Below, piece by piece: positions 1 through 47,512 of a stretch of 47,512 nucleotides of DNA (positions are counted from its first letter, which is position 1; each line of letters starts with the position of its first letter). The stretch is from positions 1 through 47,512 of the forward strand of contig CAILNT010000024.1 in the NCBI GenBank assembly GCA_903835655.1, read 5' to 3'. Both the position numbers and the translations under genes were made by a program. The notes under the pieces were generated by a model. It was not told the origin of the DNA, did not search any database, and worked only from the letters and a program-made list of their open reading frames with translations. This DNA comes from an uncultured Pseudomonadota bacterium (lineage in GTDB: Bacteria; Pseudomonadota; Gammaproteobacteria; Burkholderiales; Thiobacillaceae).

Positions 1-6
1 CGATGG

Positions 7-1671
7 TCAATGCAATTCGGCAGGTTGCGGCTGGACGATTTCTCGAATTCTGCCGAAGTCCATGCGTATCACCCGATCGGCGGCATCGAAGTAGCGGTCA
101 TCATGGCTGACCACTACCACGGTGTAGCCACGGGCGCGCAGTTCCGGCAACCACTGCCGATAAAACTGGTCCCTGTGCTCCGGGTCCTGTTCGGCACCGA
201 ATTCATCCAGGACCAGCAGTGGACGCCGTTCCAGATGGGCTACCGCGAGGGCCACACGCTTGCGCTGCCCGGTGGATAACGCCAAGGTCGTGAAGCAGCC
301 GTCATTGTGCCGGAAATCGGTTTTTCCAGCCAAGCCATAGTGATCGAGCAGATCACGCACGGTTTCAACCGGCGTATCGCGCTGCCCCAAGAGTTCCGAG
401 AAAAGAAAGAAATCGTTGAACACACTGGAGAATTGTTCCCGGTAAGCCTGCCGATCGGCTTCTCCGAGTGGTGTGCCGTTGAACAGAATTTGACCCGCAT
501 CGGGGTGGTACAACCCCGTCAGCAAACGCATCAACACCGTTTTCCCCGATCCGTTGCCGCCGACCACGAACACCACCTCTCCGCGTCGCAAGGCAAGATC
601 GATGGGGCCGATGTGGAAGCCGTCGATTTCCTGTCCGGATGCTTTGTCGAAGCGGAAGGTCACTCCGCGCAGTTCCAGGGATTCGAATGGGGGGAGGCCG
701 GGGTGACCCAGGGGGGGCTGGACTTCCTTGGTCGCCGCGGCCTCGTCGAGCAGATGTTGCAGATTGTCCATCGAGACCTGTGTTCTGCCGAAGCTGGCAA
801 AGGCCGAGACGACGCCGCTAAGCGGCCCGATGGTGAACAGGATGGCCGCGAGCAGTTTCATGATGGTGAGGGAATCGACGCCGGCCAGGATCGGCAGCAG
901 CAATGCCGCAGCCGCGATGGTGAGGTACTGGAATAGGTCCGTGGCCATGTTGCCCAGACTGGAGACCCGGGATTCGGCAACGGCCTCATGTAACTGCTGC
1001 TCATTGACGTCGCGGATTTGCTGCCGGTAGTCGGCTTCCTTGGCGCGCGACAGCCGCAACTCCTTGTAGCCCTGAAGATAGGCCAGGTGGTGGGCGTTGT
1101 TGGTGTTGTTCAACTGGTCCAGGCGCCGCCTCCGTTCGGTATTCGTGCGCTCGAAATGCCAGTGCACCTGCACGCCCACGAGGCTGATGAGGAGCGCAGA
1201 CACAAGCCCGATCCACGACAGCCAGCCGATGTAGATGAAGTTGAAGATCAGGGTGACGAGGGCATTGGCGAAGCCCAGCATGACGAAATAGGCGTCGGAA
1301 ACCACCGCGATCGTGTGGGTCAGGTGGTAGTGCAGTTGGGCAGGTTGTTCCCGCTCGATGAAGCGGAGATTGGCACCGCCGATCCGGTCGAGCAGTGCGT
1401 TGCGCAAGCGCATGGCGAGCAGAGTGGCCACCTGGCGCCCGCGCACGCTGGAGAAATAATCAGCGCCCAGAATGGCAGCGATCAACAGCAGGATGCCGGC
1501 CAGGTGATACAGCCCCAGGCCGTCTCGTCCGGCAGAAGCCACCGTGGTGATCAGAGCGAGAAACGAGCTGCGGGCAATGCCAGACACCAGGGAGGCCGTC
1601 AGCAGAAAGGGCCACTGTTGACGATCCTCGGGCGCGGTCGTGGAGCGCAGGGCTTTGGCGAGTTTGATCAC
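7..1671 (-). CDS. Cyclic-peptide-type ABC exporter, fused permease and ATPase
   Basis: A 554-residue half-transporter with an N-terminal membrane domain of about six helices (residues 20-300) and a C-terminal ATPase. Visible motifs are Walker A GGNGSGKT, the signature LSTGQRKR, Walker B LLVLDEFGAEQD and the switch VSHDD. The LSTGQ signature and overall layout match the SyrD/PvdE cyclic-peptide and siderophore exporter family, which moves lipopeptide or peptide precursors across the inner membrane. Its start overlaps the stop of the upstream glycosyltransferase by 4 nt (ATGA), so the two are co-translated. No peptide synthetase lies in the window, so the cargo may instead be a lipid-linked glycan made by the neighbours. 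Family assignment is firm; substrate is inference. Confidence 0.85.
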   Translation of the reverse strand: MIKLAKALRSTTAPEDRQQWPFLLTASLVSGIARSSFLALITTVASAGRDGLGLYHLAGILLLIAAILGADYFSSVRGRQVATLLAMRLRNALLDRIGGANLRFIEREQPAQLHYHLTHTIAVVSDAYFVMLGFANALVTLIFNFIYIGWLSWIGLVSALLISLVGVQVHWHFERTNTERRRRLDQLNNTNNAHHLAYLQGYKELRLSRAKEADYRQQIRDVNEQQLHEAVAESRVSSLGNMATDLFQYLTIAAAALLLPILAGVDSLTIMKLLAAILFTIGPLSGVVSAFASFGRTQVSMDNLQHLLDEAAATKEVQPPLGHPGLPPFESLELRGVTFRFDKASGQEIDGFHIGPIDLALRRGEVVFVVGGNGSGKTVLMRLLTGLYHPDAGQILFNGTPLGEADRQAYREQFSSVFNDFFLFSELLGQRDTPVETVRDLLDHYGLAGKTDFRHNDGCFTTLALSTGQRKRVALAVAHLERRPLLVLDEFGAEQDPEHRDQFYRQWLPELRARGYTVVVVSHDDRYFDAADRVIRMDFGRIREIVQPQPAELH

Positions 1672-3476
1672 GGTTGGAATCCCGATCTGGTTGAAGGGCG
1701 GGGAAGCCCGCTACAGCGCTCCGAAGTCCGGAACAAATCGGTCGACTCTATCCGATCCCTGACATCCCAGGCCAACACGTCTCGGTGCAGGCTGACGTGA
1801 TGAGCCGGATAACGCCGGGCGATGGTCGCGACGGGGTGATCCCCATGAAATGGCGATTCGAGATAGGTGGTTTCGTCGAGTTGGTCGATTTGCATGATCG
1901 CCAGGGATTCTCCGTAGAAATTCGGGTTCACCTGAACCGGTCGCAACCAAGTGTCGCCGTGGCGGAAAACGGCTCCCGCCGCTCTCGGCTGGGGCCGAGT
2001 CCGTGGTTCATGAATAAGTGCGTTGATGGGGTGAGCCGTCCAGTGGTTGGCATTCAGGTCAAAAGACCAGAAGACACCTAGGTGGCGTTCACTCGTGTCG
2101 TTTTCTCGCAGCGAAGTCATCAGCCACCAACGATCTCCATGAAAAAACGCCACGCTGTCAGCGGCGTCCAGGTCATCACGGAGGCGCGCCACCCTACGCC
2201 AGCGGTCCGGAAACCGTTCGCAAAGGTAGAGATCGATGCACCGACCCCGATGGGTTTCCGGAATCATGTACAGCCGGTCGCCCTGTTCCAGTAGAAAGGG
2301 AAAGGAAACATGGTATCGAAAGAAGAGGGGTTCCACCTGGCGTCGTACTCGCAGGTCTTCATCCAGTTCCAGTGCCAGAAGCCGGCCCTGGCTCTTGAGA
2401 TATTGGTAGTCCTCCACCAGAACCCAGACCGTGCCTTCGTGGACCAGGACGAACGGGTCAGCCCAGTAGCTGTGCCAGGGTGGAGTCAGCGCAACCGGCG
2501 CATCCCCGTTGCGCCGTACCATCAGGCGATAGTGGTCATGGGGCAGGCGCAGCAAGCCGTCCAGGCATGGCACCAAGGTGCGCTGAATGCGAAGGTTGGT
2601 CCTGTCCAGGTGTTTGTAGATGCCGTAGCCGAGGCGGACGGGAAAGTCGGCCCAGCGCGGCAGTGTATCGGGGATCTTGTGTCGGGAACTCATCCAGCGC
2701 ACCGGTCTGGGTGAGCTGATGTCGATCTCGCCCGGGTTGAGGGCGAGTTCGCCTCGAAGCTGGGCTTCGAGCAGCAGGATCGAAAGCAATGCCTGTTCCG
2801 GATTGTGCGCGGGAAGGCGCGGCGACCTGGGCGCGATGTGGGCTTCGATCAGCGCATGTCGCCGCCACGCCCTGGCAATGCGTAAAGCCACCGGGTGGGT
2901 GGCATCGAAACCGACCACACCCGCTACCCGCTCCTGTCGATCCAGTATTTCCGGCGAGGCCGCCAAGGCCGCCAGAGTCATCGGGTCACAACGCTCGCTG
3001 ATCGCCGCCTGACCGGCCAGTGTGTAGGTACCGAAACGGCCAAGCGTGGCACTGACCACATTCAGGTCATCGTGCAACAGCGTGGCACTGTCGAGCCAGA
3101 GCACCTGGCCCGAGCATTCATCGAGCAGGTCGGCAATGATGATCGGCTTCCACGCGTAGTGTCCGGAAGCCAGTGCGACGTGTGGCGGGTAGGCGGAAAA
3201 GTCGAAGTCACGCCATTCGCACCATGGGTGGAATCGCGCCAGTGCAAGGCGCTGATCGAGTGATAGACCCAGATCGTAGGCGATGAAGCGATGCCGATGC
3301 TGGAGGTGGTAGCGGGCTGCGGAACGAAGGAAACGATCGATGCAGCGGAAATAACCCTGGCTGGCGCCACTTGCAACGGTCAGTGTTGGAAGAGGGGCAT
3401 TGACCTGGCCTCGATCCACTAAAGATTCGGGCGTAGGCGATCTCGTTATTGGGCACTGCATTCTCTTGGCGATCAC
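1668..3476 (-). CDS. Two-domain glycosyltransferase with C-terminal beta-propeller
   Basis: 602 residues. Residues about 30-250 look like a GT-A nucleotide-sugar transferase, with a Rossmann-like start and the segment VLWLDSATLLHDD as a possible metal-binding motif. Residues about 300-580 contain the repeated W/DPF, VEDY and IPET blades typical of the propeller domain found in plant glucosamine inositolphosphorylceramide transferases (GINT1_N-like). The start is a GTG that overlaps the upstream stop by 4 nt; an ATG at 3461 is the alternative. It is coupled to the exporter downstream and the 866-residue glycosyltransferase upstream. The likely job is adding a sugar to a lipid- or phosphate-linked acceptor. 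Domain assignments come from pattern recognition only. Confidence 0.6.
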   Translation of the reverse strand: MIAKRMQCPITRSPTPESLVDRGQVNAPLPTLTVASGASQGYFRCIDRFLRSAARYHLQHRHRFIAYDLGLSLDQRLALARFHPWCEWRDFDFSAYPPHVALASGHYAWKPIIIADLLDECSGQVLWLDSATLLHDDLNVVSATLGRFGTYTLAGQAAISERCDPMTLAALAASPEILDRQERVAGVVGFDATHPVALRIARAWRRHALIEAHIAPRSPRLPAHNPEQALLSILLLEAQLRGELALNPGEIDISSPRPVRWMSSRHKIPDTLPRWADFPVRLGYGIYKHLDRTNLRIQRTLVPCLDGLLRLPHDHYRLMVRRNGDAPVALTPPWHSYWADPFVLVHEGTVWVLVEDYQYLKSQGRLLALELDEDLRVRRQVEPLFFRYHVSFPFLLEQGDRLYMIPETHRGRCIDLYLCERFPDRWRRVARLRDDLDAADSVAFFHGDRWWLMTSLRENDTSERHLGVFWSFDLNANHWTAHPINALIHEPRTRPQPRAAGAVFRHGDTWLRPVQVNPNFYGESLAIMQIDQLDETTYLESPFHGDHPVATIARRYPAHHVSLHRDVLAWDVRDRIESTDLFRTSERCSGLPRPSTRSGFQP

Positions 3477-6073
3477 TCAATGAAACCCAAGGTTCGTAAC
3501 CTGTTCGCATAGCGTTTTCCGATGGCTTCCGGGCTGTGGTTACCTTGGATGTACTCGTGGGCCTTGGCGCCGAGGTCGTTCCTGTAGGCGGTATCGGTGA
3601 CAACTTTGCGCATGTGCCACGCGGCGTGGTCAACGTCCGGCTGTGCCCAGGCCTGGCCTTCCTGATGGAAAACAAATTCACCCTTCTGGACGGGAACCAG
3701 TTCATAGTCGACCAGGCATGCGTTGTCGGAGTGGGTGAAATCGGTATTCCCAGAGTAGTTGGTTACAACGACGGGTTTGCCCAGATACATCGCCTCCGCC
3801 ATGACGAGACCGAAGCCCTCGGCGCGATGCAGGGATACCAGGCAATCACATGCGTCGATCATGGCCAGGACTTCAAGTCTATCCATCCTGAGATTCATGA
3901 CGATGATCCGGGTATCGCCTTCCATCAGACCGGTCAGCTTGGCCCAGGGTGCGCCCTTTGTATCGGCATTCATGGTCTTGAGCACCAGGCGCACGTCAGG
4001 ATCATTCGGGAATGCGAGTTTGAAGGCGCGGACGGCATCGAAGGGGTTTTTGCGGGAAAACAGCGAATGCGAATCGAAAAGGGTAAGAAAAAAAAAGACA
4101 TCCTTCGGCAAACCCCACCGCGCTCTAGTCATACGCTCGAATTTCGGCAGTGCGATGCATTGCGGCATATGGATCACGGGTAATCTGGACTTGGCGGCAA
4201 AGGATTCCTGCACGAACTGCGACATGGCCCAAATTTCGTCGATCATGCCCATGGTGGGCAGCCATGCATCGGGACATTCATTGAGTTCCCAGGCCCAGTA
4301 ACCGATGTTGTACTTGCCCCCGAAATATTCGTCACCGAGGGAGGCATAGGCGGCCAGCATCTGATCGGCGTTGACATGGAAAATGTTCGCCATGTGAGGA
4401 TTCATGTTCGTAACGGTACCTCGCCAAGTCCGTGCCGGGTTTCGAGGAGAATCCGGGGGGGCGACATCGGTTATGGATATCGATATGGCGGCCTTGTTGC
4501 ATGCTGTTGCGGCAAGGCGCAATTGCTCCCCCATGCCAAACTCTCCGTACGGATAACCGATCAAATTCGCACCTGGTTTGCCGTGTGGGGAGATGCGTGG
4601 TGCCACCAGATTGGATGCCTGGGATTTCAAGGGGACATGTGGCGTAATGCCGTATTCGCTTTCGGCGCATGCCTGGAACCACTCGATGAAGGCACGGCAA
4701 TCCCCCGGCTGATCGATCTTATAGAGTCGTTTCAGGTCGGGATGCATGGACCAAATCATATACATCAGGGAACTGACATAGATATCGTCAAGGGGCTGGG
4801 GAATGGTGGCTGGTCCGGAAAAAAGCCAGTACAACTTGGTTACCCCAAAGTCGTGTCCTGTCCACTGGAGCAGCTTGTACCAATAGCGATTGGTCAGATA
4901 TTGGTAGCGCAGTGGCAATCTCCGCCATATGGCATTCAGCACATAGTCGTCCAGGCGCTGCAGGAGGCGGTATGACCGAGGCTCTCTGCGAGTCCCACTT
5001 TCGAAAACTTGATGAGTATCCTGCGTCATCTGGATGATCGGGTGTTTCCGATCATGCTGGACAGGCATCTGGAGTCGAGTGACGACTTCGTCGGCGATGC
5101 CTGCGCTAAGGTATTGCGGTCTGGGGAAGGTCAGGCGATATCGTCTCCTGGTTTCGGCATCCAGTCGCCTCGAAGAGCAGGTTCGAGCGAAGGAATACGG
5201 CCAATGTCTGGTTTGGCTCAAGCCAGCGGCGCTCAGGTCCGATCGGTATTCATTACACAGGGCGGTCGCCTCGGCAAGGCATTCAATGCCGGCGTGGCAA
5301 TGAAAGCCGGGCAAGTCATTCGAATCGTCCTCGAACGGGTCGCTGAAATCGAAAAACCGTAGCGGCTCTCCGCCTGACTGCCAATGTCCGGCTTTGCTCA
5401 GCGAGAGCGGGTGTTGTACCAGATTGCAACACGTCGCGCCATAACCGGAATCCCTCAGGATGGACAGACGTTCCACATAACAAGGCGCCAGGTCACACCA
5501 GCGCTGATCCATATGTGGATCGCTCTTGTCGTTGGCGCAATGCAGCAGTTGCTGTCCCCACCAATCGATGAAGCGATTGGCCTCGGTGCATCGCTTCGCC
5601 GCCATGAAACCGAGATTGAATACCCCGGAGTCCAGGAATCGCTGGCCGTCATGATCCACTCCACTTTCGAGAGGTGCGGTGGCGTGCGGCGTCAGTACGA
5701 TCGCAGTACCCGATTGGAGGAGAGCTTCGAGTTGGTCGAGCCTTGAATAGACCTTGATATTTGCTTCGAAAAATACCGCGACTTCGGCTTCCTGTCTCGC
5801 CATAATCCATTGGAATGCAAAGGGCTTCAATGCCGCCGTCAACCCGGCTACATCATGGCGCAGGGTCAAGTCCAGAAAGGTTGGAATACCCAATTCCGAG
5901 GCCGGAAAAATGTGGAATTCTTCCTGATCTGGTTCGAAATGACCGTCCGGGCGGTCGATAAGGATCAGGATCGTGGTGTAATCGGGATGCCATTTTTTTA
6001 CCGAGGCGAAAAGTACCCGCACACCAGCGAGTTGATTTTTGGGCGCGATCGTGAATACAACGACGTTTTGCAT
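3473..6073 (-). CDS. Bifunctional glycosyltransferase (GT-A domain plus GT4-like domain)
   Basis: 866 residues. Residues 1-330 resemble a GT8-like nucleotide-sugar transferase (opening VVVFTIAPKN, then LDSGVFNLGFM). Residues about 370-470 form an alpha-helical linker, and 490-866 form a GT-B domain of the GT4 type with GYPYGEFGMGEQ, the donor-site region SLHRAEGFGLVMAEAM and GKPVVVTNYSGN. Such dual enzymes build alternating linkages in capsule or O-antigen chains. No good ribosome-binding site precedes the ATG; the upstream stretch is AT-rich. The gene is followed with a 4-nt overlap by the propeller-type glycosyltransferase. Base composition from here to about 7000 is visibly more AT-rich than the rest of the window, suggesting transfer. 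Confidence 0.8.
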   Translation of the reverse strand: MQNVVVFTIAPKNQLAGVRVLFASVKKWHPDYTTILILIDRPDGHFEPDQEEFHIFPASELGIPTFLDLTLRHDVAGLTAALKPFAFQWIMARQEAEVAVFFEANIKVYSRLDQLEALLQSGTAIVLTPHATAPLESGVDHDGQRFLDSGVFNLGFMAAKRCTEANRFIDWWGQQLLHCANDKSDPHMDQRWCDLAPCYVERLSILRDSGYGATCCNLVQHPLSLSKAGHWQSGGEPLRFFDFSDPFEDDSNDLPGFHCHAGIECLAEATALCNEYRSDLSAAGLSQTRHWPYSFARTCSSRRLDAETRRRYRLTFPRPQYLSAGIADEVVTRLQMPVQHDRKHPIIQMTQDTHQVFESGTRREPRSYRLLQRLDDYVLNAIWRRLPLRYQYLTNRYWYKLLQWTGHDFGVTKLYWLFSGPATIPQPLDDIYVSSLMYMIWSMHPDLKRLYKIDQPGDCRAFIEWFQACAESEYGITPHVPLKSQASNLVAPRISPHGKPGANLIGYPYGEFGMGEQLRLAATACNKAAISISITDVAPPDSPRNPARTWRGTVTNMNPHMANIFHVNADQMLAAYASLGDEYFGGKYNIGYWAWELNECPDAWLPTMGMIDEIWAMSQFVQESFAAKSRLPVIHMPQCIALPKFERMTRARWGLPKDVFFFLTLFDSHSLFSRKNPFDAVRAFKLAFPNDPDVRLVLKTMNADTKGAPWAKLTGLMEGDTRIIVMNLRMDRLEVLAMIDACDCLVSLHRAEGFGLVMAEAMYLGKPVVVTNYSGNTDFTHSDNACLVDYELVPVQKGEFVFHQEGQAWAQPDVDHAAWHMRKVVTDTAYRNDLGAKAHEYIQGNHSPEAIGKRYANRLRTLGFIE

Positions 6074-6149
6074 GCGCGTTATCGCTATTATTATTGAGGG
6101 AAGATCGTTGTGCCTGGGCTGGGATTCCGCATTGCGGTCGCTTATAATG

Positions 6150-6944
6150 TCAAGTCTGTCGGTCAGCGTTCACCGGAAAAAACATGCTGAATAAGGATTT
6201 ATTTTTGCCGGATTCGACTGTAGATTCTTCATTCTGGGCGTAGACTTCCATTTCGTGCCAGAACGTGTTGTAGTTGTTGGTGCCCCTGGCGTCAAACTTG
6301 GTGAGGTCGCCGCCTTCGGCGGGTTTGCTCCATGCCAGGATCATTCCATCGGGCAGGACAAATGCACGGTTTTTTTTCTCGTGGTTGGGGGTCAGTTCCA
6401 AGACGTCGCCGTAAATGAAGTCACTGCGGCCGCCATGAATAGCCAGGGCCTGTCCGAGCAGGGTTGGCCCGGTTGGACAAAGTGGGGTGATTCCGTAGTA
6501 ATCTGTCTTGCAGTTGTGCACGATATTCGCGATGGCTGTTTGCAGCGCATGATTGTCCGGCCGCGAGTATAAAATTGTATTGCTGCAGGCCCAGCTGGTC
6601 AATGAACAGCGTTGTATGTCCCTGAAGGCCAGGAAGGTAATATCTTCGTCAGGATGAAATGTGTTGATGCAGCGGATGGAAATGTCGAAATACCAGCCAC
6701 CGATCGCATTCAGCAGGCAATAGCGGCCGAGGTCCGCCTTGTAGGCATAGGGGCGCAGTTTGTCGAATGCCCAGGTCACTTCGGAGTCGTAATGCTGGCT
6801 GATGAATGCCCGCAGTGTTTCGCGGTTGAAGAGTGTGTGGTGTGCGTTGGGAAACGCCGCGCGAATCGTGTTGCTGGCACTTTCGAGTGCCGGGGGCAAT
6901 CTATTCTCGGGCGCGTCCGCGATGAAGATTTGTGAGATGTGCAT
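6150..6944 (-). CDS. OCH1/capsule-type glycosyltransferase (Gly_transf_sug family)
   Basis: About 264 residues from the chosen ATG. The segments FDKLRPYAYKADLGRYCLLN and GGWYFDIS match the DXD sugar-binding family (PF04488) of capsular and OCH1-like transferases. The usual GGxYxDxD motif here reads DIS, so its second acidic residue is missing. I placed the start at 6944 because family members begin just before a QIF/QIW segment and because the restored DUF4833 frame ends at 6961. ATGs at 7013 and 7019 are alternatives; the one at 7013 has GGAG at 7-nt spacing, but that lies inside the upstream coding frame. AT-rich compared with its neighbours. It probably adds a sugar to the same glycan as the two downstream transferases. 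Confidence 0.75.
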   Translation of the reverse strand: MHISQIFIADAPENRLPPALESASNTIRAAFPNAHHTLFNRETLRAFISQHYDSEVTWAFDKLRPYAYKADLGRYCLLNAIGGWYFDISIRCINTFHPDEDITFLAFRDIQRCSLTSWACSNTILYSRPDNHALQTAIANIVHNCKTDYYGITPLCPTGPTLLGQALAIHGGRSDFIYGDVLELTPNHEKKNRAFVLPDGMILAWSKPAEGGDLTKFDARGTNNYNTFWHEMEVYAQNEESTVESGKNKSLFSMFFPVNADRQT

Positions 6945-6960
6945 AGGCCTGTCTGGGAGC

Positions 6961-7436
6961 TTATGTATTGGATGGATTGCTTCTCTTGCCTGCAATGTCC
7001 CGGAAAACATCATAGGCATGCTCCGGTTTTACCCACGGGCCCAGGATGTTCATCCTGGCCTCGGCGCGGCACCCGGAATCCGTTCTGGCCAGTTCGACCC
7101 TGATGGGCCGGGAGGTGTCGCCAGCGATGGTGAAGATGATTGCGCTACCTTGTAGCTGTTGGATGGCGACCCCGTAGGCGAATTTTTTTCAGCCCAATTC
7201 AGTTCGCGCCGGTATTCGAGCCGATCCGTGCGCCGTATCCAATACGTGTGGACCGGTTCCGGGGCGAGCTCGCAGTCTTCGCTGGTCTGGGCAGCGTAAT
7301 GGACTTCGTTGCTGCTGTCGCTCTTGGCAAAATGAAACAGGGTTTGTGTCGCCGCTGCCCCGTTACCCGCCAGCGCAGGGGATGTCGTGGCCAGTGCTGT
7401 GACGAGCCAGGAAAGGGTCCGGCCTGGGTTTCTCAC
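6961..7436 (-). pseudogene. DUF4833-like exported protein, frameshifted at a seven-A run
   Basis: From the GTG at 7436, with GGAG 6 nt upstream, the frame gives a signal peptide (cleavage near SPALA/GN) followed by LFHFAKSDSSNEVHYAA and VHTYWIRRTD, which resemble DUF4833 proteins. At 7183-7189 there is a run of seven A on the coding strand. The uninterrupted frame then continues as low-complexity Ser/Pro-rich sequence to 7050. Moving to the other frame yields FAYGVAIQQLQGSAIIFTIA and NILGPWVKPEHAYDVF, ending in TAA at 6961, which is what the family should look like. One extra A would restore a 158-residue protein. It could be a real disruption, a slippage site or a sequencing error. Family name moderately sure; frameshift very clear. 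Confidence 0.7.
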
Positions 7437-7463
7437 GACTTTCTCCGCACCCGGAGCAAAGGA

Positions 7464-8729
7464 TCAGGGCTGGCGCTGGCGGCGGAACGCCAGCACCGCG
7501 TTGCTGCCGCCGAAGGCGAAGGAGTTGCACAGCGCGGCTTCGAGCGGTACGTCGCGCAGCGGGCCGCCGACGACGTGGCGCACGCCGGCGCACGCCGGGT
7601 CGATGTCGTCGAGATGGGCCGTGGGGGGGATGGCCTGGTGATACAGTGACAGTATGGTAGCGATGGATTCGATGACCCCCGTGGCGCCCAGCATGTGGCC
7701 GTGCATGGACTTGGTGGCGCTCACCGGCAGCGCCTCGGCATGGTCGCCGAACACCTCGCGGATCGCCGCGATCTCGATCGGGTCGCCTTCGCGGGTGGCG
7801 GTGCCGTGGGCGTTGACGTAGCCGATCTGAGCCGGGGCGAGATCGGCATCGGCCAGGGCGATCCGCATCGCGCGGACTTGCCCGTCGAGATTGGGACGGA
7901 CCAGGTGGCTGTGGTCGCAGGTGGCGCCGAAGCTGGCCAGTTCCGCGTAGATGCGGGCACCGCGCGCCACCGCCCGGTCCCAGTCTTCCAGGATGAAGGC
8001 GCCGCCGCCCTCGCCCAGTACCAGGCCCTGGCGCTGCCTATGGAAGGGGCGGCAGGCGTGCGCGGCAGTTTCCTCGTTGCCGTCGGCCAACACCCGCATG
8101 GCCTGCCAGGCGCGCAGTACGCCGTAGGACAGTGTGGCGTCGGAGCCACCGGCCACCACCACGCTGCATTCGCCGGAACGCACCCTGCGGAAGCCCTCAC
8201 CGATGGCGACCGTGGAGGATGAGCAGGCCACCGAAAAGGTGTGGCAGGGACCGGCCAGGCCCAGTTGCATCGCGATATGGGAGGCGCAGGCGTTGTTCAT
8301 GCCCATGATCACGCCCAGGGGGGAGATGCGGCCCGGCGGGCGTTGCAGATAGATGTTGCGGTAGCCGTCCTCGAAGGTCTGGGTGCCGCCCAGGGAGGTA
8401 CCCCAGGAAACCCCGCCGTCGCGCTGGTCGCCGGCGGCATCCACCGGCAACCCGGCATCGCGCCAGGCGGCCAGGGCTGAAGCGGTGCCGAGCTGGCTGT
8501 AGCGGTCCATCATGCGCGCCAGTGAGGCACCCAGGGCTGCTGAGGCATCGAAATCGAGACAGGGCGCGGCTGGCAGGCTGATCGGTACCGGTTCGTTTTC
8601 CTTGCTGTAGAGGCGGATGCCCGATTCGCCAGCCAGCAGCCGAGAGAAGAATATATCCGGATCGCAGCCGAACTGGCTGACGATACCGATGCCGGTAACG
8701 GCGACGCGTCGCTGGGTGGGGGCGGTCAG
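7464..8729 (-). CDS. Beta-ketoacyl-ACP synthase (KAS II/FabF-like), CTG start
   Basis: Condenses an acyl group with malonyl-ACP. Catalytic residues are intact: Cys in VACSSSTVAIGEG (about residue 169), His in NAHGTATREGD and His in KSMHGHMLGATG. The first ATG in frame, at 8513, would remove 72 residues including the conserved opening RRVAVTGIGIVSQFG, which is encoded without stops between 8514 and 8729. No ATG, GTG or TTG exists in that stretch. The best start is CTG at 8729, overlapping the ACP stop as CTGA and preceded by a G-rich run that could act as ribosome-binding site. Full length is then 421 residues, normal for the family. Paired with the ACP gene just upstream, it suggests a dedicated acyl chain for this locus. 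Confidence 0.85.
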   Translation of the reverse strand: MTAPTQRRVAVTGIGIVSQFGCDPDIFFSRLLAGESGIRLYSKENEPVPISLPAAPCLDFDASAALGASLARMMDRYSQLGTASALAAWRDAGLPVDAAGDQRDGGVSWGTSLGGTQTFEDGYRNIYLQRPPGRISPLGVIMGMNNACASHIAMQLGLAGPCHTFSVACSSSTVAIGEGFRRVRSGECSVVVAGGSDATLSYGVLRAWQAMRVLADGNEETAAHACRPFHRQRQGLVLGEGGGAFILEDWDRAVARGARIYAELASFGATCDHSHLVRPNLDGQVRAMRIALADADLAPAQIGYVNAHGTATREGDPIEIAAIREVFGDHAEALPVSATKSMHGHMLGATGVIESIATILSLYHQAIPPTAHLDDIDPACAGVRHVVGGPLRDVPLEAALCNSFAFGGSNAVLAFRRQRQP

Positions 8730-8983
8730 TTTGCGGCCCCCGTGTTTCTGGCGCGCAGGGCGTCGACGGCACCGACCAGTTCTCCCACGGTATCGGGGGT
8801 GGGAAAGTCGTTGGGCACGCTGATGCCGAACTTTTCTTCGAACTCGAAAATCAGTTCGAGCAGCATCAGCGAATCGATGTTGACGCTGCTCAGAGGCGAC
8901 TCCAGTGTGACCAATGCCGAATCCTGGTCGGAATGTTTCTTCAGAAACTCACGCAGCAGGGCGAGGGTGTCTGTTTCACTCAT
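8726..8983 (-). CDS. Acyl carrier protein
   Basis: 85 residues from the ATG at 8983, which has a GAGAG element upstream. The motif VNIDSLMLLELIFEFEEKFG carries the serine (DSL) that receives the phosphopantetheine arm, and the C-terminal helix region PTPDTVGELV is typical of ACPs. An upstream in-frame ATG at 9055 would add 24 residues that do not resemble ACP, so I rejected it. The stop overlaps the CTG start of the ketosynthase, so the pair is translationally coupled. A separate ACP/KAS pair outside a fatty-acid operon points to a specialised acyl group used in the neighbouring glycolipid or peptide pathway; this is inference. Confidence 0.9.
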   Translation of the reverse strand: MSETDTLALLREFLKKHSDQDSALVTLESPLSSVNIDSLMLLELIFEFEEKFGISVPNDFPTPDTVGELVGAVDALRARNTGAAN

Positions 8984-9104
8984 TTGGCTGATCTCTCTGG
9001 TTGTATCCAGTACGTTGGAAGGGGTACACAGGGCCCGACGCCTTGGCGCCGCCAATTATACCGGCCTGCCGTCGCGTAGGGCGGTGCCGGATTGGGTTCC
9101 GCAA

Positions 9105-10886
9105 TCACACAAGGCGTGTGTCCATGAATTCAGCCGCTACCGCGGCGAAATGCGCATTGTCCTCGACCCCGCGCACCGCCACTCGAAAGTGACAGCCGGG
9201 CATGCCGGGCCGGTCGTCGATGCGCTTCACCAGATAGCCGCGCGCATAGCAGTGGGTTTCAAAGGACGTGGCGGCGTCCTTCGCCATCCGGAACAGGACA
9301 AAGTTGGTGGCGGTCGCGGTTACCTCGAAGCCCGCCGTGGCCAGCAGGGCTTCCAGGGTGACCCGGTTGGCGGCGATCTTGCGTAACGCCGCCAGGTATT
9401 CCGTGCGATAGCGCGGCAACAGTTCGAGAAAGGCTTCGGCCAGCGAACCCACGTTCCAGATCGGCAAGGCCTGGCGGACGCGCTCCACCAGATTCGTATC
9501 GGCGCAGGCCAGCATTCCCAGGCGCAGCCCGGGAATGCCGTGGGTCTTGCCGTAGCTGCGCAATACCAGGAGGTTGGGGTATTCCCGCAGCAGCGCGGCA
9601 TCCACCAGGGTCAGGGCCGTGTCGGCGAAATCCAGGAAGGACTCGTCCACCAGCACCCGGCGGTGGTTCCGCCGGGCATGGCTCACGAGCTGTAGCAAGG
9701 CATCGCGCGGCATCAATTCGCCGCTGGGATTGTTGGGATTGATCACGATCAGGCCTGCATCCCCGTCGCGCCAGGGGGTATAAGGGTCGGTCGCTGCCAG
9801 TTCTTGCAGGCGATCGCCGAACACGCGCCGGTATTCGAGGAAGTAGGGAGGGCGCACGGCGTAAGGGCCAGGCAAGACCGTGGCCAGGACCGAGAGCAGT
9901 TCGGACAGGCCATTGCCCAGCGCCAGGTGGTCACTCGCGACGTCCAGCGTTTTCGCTGCCAGACGGCAGATGATCGACTGCCTGGAAGGATACTCGCGCA
10001 CCAGCCGGTCGAATAGTCTGCCCAGTTCCTGGGTCATGGCGGCCGGTGGGAAGTAGGGATTCACCAGAAGGGTCAGATCCCGCATGTAGCGGTACTTCCA
10101 GAAGCCGCCGAAGTTGTCGCGCAGCCTGCGCGCGGCTTCGTCCTCGGGGGCGGTGACGATGCGCGCCCTGTGGTAATCGTCTTCGTCGTCGATCTCCACC
10201 CAGGCGTTGTCAGCGATGACGTGGATGTTGAAACCGGCCGGCAATGCGGGCGATACCAGTTTCAGGACGTCCTCATAGTAGGAATTGGCGCCGAAGGCCT
10301 GGACGTAGGCGGCGATGAAGCGGGCATAGACATTGCTGAAGAATCGCCCCGAGAAGCGGTACCAGTTGACGGTCTTGTAGAGCGCCTCGGGTGGGTAGTT
10401 GACGACATCCTGCTTGGAGACGAAGCCGCGAATTTGGTCTTGCGGCGAGTCGGCCACAACGCAGGTGCCATCCATCCAGTACTGGAAAGGACTGGCGAGC
10501 ACGACTTCGCTACCGGGGCTGGCCAGGAAGGCGGCCACCGCGTCGTGGCTTACCCAGACGTCGCTCTCGGCGACGATCACGCCGTCGGCTTGCGCGAGTT
10601 GCGGCAGTGCCAGAAAGAGCGAATAAATGTTGTTGGTGGACGCGTAGAGCTCGTTCTCGACGAAGGCCACGTCGAGATCGGGGAAGTGCACCCGCACATA
10701 GTCGATGACACCTTCCTTGCAATACCCCACCACGATCACGAAATGCCGTATCCCGGAGCGGATCAGGCTGGAAAGGGTGTGATGGATGAGCGGCAGTCCA
10801 TTCAGCTCCACCATGCACTTGGTGCGGTCCTCGGTCATGGCCTTCAGTCTGCGGCCCATTCCTGCCGCCAAAATACATGCGATCAT
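9105..10886 (-). CDS. Fusion: LicC/PntC-like cytidylyltransferase and CobD/HisC-like PLP enzyme
   Basis: 593 residues from ATG 10886 (GGAGAG upstream; the ATG-like start at 11003 adds unrelated sequence). Residues 1-245 are a nucleotidyltransferase: MIACILAAGMGRRL, the asparagine motif YASTNNIYSL shared by phosphocholine and 2-aminoethylphosphonate cytidylyltransferases, and WVEIDDEDDY. Residues about 265-593 are a class I/II PLP enzyme: NPNNPSGE, DESFLDF and the PLP lysine in LRSYGKTHGIPGLRLG (about K447). Relatives of the second half include L-threonine-phosphate and L-serine-phosphate decarboxylases and histidinol-phosphate aminotransferase. A simple model is phosphoserine to phosphoethanolamine (or a ketone-phosphate to an amino-alcohol phosphate), then CTP activation to a CDP-amino-alcohol for the two CDP-alcohol phosphotransferases nearby. 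Domains are clear; the reaction is inference. Confidence 0.85.
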   Translation of the reverse strand: MIACILAAGMGRRLKAMTEDRTKCMVELNGLPLIHHTLSSLIRSGIRHFVIVVGYCKEGVIDYVRVHFPDLDVAFVENELYASTNNIYSLFLALPQLAQADGVIVAESDVWVSHDAVAAFLASPGSEVVLASPFQYWMDGTCVVADSPQDQIRGFVSKQDVVNYPPEALYKTVNWYRFSGRFFSNVYARFIAAYVQAFGANSYYEDVLKLVSPALPAGFNIHVIADNAWVEIDDEDDYHRARIVTAPEDEAARRLRDNFGGFWKYRYMRDLTLLVNPYFPPAAMTQELGRLFDRLVREYPSRQSIICRLAAKTLDVASDHLALGNGLSELLSVLATVLPGPYAVRPPYFLEYRRVFGDRLQELAATDPYTPWRDGDAGLIVINPNNPSGELMPRDALLQLVSHARRNHRRVLVDESFLDFADTALTLVDAALLREYPNLLVLRSYGKTHGIPGLRLGMLACADTNLVERVRQALPIWNVGSLAEAFLELLPRYRTEYLAALRKIAANRVTLEALLATAGFEVTATATNFVLFRMAKDAATSFETHCYARGYLVKRIDDRPGMPGCHFRVAVRGVEDNAHFAAVAAEFMDTRLV

Positions 10887-11098
10887 CTTGCTTCTCTCCG
10901 TCTCGAATTTGGATCGTGCATGTGGCTGTAGCGCTGGCGTCTCTGAGGCCGTGAATATTTCCAGAACGGTCGCCAAAGTGGTCGGTTGCCGGCTTTTCGT
11001 CACGGCCTCTCGGCGCTCGGGAATTGCTGCCGTGCATTATCATCCGGCGGCCCCACCATGGGGTACGTCCAACACGCCTCAGCTCAGGAACACAGCCC

Positions 11099-12094
11099 TT
11101 GCCCACAGCCTCAGTTCTCCCCACTGGCCAGACAACCGCGAGCAGGCCACGTATCGATCTGGTCTACACCTGGGTGGACGATAGCTGGCCGGGATACATG
11201 AAAGAACTGGGCCGCTACGCCAGCCGGGACCATGACAGCAATCCCAACCGCACACGGGACAATCTCGATCTGCTGCGCTACAGCCTGCGCTCGGTGGCGC
11301 GTCATGCGCCCTGGCTGGGGAATGTCTATCTGCTGAGCATGCGGCCACAAGTTCCTGGCTGGCTGGATACCGGGCATCCTCGCCTGCGCATCGTGCACCA
11401 CGACCAGATCATGGACCCGGCGCTGCTGCCCACCTTCAATTCCTTTGCCATCGTCTCGCACCTGCATGCCCTACCCGGCGTTTCCAGCCCATTCCTGTAC
11501 CTGGAAGACGACATGCTGTTCGGCGCTAGCGTGAGCCCGGCTGACTTCATGGATGCGGCCGGACGCACCCGATTGTTCGTTCAGCGGCAGACCACACCGG
11601 AAGCGGCGCAGCGGGAACGGACCGATATCTCGCCGTGGAACGCCGCCCTCGCCCGAGCCAACCACCTGCTCGACGGTCGTTTCGGCGCGGACTCCCGGCG
11701 GCGCCACGTCAACCATGTGCCGTTGCTGGTCTACCCGGAGCTCTGGCGGGAAACCCTGGAACAATGGCCCGAGGCCATCGCCCATACCCGCGCCAGCCGA
11801 TTTCGCGATGTCGGCAACGTGCCGCCCGAATATCTCTACCCCCATTACGCCCTCGCCACCGGCCGCGCAGCAAGCGCCCCGGCGGCAAGCGTGAAGCAGG
11901 ATTTCTTTTACTTTCCCCTGGAGAACTGGCGGCTTCACGCGCGCTTGTGCACGAGCTGGGTCGATTGGCATGGCCCCAAGTTCATGACCTTGAACGATAA
12001 TTTCGGCGCTCGCCCGAACCCGGCGGTAGTGGCCCATCTGCGAGCGACCCTGGAACGCTGGTATCCCGATCCCAGTCCGTTCGAGAAGCGCTAG
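11099..12094 (+). CDS. Stealth-family sugar-1-phosphate transferase
   Basis: Stealth proteins transfer a hexose-1-phosphate from a nucleotide sugar to build phosphodiester-linked capsules; they are relatives of GlcNAc-1-phosphotransferase. The conserved regions appear in order: CR1 RIDLVYTWVDDSWPGY, CR2 with DNLDLLRYSLRSVARHAPW, LPTFNSFAIVSHLH and PFLYLEDDMLFG, then CR3/CR4-like VNHVPLLVYPE and TLNDNFG near the end. No ATG precedes CR1; TTG at 11099 has AGGA upstream and gives 331 residues, and TTG at 11024 is another option. It is the only plus-strand gene in the locus, diverging from the cytidylyltransferase fusion across about 210 bases and converging tail to tail (3-nt gap) with a CDP-alcohol phosphotransferase. 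Confidence 0.85.
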   Translation: MPTASVLPTGQTTASRPRIDLVYTWVDDSWPGYMKELGRYASRDHDSNPNRTRDNLDLLRYSLRSVARHAPWLGNVYLLSMRPQVPGWLDTGHPRLRIVHHDQIMDPALLPTFNSFAIVSHLHALPGVSSPFLYLEDDMLFGASVSPADFMDAAGRTRLFVQRQTTPEAAQRERTDISPWNAALARANHLLDGRFGADSRRRHVNHVPLLVYPELWRETLEQWPEAIAHTRASRFRDVGNVPPEYLYPHYALATGRAASAPAASVKQDFFYFPLENWRLHARLCTSWVDWHGPKFMTLNDNFGARPNPAVVAHLRATLERWYPDPSPFEKR

Positions 12095-12097
12095 GGC

Positions 12098-12796
12098 CTA
12101 CTGTTTCAGCCGGCCCAGGGATTCGATCTGAGCGCTCAGAAAATCGCCCAGGGAATAGGCAAGCAGCCAGACCAGCAGCCAGCGTGTATGTCCGGACCAG
12201 ACGGCGGCGGCGAGCAGCAAGGGTGCCAGGCGGTCCAGGCCGCTGAGAAAGGCGAACAGCTTCTGGTCGCTCGATAGCCGCGCGGTGTCCGCGATCTCGT
12301 TGGGCTCCCCCACTGCCGCATCGGCATAGAGGCGACAGGCGCGCGCCAGAATGGCGAGCAAGGCGGCCCCCAGTCCGATAGCCGAAGCCATGCCGACGAC
12401 CCCTGGGGCGGGTTCCGTCAGCAGGCCGATAGCCAGATAGAAAGTTGCCCGGTAGAGCAGGTCGCAGACGAAATCGGTGTAGGCACCGTCGCGCGAGACG
12501 CGTCCGGAAACCCGCGCGACATTGCCATCGACGCAATCCAGTACGCAAAACACCAAGGCCATGGCCGCCACCGCCATGCCCGCGCCGTTCACCGCCAGCA
12601 CGGGCAGGGACAGTGCGAAGAGCAGGCCGGCCAGGGTGATCACGGTGGGCGGCAGCGGCAAAAATAATGGCGTGAGCAGGATAGCCAGAGGACGGTACAT
12701 CAGGGCGCTCGCCCAATCGGTCAGCAGTTCGTGGCGGAACCGCGGCCGGTAGCCGGCGAGGGTCGCACGCAGGACGCTCAGCGGGCTTCTATCCAT
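12098..12796 (-). CDS. CDP-alcohol phosphotransferase (first of two)
   Basis: 232-residue integral membrane enzyme. The family signature DxxDGxxAR-(8)-GxxxDxxxD is complete from about residue 87: DCVDGNVAR, then GAYTDFVCD. Such enzymes move a phospho-alcohol or phosphatidyl group from a CDP donor to an alcohol at the membrane. The ATG at 12796 overlaps the stop of the upstream GT4 gene by 8 nt, so it is coupled. It is quite different in sequence from the second copy at 13949-14572, suggesting a different acceptor or donor. Likely donors are CDP-diacylglycerol or the CDP-amino-alcohol predicted from the nearby fusion enzyme. Function beyond family is not known. Confidence 0.85.
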   Translation of the reverse strand: MDRSPLSVLRATLAGYRPRFRHELLTDWASALMYRPLAILLTPLFLPLPPTVITLAGLLFALSLPVLAVNGAGMAVAAMALVFCVLDCVDGNVARVSGRVSRDGAYTDFVCDLLYRATFYLAIGLLTEPAPGVVGMASAIGLGAALLAILARACRLYADAAVGEPNEIADTARLSSDQKLFAFLSGLDRLAPLLLAAAVWSGHTRWLLVWLLAYSLGDFLSAQIESLGRLKQ

Positions 12797-13952
12797 CACG
12801 GGCAAGGCGGTGGCCGGGCGAATTGGCGGTCAACACGGCAACGAAGTCCGCGAGGCGGGCCGTGACGTCGGCGGTCAGTGCCTGGCCCCTGCCCCATGTA
12901 GACAAGTCGCGGCAGAGTGCGGGCGCGTCGAGAAATTCGGACAGGCGCGCCGCCAGTTCCGCCACGTTGCCGGGCGGCACCAGGCCAGCGGCGCCCTGGC
13001 CGGTCAGCACGCCGCTGTAGCCGCTGTTGCTCGCGGCCACCAGAGGCAGCCCGGCGGCCATCGCTTCGACCAGTACCAGGCCGTAACTCTCGCCATAGGG
13101 AGAGGGGGCGCAAAATAGGTCGGCTTCGCCATAGAGTCGGCGCTTGGCCGCCTCGTCGAGGCGACCGGTGAACTGGATGGCGTCGGCGACCGCCAGGCGT
13201 GTGGCTAGCGCGCGCGCCGCTGCCGCCTGCTCGCCGTCGCCGCAGATCACGAGACGAGCAGCGGGATGGTTGCGGCGCACCTGGGCGAAGGCTTCGATCA
13301 GCAGCAGCACTCCCTTGCGCGGCTCCAGGCGGCCGATGAACAGGAGGGTGGGCGCCTGGCCGTCGCGGGACGGGCGCGGCAGTTCCAGCAGCGGGGCCAG
13401 GTCGATCACCGGTGGCAGGCAGTGGCAAGCACAGTTGGGCGCCAGCCGCAGGTGGCCGGCTGGCGAGGCGGAGACGGCGATGGCGGCATCGAGCCGACTG
13501 GATAGGGCCCGGCTCAGGAGGCGGAAGGCGACGCGGGTGATGCGCCCGGACAGGGTGGGCGGGGGGGTGTCATGGAAGGTGGCGACGCGGCGGGGTACTC
13601 GTCCTGCCAGGCGGCGGAACACCTGCCAGGGCAGCAGGGGCGTCCACAAGGTATGGAAATGGGCCACGTCGAAGGGCCGTTCCTCATGCAGGCGCGCCAG
13701 GGCGTCGAGTTCGCGCGAACCCGCCCAGGTGGCCTCGAAAGCGGTGCCGTGCATGCGCCACTCGCAGAAACCGCCGATCCGCAACACGCGGTAGCCGTCG
13801 CATTGTTCCCAGGCGGGCGCCGCGTCGGTACCGGGTGCCAGGACCACTGCGTCATGCCCGGCCCGCCCCAGGGCGCGGGCGAGGTCGAGGATGTGCCGCT
13901 GCACGCCGCCAGGGCGGGCGATGTCGTAGGGGCAGACCTCCAGGACTCTCAC
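12789..13952 (-). CDS. GT4 family glycosyltransferase
   Basis: 387 residues starting at GTG 13952, which overlaps the upstream CDP-alcohol phosphotransferase stop (GTGA). The N-terminal acceptor domain opens with VRVLEVCPYDIARPGGVQRH, typical of GT4 enzymes. The C-terminal donor domain shows LLFIGRLEPRKGVLLLIEAF, VICGDGE and the E-x7-E region SPYGESYGLVLVEAMAAGLP. Retaining enzymes of this family use nucleotide sugars and act at the inner face of the cytoplasmic membrane. A long in-frame extension to 14534 runs through the neighbouring gene and is not real. Its position between two CDP-alcohol phosphotransferases suggests it glycosylates the lipid or phospho-alcohol they make. Confidence 0.9.
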   Translation of the reverse strand: MRVLEVCPYDIARPGGVQRHILDLARALGRAGHDAVVLAPGTDAAPAWEQCDGYRVLRIGGFCEWRMHGTAFEATWAGSRELDALARLHEERPFDVAHFHTLWTPLLPWQVFRRLAGRVPRRVATFHDTPPPTLSGRITRVAFRLLSRALSSRLDAAIAVSASPAGHLRLAPNCACHCLPPVIDLAPLLELPRPSRDGQAPTLLFIGRLEPRKGVLLLIEAFAQVRRNHPAARLVICGDGEQAAAARALATRLAVADAIQFTGRLDEAAKRRLYGEADLFCAPSPYGESYGLVLVEAMAAGLPLVAASNSGYSGVLTGQGAAGLVPPGNVAELAARLSEFLDAPALCRDLSTWGRGQALTADVTARLADFVAVLTANSPGHRLARDG

Positions 13953-14572
13953 CGCAACGGGTGCTGCTGATCGCAATCGATCAGGCGTCGCCGCGCACGC
14001 AGGAAGCGTTGCCAGGCGGTCAGGTGGGCCAGCGCCCCCAGCAGCAACAGCCCGCCTGGCAGAATCGGCCAGCCGTGACCGGCCAGCAGGGTGTCGGCCA
14101 ACAGCAGTGCGATCAGGACGATCATCCGTTCCAGGCGCTCCAGCAGGTCGGGCCAGTCGTTGTTGTCGACGGCGATTTCCAGCGCGACCCGTGCCTTGTT
14201 GTAGCTGGTCAGCAGGGCGCCGGTGATGGCGAAGAAGGCAGCCGGCCAGCAGCCCTGCATCCAGGCGATGGCCCCCAGTACGATGATTTCCTGGTAGCGG
14301 TCGACCACGGCGTCGAGATAGCCGCCGAAGCGGGTGGAGCGTCCGGTGAGTCGGGCGACGGCGCCGTCGAGGCCATCGCTGGCCAGCGCCACCACCAGGC
14401 ACAAGCCATAGGCCAGGCTGTTTCCATGCCACAGGTAGGCCAGACTGGCCAACACTACCAGGACCAGGCCGGCCAGGGTCACCGCGTTGGGCGAGCAACC
14501 GGCGCGGATCAGGCCGCGCGCGAGGAATTCCCAAATACGGCGGGTATGGGCGCCGAAACGGGCGTCGATCAT
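13949..14572 (-). CDS. CDP-alcohol phosphotransferase (second of two)
   Basis: 207-residue membrane protein from ATG 14572, with a good GGAG site. The signature is complete: D66 and D69 in DGLDGAVAR, then G83, D87 and D91 in GGYLDAVVD. Several hydrophobic helices follow, and the helix after the signature carries SYNKARVALEI. The start is 19 nt after the stop of the FGGY kinase and the end overlaps the GT4 gene. Possible substrates are a CDP-activated sugar alcohol or amino-alcohol and a lipid or inositol-like acceptor. The adjacent kinase could supply the phosphorylated alcohol. The family is certain; substrate unknown. Confidence 0.88.
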   Translation of the reverse strand: MIDARFGAHTRRIWEFLARGLIRAGCSPNAVTLAGLVLVVLASLAYLWHGNSLAYGLCLVVALASDGLDGAVARLTGRSTRFGGYLDAVVDRYQEIIVLGAIAWMQGCWPAAFFAITGALLTSYNKARVALEIAVDNNDWPDLLERLERMIVLIALLLADTLLAGHGWPILPGGLLLLGALAHLTAWQRFLRARRRLIDCDQQHPLR

Positions 14573-14591
14573 GGTGGCTCTCCGATTCGGG

Positions 14592-16145
14592 TCAATTCCG
14601 ATGCCAGCGTCGGGTAGCACGCCAGAAACCGAGTAGTTTCCGGTAACGCTTCTCGGACCAGTCGCGCACGGCCGGGTCCGGTTCGATCACCGGCCCCAGG
14701 CGCGCCAGTTGGCTGGCGGCGGCGAAACTGACGAACCAGCCGCAGGCCCGTGCTGCGGTCATGGCGGCGCCGCGGGAACCCGCCAGGGCTGGATTGTCCA
14801 CCACCTGCAAGGGGCGTTGCAGTGTGTCAGCGAGGATGCGGGCCCATACCGCGCTGCCAGCGCCACCGCCCATCAGGCGCAAGGGGGCGGTCGTTGCCGG
14901 CAGCAAGCGTTCCGCATGGCTCAGCGCCCACCGGGTATTCAAGGCGACGCCGGCCAGGACGCCATAGGCGAGATCGCTGCGGTTGCTGCGCAGCGACGCC
15001 CCGGCCAGGGCACCACGCAGATTCGAGTCGTCCACGGGTACGCGCTCGCCATAGAGCCAGGGCATGAAATGCGGCGTGTCCGGGCCGGGACGGGCCTGAC
15101 CGGCGGCCTCGTCGAGGGCGTGCAGGCCCGCCGTACCTTGGCCAAAGCCGAAGGTTTCCGCCGCCCAGCGCGCGGCGCCACCGGCGCTTTCCTGGGTGGC
15201 GACCAGAAAATAACGATCCGGGTGCGCAGCGCAGAGGGTCGCGATGCCGGTGAAGGGATCGACGCGCCGTCGCCAGGAGTGCGCACCCAGCCACATGCTG
15301 GTGCCCAGATGCAGGTGATAGACGCCTGGGTTGTGGTCACCGGCGGCCAGGGCGCAGGCATTCACGTCGCCACAACCGCCCGCCACGGGGAGTCCGGCGG
15401 GCAGCCCGAGGAAGGCGGCTGCGGCCGCCGTGAGAGTGCCCGCCACAGCTCCGGACTCGACGATCTCCGGCAGCCGTTCCCGGTTCAGCCCTACGCGGCG
15501 CAGCCAGGCATCCGACCAATCCCGCCGGCCCACACGGTTGTCCATCAGCCAGGTGAGTTGGGCCACATCGGGTGTGGTGACAAAGCGGCCGGTCAGGCGA
15601 TGGATCAGCCAGTCCTTGACATCGAGAAAGCGAGCCGCCTGGTGCCACACTTCCGGCATGGTTTCGCGAAACCAGAGGATCTTGGTCAATGGGTCCTTAC
15701 CCGACAGGTTGGGCGCGCCATTCGCCAGCCACAGCCAGGAGGCTAAGCGAAATGCGCCATAGCCGGCGACGCGCGGGCCGCCCGCGGTGACCTTACGGGC
15801 GATCGCGGCGGAACGGGTATCGATCCAGATCAAACACGGGTGCAGGGGTTCGCCGTCGGCTGCGACCGGGATGGTGCCGGCCATCTGCGCGGCCAGGCCG
15901 AGGCCGCGGATGCGCGTGCCTGCCGCTTGCTCCAGCAGGCGCAGCGTCACGGTCCGCATCGCCCGCCACCAGTCTTGCGGGTGTTGTTCGGCATGACCGG
16001 GTTGCGGAAGCTGGAGCGGGTAAGGCTCGCCGGCACTCGCCACGATGTGGCCGGCGCGGTCCACCAGCGCGGCCTTCAACGAAGAGGTACCGAAATCGTA
16101 GCCGATGACCAGATCGTCGGCGGCGGGTTCGCGAGTGGTAGGCAA
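14592..16145 (-). CDS. FGGY-family carbohydrate/polyol kinase
   Basis: About 517 residues. Phosphorylates a sugar or sugar alcohol with ATP. Visible features are the phosphate-binding start IGYDFGTSSLKAALVD, the sugar-binding WIDTRS region, the catalytic GGCGDVNACALAAGD region and the ATP-site glycines in LRLMGGGAGSAVWARILAD. It most resembles xylulokinase-like members. No ATG or GTG exists between the end of the upstream gene and the conserved N-terminus; TTG at 16145 is the first usual start, without an evident ribosome site. It lies directly upstream of a CDP-alcohol phosphotransferase, so its product may be a polyol phosphate destined for cytidylylation. That role is inference. Confidence 0.85.
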   Translation of the reverse strand: MPTTREPAADDLVIGYDFGTSSLKAALVDRAGHIVASAGEPYPLQLPQPGHAEQHPQDWWRAMRTVTLRLLEQAAGTRIRGLGLAAQMAGTIPVAADGEPLHPCLIWIDTRSAAIARKVTAGGPRVAGYGAFRLASWLWLANGAPNLSGKDPLTKILWFRETMPEVWHQAARFLDVKDWLIHRLTGRFVTTPDVAQLTWLMDNRVGRRDWSDAWLRRVGLNRERLPEIVESGAVAGTLTAAAAAFLGLPAGLPVAGGCGDVNACALAAGDHNPGVYHLHLGTSMWLGAHSWRRRVDPFTGIATLCAAHPDRYFLVATQESAGGAARWAAETFGFGQGTAGLHALDEAAGQARPGPDTPHFMPWLYGERVPVDDSNLRGALAGASLRSNRSDLAYGVLAGVALNTRWALSHAERLLPATTAPLRLMGGGAGSAVWARILADTLQRPLQVVDNPALAGSRGAAMTAARACGWFVSFAAASQLARLGPVIEPDPAVRDWSEKRYRKLLGFWRATRRWHRN

Positions 16146-16206
16146 GAGGCGAATGAAGTTGGGTGTTGGCTCGATGTGATCCGCGTGGTGGAAACCCTGC
16201 CCCCGC

Positions 16207-16398
16207 TCAATCCGGCAGATTGGAGGAGGGCCCCTTGTCCAGGGTGATGAGGTAGATGCCCATGCCGGCCAGCCCCATCCACAACACCATCGCCCAGACA
16301 CCGAGCGCCTGCCAGAGGCCGCCGAGAAAGATCAGCATGACCAGGGATATGCCCAGCAGCACATTGCCGAGCCAGAATTTAGGGGTGTTGCCGTTCAC
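16207..16398 (-). CDS. Small two-helix membrane protein
   Basis: 63 residues from ATG 16398. Two hydrophobic segments, about residues 9-29 (WLGNVLLGISLVMLIFLGGL) and 33-53, with a polar tail ending SSNLPD. No known domain recognised. It overlaps the 91-residue cysteine-containing gene upstream by 20 nt and precedes the kinase by 61 nt, so it sits inside the same minus-strand run. The tight packing and clean start support a real gene. It could be a small subunit of the membrane enzymes downstream, but nothing in the sequence proves that. Confidence 0.6.
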   Translation of the reverse strand: MNGNTPKFWLGNVLLGISLVMLIFLGGLWQALGVWAMVLWMGLAGMGIYLITLDKGPSSNLPD

Positions 16399-16654
16399 CG
16401 CGGTCTCCAGATAAGTGGCTGTGGGTCTCGCAAGGATACGACGGGGGCAGCCGTCCCGTTGCAGCCTGGGGGTGTTCAGAGGGCTGGGCGATCAGGAAAG
16501 GGCATTCCACCTTGCCGTTCGCGTGCCGGATCAACTCTTCGCTGAAATCCGCGTAGGTGCGGTGTAGCGCGTGGCGGGCGGCATCGGTCTCGAAGCGCGC
16601 GCAAGCGAGGGCGAGCGGGCAGTGCGAAGTCATGCAGTAGGTGTATGCGATCAT
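16379..16654 (-). CDS. Hypothetical protein with cysteine motif
   Basis: 91 residues from ATG 16654, which overlaps the OmpA-like gene stop as ATGA. Cysteines occur in YCMTSHCPLALACARF and again in ECPFLIAQP, a spacing that could bind one metal ion. The tail after about residue 60 is polar and Pro/His-rich with no recognisable fold. Its last 20 bases overlap the start of the small membrane protein. No family recognised with confidence. Support rests on 4-nt coupling to a real gene and on the conserved-looking cysteine pattern. Confidence 0.5.
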   Translation of the reverse strand: MIAYTYCMTSHCPLALACARFETDAARHALHRTYADFSEELIRHANGKVECPFLIAQPSEHPQAATGRLPPSYPCETHSHLSGDRGERQHP

Positions 16655-17946
16655 TTCGGATCGACGACCGCACGCCGGTTGGGGGCCAGGCAGGCTTTGG
16701 TGGCGGGTGTGGCGCGGCCCTTGCAGCGCTTGACCTGGTTCGCAGCACCTCGGGCCTCGATCTGGATGTGGCGCGGGTTCAAGCCCTTGTCGACAAGATA
16801 GCGTTTCACCGCTTCGGCGCGACGCTGCGACAGCTTCAGGTTGTAGGGGTCTGGGCCGAGTCGGTCGGCATGGCCGCTGATGTGCACCGTTTTGTATTTC
16901 GGTGCCGTGCGTAGCCAGGCGTCCAGCGCGGCACGCCCGACGCGGGTCAAATTGGCGCTGTCAAAATCGAAGTGGGCCAGGGCATCGACGACCAGCGTGG
17001 TTTCTTTCTCCGTAGCGCCGACGCGGGCCGGCATAGGCCCGGGCAGGACGGGGGGCGACGGCGCCATGACCGTCTCGGGTGGCGGCGCGATCATCGGGCG
17101 GGGCGCCAGGGCCGTCACACTGGCTGGGGCGGCGGCGGGCACCGGCGTCGGTACGACCGGGATGATTGCCGCGGGTATCGGCGCGGCAGTCTTGGTCGCC
17201 CGTTCCGAAATTGCTGCGTCCACGATGGCTGCGGATGCCTGGGGTTGCGCGGCGGGTGCGACCTGCGCGGCCTTGGGTGGTGGCGCGATCGTCGGGCTGG
17301 GCTCCGGCGGACGGGGCGCCAGGGCCATCACGGTGGCTGGGGCGGCGGGCGCCGGCGTCGGTATGATCGGCATGATTGCTGCGGGTGTCGGCGCGGCAGC
17401 CTGGGTCGCCCGTTCCGAAATCTCTGCGTTCACGATGACTGCGGATGCTCGGGGTTGCGCGGCGGGTGCGGCCTGCGCGGCCTTGGGTGGTGGCGGGTTC
17501 GCGGGCGTGGATGCCACCACTACGGGCGCCGGAAGTACCGGCGTTGCAAGCGCCTGCGCGGCGACTACCGCGGCGGGCTCCGCCACTGGGGTCACCGTGT
17601 GCACCGGGGCCGCGAACACGGTCGTGATTGTCGGGGCTGGACCGGGGAGGGGTGTGCGCGGCCGATCCTGCGTCAGGGTGGCGGGTGTGGGCGACGCTGC
17701 TGCGGTCCAGGGGGGCAGCAGGGTCGGTCGGCCGACCGGCACCAGTGCCTGTCGGCCGGGCGTGCCGCACTCCGGCCCCGGGCCCACCAATGCAACCGGT
17801 TGACACAGGTTCAGTCCACTGGGGAGGAGCTGGCAGAGTTGGCTGACCGCCTGAACGATCAGTCGGTTACAGAAATCGTCCGCCGCGTGAGCGCGCAAGG
17901 GCAGGGCCGCACACGCGAGTGCCAGCAGGAAGGCTCGAATTTTCAT
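16651..17946 (-). CDS. OmpA-family peptidoglycan-binding protein with Ala/Pro linker
   Basis: 431 residues from ATG 17946; an upstream start at 18003 adds non-signal sequence. A signal peptide (KIRAFLLALACAALPLRAHA) is followed by a cysteine-containing segment of about 60 residues, a 230-residue linker rich in Ala and Pro, and a C-terminal OmpA-like domain. That domain holds FDFDSANLTRVGRAAL, HISGHADRLG and LSQRRAEAVKRYLV, the residues that grip diaminopimelate in peptidoglycan. The linker contains a near-perfect two-unit repeat. It probably anchors or spans the periplasm. It leads the seven-gene minus-strand run that includes the kinase and the CDP-alcohol phosphotransferases, diverging from folE. 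Confidence 0.85.
   Translation of the reverse strand: MKIRAFLLALACAALPLRAHAADDFCNRLIVQAVSQLCQLLPSGLNLCQPVALVGPGPECGTPGRQALVPVGRPTLLPPWTAAASPTPATLTQDRPRTPLPGPAPTITTVFAAPVHTVTPVAEPAAVVAAQALATPVLPAPVVVASTPANPPPPKAAQAAPAAQPRASAVIVNAEISERATQAAAPTPAAIMPIIPTPAPAAPATVMALAPRPPEPSPTIAPPPKAAQVAPAAQPQASAAIVDAAISERATKTAAPIPAAIIPVVPTPVPAAAPASVTALAPRPMIAPPPETVMAPSPPVLPGPMPARVGATEKETTLVVDALAHFDFDSANLTRVGRAALDAWLRTAPKYKTVHISGHADRLGPDPYNLKLSQRRAEAVKRYLVDKGLNPRHIQIEARGAANQVKRCKGRATPATKACLAPNRRAVVDPK
17101..17495 (-). repeat. Two-unit in-frame repeat in the OmpA-like linker
   Basis: Units at about 17101-17285 and 17314-17495 start 213 bp apart and are highly similar at the DNA level. Both encode the sequence block ALAPRP ... 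ISERAT ... APAAQP ... APPPKAAQ. They differ by one codon in length. This is a recent duplication inside the Ala/Pro-rich linker; it keeps the frame. Confidence 0.85.
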
Positions 17947-18113
17947 GGATACTCTCAGGAGGTGGCGCCAGGGTGCGTAAAGCCGGATGGGGCGACTATA
18001 CAAGCCTTGGCGCAGTTCGCGCAGGGCTATGTGCTTCGCGCCGCAGGGCGGTTATGCTCGCACCCTCGCCGCCGGCAGGTTCGCCGTCAGGCGTAGCCCC
18101 TATCGGAAGCCCC

Positions 18114-18749
18114 ATGAGTTGCGATCACGACTGCGCCCCTCCCGAACCCGGTCAACTCGGCATCCCCCGCGTCGGCCGGTTTAATCCGCAGGCCTTCGAG
18201 CGGGCTGTGACCGATTTGCTGCAAGCCTGCGGCGTGGCGCCGGATTCGGTGCATACCGGACGCACCGCGCAGCGGGTGCGCGAACTCTGGGAGCGGCGCT
18301 TGCTGGGAGGCTACGAAATCGACCCCGCCAGCGCGTTGGGCGAGGGTTTCGACGACCCGCGCGACGACATGGTGGTGGTGCGAGGCATCGCCATACACGG
18401 GGTCTGTCCGCATCACCTCGTGCCGTTTCGCGGCGTCGCGCACGTAGCCTATGTGCCCGGTGGCCGTTTGCACGGCTTCGGCCGCATCGCCCGCCTGGTG
18501 GACGCCATCGGCCACCGCTTCACGTACCAGGAATGGATGACCCGCGACGTGGCGGAAGCCTTGATCCACCACGGCCATGCGCGGGGGGCCGCGTGCATCA
18601 TCGAGGCGGAACAACTGTGCCTGTTGCTGGGCGAGGACAGGCGCGGCGACGAACGCGTGGTCACCCAGGCTTTCGCCGGTTGCTTTCGCGACGACGCGCA
18701 ACTGCGCAGCGAGTTCATGCGCGCGATATCCAGCACCGGGTTGAAATGA
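18114..18749 (+). CDS. folE: GTP cyclohydrolase I (FolE type IA), divergent C-terminus
   Basis: 211 residues from ATG 18114 with GGAAG upstream. It converts GTP to dihydroneopterin triphosphate, the first step of folate or tetrahydropterin synthesis. Zinc ligands are seen in GVCPHHLVPFRG and in EAEQLCLLLG, and the fold-typical GRIARLVDAIGHRFTYQE is present. The usual C(M/V)xxRG motif after the second cysteine is replaced by CLLLGEDRRG, an unusual change near the active site. It overlaps the following methyltransferase by 4 nt. It diverges from the OmpA-like gene across about 170 bases. Could be a specialised paralogue rather than the main folate enzyme. Confidence 0.85.
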   Translation: MSCDHDCAPPEPGQLGIPRVGRFNPQAFERAVTDLLQACGVAPDSVHTGRTAQRVRELWERRLLGGYEIDPASALGEGFDDPRDDMVVVRGIAIHGVCPHHLVPFRGVAHVAYVPGGRLHGFGRIARLVDAIGHRFTYQEWMTRDVAEALIHHGHARGAACIIEAEQLCLLLGEDRRGDERVVTQAFAGCFRDDAQLRSEFMRAISSTGLK

Positions 18750-19219
18750 TGACGCGCGATCCGGCGATTCGTCCGCTCACCCTGATCCCGCCGCCGCTGG
18801 TCTACGTGCTCACCCTGTATGCGGCCTGGGCCTTGCAGCGGCGTTTGCCGCTCACGCTGGATTTCGGCGCATTCTCGACGCCGCTTGCCTGGATACTGAT
18901 CGGGGTGGGACTGGCCGGCTTCGCCTGGGCGCTGCTCGCGATCTTCGGGCATAGAACCACGGTGAATCCCTATGGGGCGGCGTCGAGTCTGGTGATGCGC
19001 GGGCCGTTTCGGTATTCGCGCAATCCCATCTATGTTTCCGACTGGTTCGTGTACGCTGGCGCGATGTTGCTGCTGCACACTGCCTGGCCGCTGTTGCTGG
19101 CGCCGTTGGTGTTTCTGGTGATGCGCCACATGGTGATCGCCCATGAAGAAAATCATCTGGAAGCGCGTTTCGGTGACGTCTACCGCGACTACCGGGCGCG
19201 CGTGCCGCGCTGGCTATAG
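18746..19219 (+). CDS. Isoprenylcysteine/phospholipid methyltransferase-family membrane protein
   Basis: 157 residues from ATG 18746, overlapping the folE stop (ATGA; a second ATG follows at once). Four hydrophobic segments and the C-terminal motif RGPFRYSRNPIYVSDW followed by HEENHLEARFGDVYRDY identify the ICMT/PEMT family of membrane S-adenosylmethionine methyltransferases. The bacterial substrates are mostly unknown. Coupling with folE suggests co-expression rather than a shared pathway. Confidence 0.8.
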   Translation: MMTRDPAIRPLTLIPPPLVYVLTLYAAWALQRRLPLTLDFGAFSTPLAWILIGVGLAGFAWALLAIFGHRTTVNPYGAASSLVMRGPFRYSRNPIYVSDWFVYAGAMLLLHTAWPLLLAPLVFLVMRHMVIAHEENHLEARFGDVYRDYRARVPRWL

Positions 19220-19279
19220 CGTATGCGCCGGCACCTCGCCGGTATCGTCCTTACAACCGGGTGTTCTTGAGGAGAGATA

Positions 19280-19822
19280 ATGATGAATCAGACCTATCGC
19301 TGGCCCCTGGTCGGCCTGCACTGGCTGACCTTGTTGCTGATCGTGGTGGCGTTCATGATCGGCAGCTTGCTGGACGACATGAAGTTGTCACCACTGAAAT
19401 TGGAACTGTTTTCCTGGCACAAGTGGGTGGGCTTGCTGGTGCTGTTCCTCCTGCCCGTGCGGCTCTGGCTGCGGCGGGGCGAGAGCCTGGACCAGGCCGC
19501 CGGCCTCCTGCCGTGGGAGGCGCTCGCTTCCCGTGCCGTGCACGGCGTGCTCTACCTCTCGATGCTGGCCGTGCCTTTGCTGGGCTGGCTGCATAGTTCG
19601 GCGGCCGGGTTCCCCGTAGTCTGGTTCGGGGTGCTGCCGCTTCCGGACCTGGTGGGCAAGGACAAGGCCATGTCGCACCTCTACAAGGAACTTCATGAGG
19701 GTTCGGTGAATTTCCTCGTGGTGCTGGTCGCCCTGCATGCCGCCGCCGCCCTGTATCACCAACACGTGCGCCACGACGGTGTGCTGGCCCGCATGGCACC
19801 CTGGTTGCGGAGACGATCATGA
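19280..19822 (+). CDS. Cytochrome b561-type membrane electron carrier
   Basis: 180 residues with a strong ribosome site (GAGGAGAGATA) before ATG 19280; a second ATG follows. Four membrane helices carry histidines suited to two b-type hemes: GLHWLTLL, SWHKWVGLLV, RAVHGVLYLS and VALHAAAALYHQH. Such proteins pass electrons between quinol and periplasmic partners. It forms an operon with two YceI genes (4-nt overlap with the first), an arrangement seen in many proteobacteria where YceI binds a polyprenoid quinone. Confidence 0.9.
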   Translation: MMNQTYRWPLVGLHWLTLLLIVVAFMIGSLLDDMKLSPLKLELFSWHKWVGLLVLFLLPVRLWLRRGESLDQAAGLLPWEALASRAVHGVLYLSMLAVPLLGWLHSSAAGFPVVWFGVLPLPDLVGKDKAMSHLYKELHEGSVNFLVVLVALHAAAALYHQHVRHDGVLARMAPWLRRRS

Positions 19823-20388
19823 TGAAACCATGGTGGCTGTTGCTGCTGGCCTTGCCAGCCTGGGCCCAGGACTGGTCGCTGGATGCCGGGAAAAGCCAGG
19901 TCGGCTTCCTCATCAAGCAGATGAATGTGCCGACCGAAGGTGGTTTCAAGCGCTTCACCTCCCAGGTCAGCTTCGATCCGTCGAGCCCGGAAGCCGGCCA
20001 CTTCCGCGTCGACGTGGACACGGCCAGCATCGACACCGGCTCGGTCGAAGGCGACGAAGAAGTCAGGCGACCGGCCTGGTTCGACACCGCGCACCATCCC
20101 AGGGCGAGCTTCGTCGCAAGGAGCGTGCGGCGTGATGCGGAGGGCCGCTATACGGCCTCGGGCGAGCTCAGCATCAAGGGCCAGAGTCGCGCGCTCTCCG
20201 TTCCCTTCTCCCTTACGCGCCAGGGGGCCGGCTGGCAGGCGCTGGGCCATTTCCCCTTGAAACGCACGGCCTATGGCATCGGCGGCGGCGATTGGGCCGA
20301 CGTGGTGGCGAATGAACTGGATGTTCGCTTCAAACTCGTGTTGCTGCCAAGTCGTTCACCGGGAGGCTCGAATACCTTGGGCCGCTAG
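19819..20388 (+). CDS. YceI family periplasmic lipid-binding protein (first)
   Basis: 189 residues. Signal peptide with cleavage near AWA/QDW, then a lipocalin-like YceI domain: WSLDAGKSQVGFLIKQMNV, VDVDTASIDTGS, WFDTAHHPRASF, and GELSIKGQSRALSVPFSL. The family binds isoprenoid or amide-containing lipids in the periplasm. The start overlaps the cytochrome b561 stop by 4 nt. It differs clearly from the following YceI protein, so the two are not a recent duplication. Confidence 0.9.
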   Translation: MMKPWWLLLLALPAWAQDWSLDAGKSQVGFLIKQMNVPTEGGFKRFTSQVSFDPSSPEAGHFRVDVDTASIDTGSVEGDEEVRRPAWFDTAHHPRASFVARSVRRDAEGRYTASGELSIKGQSRALSVPFSLTRQGAGWQALGHFPLKRTAYGIGGGDWADVVANELDVRFKLVLLPSRSPGGSNTLGR

Positions 20389-20446
20389 CTCGAAACTTCG
20401 AGTCGCTCGTTTTTCGAGCCCGGTGCACAACCATCTTGAGGATGCC

Positions 20447-21001
20447 ATGAAATACCTGCTGATCGCCCTGCTCTGCGCCAGTTTTCCCGCTGCCGCCGAA
20501 AGTTTCGTCCTGGAACCCGGCCATACCTTCCCCAGTTTTGAAATCCGTCACCAGGGCGTTTCCGTGATGCGCGGAAAATTCAAGCGTAGCCAGGGCCGTG
20601 TGGTGCTCGATCCGGTCGGAAACGGCAGCCGCATCGAGGTGATCGTGGACGCCGGCTCCGGCGATACCGGCCATGACGGACTCAACCAGAAGCTGCTGGG
20701 CGGCAACTTTTTCAACACCGTGCAATTTCCAGAAATTCGCTTCGTGGCGACCGATGTGGTTTTCAAGGACGGCAAACCGGTCCTGGCCAATGGCAATCTG
20801 ACGCTGCTGGGCGTGACTCGTCCGCTCGCTCTGGAAATCCGCGAATACGGCTGTACCCGCCAGTTCCTGACGCTGCGCCCGCTGTGCGGGGCGGATGTGC
20901 ACGCCAGCATCAAGCGTTCCGATTTCGGCATGAATTACGGGATTCCGCTGATCGGCGACGAGGTGAAGCTGGCGATCGAGGTGGAAGGCTTGCGCGAGTG
21001 A
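20447..21001 (+). CDS. YceI family periplasmic lipid-binding protein (second)
   Basis: 184 residues from ATG 20447 with GAGG at good spacing. Signal peptide KYLLIALLCASFPAAAES, then the YceI pattern FVLEPGHTFPSFEIRHQG, NFFNTVQFPEIRFVAT, and GNLTLLGVTRPLALEI. It has two cysteines (CTRQFLTLRPLC) that could form a disulfide. It closes the cytochrome b561-YceI-YceI operon; an open frame extending upstream to 20273 is out of context and not used. Confidence 0.92.
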   Translation: MKYLLIALLCASFPAAAESFVLEPGHTFPSFEIRHQGVSVMRGKFKRSQGRVVLDPVGNGSRIEVIVDAGSGDTGHDGLNQKLLGGNFFNTVQFPEIRFVATDVVFKDGKPVLANGNLTLLGVTRPLALEIREYGCTRQFLTLRPLCGADVHASIKRSDFGMNYGIPLIGDEVKLAIEVEGLRE

Positions 21002-21180
21002 CAGCGGGCTTGAGGGGACGCCCGGCGGGGATTCGTGGCGCAGAGAAAAATCACGGGGAATTTGCGTGAACCGGGCGATAATTTGCCTTTATCCCCCTAG
21101 TGCCGGTGAAACTGCGGCAGGAGCTACGAACCAGTGATTGCAGCCACGGCTCTCCTGAGCAGGTATAGCGTTCGGTCGGC

Positions 21181-23640
21181 ATGAATATCGCGGCGGCAGA
21201 CACGATGCGGCACACGCACCGTCTCGTCCGGTCGGGGCTCGCGGCACTCCTGGCGTTTCTGGTCGGGTGTGGCACACCGGGGCCCCACGCCGTGCCCGAG
21301 ATGCCGCTGCCGGCTCAGTTCAAGTACGCGGATGCACAGGCTCCTGCCGGGGCCACGCCGGGTGCTGCGCGCGCGGTGACCAACGATGCCCCCGTCGAGT
21401 GGTGGCATGCCTTCGGCAACCGCGAACTCGAAGGGTTGATCGACCGCGGGCTCTCCAATAATCCGGACATGCGCATCGCCCTGAATCGCATCGTCCAGGC
21501 CAAGGCGCGCGCCGATCAGTCGAGCGCGGGGAATCTGCCTACCGTCTCGGCTCCCCTGGTGATGGCGGACCAGGCTCCGGGTGGGGTCACGGTCGGGAGT
21601 GCGCCTTCCGGGAGCGCCGGCAGCAACAACTCGCAAAGGACATTCCAGGCCAGCATACGAGCGGATTGGCGCCTGGATGTCTGGGGCGAGCAGAAGGCGC
21701 TCGTCGAGTCCGCCGACTACCAGTTGCAGCGAGCGGTCTATGAACGTGAAAACGTGCAGAGAAATCTGGTGGCCAGCATCGCCTCCGCCTACGTGGAATA
21801 CCTGTCTCTGAACGACCGCCTGAAGACGGCGCTGGAGACCGAGGAGATCCTGAGCGCGACCCTGGTCACCATCGAGAAGCGGGTAAAGGCGGGGGACGCG
21901 ACCTTGTCCGAGCTCGAGCAGCAAAAGGCGGCCATCTATTCCGCGCGGGCCACCGTTCCTGGTCTGGAGCAGAAGAGGCTGGACGTCATCGGTTCCCTGG
22001 CTTTTCTCGTGGGGACGGTTCCGGGCAACATCAATCTTTCCGAGGAGGGGCTCGACGCTCTCACCATTCCGAGCACTCTGCCCGGCCTGCCCTCCGCCTT
22101 GCTGCTGCGCCGGCCCGATCTGCGCGTGGCGGAGGCGCAACTGCTCGCGGCCGATGCTGACCTGGCGGTGGCGCGGGCGCGCCTTCTGCCCCCCATGGAT
22201 CTGTCGGCCCAGGCCGGCTATAGCAGCATTGCCCTGTCGCAACTGTTTCTGCCCGGCGCCTTGTTCTGGAATGTCGTGGACAGCGTGACGCTCAGCATCT
22301 TCGATGCCGGCAGGAAGAAGAACGAACAAATATTTTCGCAGTCGGTCCAGGAGGAAATGGTGGAAGGCTATGCCCGTACCATCCTCCAGGCCATGAAGGA
22401 GGTCGAAAGCGCCCTGTCCTCCGTCCACCAGGCCGCGCGGCGTCTGGCCGCCCTCCGGGAAAGCATTCAGGCCGCCCACCTCGCCTGGGATATCAGCAAC
22501 AAGGTGTATGTCACGGGTGGGGTCGACTACCTGACCTTGCTGGATACCCAGCGTAGTTATCACAATTACCTGGACGCCTACCAGCAAACCAGGACGGATT
22601 ATTTCAAGAGTCAGATTAGCCTGTATCAGGCACTGGGCGGCGGGGTGGCCGCGGCGGTGGCGCAGTCCGGCGAGGCGGAATCTCCCGCGCCGCGAAGAAG
22701 GCCGCTTGTGCCGGTGGAAGGCTTTGCCTTGAACGAGGGTACGGATACCAGTCCGGAAACTTTCTGGCAGGTCGAACTCGCCGGGCTCTACCACCGCTCG
22801 GCCATCGGTCCGGCCTGGAGAGACTTGCTCAACCGCTACCCCCGGTTCATGAAAGGCAGGCTCGTCCGTCCCAGGCTCAATGGCAGTATTGCGGAAAGCA
22901 GCCGGCAATCCTGGCACCGACTCTATGTGGCGAAATTCTCCAGCCCTCGCAAGGCGGAGGACTTCTGTCTGGCCTTGCAGGCCGATCAGCAGCGTTGCCG
23001 GGTGGTTTCCTCGCACTCCGATGTGACCGTCGTCGCGTCGGCGGCGCCTGCCACTCCTGCCCTACCCGCCGTGGTTGCCGGAAAACCCGTAGACAAACCC
23101 GTAGATAAATTCGCGGAAAAACCCGTGGGAAAGCCCGCGGACAAGTCCGTGCGTGTTCCCGACGCCGCAGTCTCCGCAGCCTCGCCGCAGGCGTCGCCAT
23201 GGTGGGCCAAGCTGCCCCGGCCGGCGTCTGAACCGCTCGATAACCTGGAAGCGACGCCACCCGAGGCCTCCCTCGCGGCGACTCCGGTCGCGCCCGCGCC
23301 GATCGGCCCGGCCCCCCAGGACACTTCGCCCGGTCCGGCCCTGCCTGCGGCGGCTGGGGTCGAGCCCAGGCCGGCGCAAATCTACACCTTGCAGTTGGGC
23401 GCGTTCGCGTTCAAGAAAAATGCGCTGCGTGTCACTTCCATTTTGCTTTCACGAGGCGTGCCCGCCTACGTGGTCGCGATCCACCCCGGCTTGTTCGCCG
23501 TCAGAGTGGGGACGTATGCCAGCAAGACCGAGGGCCTGGCAGGGCTCCGGAGCCTGAGCCCCCATGAGAGGAGCCAGGCCCGGTTGGTGATCGCCGACGC
23601 CACCCGACAAGGCGGCAAACTTCCCGCGGCGGCGCCATGA
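21181..23640 (+). CDS. TolC/NodT-type outer-membrane lipoprotein fused to SPOR regions
   Basis: 819 residues, far longer than the usual 470-500 for this family. A lipobox LLAFLVGC gives lipidation at C30 (C22 if the ATG at 21205 is used). Residues about 70-500 form the outer-membrane factor: EWWHAFGNRELEGLIDRGL, ADWRLDVWGEQKALVES, LLLRRPDLRVAEAQLLAADA and ISLYQALGGG. After this come a SPOR-like segment (about 535-625), a Lys/Pro/Ala-rich linker with repeated KPVDK/KPVGK/KPADK, and a clear C-terminal SPOR domain beginning YTLQLGAFAFKKNALR. SPOR domains bind denuded peptidoglycan at division sites. First gene of a type I secretion operon; the upstream 180 bases show no obvious promoter or terminator. 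Confidence 0.88.
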   Translation: MNIAAADTMRHTHRLVRSGLAALLAFLVGCGTPGPHAVPEMPLPAQFKYADAQAPAGATPGAARAVTNDAPVEWWHAFGNRELEGLIDRGLSNNPDMRIALNRIVQAKARADQSSAGNLPTVSAPLVMADQAPGGVTVGSAPSGSAGSNNSQRTFQASIRADWRLDVWGEQKALVESADYQLQRAVYERENVQRNLVASIASAYVEYLSLNDRLKTALETEEILSATLVTIEKRVKAGDATLSELEQQKAAIYSARATVPGLEQKRLDVIGSLAFLVGTVPGNINLSEEGLDALTIPSTLPGLPSALLLRRPDLRVAEAQLLAADADLAVARARLLPPMDLSAQAGYSSIALSQLFLPGALFWNVVDSVTLSIFDAGRKKNEQIFSQSVQEEMVEGYARTILQAMKEVESALSSVHQAARRLAALRESIQAAHLAWDISNKVYVTGGVDYLTLLDTQRSYHNYLDAYQQTRTDYFKSQISLYQALGGGVAAAVAQSGEAESPAPRRRPLVPVEGFALNEGTDTSPETFWQVELAGLYHRSAIGPAWRDLLNRYPRFMKGRLVRPRLNGSIAESSRQSWHRLYVAKFSSPRKAEDFCLALQADQQRCRVVSSHSDVTVVASAAPATPALPAVVAGKPVDKPVDKFAEKPVGKPADKSVRVPDAAVSAASPQASPWWAKLPRPASEPLDNLEATPPEASLAATPVAPAPIGPAPQDTSPGPALPAAAGVEPRPAQIYTLQLGAFAFKKNALRVTSILLSRGVPAYVVAIHPGLFAVRVGTYASKTEGLAGLRSLSPHERSQARLVIADATRQGGKLPAAAP

Positions 23641-23675
23641 GCCGCATCCCGCGCTTTTTTCAGGATTGATGGGTA

Positions 23676-25817
23676 ATGGCTGATCCTAGTTCCCACAGCA
23701 TCGTGCAGTGTCTTGCCGCGATCGCCCAGCATCACGGTATTCGCATCAATCCGGAACGTCTGCTGCATGATTTCGCCCTGTCCGATGCCGAGCCCACCAC
23801 TGCGCTGACGCTGCGCATGGCCGCGGACATCGGCCTGAAGTCGCAGGAGAAAAAGCTGAGCTGGAAGGGGATGATGGCTCAGCAGGGGGTGTTCCCGCTG
23901 CTGGCGCGCCTGAAGAGCGGTGCCGGCGTGATCGTCCTGGGCCTGAAGAAAGAGGGAGAGATCGATCAGGTCGCGGTGATGGATCCCCGAGTCGATGCGA
24001 CCAACGTCACTTTCCATGGCGAAGCGGCGTTCTGTGCGATGTGGAGCGGCGAGGTCATATTCCTCAAGCGTGCCTACTCCATGTTCGACACCCAGCAGCC
24101 TTTCGGTCTGCGCTGGTTCATTCCGGAGATACTCAAGCAGCGCGCCGCGTTCCGTGACGTGATCATCGCCGCGATGTCCATGAATGTGCTCGCACTGGCC
24201 TCGCCCATGTTCTTCCAGGTAGTGATCGACAAGGTGCTCGTGCACCACAGCGCATCCACCCTGTTCGTACTGACCATAGGCGTGACGATCGCGCTACTGT
24301 TCGACACGGTATTCAGCTACCTGCGCCAGATGCTGATGCTGTCGGCCACCAACAAGATCGACATGCATGTCACGCGGCGAACCTTCAGCCACCTGCTCTC
24401 CCTGCCCATCGATTTTTTCGAGCTTTCCACCGCGGGGGTCGTCACCCGACAGATGCAGCAATTGGAAGGCATACGCGGGTTTCTCACGGGGCGCCTTCTT
24501 TTCGCAGGCTTGGATACCATCGCTCTCGTAATCTTTCTGCCGCTGTTGTTTACCTACTCCGTCACCCTGGCGCTCATCGTGCTGGGATTCACCCTGGCCA
24601 TCGGCAGCGTCATCGCCGTCCTCCTGCCGACGTTCCGCGAACGCCTGGATCGACTCAACGCTGCAGAAGGCAAGCGTCAGGGCTTGCTGGTGGAAACCAT
24701 CCACGGCATGCGCACGGTCAAGGCTCTGGCGATCGAGCCGACGCAACGCAAGAACTGGGATCAGATGTCCGCAGAAGCCATCAATGCGCATTTTCAGGTC
24801 AGCAAACTGGCGATCTCCGGCAACATGGTCACCGAGATCCTGGGAAAGATGATGCCGATCGTGATCATCTTCATCGGCGCCCAGGGGGTATTCGATCAGA
24901 CCATGAGCGTGGGTGTGCTCGTCGCGTTCCAGATGCTCTCCGGGCGGGTGGTCGGCCCCCTGATCCAGATCGTCGGACTGATCAACGAATATCAGTCGAC
25001 GGCCCTGTCGATACGCATGCTGGCGGAGATTATGGACCGGCCGCCGGAAGGGCACAGCAGCGGGGGCCTGAGGCCCCGTTTGCAGGGACAGATCACCTTC
25101 GAGGATGTCACCTTTCGCTATCCTGGTGGCAGCGTCAATGCGCTCGACCACACCAGCTTCACGATACCCGCGGGGTCGGTGATCGGCATCGTCGGCCGCA
25201 GCGGTTCCGGAAAGACCACGCTGACCAAGCTGATCCAGGGCCTGTACAGCATTCAGGAAGGCCTGGTGCGCTTTGACGGCGTGGACGCGAGGGAAATCGA
25301 CCTCGCCCATCTGCGGCGTCAGATCGGCGTCGTATTGCAGGAAAACTTCCTGTTCCGTGGCACCATACGCGAGAACCTCACCCTCACCAAACCGGATGCC
25401 ACGCCCGAGGAAATCGTCGCGGCAGCCCAGGCGGCCGGGGCGGATGAGTTCATCGAACGCTTGCCCAGGGGGTACGACACGCTGCTGGAGGAGAACGGCT
25501 CCAACCTTTCCGGTGGCCAGAAGCAGCGCCTGTCCATCGCCCGTTCCCTGCTGGCCAAGCCCAATATCCTGATTCTCGATGAAGCTGCCAGCGCACTCGA
25601 CCCGGAGAGCGAGGCCATCTTCATCCGCAACTTGTCGCAGATCGCAGTGGGCAGAACGGTGGTGATGATTTCCCACAGGGTTTCGACCCTGGTCAATGCC
25701 AATCTGATCCTGGTCATGCAGCAAGGCCGATTGTCCGACGCCGGGACGCACAAGGAATTGCTCGCCCGTTGTGAAACCTACCAGCAATTATGGAACCAGC
25801 AGACAAGCCATCTTTGA
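23676..25817 (+). CDS. Type I secretion ABC exporter (HlyB-like)
   Basis: 713 residues. Residues 1-130 form a C39-like domain whose catalytic cysteine position is occupied by serine (about S8) and which lacks the catalytic histidine, as in HlyB-type exporters that do not cleave a leader. Residues about 150-430 form six membrane helices. The ATPase shows Walker A GIVGRSGSGKTTL, signature LSGGQKQRLSIARS, Walker B ILILDEAASALD and H-loop ISHRVST. It exports unfolded substrates together with the downstream HlyD adaptor and the upstream outer-membrane factor. It overlaps the adaptor by 28 nt. No RTX-like substrate lies in the window. Confidence 0.93.
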   Translation: MADPSSHSIVQCLAAIAQHHGIRINPERLLHDFALSDAEPTTALTLRMAADIGLKSQEKKLSWKGMMAQQGVFPLLARLKSGAGVIVLGLKKEGEIDQVAVMDPRVDATNVTFHGEAAFCAMWSGEVIFLKRAYSMFDTQQPFGLRWFIPEILKQRAAFRDVIIAAMSMNVLALASPMFFQVVIDKVLVHHSASTLFVLTIGVTIALLFDTVFSYLRQMLMLSATNKIDMHVTRRTFSHLLSLPIDFFELSTAGVVTRQMQQLEGIRGFLTGRLLFAGLDTIALVIFLPLLFTYSVTLALIVLGFTLAIGSVIAVLLPTFRERLDRLNAAEGKRQGLLVETIHGMRTVKALAIEPTQRKNWDQMSAEAINAHFQVSKLAISGNMVTEILGKMMPIVIIFIGAQGVFDQTMSVGVLVAFQMLSGRVVGPLIQIVGLINEYQSTALSIRMLAEIMDRPPEGHSSGGLRPRLQGQITFEDVTFRYPGGSVNALDHTSFTIPAGSVIGIVGRSGSGKTTLTKLIQGLYSIQEGLVRFDGVDAREIDLAHLRRQIGVVLQENFLFRGTIRENLTLTKPDATPEEIVAAAQAAGADEFIERLPRGYDTLLEENGSNLSGGQKQRLSIARSLLAKPNILILDEAASALDPESEAIFIRNLSQIAVGRTVVMISHRVSTLVNANLILVMQQGRLSDAGTHKELLARCETYQQLWNQQTSHL

Positions 25818-27160
25818 TCCGGCGCATCTTCTCCAGGCGGGCGGCCGATGAACCGGTCATCGACTTCATGGTCGATGCGGATGAAATCGAGCGCAGGCCC
25901 CTGCCCCGATCGGCCCGCCTCACCCTGCATACCCTGGCGCTTGCCCTGGTTGCGTTCGTCCTGGTGGCGACGTTTTCGGAAGTCGACCTGGTGGTCACCG
26001 CCAGGGGGCGGCTGATCACTCCACTGCCGAATATCGTGGTGCAGCCGCTGGAAACCGCGATCATCCAGCAGATCGATGTCCAGCCCGGGCAGATCGTCAG
26101 GAAGGGGGAAAAGCTCGCCACCCTGGATCCGACCTTCACACAGGCGGACGAGGCCGAGTTGCGCACCCGCCTGGACAGCCTGGACAACCAGCGTGCCAGC
26201 CTGGATGCGGAACTGGCGGGGCAGGTCGTCTCCTCCAGCACGCTCTCCAGTGACGATAGGCGGATCCAGTCCCGCCTCGCGGTCGAGCGCCAGGCCAGCT
26301 ATCTGGCGCATACGCGGCAACTCGACGAGAACATCGGCCGCGTTCATGCCTCGCTGGAAACCAACCGCCGCGATCAGACTGCGATGGCCGCCCGCGTCCA
26401 TGTGCTGCGGGAAATGGCGACCTTGCAGGAACAACTGGTGGCCCAGAAATATGCGGTGAGGGCTCGTTTTCTCGATGCCCAGGACCGTTTGTTCGAGGCC
26501 GAGCGCGGCTTGCAGATGGCGCGCAGCCGCGATCAGGAACTGCAAAAACAACTCATGGGCCTGCAAGCGGAGCGTATGTCCTACCAGATCGACTGGCGGC
26601 AGAAAATCATGGAGGATCTGCTCGGCGTTTCCCGGCAGCGCGATTCGGTGAGCGAGCAGCTGCAGAAAGCGAGCAAGCTGCGCCGGCTGGTGGTGCTGTC
26701 TTCTCCGGCCGATGCCGTGGTGCTGGAGATCGCCAAGCTCTCGCCCGGTTCCGTCGCCCGAGGTGCCGAGCCGTTGTTTACCCTGGTTCCCCTGGGGGAA
26801 AATCTGGAAGCCGAGGTGCAGATCGAATCCGCGGATATCGGCTACGTACGCCAGGGCGGTCTGGTGCAGGTGAAGGTCGATGCCTATCCCTTCCAGATGC
26901 ACGGCGCCCTGGAAGGCCGCTTGCGCACTCTCAGCGAAGATGCTTTCCGCCGTGAGAACGTCGCCGCGGGCGGGTTCGATGCTTATTACCTGGGCCGCAT
27001 CCACCTGACGCGACTCCGCTTGAAGCGCTTGCCGCGACAGGCCCGTCTGCTGCCGGGCATGACGGTCAGTGCGGAGATCGCGGTGGGCAAACGCTCGGTG
27101 ATTTCCTATCTGCTGTGGCCGCTCATCAAGGCCTTGAACGAGTCCATCCGCGAGCCCTAG
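25790..27160 (+). CDS. Type I secretion membrane-fusion adaptor (HlyD-like)
   Basis: 456 residues. Short cytoplasmic N-terminus, one membrane helix (about 43-62, TLHTLALALVAFVLVATFSE), a lipoyl/barrel-sandwich segment (VVTARGRLI, IQQIDVQPGQIVRKGEKL), a long coiled-coil hairpin (about 120-300) and a C-terminal beta domain with VGKRSVISYLLWPL at the end. This is the usual HlyD/LapC plan that bridges the ABC exporter and the outer-membrane channel. The start at 25790 overlaps the exporter by 28 nt and the downstream Sel1 gene begins 5 nt after its stop. Confidence 0.93.
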   Translation: MEPADKPSLIRRIFSRRAADEPVIDFMVDADEIERRPLPRSARLTLHTLALALVAFVLVATFSEVDLVVTARGRLITPLPNIVVQPLETAIIQQIDVQPGQIVRKGEKLATLDPTFTQADEAELRTRLDSLDNQRASLDAELAGQVVSSSTLSSDDRRIQSRLAVERQASYLAHTRQLDENIGRVHASLETNRRDQTAMAARVHVLREMATLQEQLVAQKYAVRARFLDAQDRLFEAERGLQMARSRDQELQKQLMGLQAERMSYQIDWRQKIMEDLLGVSRQRDSVSEQLQKASKLRRLVVLSSPADAVVLEIAKLSPGSVARGAEPLFTLVPLGENLEAEVQIESADIGYVRQGGLVQVKVDAYPFQMHGALEGRLRTLSEDAFRRENVAAGGFDAYYLGRIHLTRLRLKRLPRQARLLPGMTVSAEIAVGKRSVISYLLWPLIKALNESIREP

Positions 27161-27165
27161 CCGGT

Positions 27166-29721
27166 ATGACCGACTACAAAATGGACAAGGACGCGCTGGC
27201 CTTCGCCAACGCGCTCAGGACGGCCGAATCGGGCCAGGCGAAGGCGCAGTACATGGTCGGGCTGATGTATGCCAATGGCTTCGGCACTCCTCAGGACTTT
27301 GAACAGGCGTTGTTCTGGTATCGCAAGTCCGCGGCCAAGAGCTACGCGCCCGCCCAGTCCCTGCTGGCGGGAAAATATGTCAGAGGGCACGGCGTTCCCC
27401 AGGATTTCGAGACCGCGCTCTCCCTCTATCTCAAGGCTGCGGAAAACGGCGATCCCGACGCTCTGCTGAAGATCGGCCAGATCATCGAACAGCCTCCCGC
27501 GGAAGCCGTGGCAGAGTTGTACCGCAAGGCCGTCGCCAAGGGTTCCGTGAAAGCCCAGGTGGCCTTGGGAGACTCCATCCTGGCGAGCAAGGACGCCAGT
27601 GTGGGCGATGCCTACGCGTGCTATCGCCAAGCCGCGGAAAAGGGCGACGCCGAGGCGCAATACCGGCTGGGCACGATGTATGGCGAGGGCCGGGGAGTCG
27701 AGGTCGATGATCAGGAATCCCTGAATTGGTACCGCAAAGCAGCCATACAGGGCCATCCCCTGGCGCAAAGCAGGCTGGGCAGCCTCTATTTCCACGGGCA
27801 TGGAGTAGGCAAGGACAACCGGCAGGCCGTGACCTGGTGGACCCGTGCGGCGGAACAGGGAAATCGGGATGCCCAGTACAACCTGGGCCTGCTCTATCAG
27901 GGTGTAGCACAGAAGCAAGGCGTCGACTGGCTCACCAAGGCGGCCCTGCAAGGGCACGCGCGCGCGCAGTGGGAACTGGGAAAGATCCATGAGGACGAGG
28001 ACGCCGCCTTCCACTGGTTTCGCAAAGCCGCGGAACAGGGCATCGTCGCGGCGCAACTCGCCCTGGCTGAGCGCTATGCAAGCGGCCACGGTATCGAGGC
28101 GGACGACGACGAGGCCTTGCACTGGTACCTGAAGGCGGCGGATCAGGGTGCGTCCGCAGCCTATCTGGCGCTGGGCAGGTTGCTGGAGCAGGGTCACGAG
28201 CGTATCGCCTTGAAATGGATACGCCATGCCGCCTTGCAGGGCCAGGTTCCCGCCCAGGTCCTCCTGGGGGAGAAATACGACCTGGGCCAGGGCGTGCCGG
28301 CCGACCCGGAGGCGGCCTACTGCTGGTATTCCAAGGCGGCGGAACAAGGATCGGCGGTGGCGTTCCATGCGCTCGGACGCCTGTTTGCGACGGGCCGAGG
28401 CGTGCAGGCGGACGAGACCCAGGCCATCGCCTGCTACCGCAAGGCCGCCAAGCTTGGGGTGGCCGCGGCTCAGGCCGATCTCGGAAACTGCTATTTCCAG
28501 GGCACGGGTGTGGGCCGGGACAATCGCCTGGCCATTACCTGGTGGACCAAGGCGGCCCACCAGGGGGACGCGGAAGCTCAATTCAGGCTGGGCTGGCTGT
28601 GCAGCCAAGGGATCGGTCTGGCCCAGGACGAGCAACTGGCCGAGATCTGGTGGCAGCAGGCCGCCCAGAGGGGGCATGCCCAGGCCATGACCCAACTGGC
28701 ACGCCTGTACGGAAAAGTTTCCTCCGGGGAGCAGGCTCTGGAGTGGTATCGGAAGGCTGCGGACCGGGGCGACCCGGATGCGCAAAGCGCGTTGGCGGAT
28801 GCTCTCGCGGGGACGGGCGATACGGACCTGGCGCTGACGTGGTATCTCAAGGCGGCACAACAGGGCCAGGCGCGGGCGCTGGCCGTCCTGGCCGGGCTGG
28901 ATTTCAGTCCCGTGGCGGATGCGTTGCTGCACCGGGCGGCGGAAAATGGCAGCGCGAGTGCGCAATGGACGCTGGCGCGGCGGCAGGATGAAGATCCGAC
29001 GCAGGCACTTCGCTGGGTGCGCCTCGCCGCGGAACAAGGGCTGGCACGGGCGCAGTGCGCATTGGGCGAGCGCTATGCGCTCGGCCAGGGGGTGACGCGC
29101 GACTATCGCGCCGCCTTGGTCTGGTACCAGAGGGCGGCGGAACAGGACGATGCCAAGGCCCAATGGAATCTGGGCAGCCTGCTCGCCGCCGGACGGGGTG
29201 CAGCGCGAAATGTGGAACTGGCCCTCTCCTGGTGCCAGAAAGCGGCCGACCATGGTTTCGTGCCCGCCATCGCCACCCTGGGGAACATGCATGCGCTGGG
29301 GCAGGGCGTTGCGGCAGACCCCGTTCAGGCCGTGCATTATTGGAGCCAGGCCGCGGCAGAGGGCGACGCCGAGGCACAGTTCAACCTCGCCACGGCCTAC
29401 GAACAAGGGAAGGGCATTGCCGTGGACCCGGAACAGGCCCTGACCTGGTTTACCCGCGCGGCCTTGCAGGGCATCGCCCCCGCGCAGGCGCGCCTGGGAC
29501 TATATTACGCGACGGGCAAAGGCACGCTCGCGGACGTGATCGAAGCGTGCAAGTGGTTCTTGATCGCGGAAGCGGGTGGAGATTCCGGCGCACAGGCCAA
29601 CCGTATCCACGCGGCTTCCCTGATGTCCCCAGAGCAGCGGAAGGAGTCGGAGCGCCGTGCCCGGGTCTGGTTGTCTGACCAGGCGGTAGGTGCGCCCTCG
29701 CCGCCGCGCACGGCCAGGTAG
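27166..29721 (+). CDS. Giant Sel1-like repeat protein
   Basis: 851 residues made almost wholly of Sel1-type helical repeats of about 36 residues (roughly twenty), with the recurring pattern AQxxLGxxYxxGxGVxxDxxxAxxWYRKAAEQG. The final repeat leads into KWFLIAEAGG and a short polar tail. No signal peptide or membrane segment is seen from ATG 27166; earlier in-frame starts lie within the adaptor gene. Sel1 proteins are scaffolds for protein-protein contacts. Being last in the secretion operon, it may help recruit or regulate the secretion apparatus from the cytoplasm. It ends 4 nt from the convergent AEC gene. Confidence 0.9.
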   Translation: MTDYKMDKDALAFANALRTAESGQAKAQYMVGLMYANGFGTPQDFEQALFWYRKSAAKSYAPAQSLLAGKYVRGHGVPQDFETALSLYLKAAENGDPDALLKIGQIIEQPPAEAVAELYRKAVAKGSVKAQVALGDSILASKDASVGDAYACYRQAAEKGDAEAQYRLGTMYGEGRGVEVDDQESLNWYRKAAIQGHPLAQSRLGSLYFHGHGVGKDNRQAVTWWTRAAEQGNRDAQYNLGLLYQGVAQKQGVDWLTKAALQGHARAQWELGKIHEDEDAAFHWFRKAAEQGIVAAQLALAERYASGHGIEADDDEALHWYLKAADQGASAAYLALGRLLEQGHERIALKWIRHAALQGQVPAQVLLGEKYDLGQGVPADPEAAYCWYSKAAEQGSAVAFHALGRLFATGRGVQADETQAIACYRKAAKLGVAAAQADLGNCYFQGTGVGRDNRLAITWWTKAAHQGDAEAQFRLGWLCSQGIGLAQDEQLAEIWWQQAAQRGHAQAMTQLARLYGKVSSGEQALEWYRKAADRGDPDAQSALADALAGTGDTDLALTWYLKAAQQGQARALAVLAGLDFSPVADALLHRAAENGSASAQWTLARRQDEDPTQALRWVRLAAEQGLARAQCALGERYALGQGVTRDYRAALVWYQRAAEQDDAKAQWNLGSLLAAGRGAARNVELALSWCQKAADHGFVPAIATLGNMHALGQGVAADPVQAVHYWSQAAAEGDAEAQFNLATAYEQGKGIAVDPEQALTWFTRAALQGIAPAQARLGLYYATGKGTLADVIEACKWFLIAEAGGDSGAQANRIHAASLMSPEQRKESERRARVWLSDQAVGAPSPPRTAR

Positions 29722-29725
29722 CCGC

Positions 29726-30673
29726 TCAGCGCAGCAGCGCGATCCACCCTGGCAGGGTCAGGAGAAAGACCAGGCTGCTCCAGCTCGCGGTGAGTGCCGC
29801 CGCGCGCACGTCGAGATGGAAACGGTCGGCAAAGGAAGCCGCCATGAGCATGGTGGGCATGGCCGTCTCCAGGACGGCGCCGGCCTGGGCCGGGCGCAAT
29901 TCGGAGAAGCCGGCGCGTGCCAGGGCATAGACCAGGAAGGGGGCGATCAGCAGTTTCACACTGACCGCCGCGAGTACCGGGCGCGTGGGTTTGAGGTCTC
30001 CCCAGGGAATCGACAGGCCGAGGCTGAACATCATCAGGGGAATGGTGGCCTGGCCCATGAACTTGGCGGCCTTGATCAAGGGGGCGGCGTCGATGCCGGA
30101 GAGGTTGACCGCGAAGCCCAACACGAAGCCCCAGATCGGCGGCAGAGCCAGGACGGTGCGAAACAGGCTGCTGCCATGGCCGCCTTCGTGCCCTAAGCGG
30201 GTGGCGACCCAGACGCCGAAGGTCCAGAGCAGGGGCGTCGAGGCGAGTACGTCGGCGAAGGCGGCGTAGCTGCCGCCGATATCGCCATACAGGAAAGTGA
30301 GTGTGGGGTAGCCCATGAACAGGACATTGCCGAAACTGCCGCCGAGCAGGATGGCGGCCCGGGTCTCGCGCTTCAGGTCGCGCCCCAGTCGGGTATGCCA
30401 GAGCAGCGGGTAGAGCAGGGCAAAGCTGATGGCGATGCCGGCCACGGTGAGCAGCGGAATGGTGAGCAGTTCGTGGCTGATTGTCGCCTGTGCTGAGAGC
30501 GCGAACAGTAGCGGCGGTGCGAACACGTCGATCACCAGGCGGTTCAGATTGACGCGCAAGGCACCGGCCGGGAACTGCGGGCGAAAACGCACCCAGGCGC
30601 CACCGGCGGCGACCAGGAGGGCGATGGGTAGCCAGACTTGCAGGAGCAGCTGGAGCAGAAAGGTGGGCGTCAC
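29726..30673 (-). CDS. AEC family transporter (auxin efflux carrier type)
   Basis: 315 residues from GTG 30673. About ten hydrophobic segments in two halves, with family-typical ILLGGSFGNVLFMGYPTL and FMGQATIPLMMFSLGLSI. AEC proteins move organic acids or other small anions; the substrate cannot be told here. An upstream in-frame start at 30751 would lie inside ntrC, so GTG after the ntrC stop is preferred, although it lacks a clear ribosome site. Same strand as ntrC with a 14-nt gap, so it may be co-transcribed. Confidence 0.85.
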   Translation of the reverse strand: MTPTFLLQLLLQVWLPIALLVAAGGAWVRFRPQFPAGALRVNLNRLVIDVFAPPLLFALSAQATISHELLTIPLLTVAGIAISFALLYPLLWHTRLGRDLKRETRAAILLGGSFGNVLFMGYPTLTFLYGDIGGSYAAFADVLASTPLLWTFGVWVATRLGHEGGHGSSLFRTVLALPPIWGFVLGFAVNLSGIDAAPLIKAAKFMGQATIPLMMFSLGLSIPWGDLKPTRPVLAAVSVKLLIAPFLVYALARAGFSELRPAQAGAVLETAMPTMLMAASFADRFHLDVRAAALTASWSSLVFLLTLPGWIALLR

Positions 30674-30687
30674 GGGCGTGGCGGGGG

Positions 30688-32081
<1,394 letters not shown>

Positions 32082-32085
<4 letters not shown>

Positions 32086-33194
32086 TTGATGGGCAGGTAT
32101 ATGGTGAAACAGGTGCGGCCGGGGTGGCTGTCCAGATGGATAGCGCCTTCATGACGTTGCACCAGGGTCTGCGCTAGGGTCAAGCCTAAGCCGCTGCCGC
32201 CCTCGCGTCCGGAAATCAGGGGGAAGAACACCTGGTCGCGCATTTCCTCGGGAATGCCGGGGCCGTTGTCGATCACGTCCACGCGCAAAGCCAGCTTCCA
32301 GCGCTTCATCGCCAGGGTCACCTGGCGCGCCACCCGGGTCTTGAACACGATGCGGCCTTGCACGCCGTTCGTGGGGCCGTCCCAGGAACGACTTACCCCC
32401 CTGTGGCCCGGTCGATCTTCCCGAGCCGGGGGGCGTGCCACTTCTTCGAGCGCTTGCGCGGCGTTGCGCGCGATGTTGAGCACGGCCTGGATCAGTTGTT
32501 CCGGGTCGCCTTGCAGGTCGGGCAGGCTGATATCGAAGTCGCGGCGGATTTCCAGGCGCGGGTATTCCGCCAGCAGCAGGCTACGTACCCGCTCCAGCAC
32601 TTCGTGCAGATTTACCGTCTGTACCACGGGCCGCTTTGCCGGCGCCAGCAGGCGGTCGAGCAGGCTTTGCAGGCGGCCGGTCTCCTGGATGATGACCTGC
32701 GTGTATTCCTTCAGATCGCTTTCCTCCAGCTCCGCTTCCAGCAATTGTGCGGCACCGCGGATGCCTCCCAGAGGGTTGCGGATCTCGTGGGCCAGTTGGC
32801 GCAGCAGGGTCTGGCTGGCCTGGGTCTGTGCCATCACCTTCTCCTCCCGCGCGATGCGTGCGCTGCCGCCGGCCGCGCACAACTCCAGCACGGCGGCACC
32901 GGGTGCGGTGTCCAGCGGTGTGACCGTGACGCTGAGCGTGAGCGTCTGGCCGAGGAGTAGCAATTCCAGATTGTGCTCGGTATAGCTCGCGCCCTCGGTG
33001 AGGGCGGATTCCAGGACTCGCACCAAATCGGTGCATTCTCCCACCAGTTGGGTCAGGAGCCGCCCACGCGCGTGGTACGCGGATACCCCCAGCAGGTTTT
33101 CCGCGGCCGGGTTGAGGTAGCGGATGAACTGCCGCTCATCGACGATGAGCACTGCTGTGGCGAGCAGGTCGAGGCTGGCATCGGCGTAGTTCAT
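32082..33194 (-). CDS. ntrB: Nitrogen sensor kinase NtrB, with an in-frame insertion
   Basis: 370 residues. N-terminal PAS domain (about 5-110), the phospho-accepting His in RQLAHEIRNPLGGIRGAAQL, N-box LNIARNAAQAL, and ATP-binding DNGPGIPEEM and GGSGLGLTLAQTLV. It phosphorylates or dephosphorylates NtrC in response to PII. Between the N-box and the segment GRIVFKTRV there is an extra stretch of about 29 residues (about 250-279: RPPAREDRPGHRGVSRSWDG and onward) that NtrB proteins normally lack; it keeps the frame. The protein is probably still active because the insert lies in a loop before the G1 box. Confidence 0.94.
32358..32445 (-). repeat. Inserted segment in ntrB bounded by inverted repeats
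   Basis: The extra coding stretch in ntrB is bordered by the 7-bp inverted pair GCACGCC (32360-32366) and GGCGTGC (32432-32438). Its codons read as a Pro/Arg/Gly-rich loop. It looks like a small mobile palindromic element that settled in frame. Whether copies exist elsewhere in the genome cannot be told from this window. Confidence 0.5.
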
Positions 33195-33617
33195 CCTTGA
33201 TTCCTCAGTTGACCGCTCATATTCCCTCGTGAGGTCCCATGAGTATTGAGGTTTGTGCCTTCGATCGCGCTCACCCTCTGGGTGAGCCCGCTACACGCCC
33301 GATTGCACGCCTGGCTGCGTTGTACCCGCGCGGGGTACGCCGGATTCGTAAGGTGGTCTAGCCGCCAACGACTCCGCTGCTCCTCCTTGCAGGGGGCGAC
33401 CATGCGCGTCGTCGCGCACCCGCAAGGGGTAGGTCGGATTCGTACGCGCTCAAGCGCTACGACTCCGCGCCCTTGCCAGACAACTCGCCAGACGCACACT
33501 CGGGCGTGTTCAACTGAGGATTCAAGGTTCATGGGCGCGCAGGAGAGGAGGACACAAAATAACTAGCAAGAAACTAGCCAGGAATCAGTGCCGAGAACGG
33601 AGTCCGTCACCCGACCC
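33195..33617 (+). repeat. Intergenic palindromic and direct repeats between ntrB and the DUF4124 gene
   Basis: This 423-bp gap holds no convincing gene. It contains perfect hairpins GCTCACCC-TCT-GGGTGAGC (33269-33287) and GTACCC-GCGCG-GGGTAC (33322-33338). It also has two imperfect direct copies: GGGGTACGCCGGATTCGTA (33332-33350) with ACGACTCCGC (33368-33377), and GGGGTAGGTCGGATTCGTA (33426-33444) with ACGACTCCGC (33459-33468). The pattern is that of REP/BIME-like interspersed elements. No T-tract follows the hairpins. Confidence 0.6.
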
Positions 33618-34091
33618 TCATTTCAGGTGCCCCAATTCCTTGTTGAGCATTTCGATGTTTTTTTCGTGCAGGCGTACCGATTCGCCCAAGCGGTCGAATT
33701 CCGTGCCTGGCGGACGGTGGGTCCGGGTAGATTGCGCGGCGCTGAGGCCGCGTTGCTCGCTACCGAGTTCTTCCAGCAGGAGTTTGCGCCGCATGTCGTC
33801 GCGCTTTCCCTGGGCGTCGGGGTCGACGCGCGGAAAATTGCCGGGCGAGGGGTTGCCGGCGGCACGCTTCCTGTCGATTTTCGTCTCCTGCGCAGTGGAC
33901 TTCGCGCCGGAGAGTCCTAGTTGCAGTTTTTTTGCACCCGGACGAGGCAGGTTGGTGTAAGTGACATGACCATTCTCGTCGACGAACTTGTAGATTTCGC
34001 CGAGCGCGAACTGTGTCCACAGCAGACAGGCGAGCCCAGTGGCCAGCATGCGTCGCCGCGGAGAAAGATGGAGACGTGGTGACATGGGCAT
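33618..34091 (-). CDS. DUF4124 domain protein, exported
   Basis: 157 residues. Arg-rich start, signal peptide (MLATGLACLLWTQFALG), then the DUF4124 segment EIYKFVDENGHVTYTNLPRP, followed by a charged, mostly helical tail (about 90-157) that could form a coiled coil. Function unknown. A DUF4124 gene beside ntrBC and glnA is common in betaproteobacteria. ATG at 34091 has AGGGAAG upstream; an internal ATG at residue 15 is possible. Confidence 0.85.
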   Translation of the reverse strand: MPMSPRLHLSPRRRMLATGLACLLWTQFALGEIYKFVDENGHVTYTNLPRPGAKKLQLGLSGAKSTAQETKIDRKRAAGNPSPGNFPRVDPDAQGKRDDMRRKLLLEELGSEQRGLSAAQSTRTHRPPGTEFDRLGESVRLHEKNIEMLNKELGHLK

Positions 34092-34189
34092 GACGGACGC
34101 TTCCCTGATGAATCTGCCGGTCGATCACGGATTATAGAGAATCGACCGGCAGGCTTGCGGCGATGTCCGCACTCAAGCCGGGGGCACCG

Positions 34190-35824
34190 CTAACTCAGTT
34201 GAAAACGGCTGGCCGCTGCGGTAAGCCGGGCGGAGAGCTCGGCGAGCGTGGTGGCGGAGAGGGCGGACTTTTCCGCGGTCATGCGGTTTTTTCCGGCCAT
34301 GACCAGGATTTCCCGGACCCGGTCGCTGATATCGCGGCTGGATTCATCCTGCCTGGCACGAATGCCGTCCATGGTATGGATCTGATCGGTGAGGTTCGCC
34401 ACCGCGTGGTTGACCTCGGCGATGGCGCGATCGCCTTGATTGGCTTTATCGACCCCCTGCGTGACCGCGATGCGTGCCGATTCCATCGCACGGACCGCCT
34501 CGCCGGTTTCACCCTGGATGGTGTGCACCGTGGAGGATATTTCCTCTGTGGCGCGTGCTGTGCGTTCCGCCAGTTTGCGCACTTCGTCGGCGACCACGGC
34601 GAAGCCGCGCCCTTGCTCGCCGGCTCTCGCTGCTTCGATGGCGGCATTGAGCGCCAGCAGATTGGTCTGGTCGGCGATATCCTTGATGACGCCGACGATA
34701 CGGCCGATGACGTCCGAATGGTTGCCCAGGGAGGCTACGACTCTGGCGGTCTGGGTGACCGAGTTCGAGATGGATTCGATGCCGGACGCGGCTTCGCCGA
34801 TCACCTGCTGGCCGGTGCGCGCCAGTTCGCTGGCCTGGTCGGCCGCCCGCACCATGTTGCTGATGTTCTCGCCCACTTCCGCGATCGCCTGCGTGAGGGC
34901 CTGAGCCGCCGAACTGGCATTATCGGCGCACTGTTCCTGGTGACTGGACGCCGCGGCGACCTGCTGGCTGTTGTCCGAGGCATGGTGGGCGCAGTCGCCG
35001 ATCTTGTCGGCGGCACTTCTGATCTCGCCGACGATGCCGCCGAATTCGTGCGACATATGGTTGAAGGCGCCAGCCACCTGGGCGAATTCGTCGTTGCCCT
35101 TGATTGCGACGCCGACTTTCAGATCGCCCTGTGCCAGGCGTATGGCGGCGGCTTCCAGGCTGGCGACACCGCGCATGATGGACTGCCTGATCACCAGGCC
35201 CAGGGCGATGGACATGGCTAGACCGACGATCACGCCGATGATGGCCGCCAGGTTGAGTATCCTGGCCAGGCTCTCCACTTTATGCCGATACGCGCCGGCT
35301 TCGCCTGTCAGGTGGTCGATGAGCGCGTCGGTGGCGGTGAGTACCCGGGTGAACGCGGGAGTCATGACATCACGGTTCAGCTTGTCGGCTTCGGCGTATT
35401 TCTCGCCGCTCAACAGGTCGCGCATCTTGCCGATGCCGTTGATGCCGAAGTCCATGCGGGCGGCCGTGTAGGTTTCCAGTAATTGTTTTTCCTGGGCGGA
35501 CGAGATTCGTTTTTTGTAGGTTTCGAGAAACTCGCTGATCAGGCGGATGCGTTTGTCGACCTGGTCGAATTTTTCCTGGGCGACAAAACTATCCTGGGCC
35601 ATGCGCGCATCGTAAATATCGTTACGCATCTGAAACTGACTGACTCGCACGCCTTGCAACTGGTTGATCGAGGTCAGGTGGCGGTCATAGACCTGGGTCA
35701 GGGCCATGCTGCTCTGCTGGATGCCCCAGACGCCGACCAGGCCGACCACGAGCAGAAGAACGGAGGAAATGACGGTCAGTGCGATCAGCCGGGTGCCGAT
35801 CTTCATGTTGTTGAGAAGGTCCAT
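34190..35824 (-). CDS. Methyl-accepting chemotaxis protein
   Basis: 544 residues from ATG 35824 with GGAG upstream; the longer frame to 35968 is not needed. Membrane helix (about 10-32), a four-helix-bundle ligand domain (about 35-190), a second helix (about 192-212) with an adjoining HAMP domain, then the cytoplasmic signalling hairpin whose tip reads [20 protein letters not shown]. It senses small molecules and controls CheA. It stands between the DUF4124 gene and glnA. The glnA terminator lies 153 nt upstream, so it needs its own promoter. Confidence 0.95.
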
Positions 35825-35979
35825 TCGGGGCTCCAGATTGGTATTTCGGGGGCCCTCGGCGGAAACTGGAGGGCAGCATGGGGCGTGCACGTTCTCTATA
35901 ACGGCAGTCGACAGGATTTCTTCAATCCGAGTGGAAGGCTTGTCGCGGGCGCGTGCCGCCAGGCGCACGCAGTAGCCAT

Positions 35980-36010
35980 AAAAAAAGGGCGGGTTTTTGC
36001 AAACCCGCCC
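35980..36010 (-). terminator. Rho-independent terminator of glnA
   Basis: On the minus strand, GGGCGGGTTT, loop GCAA, AAACCCGCCC, then seven T. The 10-bp stem is perfect. It begins 22 nt after the glnA stop codon and ends transcription before the chemoreceptor gene. Confidence 0.95.
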
Positions 36011-36032
36011 CTGTCACTGCCGGCGCGAACGC

Positions 36033-37448
36033 TTACAGGCTGTAATACATGTCGAACTCGACCGGATGGGTCGTCATGCGGAAACGGTTGACTTCTTCCA
36101 TCTTCAGATCGATGTAAGACTCGATCCATTCCTTCGAGAACACGCCACCACGGGTCAGGAATTCGTGGTCTTCGGCCAGGTTGTCCAGGGCCATTTCCAG
36201 ACTATGGCAAACCTTGGGGATGGCCTTCTCTTCTTCCGGCGGCAGGTCATAGAGGTTCTTGTCGGCGGGGTCGCCCGGGTGCATCTTGTTCTGCACGCCA
36301 TCGAGTCCGGCCATCATCAGCGCGGTGAAGCACAGATAGGGGTTGGAGGAGGGGTCGGGGAAGCGGGTCTCGATGCGGCGAGCCTTGTCGGAGGCCACGT
36401 GCGGGATGCGGATGGACGCGGAACGGTTCTTGGCGGAGTAGGCCAGCATGACCGGGGCTTCGAAGCCGGGAACCAGACGCTTGTAGGAGTTGGTGCCGGG
36501 GTTGGTGATGGCGTTGAGCGCCTTGGCGTGCTTGATGATGCCGCCGATGTAGTACAGCGCAAACTCGGAGAGGCCAGCGTAGCCGTTGCCGGCGAACAGG
36601 TTCTTGCCATCTTTCCAGATCGACTGGTGCACGTGCATGCCGGAACCGTTGTCGCCGACGATGGGCTTGGGCATGAAGGTGGCGGTCTTGCCGTATTGGT
36701 GGGCGACGTTATGCACCACATACTTGAGGATTTGGGTCCAGTCGGCGCGCTTCACCAGGGTGTTGAATACGGTGCCGATTTCGCACTGGCCCGCGGTCGC
36801 GACTTCATGGTGATGGACTTCGACCGGGACGCCCATTTCTTCCAGGGCCAGAACCATGGCGCCGCGGATGTCATGCAGGGAATCGACCGGAGGAACCGGG
36901 AAATAACCGCCCTTGACGCCGGGGCGATGGCCCATGTTGCCACCTTCGTATTTCTTGGCGGAAGACCAGGCAGCTTCTTCGGACTCGATGGCGACGTGGG
37001 TGCCGGACATGTCGGAGCCCCAGGTCACGGAGTCGAAGATGAAGAATTCGGGTTCCGGACCGAAATAGGCGGTGTCGCCCAGGCCGGTGGACTTCAAGTA
37101 GGCTTCGCCGCGCTTGGCGATGGAGCGCGGGTCGCGGTCATAGCCCTTGCCCGTGTCGGGTTCGACGACGTCACAGGTCAGGATCAGTGTGGGCTCGTCC
37201 ATGAAGGGGTCGAGGTTGGCGGTGTCGGGATCCGGCATCAACTGCATGTCGGAAGCCTGGATGCCCTTCCAGCCGGCGATGGAGGAGCCGTCGAAGGCGT
37301 GGCCGTCGGTGAATTTGTCTTCGGTGAAACCATGCTGGGATACGGGCACGGTGACGTGCTGTTCCTTGCCGCGGGTATCGGTAAAACGGAAATCGACAAA
37401 TTTGATGTCGTTATCCTGGATCATCTTCATTACATCGGCGACCGCCAT
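36033..37448 (-). CDS. glnA: Glutamine synthetase type I
   Basis: 471 residues from ATG 37448, with AAGGAG at 7-nt spacing. Makes glutamine from glutamate, ammonia and ATP as a dodecamer. Conserved parts: the DGSSIAGW region, [11 protein letters not shown], the ATP/metal segment [25 protein letters not shown] and NRSASIRIP. Tyr in NLYDLPPEE (about Y400) is the adenylylation site used by GlnE. Upstream are a sigma-54 promoter and an NtrC box; downstream is a strong terminator, so it is a single-gene transcript. Confidence 0.98.
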
Positions 37449-37503
37449 TTCGAACTCCTTGTCTGACTGGTTTGCGTGAGTGGTATATCCACGGGAGGGG
37501 GTT

Positions 37504-37520
37504 AAGCAGGTTTCATGCCA
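37504..37520 (-). promoter_or_regulatory. Sigma-54 (-24/-12) promoter of glnA
   Basis: The minus strand reads TGGCATGAAACCTGCTT: GG and GC separated by exactly 10 nt, with TGGCA and TGC matching the RpoN consensus TGGCAC-N5-TTGC at most positions. Transcription would start near 37494, about 46 nt before the glnA ATG. A weaker look-alike, TGGCACAATAGTTCG at about 37536-37550, has CG instead of GC and fits less well. Confidence 0.75.
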
Positions 37521-37582
37521 CTCCCGGTAAGGGGACGAACTATTGTGCCACAAGGACCTGCCCTGAAGCTGGGAAAAAGTGT

Positions 37583-37597
37583 GCACCACATTGGTGC
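37583..37597. promoter_or_regulatory. NtrC binding site
   Basis: GCACCA-CAT-TGGTGC is a perfect inverted repeat matching the NtrC consensus (GCACCA, 3-nt spacer, TGGTGC). Its centre is about 96 nt upstream of the predicted glnA start, a usual enhancer distance. It also lies about 100 nt before the divergent aroE gene. Confidence 0.85.
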
Positions 37598-37697
37598 TGT
37601 TAGCGCCAAGTCAGTGCGTAGATTCGCTCATACGCAGGTTACCGCCGGGGGCCAAGCTCGGGTAGCCTATGCCGACCCGATACACCGCCCGCTGAAC

Positions 37698-38501
37698 ATG
37701 TCCGACCGTTACGCCGTTTTCGGCAATCCCATCGCCCATACCCTGTCGCCGCGCATTCATGCCGCGTTTGCCGCGCAAACCGGCCAGGCCTTGACCTACG
37801 AGGCGCTCCTGGCGCCATTGGGCGGTTTTCCCGAGGCCGTGGCGGCTTTTTCCCGCGCCGGCGGGCAAGGTGCCAATGTCACCGTGCCGTTCAAGGAAGA
37901 GGCTCACGCGCTTTGCGATCATTTGAGCCCGCGTGCCGAAGCCGCCGGCGCGGTGAATACCCTGAAGTTCGCGGGTGACGCCATCTTCGGTGACAACACC
38001 GATGGCGTCGGTCTGGTCAACGATCTGACCGGCCGCCTCGACCTGGAAGGAAAACGTATCCTGCTGCTGGGCGCGGGGGGGGCCGCGCGCGGTGTGGTGT
38101 TGCCTCTGCTGCAACAGCGGCCGGCGGAGCTGTTCATCGTCAACCGCACGGCGGCCAGGGCGGAAGAGTTGGCCGCCCGTTTTGCCACGCCGGGCGTAAT
38201 GCGGGGCGGCGGCTATGAGGCACTGGAGGGCCGGCGCTTCGATCTGGTGATCAACGCCACCGCGGCTAGTTTGTCCGGCGACCTGCCGCCGCTGCCGGCG
38301 GGGGTGTTCGCGCCGGGTGCGCAGGCCTACGAGATGATGTACGGTCGCGACACGCCTTTCCTGGCCTTTGCCCGCGGCGAGGGCGCGCACGGCAGCGATG
38401 GTCTGGGCATGCTGGTGGAGCAGGCGGCGGAAGCGTTCTTCCTCTGGCGCGGCGTGCGCCCCAAGACCGCGCCGGTCATGGCCATGCTTCGGGCCTGCTG
38501 A
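37698..38501 (+). CDS. aroE: Shikimate dehydrogenase
   Basis: 267 residues from ATG 37698. Reduces 3-dehydroshikimate with NADPH in aromatic amino-acid synthesis. Motifs: VFGNPIAHTLSPRIHAAFA for substrate binding, catalytic Lys in NVTVPFKEEAH, Asp in DNTDGVGL, and the NADP loop LLLGAGGAARGV with NRT. C-terminal GMLVEQAAEAF is typical. The stop overlaps the mtgA start by one base (TGATG). An in-frame extension upstream to 37515 crosses the glnA control region and is not used. Confidence 0.95.
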   Translation: MSDRYAVFGNPIAHTLSPRIHAAFAAQTGQALTYEALLAPLGGFPEAVAAFSRAGGQGANVTVPFKEEAHALCDHLSPRAEAAGAVNTLKFAGDAIFGDNTDGVGLVNDLTGRLDLEGKRILLLGAGGAARGVVLPLLQQRPAELFIVNRTAARAEELAARFATPGVMRGGGYEALEGRRFDLVINATAASLSGDLPPLPAGVFAPGAQAYEMMYGRDTPFLAFARGEGAHGSDGLGMLVEQAAEAFFLWRGVRPKTAPVMAMLRAC

Positions 38502-39190
38502 TGTTGCGCCTGATCTGGAAGGTTCTCCTGTGGTGCCTCGTCCTGCTCCTGCTCATGCAGTTCTGGTACCTGGGGCATGTGTTCTGGTGGCAGTCTTACG
38601 ACCCCGCTTCCACCGCCTTCATGGAGGCCGGGTTGGCGCGCATGCAGGAGAAGAATCCCGAGGCGGCGTTGCGCCATCGCTGGGTGGATTACCCGCGCAT
38701 CTCCATGAATCTCAAGCGTGCGGTGATCGCCGCCGAGGATAGTCGCTTCCTGGAACACGAGGGCTTCGACTGGGACGGCATGGAAACGGCCATGCAGAAA
38801 AATCTGAAAAAAGGCCGCATCGTCGCCGGTGGTTCAACCATCAGCCAGCAACTGGCGAAGAATCTATTTCTATCGGCCTCGAAAAATCCCTTCCGCAAGC
38901 TGCAAGAAGCGATCATCACGGTGATGATAGAGCGGGTCTGGAGCAAACGCCGCATCCTCGAGGTCTATCTCAACGTGATCGAGTGGGGCAACGGCATCTA
39001 CGGCGCCGAATCCGCCTCGCGCCGCTATTTCAAGAGTTCCGCCGCCAGCCTGGGACCAGGGCAGGCGGCGCTGCTGGCGGCGATGATACCCAACCCACGC
39101 TACTACCAGGACCACCGCGGTGCGCGTGGTCTGCTGCGGCGCCAGGGCATCATCGCCGCGCGCATGGCGCAGGTCTCGGTGCCGCGCTAA
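38501..39190 (+). CDS. mtgA: Monofunctional peptidoglycan glycosyltransferase
   Basis: 229 residues. One N-terminal membrane helix (about 5-28), then a GT51 domain. The first catalytic Glu is in AVIAAEDSRFLEHEGFDW, followed by GGSTISQQLAKNLFLS, the second conserved Glu in KRRILEVYLNVIEWGNG, and GAESASRRYF. Polymerises lipid II into glycan strands without transpeptidation. Directly coupled to aroE, as in other betaproteobacteria. Confidence 0.95.
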   Translation: MLRLIWKVLLWCLVLLLLMQFWYLGHVFWWQSYDPASTAFMEAGLARMQEKNPEAALRHRWVDYPRISMNLKRAVIAAEDSRFLEHEGFDWDGMETAMQKNLKKGRIVAGGSTISQQLAKNLFLSASKNPFRKLQEAIITVMIERVWSKRRILEVYLNVIEWGNGIYGAESASRRYFKSSAASLGPGQAALLAAMIPNPRYYQDHRGARGLLRRQGIIAARMAQVSVPR

Positions 39191-39242
39191 AGCGCACGCC
39201 GCCCCGAAAGGGACGCCTCTCGCCATGCCCGTAAACCTGCGG

Positions 39243-40556
39243 TCAAACCTTCGCGCGGCTTGCCGTAAGGTTGCCGCGGCGTTGGCCGAACCACTGCAAG
39301 GCGATGTAGGTCAACCAGCCGATGACCGCCATGGAAAGAATGAAACCGCCGTAGGCCAGGGGCCAGGGGATGGCGTGGGTCATCATGGAAAATTCGGACA
39401 TGCCGCCGATGCCGGCCACCACGTTGATCGGCATGAACACGATGCTGATCGTGGTGAGCACGCCTATGCGCTGGTTCTGGTTGATGTTGATGAAGCCGAC
39501 CGTGGCGTCCATCAGGAAGTTGATCTTGTCGAACAGGAAGGCGGTATGGCTATTGAGCGACTCGATATTGCGCAGGATTTCTTTCGCATCACCTACCTGG
39601 TCCTGACTCAGGAATTTTCCCCGCATGAGAAACGAGATCATGCGCTGGGTGTCCAGGATGTTGCTGCGGATACGTCCGTTGAGGTCTTCCTCCTCGGCGA
39701 TGTCCGCCAGGATCCCGGCGGCTTCCGCATCGCTGATGGTCTCGGAGAGAACCTTGCGGCTGACCTGCCCCAGGGTTGTGTAGACATCTTCCAGAGAATC
39801 GGCTGAATATTCGACATCGGCGCCGAACAGGTCGAGCAGGACATCCTTGCAGTCCGAGACATAGCCCGGCTGATTGCGCGCGCGCAGCCTTTGCAGGCGG
39901 AATACCGGCAACTCCTGGTTGCGCACGGTGAACAGGATGTCGGTATGGATGATCAGTGCCACCGGTACGCTGCGCGAGTCTCCCTCGCGGTCGAGCAGGA
40001 AGTTGGCATGGAGATGAATCTCGTCGTTCTCCTCCACGTAGAAGCGCGCGCTCGCTTCCAGGTCGGTGAGTTCATCCGGATCGGGCAACTCCAGGCCGAA
40101 ATGCTTGCCGATGCTGTTGCGCTCGGCCTTCGAAGTCTCCAATAGGTCGATCCAGATCGGGTGGATGTCTTGCAGATCCTTGCGGTTGACTATGGTCACC
40201 CGGCGCAGGCGTCCATTGACGAGTTCGAAGGCACTGATCTGGCCCTTGCCGCTGCGTGGTTCCCTGGCGCCAACCAACTGCGAGGCCAGATCGTCGGGAA
40301 TTTCCCAGAGGATGTCTTCGATCTTCTCCTCATCCACTTGTTTCCAGAGCAGTTTGGCATCCTCTAGCGAGAGCGCGGCCAGGATATCGCTGATGTCCGA
40401 GGCGGCGAGGGGGGTCAGGAACTTGTGCAGTTCCACCAGGTGTTGTTTGTGCACCAGCCCTTCGACCAGGTCGTGCCGTGGCATGGGTTGGTTGTGCAAC
40501 ATGCTTTCCACGATTTTTTGTTTGTTGAGCAGATCCTTGATGGTTTGCTGCGGCAT
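39243..40556 (-). CDS. CorA-like divalent-cation transporter with MgtE-like N-terminal domain
   Basis: 437 residues from ATG 40556 (GGAG, 8-nt spacing); GTG 40616, overlapping the ispH stop, is an alternative. Residues about 20-100 form helical hairpins like the MgtE N domain (LVHKQHLVELHKFLTPLAAS, DISDILAALSLEDAKLLWKQ). The rest is CorA-like: a long stalk helix with SHTAFLFDKINFLMDATVGF, and two C-terminal membrane helices. The selectivity loop normally reads YGMN; here it is GIGGMSEFS, so the Asn is absent. It likely moves Mg or another divalent ion, but specificity is uncertain. Confidence 0.85.
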   Translation of the reverse strand: MPQQTIKDLLNKQKIVESMLHNQPMPRHDLVEGLVHKQHLVELHKFLTPLAASDISDILAALSLEDAKLLWKQVDEEKIEDILWEIPDDLASQLVGAREPRSGKGQISAFELVNGRLRRVTIVNRKDLQDIHPIWIDLLETSKAERNSIGKHFGLELPDPDELTDLEASARFYVEENDEIHLHANFLLDREGDSRSVPVALIIHTDILFTVRNQELPVFRLQRLRARNQPGYVSDCKDVLLDLFGADVEYSADSLEDVYTTLGQVSRKVLSETISDAEAAGILADIAEEEDLNGRIRSNILDTQRMISFLMRGKFLSQDQVGDAKEILRNIESLNSHTAFLFDKINFLMDATVGFININQNQRIGVLTTISIVFMPINVVAGIGGMSEFSMMTHAIPWPLAYGGFILSMAVIGWLTYIALQWFGQRRGNLTASRAKV

Positions 40557-40612
40557 CTGCGTACTCCGAGTGGTGGCGGCCATTGCAGGTTGGGCTGCGC
40601 CCGTCCTGATGG

Positions 40613-41536
40613 TCACGCCTGTAGTCCTTTGGGTAAAGGGAAGTTGACGTTTTCTTCCGCTCCGGCCAGGTCGCTGACCGAACTGGCGCCGAGTTCGCGC
40701 AGGCGCGCGATCACGCCTTCCACCAGGACTTCCGGCGCCGAGGCCCCTGCCGTGACACCGGCATTTTTCTTACCGGCTAGCCACTCCGGCTGCAATTGCG
40801 TGGCGTCGTCGATCATGTAGGCCGGCATACCGGCCTTGGCGGCGACTTCGCGCAGGCGATTGGAGTTGGAACTGTTGACCGATCCGACCACGATGACCAC
40901 GTCGCATTGTGTGGTCAGCGCCTTCACCGCGTCCTGGCGATTCTGCGTCGCATAGCAGATGTCGTCCTTCTTCGGGCCGCTGATCTCCGGAAAACGTGTG
41001 CGCAGGGCCGCGACCACTCGGCTGGCATCATCCACCGACAGCGTGGTCTGGGTGACGTAGGCCAATTTCTTCGGGTCGGCGATGCGAAGGCCGGCGACGT
41101 CCTCCGGGGTTTCCACCAGATACATCCCCATATCCGACTGCCCCATGGTGCCCTCCACTTCCGGGTGGCCCTTGTGGCCGATCATGACGATCTCCATCCC
41201 GGCTTCGCGCATCTTCTTCACTTCCACATGCACTTTGGTGACCAGCGGACAGGTGGCGTCGAACACGTTGAGGCCGCGCGCCAGGGCTTCCCTGCGTACC
41301 GACAGGGGTACGCCATGCGCGCTGTAGATCAGTGTGGCGCCCGGGGGTACCTGGGTCAGGTCCTCGATGAAGATCGCCCCCTTGGTCTTGAGGTCGGCCA
41401 CCACGAACTTGTTGTGGACGACTTCGTGACGCACATAGATGGGCGCGCCATATTTTTCCAGGGCACGCAGGACGATGGTGATGGCGCGGTCGACGCCGGC
41501 GCAGAAACCGCGGGGATTGGCGAGGAGGAGGTTCAT
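40613..41536 (-). CDS. ispH: 4-hydroxy-3-methylbut-2-enyl diphosphate reductase
   Basis: 307 residues. Last step of the MEP isoprenoid pathway; a 4Fe-4S enzyme giving IPP and DMAPP. Three cluster cysteines: [13 protein letters not shown] (C12), [12 protein letters not shown] and [11 protein letters not shown]. Catalytic Glu lies in [11 protein letters not shown], and [11 protein letters not shown] binds diphosphate. Lies 18 nt downstream of fkpB in the ribF-ileS-lspA-fkpB-ispH series, the classic order. Confidence 0.97.
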
Positions 41537-41554
41537 GGCGTATGTGGCAAGTGG

Positions 41555-42001
41555 TTACCTACCCGCGATTTCGCTGGCGAGGATCTTCACTTCGAAGGTC
41601 ACGGGCAGTCCGGCCAGGGGGTGGTTGAAGTCGATGCGTACGTGTTCGGCGCCGATCTCCAGTACCGATCCGGTGAGAACCTGTCCGTTGGGCAAGGAGA
41701 AATCGACTCCGCCATCGACTTCCAGCACCATGTCGGCGGCGAGATGGGCGGCGAAGTCCGCGCGTGGCAGGCTGTGGACCATGACCGGGTCGTGGTCACC
41801 GAAGGCTTCGCCAGGGCCGAGTTCGTATATGTGGTGGTCGCCGACTTCCAGGCCCAGAAGCAGGATCTCCAGGCGACCTTCCAGTTCTCCCACCCCCAGG
41901 GTAAAGGTTTCCGGACCGGCGTCGAAGGTGTTCACCACTTCCTGGCCGGCGCATTCCAGCCGGTAGTGCAAGGTGACCAGGTTGCCCGGGCGCAGGCTCA
42001 T
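41555..42001 (-). CDS. fkpB: FKBP-type peptidyl-prolyl isomerase (SlpA/FkpB)
   Basis: 148 residues. SlyD/SlpA-like: the FKBP core RPGNLVTLHYRL, FTLGVGELEGRLEILLLGLE and FEVKILASEIAG surround an insert-in-flap chaperone domain containing ELGPGEAFGDHDP and HPLAGLPVTFEV. Assists protein folding. Overlaps lspA by 4 nt (ATGA). Confidence 0.93.
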   Translation of the reverse strand: MSLRPGNLVTLHYRLECAGQEVVNTFDAGPETFTLGVGELEGRLEILLLGLEVGDHHIYELGPGEAFGDHDPVMVHSLPRADFAAHLAADMVLEVDGGVDFSLPNGQVLTGSVLEIGAEHVRIDFNHPLAGLPVTFEVKILASEIAGR

Positions 42002-42534
42002 GGTGGGTCGTCCTTGCGGTCAAGCAACGTGTCGGGGAGCGGTTCTGGCGTTGTTTTCGGGTCGGGGGTTGCCGTCAAACTGTCCCAGACCAGCAGCGCC
42101 GCACCCAGCGTGATGGCGCTATCCGCCACGTTGAAAGCGGGCCAATGCCAGGCACCCAGGTGGAAATCCAGGAAATCGATGACATAGCCATAGAGCAACC
42201 GGTCGATGACATTGCCCAGCGCGCCGCCCAGGATCAGGGCCAGGGCGATGGCGTAGCGTGGCCGGGAGGCCCGGCGCAACAGGAAGAAAATGACGACACA
42301 GGCGACGAGAGCGATCCCCAGGAAGAAAAAGCGCTGCCAGCCAGGTTGGTTGGCGAGCAGGGAAAAGGCCGCGCCGGGGTTGTGGATGTGAACCAGGTTG
42401 AAGTAGCCGGTCACGGCGACGACATCGACGTAGGCGCGGAGGTGTTCGCCGAGGGCGAATTTGCTGAGTTGGTCGAGCACGATCGCCAGGGCGGAGAGCC
42501 AGAGCCAGTACAGGCCGGAACGCGTGGCGTTCAT
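41998..42534 (-). CDS. lspA: Lipoprotein signal peptidase
   Basis: 178 residues, four membrane helices. Catalytic aspartates are in NVIDRLLYGYVIDFLDFH and FNVADSAITLGA; NPGAAFSLL is the conserved substrate loop. Removes the signal peptide before the lipidated cysteine; a local client would be the outer-membrane factor at 21181. The C-terminal tail of about 20 residues is longer and more polar than usual. A 69-nt gap separates it from ileS. Confidence 0.96.
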   Translation of the reverse strand: MNATRSGLYWLWLSALAIVLDQLSKFALGEHLRAYVDVVAVTGYFNLVHIHNPGAAFSLLANQPGWQRFFFLGIALVACVVIFFLLRRASRPRYAIALALILGGALGNVIDRLLYGYVIDFLDFHLGAWHWPAFNVADSAITLGAALLVWDSLTATPDPKTTPEPLPDTLLDRKDDPP

Positions 42535-42603
42535 TGCGCGCTCCCGTGGCGCAGGCTTCCGGCCCGTGCGGGGCGGTTCGCGGACAGGGAAGCCCGCGCT
42601 ACA

Positions 42604-45489
42604 TCAGGCGTACGCACGTCGCTCTCCTTCGCCATACAGATTGCTCACACAGCGTCCGCACAGGCCAGGATGTTCGGCCACGGCCCCCACGTCTTCGCAG
42701 TAATGCCAGCAGCGCTCGCATTTGGCATCCGCACTCGGTCTGACTTCGATGCGGTCCGTATCGGCCTCGACCAGCACGGCCTTCGAGACGATCAGGACGA
42801 ATCGCAGTTCGTCGCCGAGGGGCGCGTAGATTGCATGCGTTTTTGGGGCAGCGAACAGGGTGACTTCGGCTTGCAAGGAAGACCCAATATTGCCCGCGGC
42901 GCGCAAACTTTCCAGTTCCTTCTGGATGGCGGACCGGCCGGCGCGAATCTCGGTCCAGCGGGCGAGCAGTGTGTCTTCGTCGGCCTGAAGTGGCAACTCG
43001 TGCCAGCGGCTCAAGAACACGCTTTCCGACTTGCATTGCAGCGCCCAGATTTCCTCGGCGGTGGCGGAAAGAATGGGGGCGAGCAGGCGGGTGAGCGTGT
43101 GCAGGATGTGCCACAGTGCCGTCTGCGCCGCGCGCCGACCTTGGGCGTTGGCCCCGCTGGTGTAGAGGCGGTCCTTCAGCACGTCCAGGTAGAAAGCGCC
43201 CAGGTCTTCCGAGCAGAAGGCGTGCAGGCGCTGCACCGCAGTGTGGAAGCTGTAGTCGCGGTAGTCGGCCAGCACGGCCTCCTGCATGCGCCGGGTCAGA
43301 GCCAGTGCGTAGTGGTCGATTTCCAGCAGATCGCTCAGCGCCACCTCGTCCGTGGCCATCTCGAAGTCGGCGGTGTTGGCGAGCAGGAAACGCAGCGTGT
43401 TGCGGATGCGGCGGTAGCCGTCCACCGACCGCTTCAGGATCTCGTCGGAAATGCTCAGCTCGCCGGAATAATCGGTGCTGGCCACCCATAGGCGCAGGAT
43501 GTCGGCACCATAGGTATCCATGACCTTCTGCGGCGCGATCACATTGCCCTTGGACTTGGACATCTTGTGGCCCTTGGCGTCCACCACGAAGCCATGGGTC
43601 AACAATGCCCGGTAGGGGGCATGGCCATCGCTGGCGCAGCCGGTGAGCAGGGACGACTGGAACCAGCCGCGATGCTGGTCGGAGCCTTCCAGGTAGAGAT
43701 CGGCTGGATGTTCCAGGCCTTCCCGTTCCTTGAGCAAACAGGCGTGGGTGACCCCGGAATCGAACCAGACGTCCAGGGTGTCTCTGGATTTCACATACTC
43801 TTCCGCCTCGACACCCAGGAGTTCCAGGGGGTCCAGGTCGAACCAGGCTTCGATGCCGCGTTGCTCCACCCGCAGCGCTACGGTTTCCAGCAATTCCCGG
43901 CTGCGCGGGTGTAGCGCTCCAGTGGTCTTGTGCGTGAAGAAGACGATAGGCACGCCCCAGTTGCGTTGCCGCGAGATGCACCAGTCCGGGCGGCCCTTCA
44001 TCATCGCCGTGAGGCGCTCGCGCCCCCAGGCGGGGAAAAACTCGGTTTCCTCCACCGCTCGCATGGCGAGGTCGCGCAGGGTGAAATCCCCTCCCACTCC
44101 CCTTTGGGAAAGGGGAGAATCCGACGCGACTGCGAGGTTTTCCCGACTTTGGGAAAGGGGGGGGGCGGACGCGACGGCGAGGTATTCCCCCCTTTGGAAA
44201 AGGGGGGGCAGGGGGGATTGGGTGTTCATCCCGATGAACCACTGCCGTGTGGCGCGGAAGATGATCGGCGTCTTGTGCCGCCAGCAGTGCGGGTAACTGT
44301 GTTTGAGATTGCCGCGGGCGAGCAGGTGGCCCATTTCGCTGAGAGTCGCCAGCACCTTCTTGTTGCCATCCCACACGGAGAGGCCGCCGACGATGGGTGT
44401 TTCCATATAGAACTTGCCGTCGTCGCCGACCGGGTTGGCGACTTCCAGTCCGTATTTCAGGCCGGCGATATAGTCGTCCTGGCCATGTCCCGGGGCGATG
44501 TGGACCAGGCCCACACCCGCATCCAGGGTGACGAAATCGGCCAGGATCAGCGGCACCTGGCGGTCGGAGAAGGGGTGCTGCAATTGCAGGCCTTCGAGTG
44601 CCACGCCCTTGACTTGGGCGACGGTTTCCACAGCCTCGAACTCGTAACGCCGGATTGCGTCTTCAGCCAGATCGCGGGCCAGGATCAGGAGGCCCTTGGG
44701 GGTGCGAACCAGGTCATAGATGAATTCCGGGTGCGCCGCCACCGCGCGGTTGGCGGGAAGCGTCCAGGGCGTTGTGGTCCAGATCACGGCGTAGGCCGGT
44801 GTGTCGATATGGGCTACGCCGATGCGCCGGGCGAGGTCATCGAGATCCGCGACCGGGAAGGCTACGTCGATGCTGGGCGACACCTTGTCCTCATACTCTA
44901 CTTCCGCTTCCGCGAGGGCCGAGCCGCAATCCACGCACCAGTGCACCGGTTTGGCGCCCAGATACAAATGGCCGTTGCCCTGGATGATCCCGAGTTGGCG
45001 AATGATGTCCGCCTCGAACTGGAAATCCATAGTCCGGTAGGGGTGTTCCCAGTCGCCCAGGACGCCTAAGCGGATGAAATCGGCCTTCTGCCGCTCCACC
45101 TGGCTGGCGGCGTATTCACGGCAAAGTTCGCGGAACTTGGCCGGCGCCATGGCCTTGCCGTGCGCCTTTTCCACCACCAGTTCGATCGGCAGGCCGTGAC
45201 AATCCCAACCTGGCACATAGGGCGCGTCGAAACCATCCAGGGTTTTGGACTTGACGATGATGTCCTTGAGGATCTTGTTCACCGCGTGGCCGATGTGGAT
45301 GTCGCCGTTGGCGTAGGGTGGGCCGTCGTGGAGGATGAATTTCGGCAGCCCGGCGCAGGCGGCTCGAATCTTCTCGTAGAGCTTGTTCTCCTGCCATCGC
45401 TTGATCCAGCCCGGCTCCCGCTTCGCGAGGTCGCCGCGCATGGGGAAGGGGGTGTCGGGCAGATTCAGAGTGTCTTTGTAGTCGGGCAT
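42604..45489 (-). CDS. ileS: Isoleucyl-tRNA synthetase with in-frame repeat insertion
   Basis: 961 residues, bacterial type. Signature HIGH as [16 protein letters not shown] as [10 protein letters not shown], editing domain with [16 protein letters not shown], and a C-terminal zinc finger CERCWHYC...[13 protein letters not shown]. Between FIGMNTQ and TLRDLAM (about residues 423-466) there is an extra stretch of about 43 residues made of LAVAS...PLSQ repeats that other IleRS proteins lack. It keeps the frame and lies near the start of the second half of the Rossmann fold, so the enzyme must tolerate it. The region before the ATG is A/T-rich with no good Shine-Dalgarno site. Confidence 0.96.
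44092..44222 (-). repeat. Three-unit 45-bp tandem repeat inserted in ileS
   Basis: The palindromic core CTTTGGGAAAGGGG lies at 44102-44115 and 44147-44160, and a variant CTTTGGAAAAGGGG at 44192-44205, exactly 45 bp apart each time. Between cores is GACGCGAC(T/G)GCGAGG (44123-44137, 44168-44182). 45 bp equals 15 codons, so every copy number keeps the frame. Confidence 0.9.
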
Positions 45490-45544
45490 TTTTTTTATTT
45501 GGTTTGGTCAGGATTGCGGCGGGAGCGTAGGGAAAGGAGGTTTC

Positions 45545-45561
45545 GCCGGGCGCCGCCCGGC
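45545..45561. other. GC hairpin between ribF and ileS
   Basis: GCCGGGC-GCC-GCCCGGC, a perfect 7-bp stem in the 97-nt gap before ileS. No T-tract follows on the minus strand, so it is not a normal terminator; it might weaken read-through or stabilise RNA. Confidence 0.35.
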
Positions 45562-45586
45562 AACCCCCAATCCCACCTCTTCCCGA

Positions 45587-46507
45587 TCAAGCACTCAACA
45601 ACTCCCGTGCCTGGGCGGCGTCCCGATCAATCTGGGCGATGAGGCTATCGAGGTCCGGGAATTTCGCTTCTTCGCGCAGCTTGTGCAGGAATTCCACGCG
45701 CAGATGTTGCCGGTAGATGTCGCGAGCGAAATTGAACAGATGCACCTCCAGAGTCGGGCGGCCGTTGGTGTGTACGGTGGGGCGGGTGCCCAGGCTGGCT
45801 ACGCCGGGCCAGTCGGGGTGTTCCAGGCCCTGGACACGCACTGCGAAGATGCCCTTCAGCGGCGGCTTGTTGTGCTTCAGTTGGATGTTGGCGGTAGGGT
45901 AGCCGATCTTGCGGCCCAACTGGTCGCCGCCGACGACACGGCCGGAGATCGAATAGGGTCTGCCCAGCAGTTGCGCGGCCATGGCCATGTCACCCGAGCT
46001 CAACGCTTCGCGCACGATGGTGCTGGAAGCACGCTGACCGACGGCTTCCACGGTTTGCAAGGATTCGGCCTGGAAGCCGAACTCGCCACCCATGCGTTCG
46101 AGCAGAGGGAAGTCACCCGCCCGCCTGGCACCGAAGCGGAAGTCGTCGCCCACCAGCACATAGCGCGCCTTGAGGCCTTCCACCAGGATGCGGCGCACGA
46201 AATCCTCGGCGGAAAGCGCAGCGAAATCCCGGGTGAAGCGGCAGATATGGACATGTGCCATGCCCAGGCCGCGCAAGATTTCCAGTTTCTCGCGCAAGCT
46301 GGTCAGGCGACCGGGAGCGGATTGCGGCGCGAAGATTTCTCGTGGATGCGGCTCGAAGGTCAGCACGGTGGGGGCCGCGCCCACCGAGGTCGCGCGCGCG
46401 GTCAGGCGCGCCAGCATGGCCTGATGGCCGAGATGGATGCCGTCGAAGTTGCCGATGGTGACGGCGTTGGGACGGGTGGCATGAGGCCAGCCGTGGGTCA
46501 TCAACAT
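45587..46507 (-). CDS. ribF: Bifunctional riboflavin kinase/FMN adenylyltransferase
   Basis: 306 residues from ATG 46507 (a second ATG at 46501). The N-terminal FAD synthetase domain has AVTIGNFDGIHLGHQAML, VLTFEPHPREIF and VGDDFRFGARRAGD with SSTIVREAL; the C-terminal flavokinase domain has GRKIGYPTANI, KGIFAVRV and LEVHLFNF. Makes FMN then FAD. First gene of the ribF-ileS-lspA-fkpB-ispH series. Just upstream, TTGCGA (46548-46553) and TTTATAG resemble a weak sigma-70 promoter. Confidence 0.96.
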   Translation of the reverse strand: MLMTHGWPHATRPNAVTIGNFDGIHLGHQAMLARLTARATSVGAAPTVLTFEPHPREIFAPQSAPGRLTSLREKLEILRGLGMAHVHICRFTRDFAALSAEDFVRRILVEGLKARYVLVGDDFRFGARRAGDFPLLERMGGEFGFQAESLQTVEAVGQRASSTIVREALSSGDMAMAAQLLGRPYSISGRVVGGDQLGRKIGYPTANIQLKHNKPPLKGIFAVRVQGLEHPDWPGVASLGTRPTVHTNGRPTLEVHLFNFARDIYRQHLRVEFLHKLREEAKFPDLDSLIAQIDRDAAQARELLSA

Positions 46508-46688
46508 GGCATGGAATGGGTGGCTATAAAGTGCGAATCTTAGCGACTCGCAAGGGGTGGAGTCTATGCGGGCGCTCGCTGGTTCTCCGTCCATGGGCGA
46601 CGTGGATGGTTGAGGACCAGGTTGCCGCTAACTTCCGCATCTCGTCGATGGCGGCGCCCGTGTCCGAACACCGGTGTATCACGTTCAT

Positions 46689-46919
46689 TCACTCGTTCCT
46701 TGTACCACGCGTCCGCATGTCGAGATACAGCGATTCCACGCGTTCCCGCGCCCATGGAGTGCGACGCAGGAACTTGAGGCTGGAGGATATGCTGGGATCT
46801 TGGGTGAAGCAGCGGATGTCGATGCGTTGCCCCAGTTCAGGCCAGCCGTAACGAGCCACCAACTCGTTCAAGAGTTGTTCCAGGGTGATGCCGTGGAGAG
46901 GATTGTTGGGCTGTGTCAT
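46689..46919 (-). CDS. VF530-family small protein
   Basis: 76 residues from ATG 46919. [56 protein letters not shown] are the hallmarks of the VF530/DUF2132 family, thought to bind DNA; the cellular role is unknown. A longer start at 46961 would overlap the upstream gene as ATGA and allow translational coupling. Confidence 0.88.
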
Positions 46920-46957
46920 CGTCCCGGATCGGTATGAATCGGATGGCATGGGCGCCA

Positions 46958-47296
46958 TCACACCTTCTTCACGAATTCCGATTTCAACTGCATGGCACCG
47001 ATGCCGTCGATCTTGCAGTCGATATCATGGTCGCCCACCACCAGGCGAATGTTTTTCACCTTGGTGCCCACTTTGACCACCAGGGACGAACCCTTGACCT
47101 TCAGGTCCTTGATTACCGTGACGCTGTCGCCGTCCGCCAGCACGTTGCCGTTGGCATCGCAGACTACGCGTTTGTCGTCCGTGCTTTCCGCCGCCGCCTG
47201 GGGCCACTCGTGGGCGCATTCCGGGCAGACGAACAGAGCGCCATCTTCGTAGGTGAATTCCGAATGGCAGATCGGGCAGGGGGGCAGGGTGCTCAT
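46958..47296 (-). CDS. yjdM: YjdM/PhnA zinc-ribbon protein
   Basis: 112 residues. N-terminal zinc ribbon with [21 protein letters not shown], followed by the PhnA domain ([60 protein letters not shown]). Despite its historical name, a role in phosphonate use is not established. AGGAAT precedes the ATG. It may be coupled to the VF530 gene downstream. Confidence 0.93.
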
Positions 47297-47388
47297 GGGT
47301 AGATTCCTGATACGGACGAAACGGGGCCGGAGAGAACTGGGCCGGAAACGAAAAAGGCCACTGGTTAAGGTATTCCATTACACACAAC

Positions 47389-47512
47389 TCATAGCGCATG
47401 AGCCTCGCGAGCGAATCTGATCCCTGCGGCGAAATCCATGACGCGCTGGAGGCCGAGCCAAATGGTCTTCACGCCCGGCTCGCCATCGCCCTTGCGCGCC
47501 AGGAAGCTGCCG
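47389..47512 (-). mobile_element. IS4-family transposase, C-terminal fragment cut by the window edge
   Basis: The minus strand reads in frame GSFLARKGDGEPGVKTIWLG then LQRVMDFAAGIRFAREAHAL and stop (TGA at 47389-47391). This is the C-terminus of Tn5/IS4-type transposases. The rest lies beyond the right edge, so completeness is unknown. The 92 bp between it and yjdM should hold the element's end, where TACACACAAC is a possible terminal-repeat trace. Confidence 0.8.

Follow-up and report, generated by a model that had tools for sequence, protein, structure and literature searches.

A two-module gene cluster for a probable surface glycolipid, with a cytidylyltransferase/PLP fusion enzyme

The window analysed here (47,512 nucleotides of DNA from an uncultured Thiobacillaceae bacterium) is an entire contig, so the gene cluster at its left edge may extend past base 1. 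The first gene (7..1671) encodes an ABC exporter of the cyclic-peptide-export subfamily, which scores above the TIGR01194 cut-off (305.9 vs 286.2 bits) and shares 66% identity with the exporter of a second comparison genome (G008). It is followed by a DUF1647 and GINT1_N protein that is possibly a glycosyltransferase (1668..3476; GINT1_N 6.8e-18, DUF1647 3.6e-07), a large protein with a C-terminal GT4 domain (3473..6073; PF00534 7.3e-13; GC 0.55) and a GT32-like DXD sugar transferase (6150..7019; PF04488 1.7e-06, 29 bits against a cut-off of 23; GC 0.53). A DUF4833 gene (7050..7436), missing from the list of an earlier sequence-only reading, covers profile positions 1-53 of 138 and contains a frame-shift when compared with its intact G008 counterpart of 183 aa. 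Next come a FabF-like ketosynthase with its Cys/His/His motifs (7464..8729) and an acyl carrier protein carrying the DSL serine (8726..8983; PF00550 1.6e-06), which are 75% and 55% identical, respectively, to the copies in a sister genome (G011) and 93% and 87% identical to those in G008. For the ketosynthase we propose a CTG start at 8729, from which alone the full length of 421 aa is obtained; the first ATG would remove 72 residues. The adjoining gene (9105..10886) encodes a fusion enzyme in which a LicC-like cytidylyltransferase domain (NTP_transf_3; residues 1 to about 250) precedes a CobD-like PLP domain (Aminotran_1_2; about 257-593).

Beyond the fusion lies a Stealth protein of the sugar-1-phosphate transferase family, with an approximate start (about 11150..12094). 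It is encoded on the forward strand and all remaining genes on the reverse strand, which contradicts a one-operon layout. Its regions CR1 to CR4 occur in order, with CR2, CR3 and CR4 above the gathering score and CR1 below it (22.1 vs 27.2). The gene was found in 3 of 149 genomes and, on plasmids, matched 47 records, none of which reached 60% identity (36% in the best match). The cluster continues with CDP-alcohol phosphotransferase 1 (CDP-OH1, 12098..12805; 30.1 bits against a cut-off of 22; 48% identity to the G011 copy), a GT4 glycosyltransferase with an approximate start (12789..13943; PF00534 4.3e-37; 67% identity to G011) and CDP-alcohol phosphotransferase 2 (CDP-OH2, 13949..14572; 79% identity to G011). 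The DxxDGxxAR...GxxxDxxxD motif is intact in each of the two phosphotransferases. By its family matches CDP-OH2 resembles phosphatidylinositol-phosphate (PIP) synthases, at scores under the equivalog cut-offs (NF040950, 121 vs 180; NF045883, 93 vs 170), and it had no match in the plasmid search. The last gene (14592..16145, start approximate) encodes a xylulokinase-like FGGY kinase, which is 74-75% identical to the G011 copy and falls under the xylulokinase cut-off (TIGR01312, 283.1 vs 380.25). Every family that the sequence-only reading had listed between 7 and 16145 was thus borne out in place by profile searches and motif checks.

That reading had taken the cluster for a candidate undescribed pathway with exactly this set of genes. 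Our gene-by-gene comparison across genomes ruled out a single conserved operon, and the exact set occurs in no second genome among those searched in this way. Instead, we distinguish two modules, which part company in G008 and G011. Module A comprises the FGGY kinase, the two PIP-synthase-like CDP-alcohol phosphotransferases, Stealth and GT4, and module B the fusion with its own acyl carrier protein and ketosynthase, variable glycosyltransferases and the exporter. The expectation that the genes would be kept together elsewhere holds for a subset: the kinase, both CDP-alcohol enzymes, Stealth, GT4, the acyl carrier protein and the ketosynthase are shared by the window's genome (G000) and G011. 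In G008, the gene after the exporter has no counterpart in G000 (E<=1e-8).

We give about even chances to the reading that this is a surface glycolipid or glycan locus of two modules, in which the fusion makes CDP-ethanolamine from O-phospho-L-serine and CTP. The two modules could also be unrelated adjacent pathways, with A making one lipid and B another product. The fusion is indeed separable from module A: G011 lacks it while possessing module A and the acyl carrier protein-ketosynthase pair, and G008 has the fusion and that pair, with no match to the kinase or CDP-OH2 at the thresholds used. In addition, none of the G011 stretches compared, whose genes were called with a codon-based ORF caller, contains a match to the exporter. 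However, modules A and B both lie within about 16 kb in G000, module A and the acyl carrier protein-ketosynthase pair lie within about 20 kb in G011, and Stealth adjoins the fusion in G008 but sits inside module A in G011. We consider unrelated pathways unlikely, while taking this alternative seriously.

Instead of the fusion, G011 carries a 2-aminoethylphosphonate (AEP) set, consisting of PEP mutase (TIGR02320, 385 bits against a cut-off of 319.55), phosphonopyruvate decarboxylase, an AEP-transaminase-like gene and a nucleotidyltransferase (NTase). With this phosphonate set at the equivalent locus, the sister species appears able to make CMP-2-aminoethylphosphonate. PEP mutase (PF13714) had no match in G000 or G008 at E<=0.001, in a search that was positive in 11 of 14 control genomes, and TIGR02320 likewise had no match in either genome; a phosphonate reading for the window is ruled out by this absence. 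LicD (PF04991) is absent from all three genomes searched (G000, G008 and G011, one of them 84% complete), which excludes it as the transferase. The teichoic-acid-like polymer envisaged by the sequence-only reading also finds no support, as neither the TagF-type polymerase family Glyphos_transf (PF04464) nor LicD had a match among the locus proteins scanned.

The N-terminal half of the fusion fits LicC best. Its nucleotidyl lysine, Lys23, is conserved without exception across the alignment (24 of 24 fusions), and its motif in the window, GMGRR...TK, deviates from GXG(T/S)RX4-8PK at the T/S and P positions. The top Foldseek hit of the fusion is 6pd2 (PntC-AEPT of Treponema denticola), with a TM-score of only 0.37, and for this reason we do not claim a similar domain arrangement. 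A phospho-amino-alcohol or polyol decoration had been suggested for the product of the cluster, and a phospho-amino-alcohol is our best guess, judged from sequence, for what the fusion makes, given the CobD- and SMUL_1544-like PLP half, the LicC-like N-terminal half and the missing PEP mutase. Taken literally, the CobD name would imply CDP-(R)-1-amino-2-propanol made from O-phosphothreonine, a product that we regard as improbable. Salmonella CobD is the best fold match of the PLP half, and TIGR01140 (threonine-phosphate decarboxylase) is its best NCBIfam match, but the score of 171 lies below the cut-off of 290.6. Moreover, the substrate of FrbH, a fusion enzyme discussed below, has a phosphoserine-like skeleton. 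The best sequence match of the PLP half is SMUL_1544, which, in the excerpts available of PMC4585668, is proposed to yield ethanolamine phosphate.

Near-full-length relatives of the fusion were found in 80 of 80 loci among the matches listed, mainly in Bacillota, Bacteroidota and Spirochaetota, and such widespread relatives rule out an orphan confined to the window's genome. Related fusions are also located in apparent antibiotic clusters on plasmids. Among 121 immediate neighbours of fusions, Pfam assigned LicD to 11. This count is free of a bias towards near hits in our own profiles: fusion-adjacent genes provided all seeds of the LicD profile and some of those of the methyltransferase profile, while unfused loci of rhizobia provided the octopine-dehydrogenase and AepX seeds. 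The AepX profile was built by iteration, and the protein that it hit at one locus (L111) starts, as judged by eye, like a CTP_transf-type protein. The ketosynthase and acyl carrier protein genes near the L111 fusion were not counted as support: judged by eye and by gene order, they resemble an acpP-fabF pair followed by rnc. Only 3 of the 121 neighbours are PEP_mutase genes, and no association between fusion clade and PEP mutase was seen (3 label changes, compared with 3.4 on average in 500 shuffles, 257 of which are as low). Glyphos_transf and methyltransferase genes are common in the same sample (14/121 and 16/121, respectively), which would suit a PLP half that does not decarboxylate and an activated group that retains its carboxylate, such as a CDP- or CMP-linked amino acid. 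A bacterial glycan group of this type is known, namely the phospho-N-methylthreonine of Clostridioides difficile type A flagellin (PMC8861647, in excerpt). The best matches of the PLP half are nevertheless of the decarboxylase type, and we consider a retained carboxylate improbable as well.

For the CDP-ethanolamine reading, we infer substrates, step order, final product and acceptor as follows. The fusion would cytidylylate and decarboxylate O-phospho-L-serine, in either order, to give CDP-ethanolamine, the phosphate counterpart of CMP-2-aminoethylphosphonate, and the acyl carrier protein-ketosynthase pair would supply an acyl chain dedicated to the product. The kinase of module A would phosphorylate a sugar or polyol, which CDP-OH2 could then join to a CDP-activated lipid; GT4 would add a sugar and Stealth a sugar-1-phosphate, with CDP-OH1 as the candidate for phosphoethanolamine transfer. 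Finally, the variable glycosyltransferases would complete the glycan and the exporter carry the product out. The least probable alternative, a small secreted metabolite (fosfoxacin-like or lipopeptide-like), would accord with the FrbH-type fusion, the acyl carrier protein-ketosynthase pair, the cyclic-peptide-type exporter and the plasmid-borne relatives, but no N-hydroxylase or acetyltransferase match was found among the locus proteins, and the locus instead holds five genes for the transfer of sugars or sugar phosphates, along with two CDP-alcohol enzymes.

Taken together, we tentatively suggest, at somewhat less than even confidence, that within one genus the same surface glycolipid locus relies on one of two donor routes, a complete AEP route (PEP mutase, decarboxylase, transaminase and NTase) or a fused enzyme that gives the isosteric phosphate donor CDP-ethanolamine straight from phosphoserine. 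On this joint reading, the fusion would represent a widespread, unnamed de novo bacterial route to CDP-ethanolamine, and elsewhere its methyltransferase or octopine-dehydrogenase-type neighbours would turn its product into CDP-choline-like or N-carboxyalkyl donors, so that neither choline nor ethanolamine need be imported. If true, bacteria gain a soluble CDP-ethanolamine route that is independent of choline and ethanolamine, and a single locus displays a natural swap of a phosphonate for a phosphate head group. This apparent exchange between sister loci looks new, as does the cluster as a whole, and among the titles and abstract openings covered, a scope that lies outside most subscription journals and preprints, none described this gene set or assigned CDP-ethanolamine synthesis to such a fusion. 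As the fusion family is widespread, naming its product would aid the annotation of many surface-glycan loci.

Novelty does not extend to every part of the set, since the domain plan of the fusion is already known from FrbH of FR-900098 biosynthesis in Streptomyces. According to the excerpts available of its published descriptions (PMC6697681, PMC8007912), on which our comparison is based, FrbH likewise unites a cytidylyltransferase and a PLP decarboxylase in one protein and shares the conserved nucleotidyl lysine, but serves a phosphonate pathway, whereas PEP mutase is missing from the window's genome, where sugar and lipid enzymes surround the fusion. As the cluster is predicted to do, the phosphonyl tailoring (Pnt) loci activate an aminoethyl phosphorus group in the manner of LicC and use it to decorate the surface, and PntC-AEPT is also a two-domain NTase and PLP protein; its PLP domain, however, is a class V transaminase, a type other than that of the window's fusion, whose genome is without PEP mutase. 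With the Lic-1 phosphocholine pathway (LicA-D) the cluster would share a CDP-amino-alcohol donor produced by a LicC-like domain, but Lic-1 draws its amine from imported choline, whereas here it would derive from phosphoserine in a genome without LicD. PIP synthases and archaetidylinositol phosphate synthase, the best family matches of CDP-OH2, have the same CDP-OH motif, and CDP-OH2 differs from them in its sub-equivalog scores and the adjoining FGGY kinase. Similarly, the Stealth capsule transferases display the same CR1-CR4 order as the window's Stealth protein, which is set apart by its position next to CDP-alcohol enzymes and a kinase.

Domain scans recovered in the locus (7-16145) all of the families named by the sequence-only reading. 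Downward from position 16145, the minus strand carries an FGGY kinase, a CDP-alcohol phosphotransferase (CDP-OH2), a GT4 glycosyltransferase and a second CDP-alcohol phosphotransferase (CDP-OH1); the Stealth gene follows on the plus strand, and the minus strand then continues with the cytidylyltransferase-PLP fusion (9105-10886), ACP, ketosynthase (KS), a DUF4833 gene, three more sugar-transferase-like proteins and an ABC exporter. A motif check showed the Cys/His/His motifs of the ketosynthase, the serine of the ACP and the motif of each CDP-alcohol phosphotransferase to be intact. The DUF4833 gene (7050-7436) is frame-shifted compared with the full 183-residue copy of the sister genome G008, through either gene decay or a mistake in the assembly. 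The interpretation of the locus as an undescribed pathway is supported in part. The exact gene composition was seen in no other genome examined. For the fused enzyme a relative is already known, and its family is widespread. Elsewhere in the window, a SPOR-domain outer-membrane efflux protein followed by a C39-peptidase ABC transporter (21181-25817) looks like a separate export system.

The window makes up the entire contig C24 of genome G000, which is 3.67 Mb in size and 99.98% complete. Among 149 genomes, G000 included and mostly relatives at the genus, family and order level, the full-length fusion occurs in two (G000 and G008), with the PLP half alone matched in 10 more, and Stealth in three (E<=1e-30; G000, G008 and G011, a member of the same genus). 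CDP-OH2 was found in G000 and G011 (2/149, E<=1e-25) and the kinase in five genomes (E<=1e-60), G011 having the sole close copy beyond that of G000 (75%, compared with 34-38% for the other three). A class-wide draw of 369 genomes returned CDP-OH2 from G000 itself and no other, and a phylum-wide draw of 398 gave three fusion matches at E<=1e-30, full length solely in G000. The locus is a rare accessory island rather than a core pathway.

Of most interest, and open to direct test, is an apparent exchange of phosphonate and phosphate between sister species. On one strand, G011 carries the kinase, CDP-OH2, Stealth, CDP-OH1, GT4 and a fatty acid desaturase, and ~3 kb past the desaturase, beyond three opposite-strand genes, a PEP mutase-nucleotidyltransferase (NTase) fusion followed by phosphonopyruvate decarboxylase, an aminoethylphosphonate (AEP)-transaminase-like protein, a second NTase and a sulfatase-family protein. 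The next two genes, judged by eye, are GT2-like and GtrA-like; ACP and KS come after (55% and 75% identical to their window counterparts), giving a kinase-to-KS span of ~20 kb. The fused PEP mutase lies at 2467-4164 of this stretch (L116), the separate second NTase three genes downstream. PEP mutase and phosphonopyruvate decarboxylase exceed curated cut-offs, and the AEP-transaminase-like protein scores below its own (335 vs 360.8). The window fusion had no match in G011 at E<=1e-20, and genome searches found PEP mutase absent from G000 and G008. Because the G011 NTases are just distantly like the N-terminal half of the fusion (one at 35% over 109 residues), the exchange is no simple domain swap. 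Some PEP mutase match occurs in 16 of 23 genus genomes, all sub-cut-off except that of G011. The fusion and PEP mutase sets united are exactly the Stealth set (G000, G008 and G011), the Stealth (3) and full-length fusion (2) counts being taken from the 149-genome set, which lists the same 22 genus relatives; a chance match of three among 23 is 1/1771, relatedness of the genomes ignored. We read this as one ethanolamine-type head group being supplied in phosphonate form in G011 and as a phosphate ester in the others.

At least 571 fusion relatives were found by tblastn, some perhaps unfused; the 80 listed, mostly from Bacillota, Bacteroidota and Spirochaetota, all aligned from query residue 1-3 to 577-590. 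Together with nine others (three of them unfused) these gave 89 loci, 85 of which hold an uninterrupted fusion frame of >1,500 bases. Within 3 kb of the fusion, our own profiles matched LicD in 26/85 loci, an octopine-dehydrogenase-like protein in 19/85 and a methyltransferase in 14/85; an AepX-profile match lay within 10 kb in 9/85. Relative to the remainder of the same loci, hit density near the fusion was raised 6.6-fold for LicD, 12.3-fold for octopine dehydrogenase, 58-fold for methyltransferase and 3.9-fold for AepX (0.7 for ABC transporters, the control), where the value of 58 uses an assumed 0.5 far hits, there being no far methyltransferase hit, and seeding of the LicD profile wholly, and of the methyltransferase profile partly, from fusion-adjacent genes favours near hits. 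Pfam assignments for 121 immediate same-strand neighbours were Methyltransf_11 (16), Octopine_DH (15), Glyphos_transf (14), LicD (11), CDP-OH (3) and PEP_mutase (3). CDP-ethanolamine, the proposed fusion product, has been described as usable in vitro by a LicD-family enzyme (PMC11982090). In a tree of 86 fusions, association with PEP mutase is scattered and the window and G008 proteins form a long, isolated branch; family specificity is therefore transferable to the window fusion with less than full confidence.

A profile search of G000, G008 and G011 found no LicD, and this lack, together with co-location, is the basis for proposing that CDP-OH1 uses CDP-ethanolamine. This step is the weakest link, because the small CDP-OH proteins found next to the Rahnella, Priestia and Herbinix fusions have no close likeness to CDP-OH1 or to CDP-OH2, of which CDP-OH1 is a distant paralogue. 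The best family matches of CDP-OH2 itself are to PIP synthases and archaetidylinositol phosphate synthase, with scores under their cut-offs; as the FGGY kinase adjoins it, linkage of a phospho-sugar or polyol with a CDP-activated lipid would be the natural expectation.

In stretches from Priestia megaterium pBM700 (L024, 7951-13635) and a Rahnella sikkimica plasmid (L022, 10713-20360), the fusion and CDP-OH genes have as neighbours an Antibiotic_NAT protein and, on weak Pfam matches, a flavin N-hydroxylase-like protein; the Priestia stretch also has a DXP reductoisomerase copy, and neither stretch matched the PEP mutase profile. Fosfocytocin is a CMP-ester, and these clusters look like a route to fosfoxacin/fosfocytocin. 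Both compounds are described as natural phosphate relatives of fosmidomycin (PMC9782300). In Herbinix hemicellulosilytica (L043, 8351-14175), fusion and CDP-OH lie between two inverted 396-residue ORFs that begin with the same 60 residues and look by eye like transposase copies; the arrangement is perhaps a mobile cassette. The octopine/nopaline-dehydrogenase-like enzyme, as in Providencia rettgeri (L044, 8997-9998), may produce head groups of the N-carboxyalkyl ethanolamine type, as they occur in Proteus-type O-antigens. A small SAM methyltransferase directly after the fusion (L080, L081, L091, L103, L106 and others; Pfam for L081 and L091) might allow CDP-choline or methylated ethanolamine to be made without choline. 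L020, L025, L026 and L035 have unfused NTase and PLP-type halves (L035 an NTase match only) and a CDP-OH gene in the stretch, with annotated aepX in the first three.

Finally, G008 and the window have Stealth, fusion, ACP, KS, DUF4833 and exporter in common. Kinase and CDP-OH2 had no G008 match at the thresholds used (E<=1e-60 and E<=1e-25), which is weak evidence of absence because the G008 contig stops just beyond Stealth, in a genome that is 84% complete. In the window, the interval from KS/DUF4833 to the exporter is taken up by three glycosyltransferase-like genes, and the GC of two of them is low (0.53 and 0.55 vs 0.63 for the window). In the same interval G008 has a protein like RgpF and, on the minus strand, a frame that matches Glyco_transf_9 below threshold. 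Surface-glycan loci typically have constant flanks enclosing a changing glycosyltransferase set.
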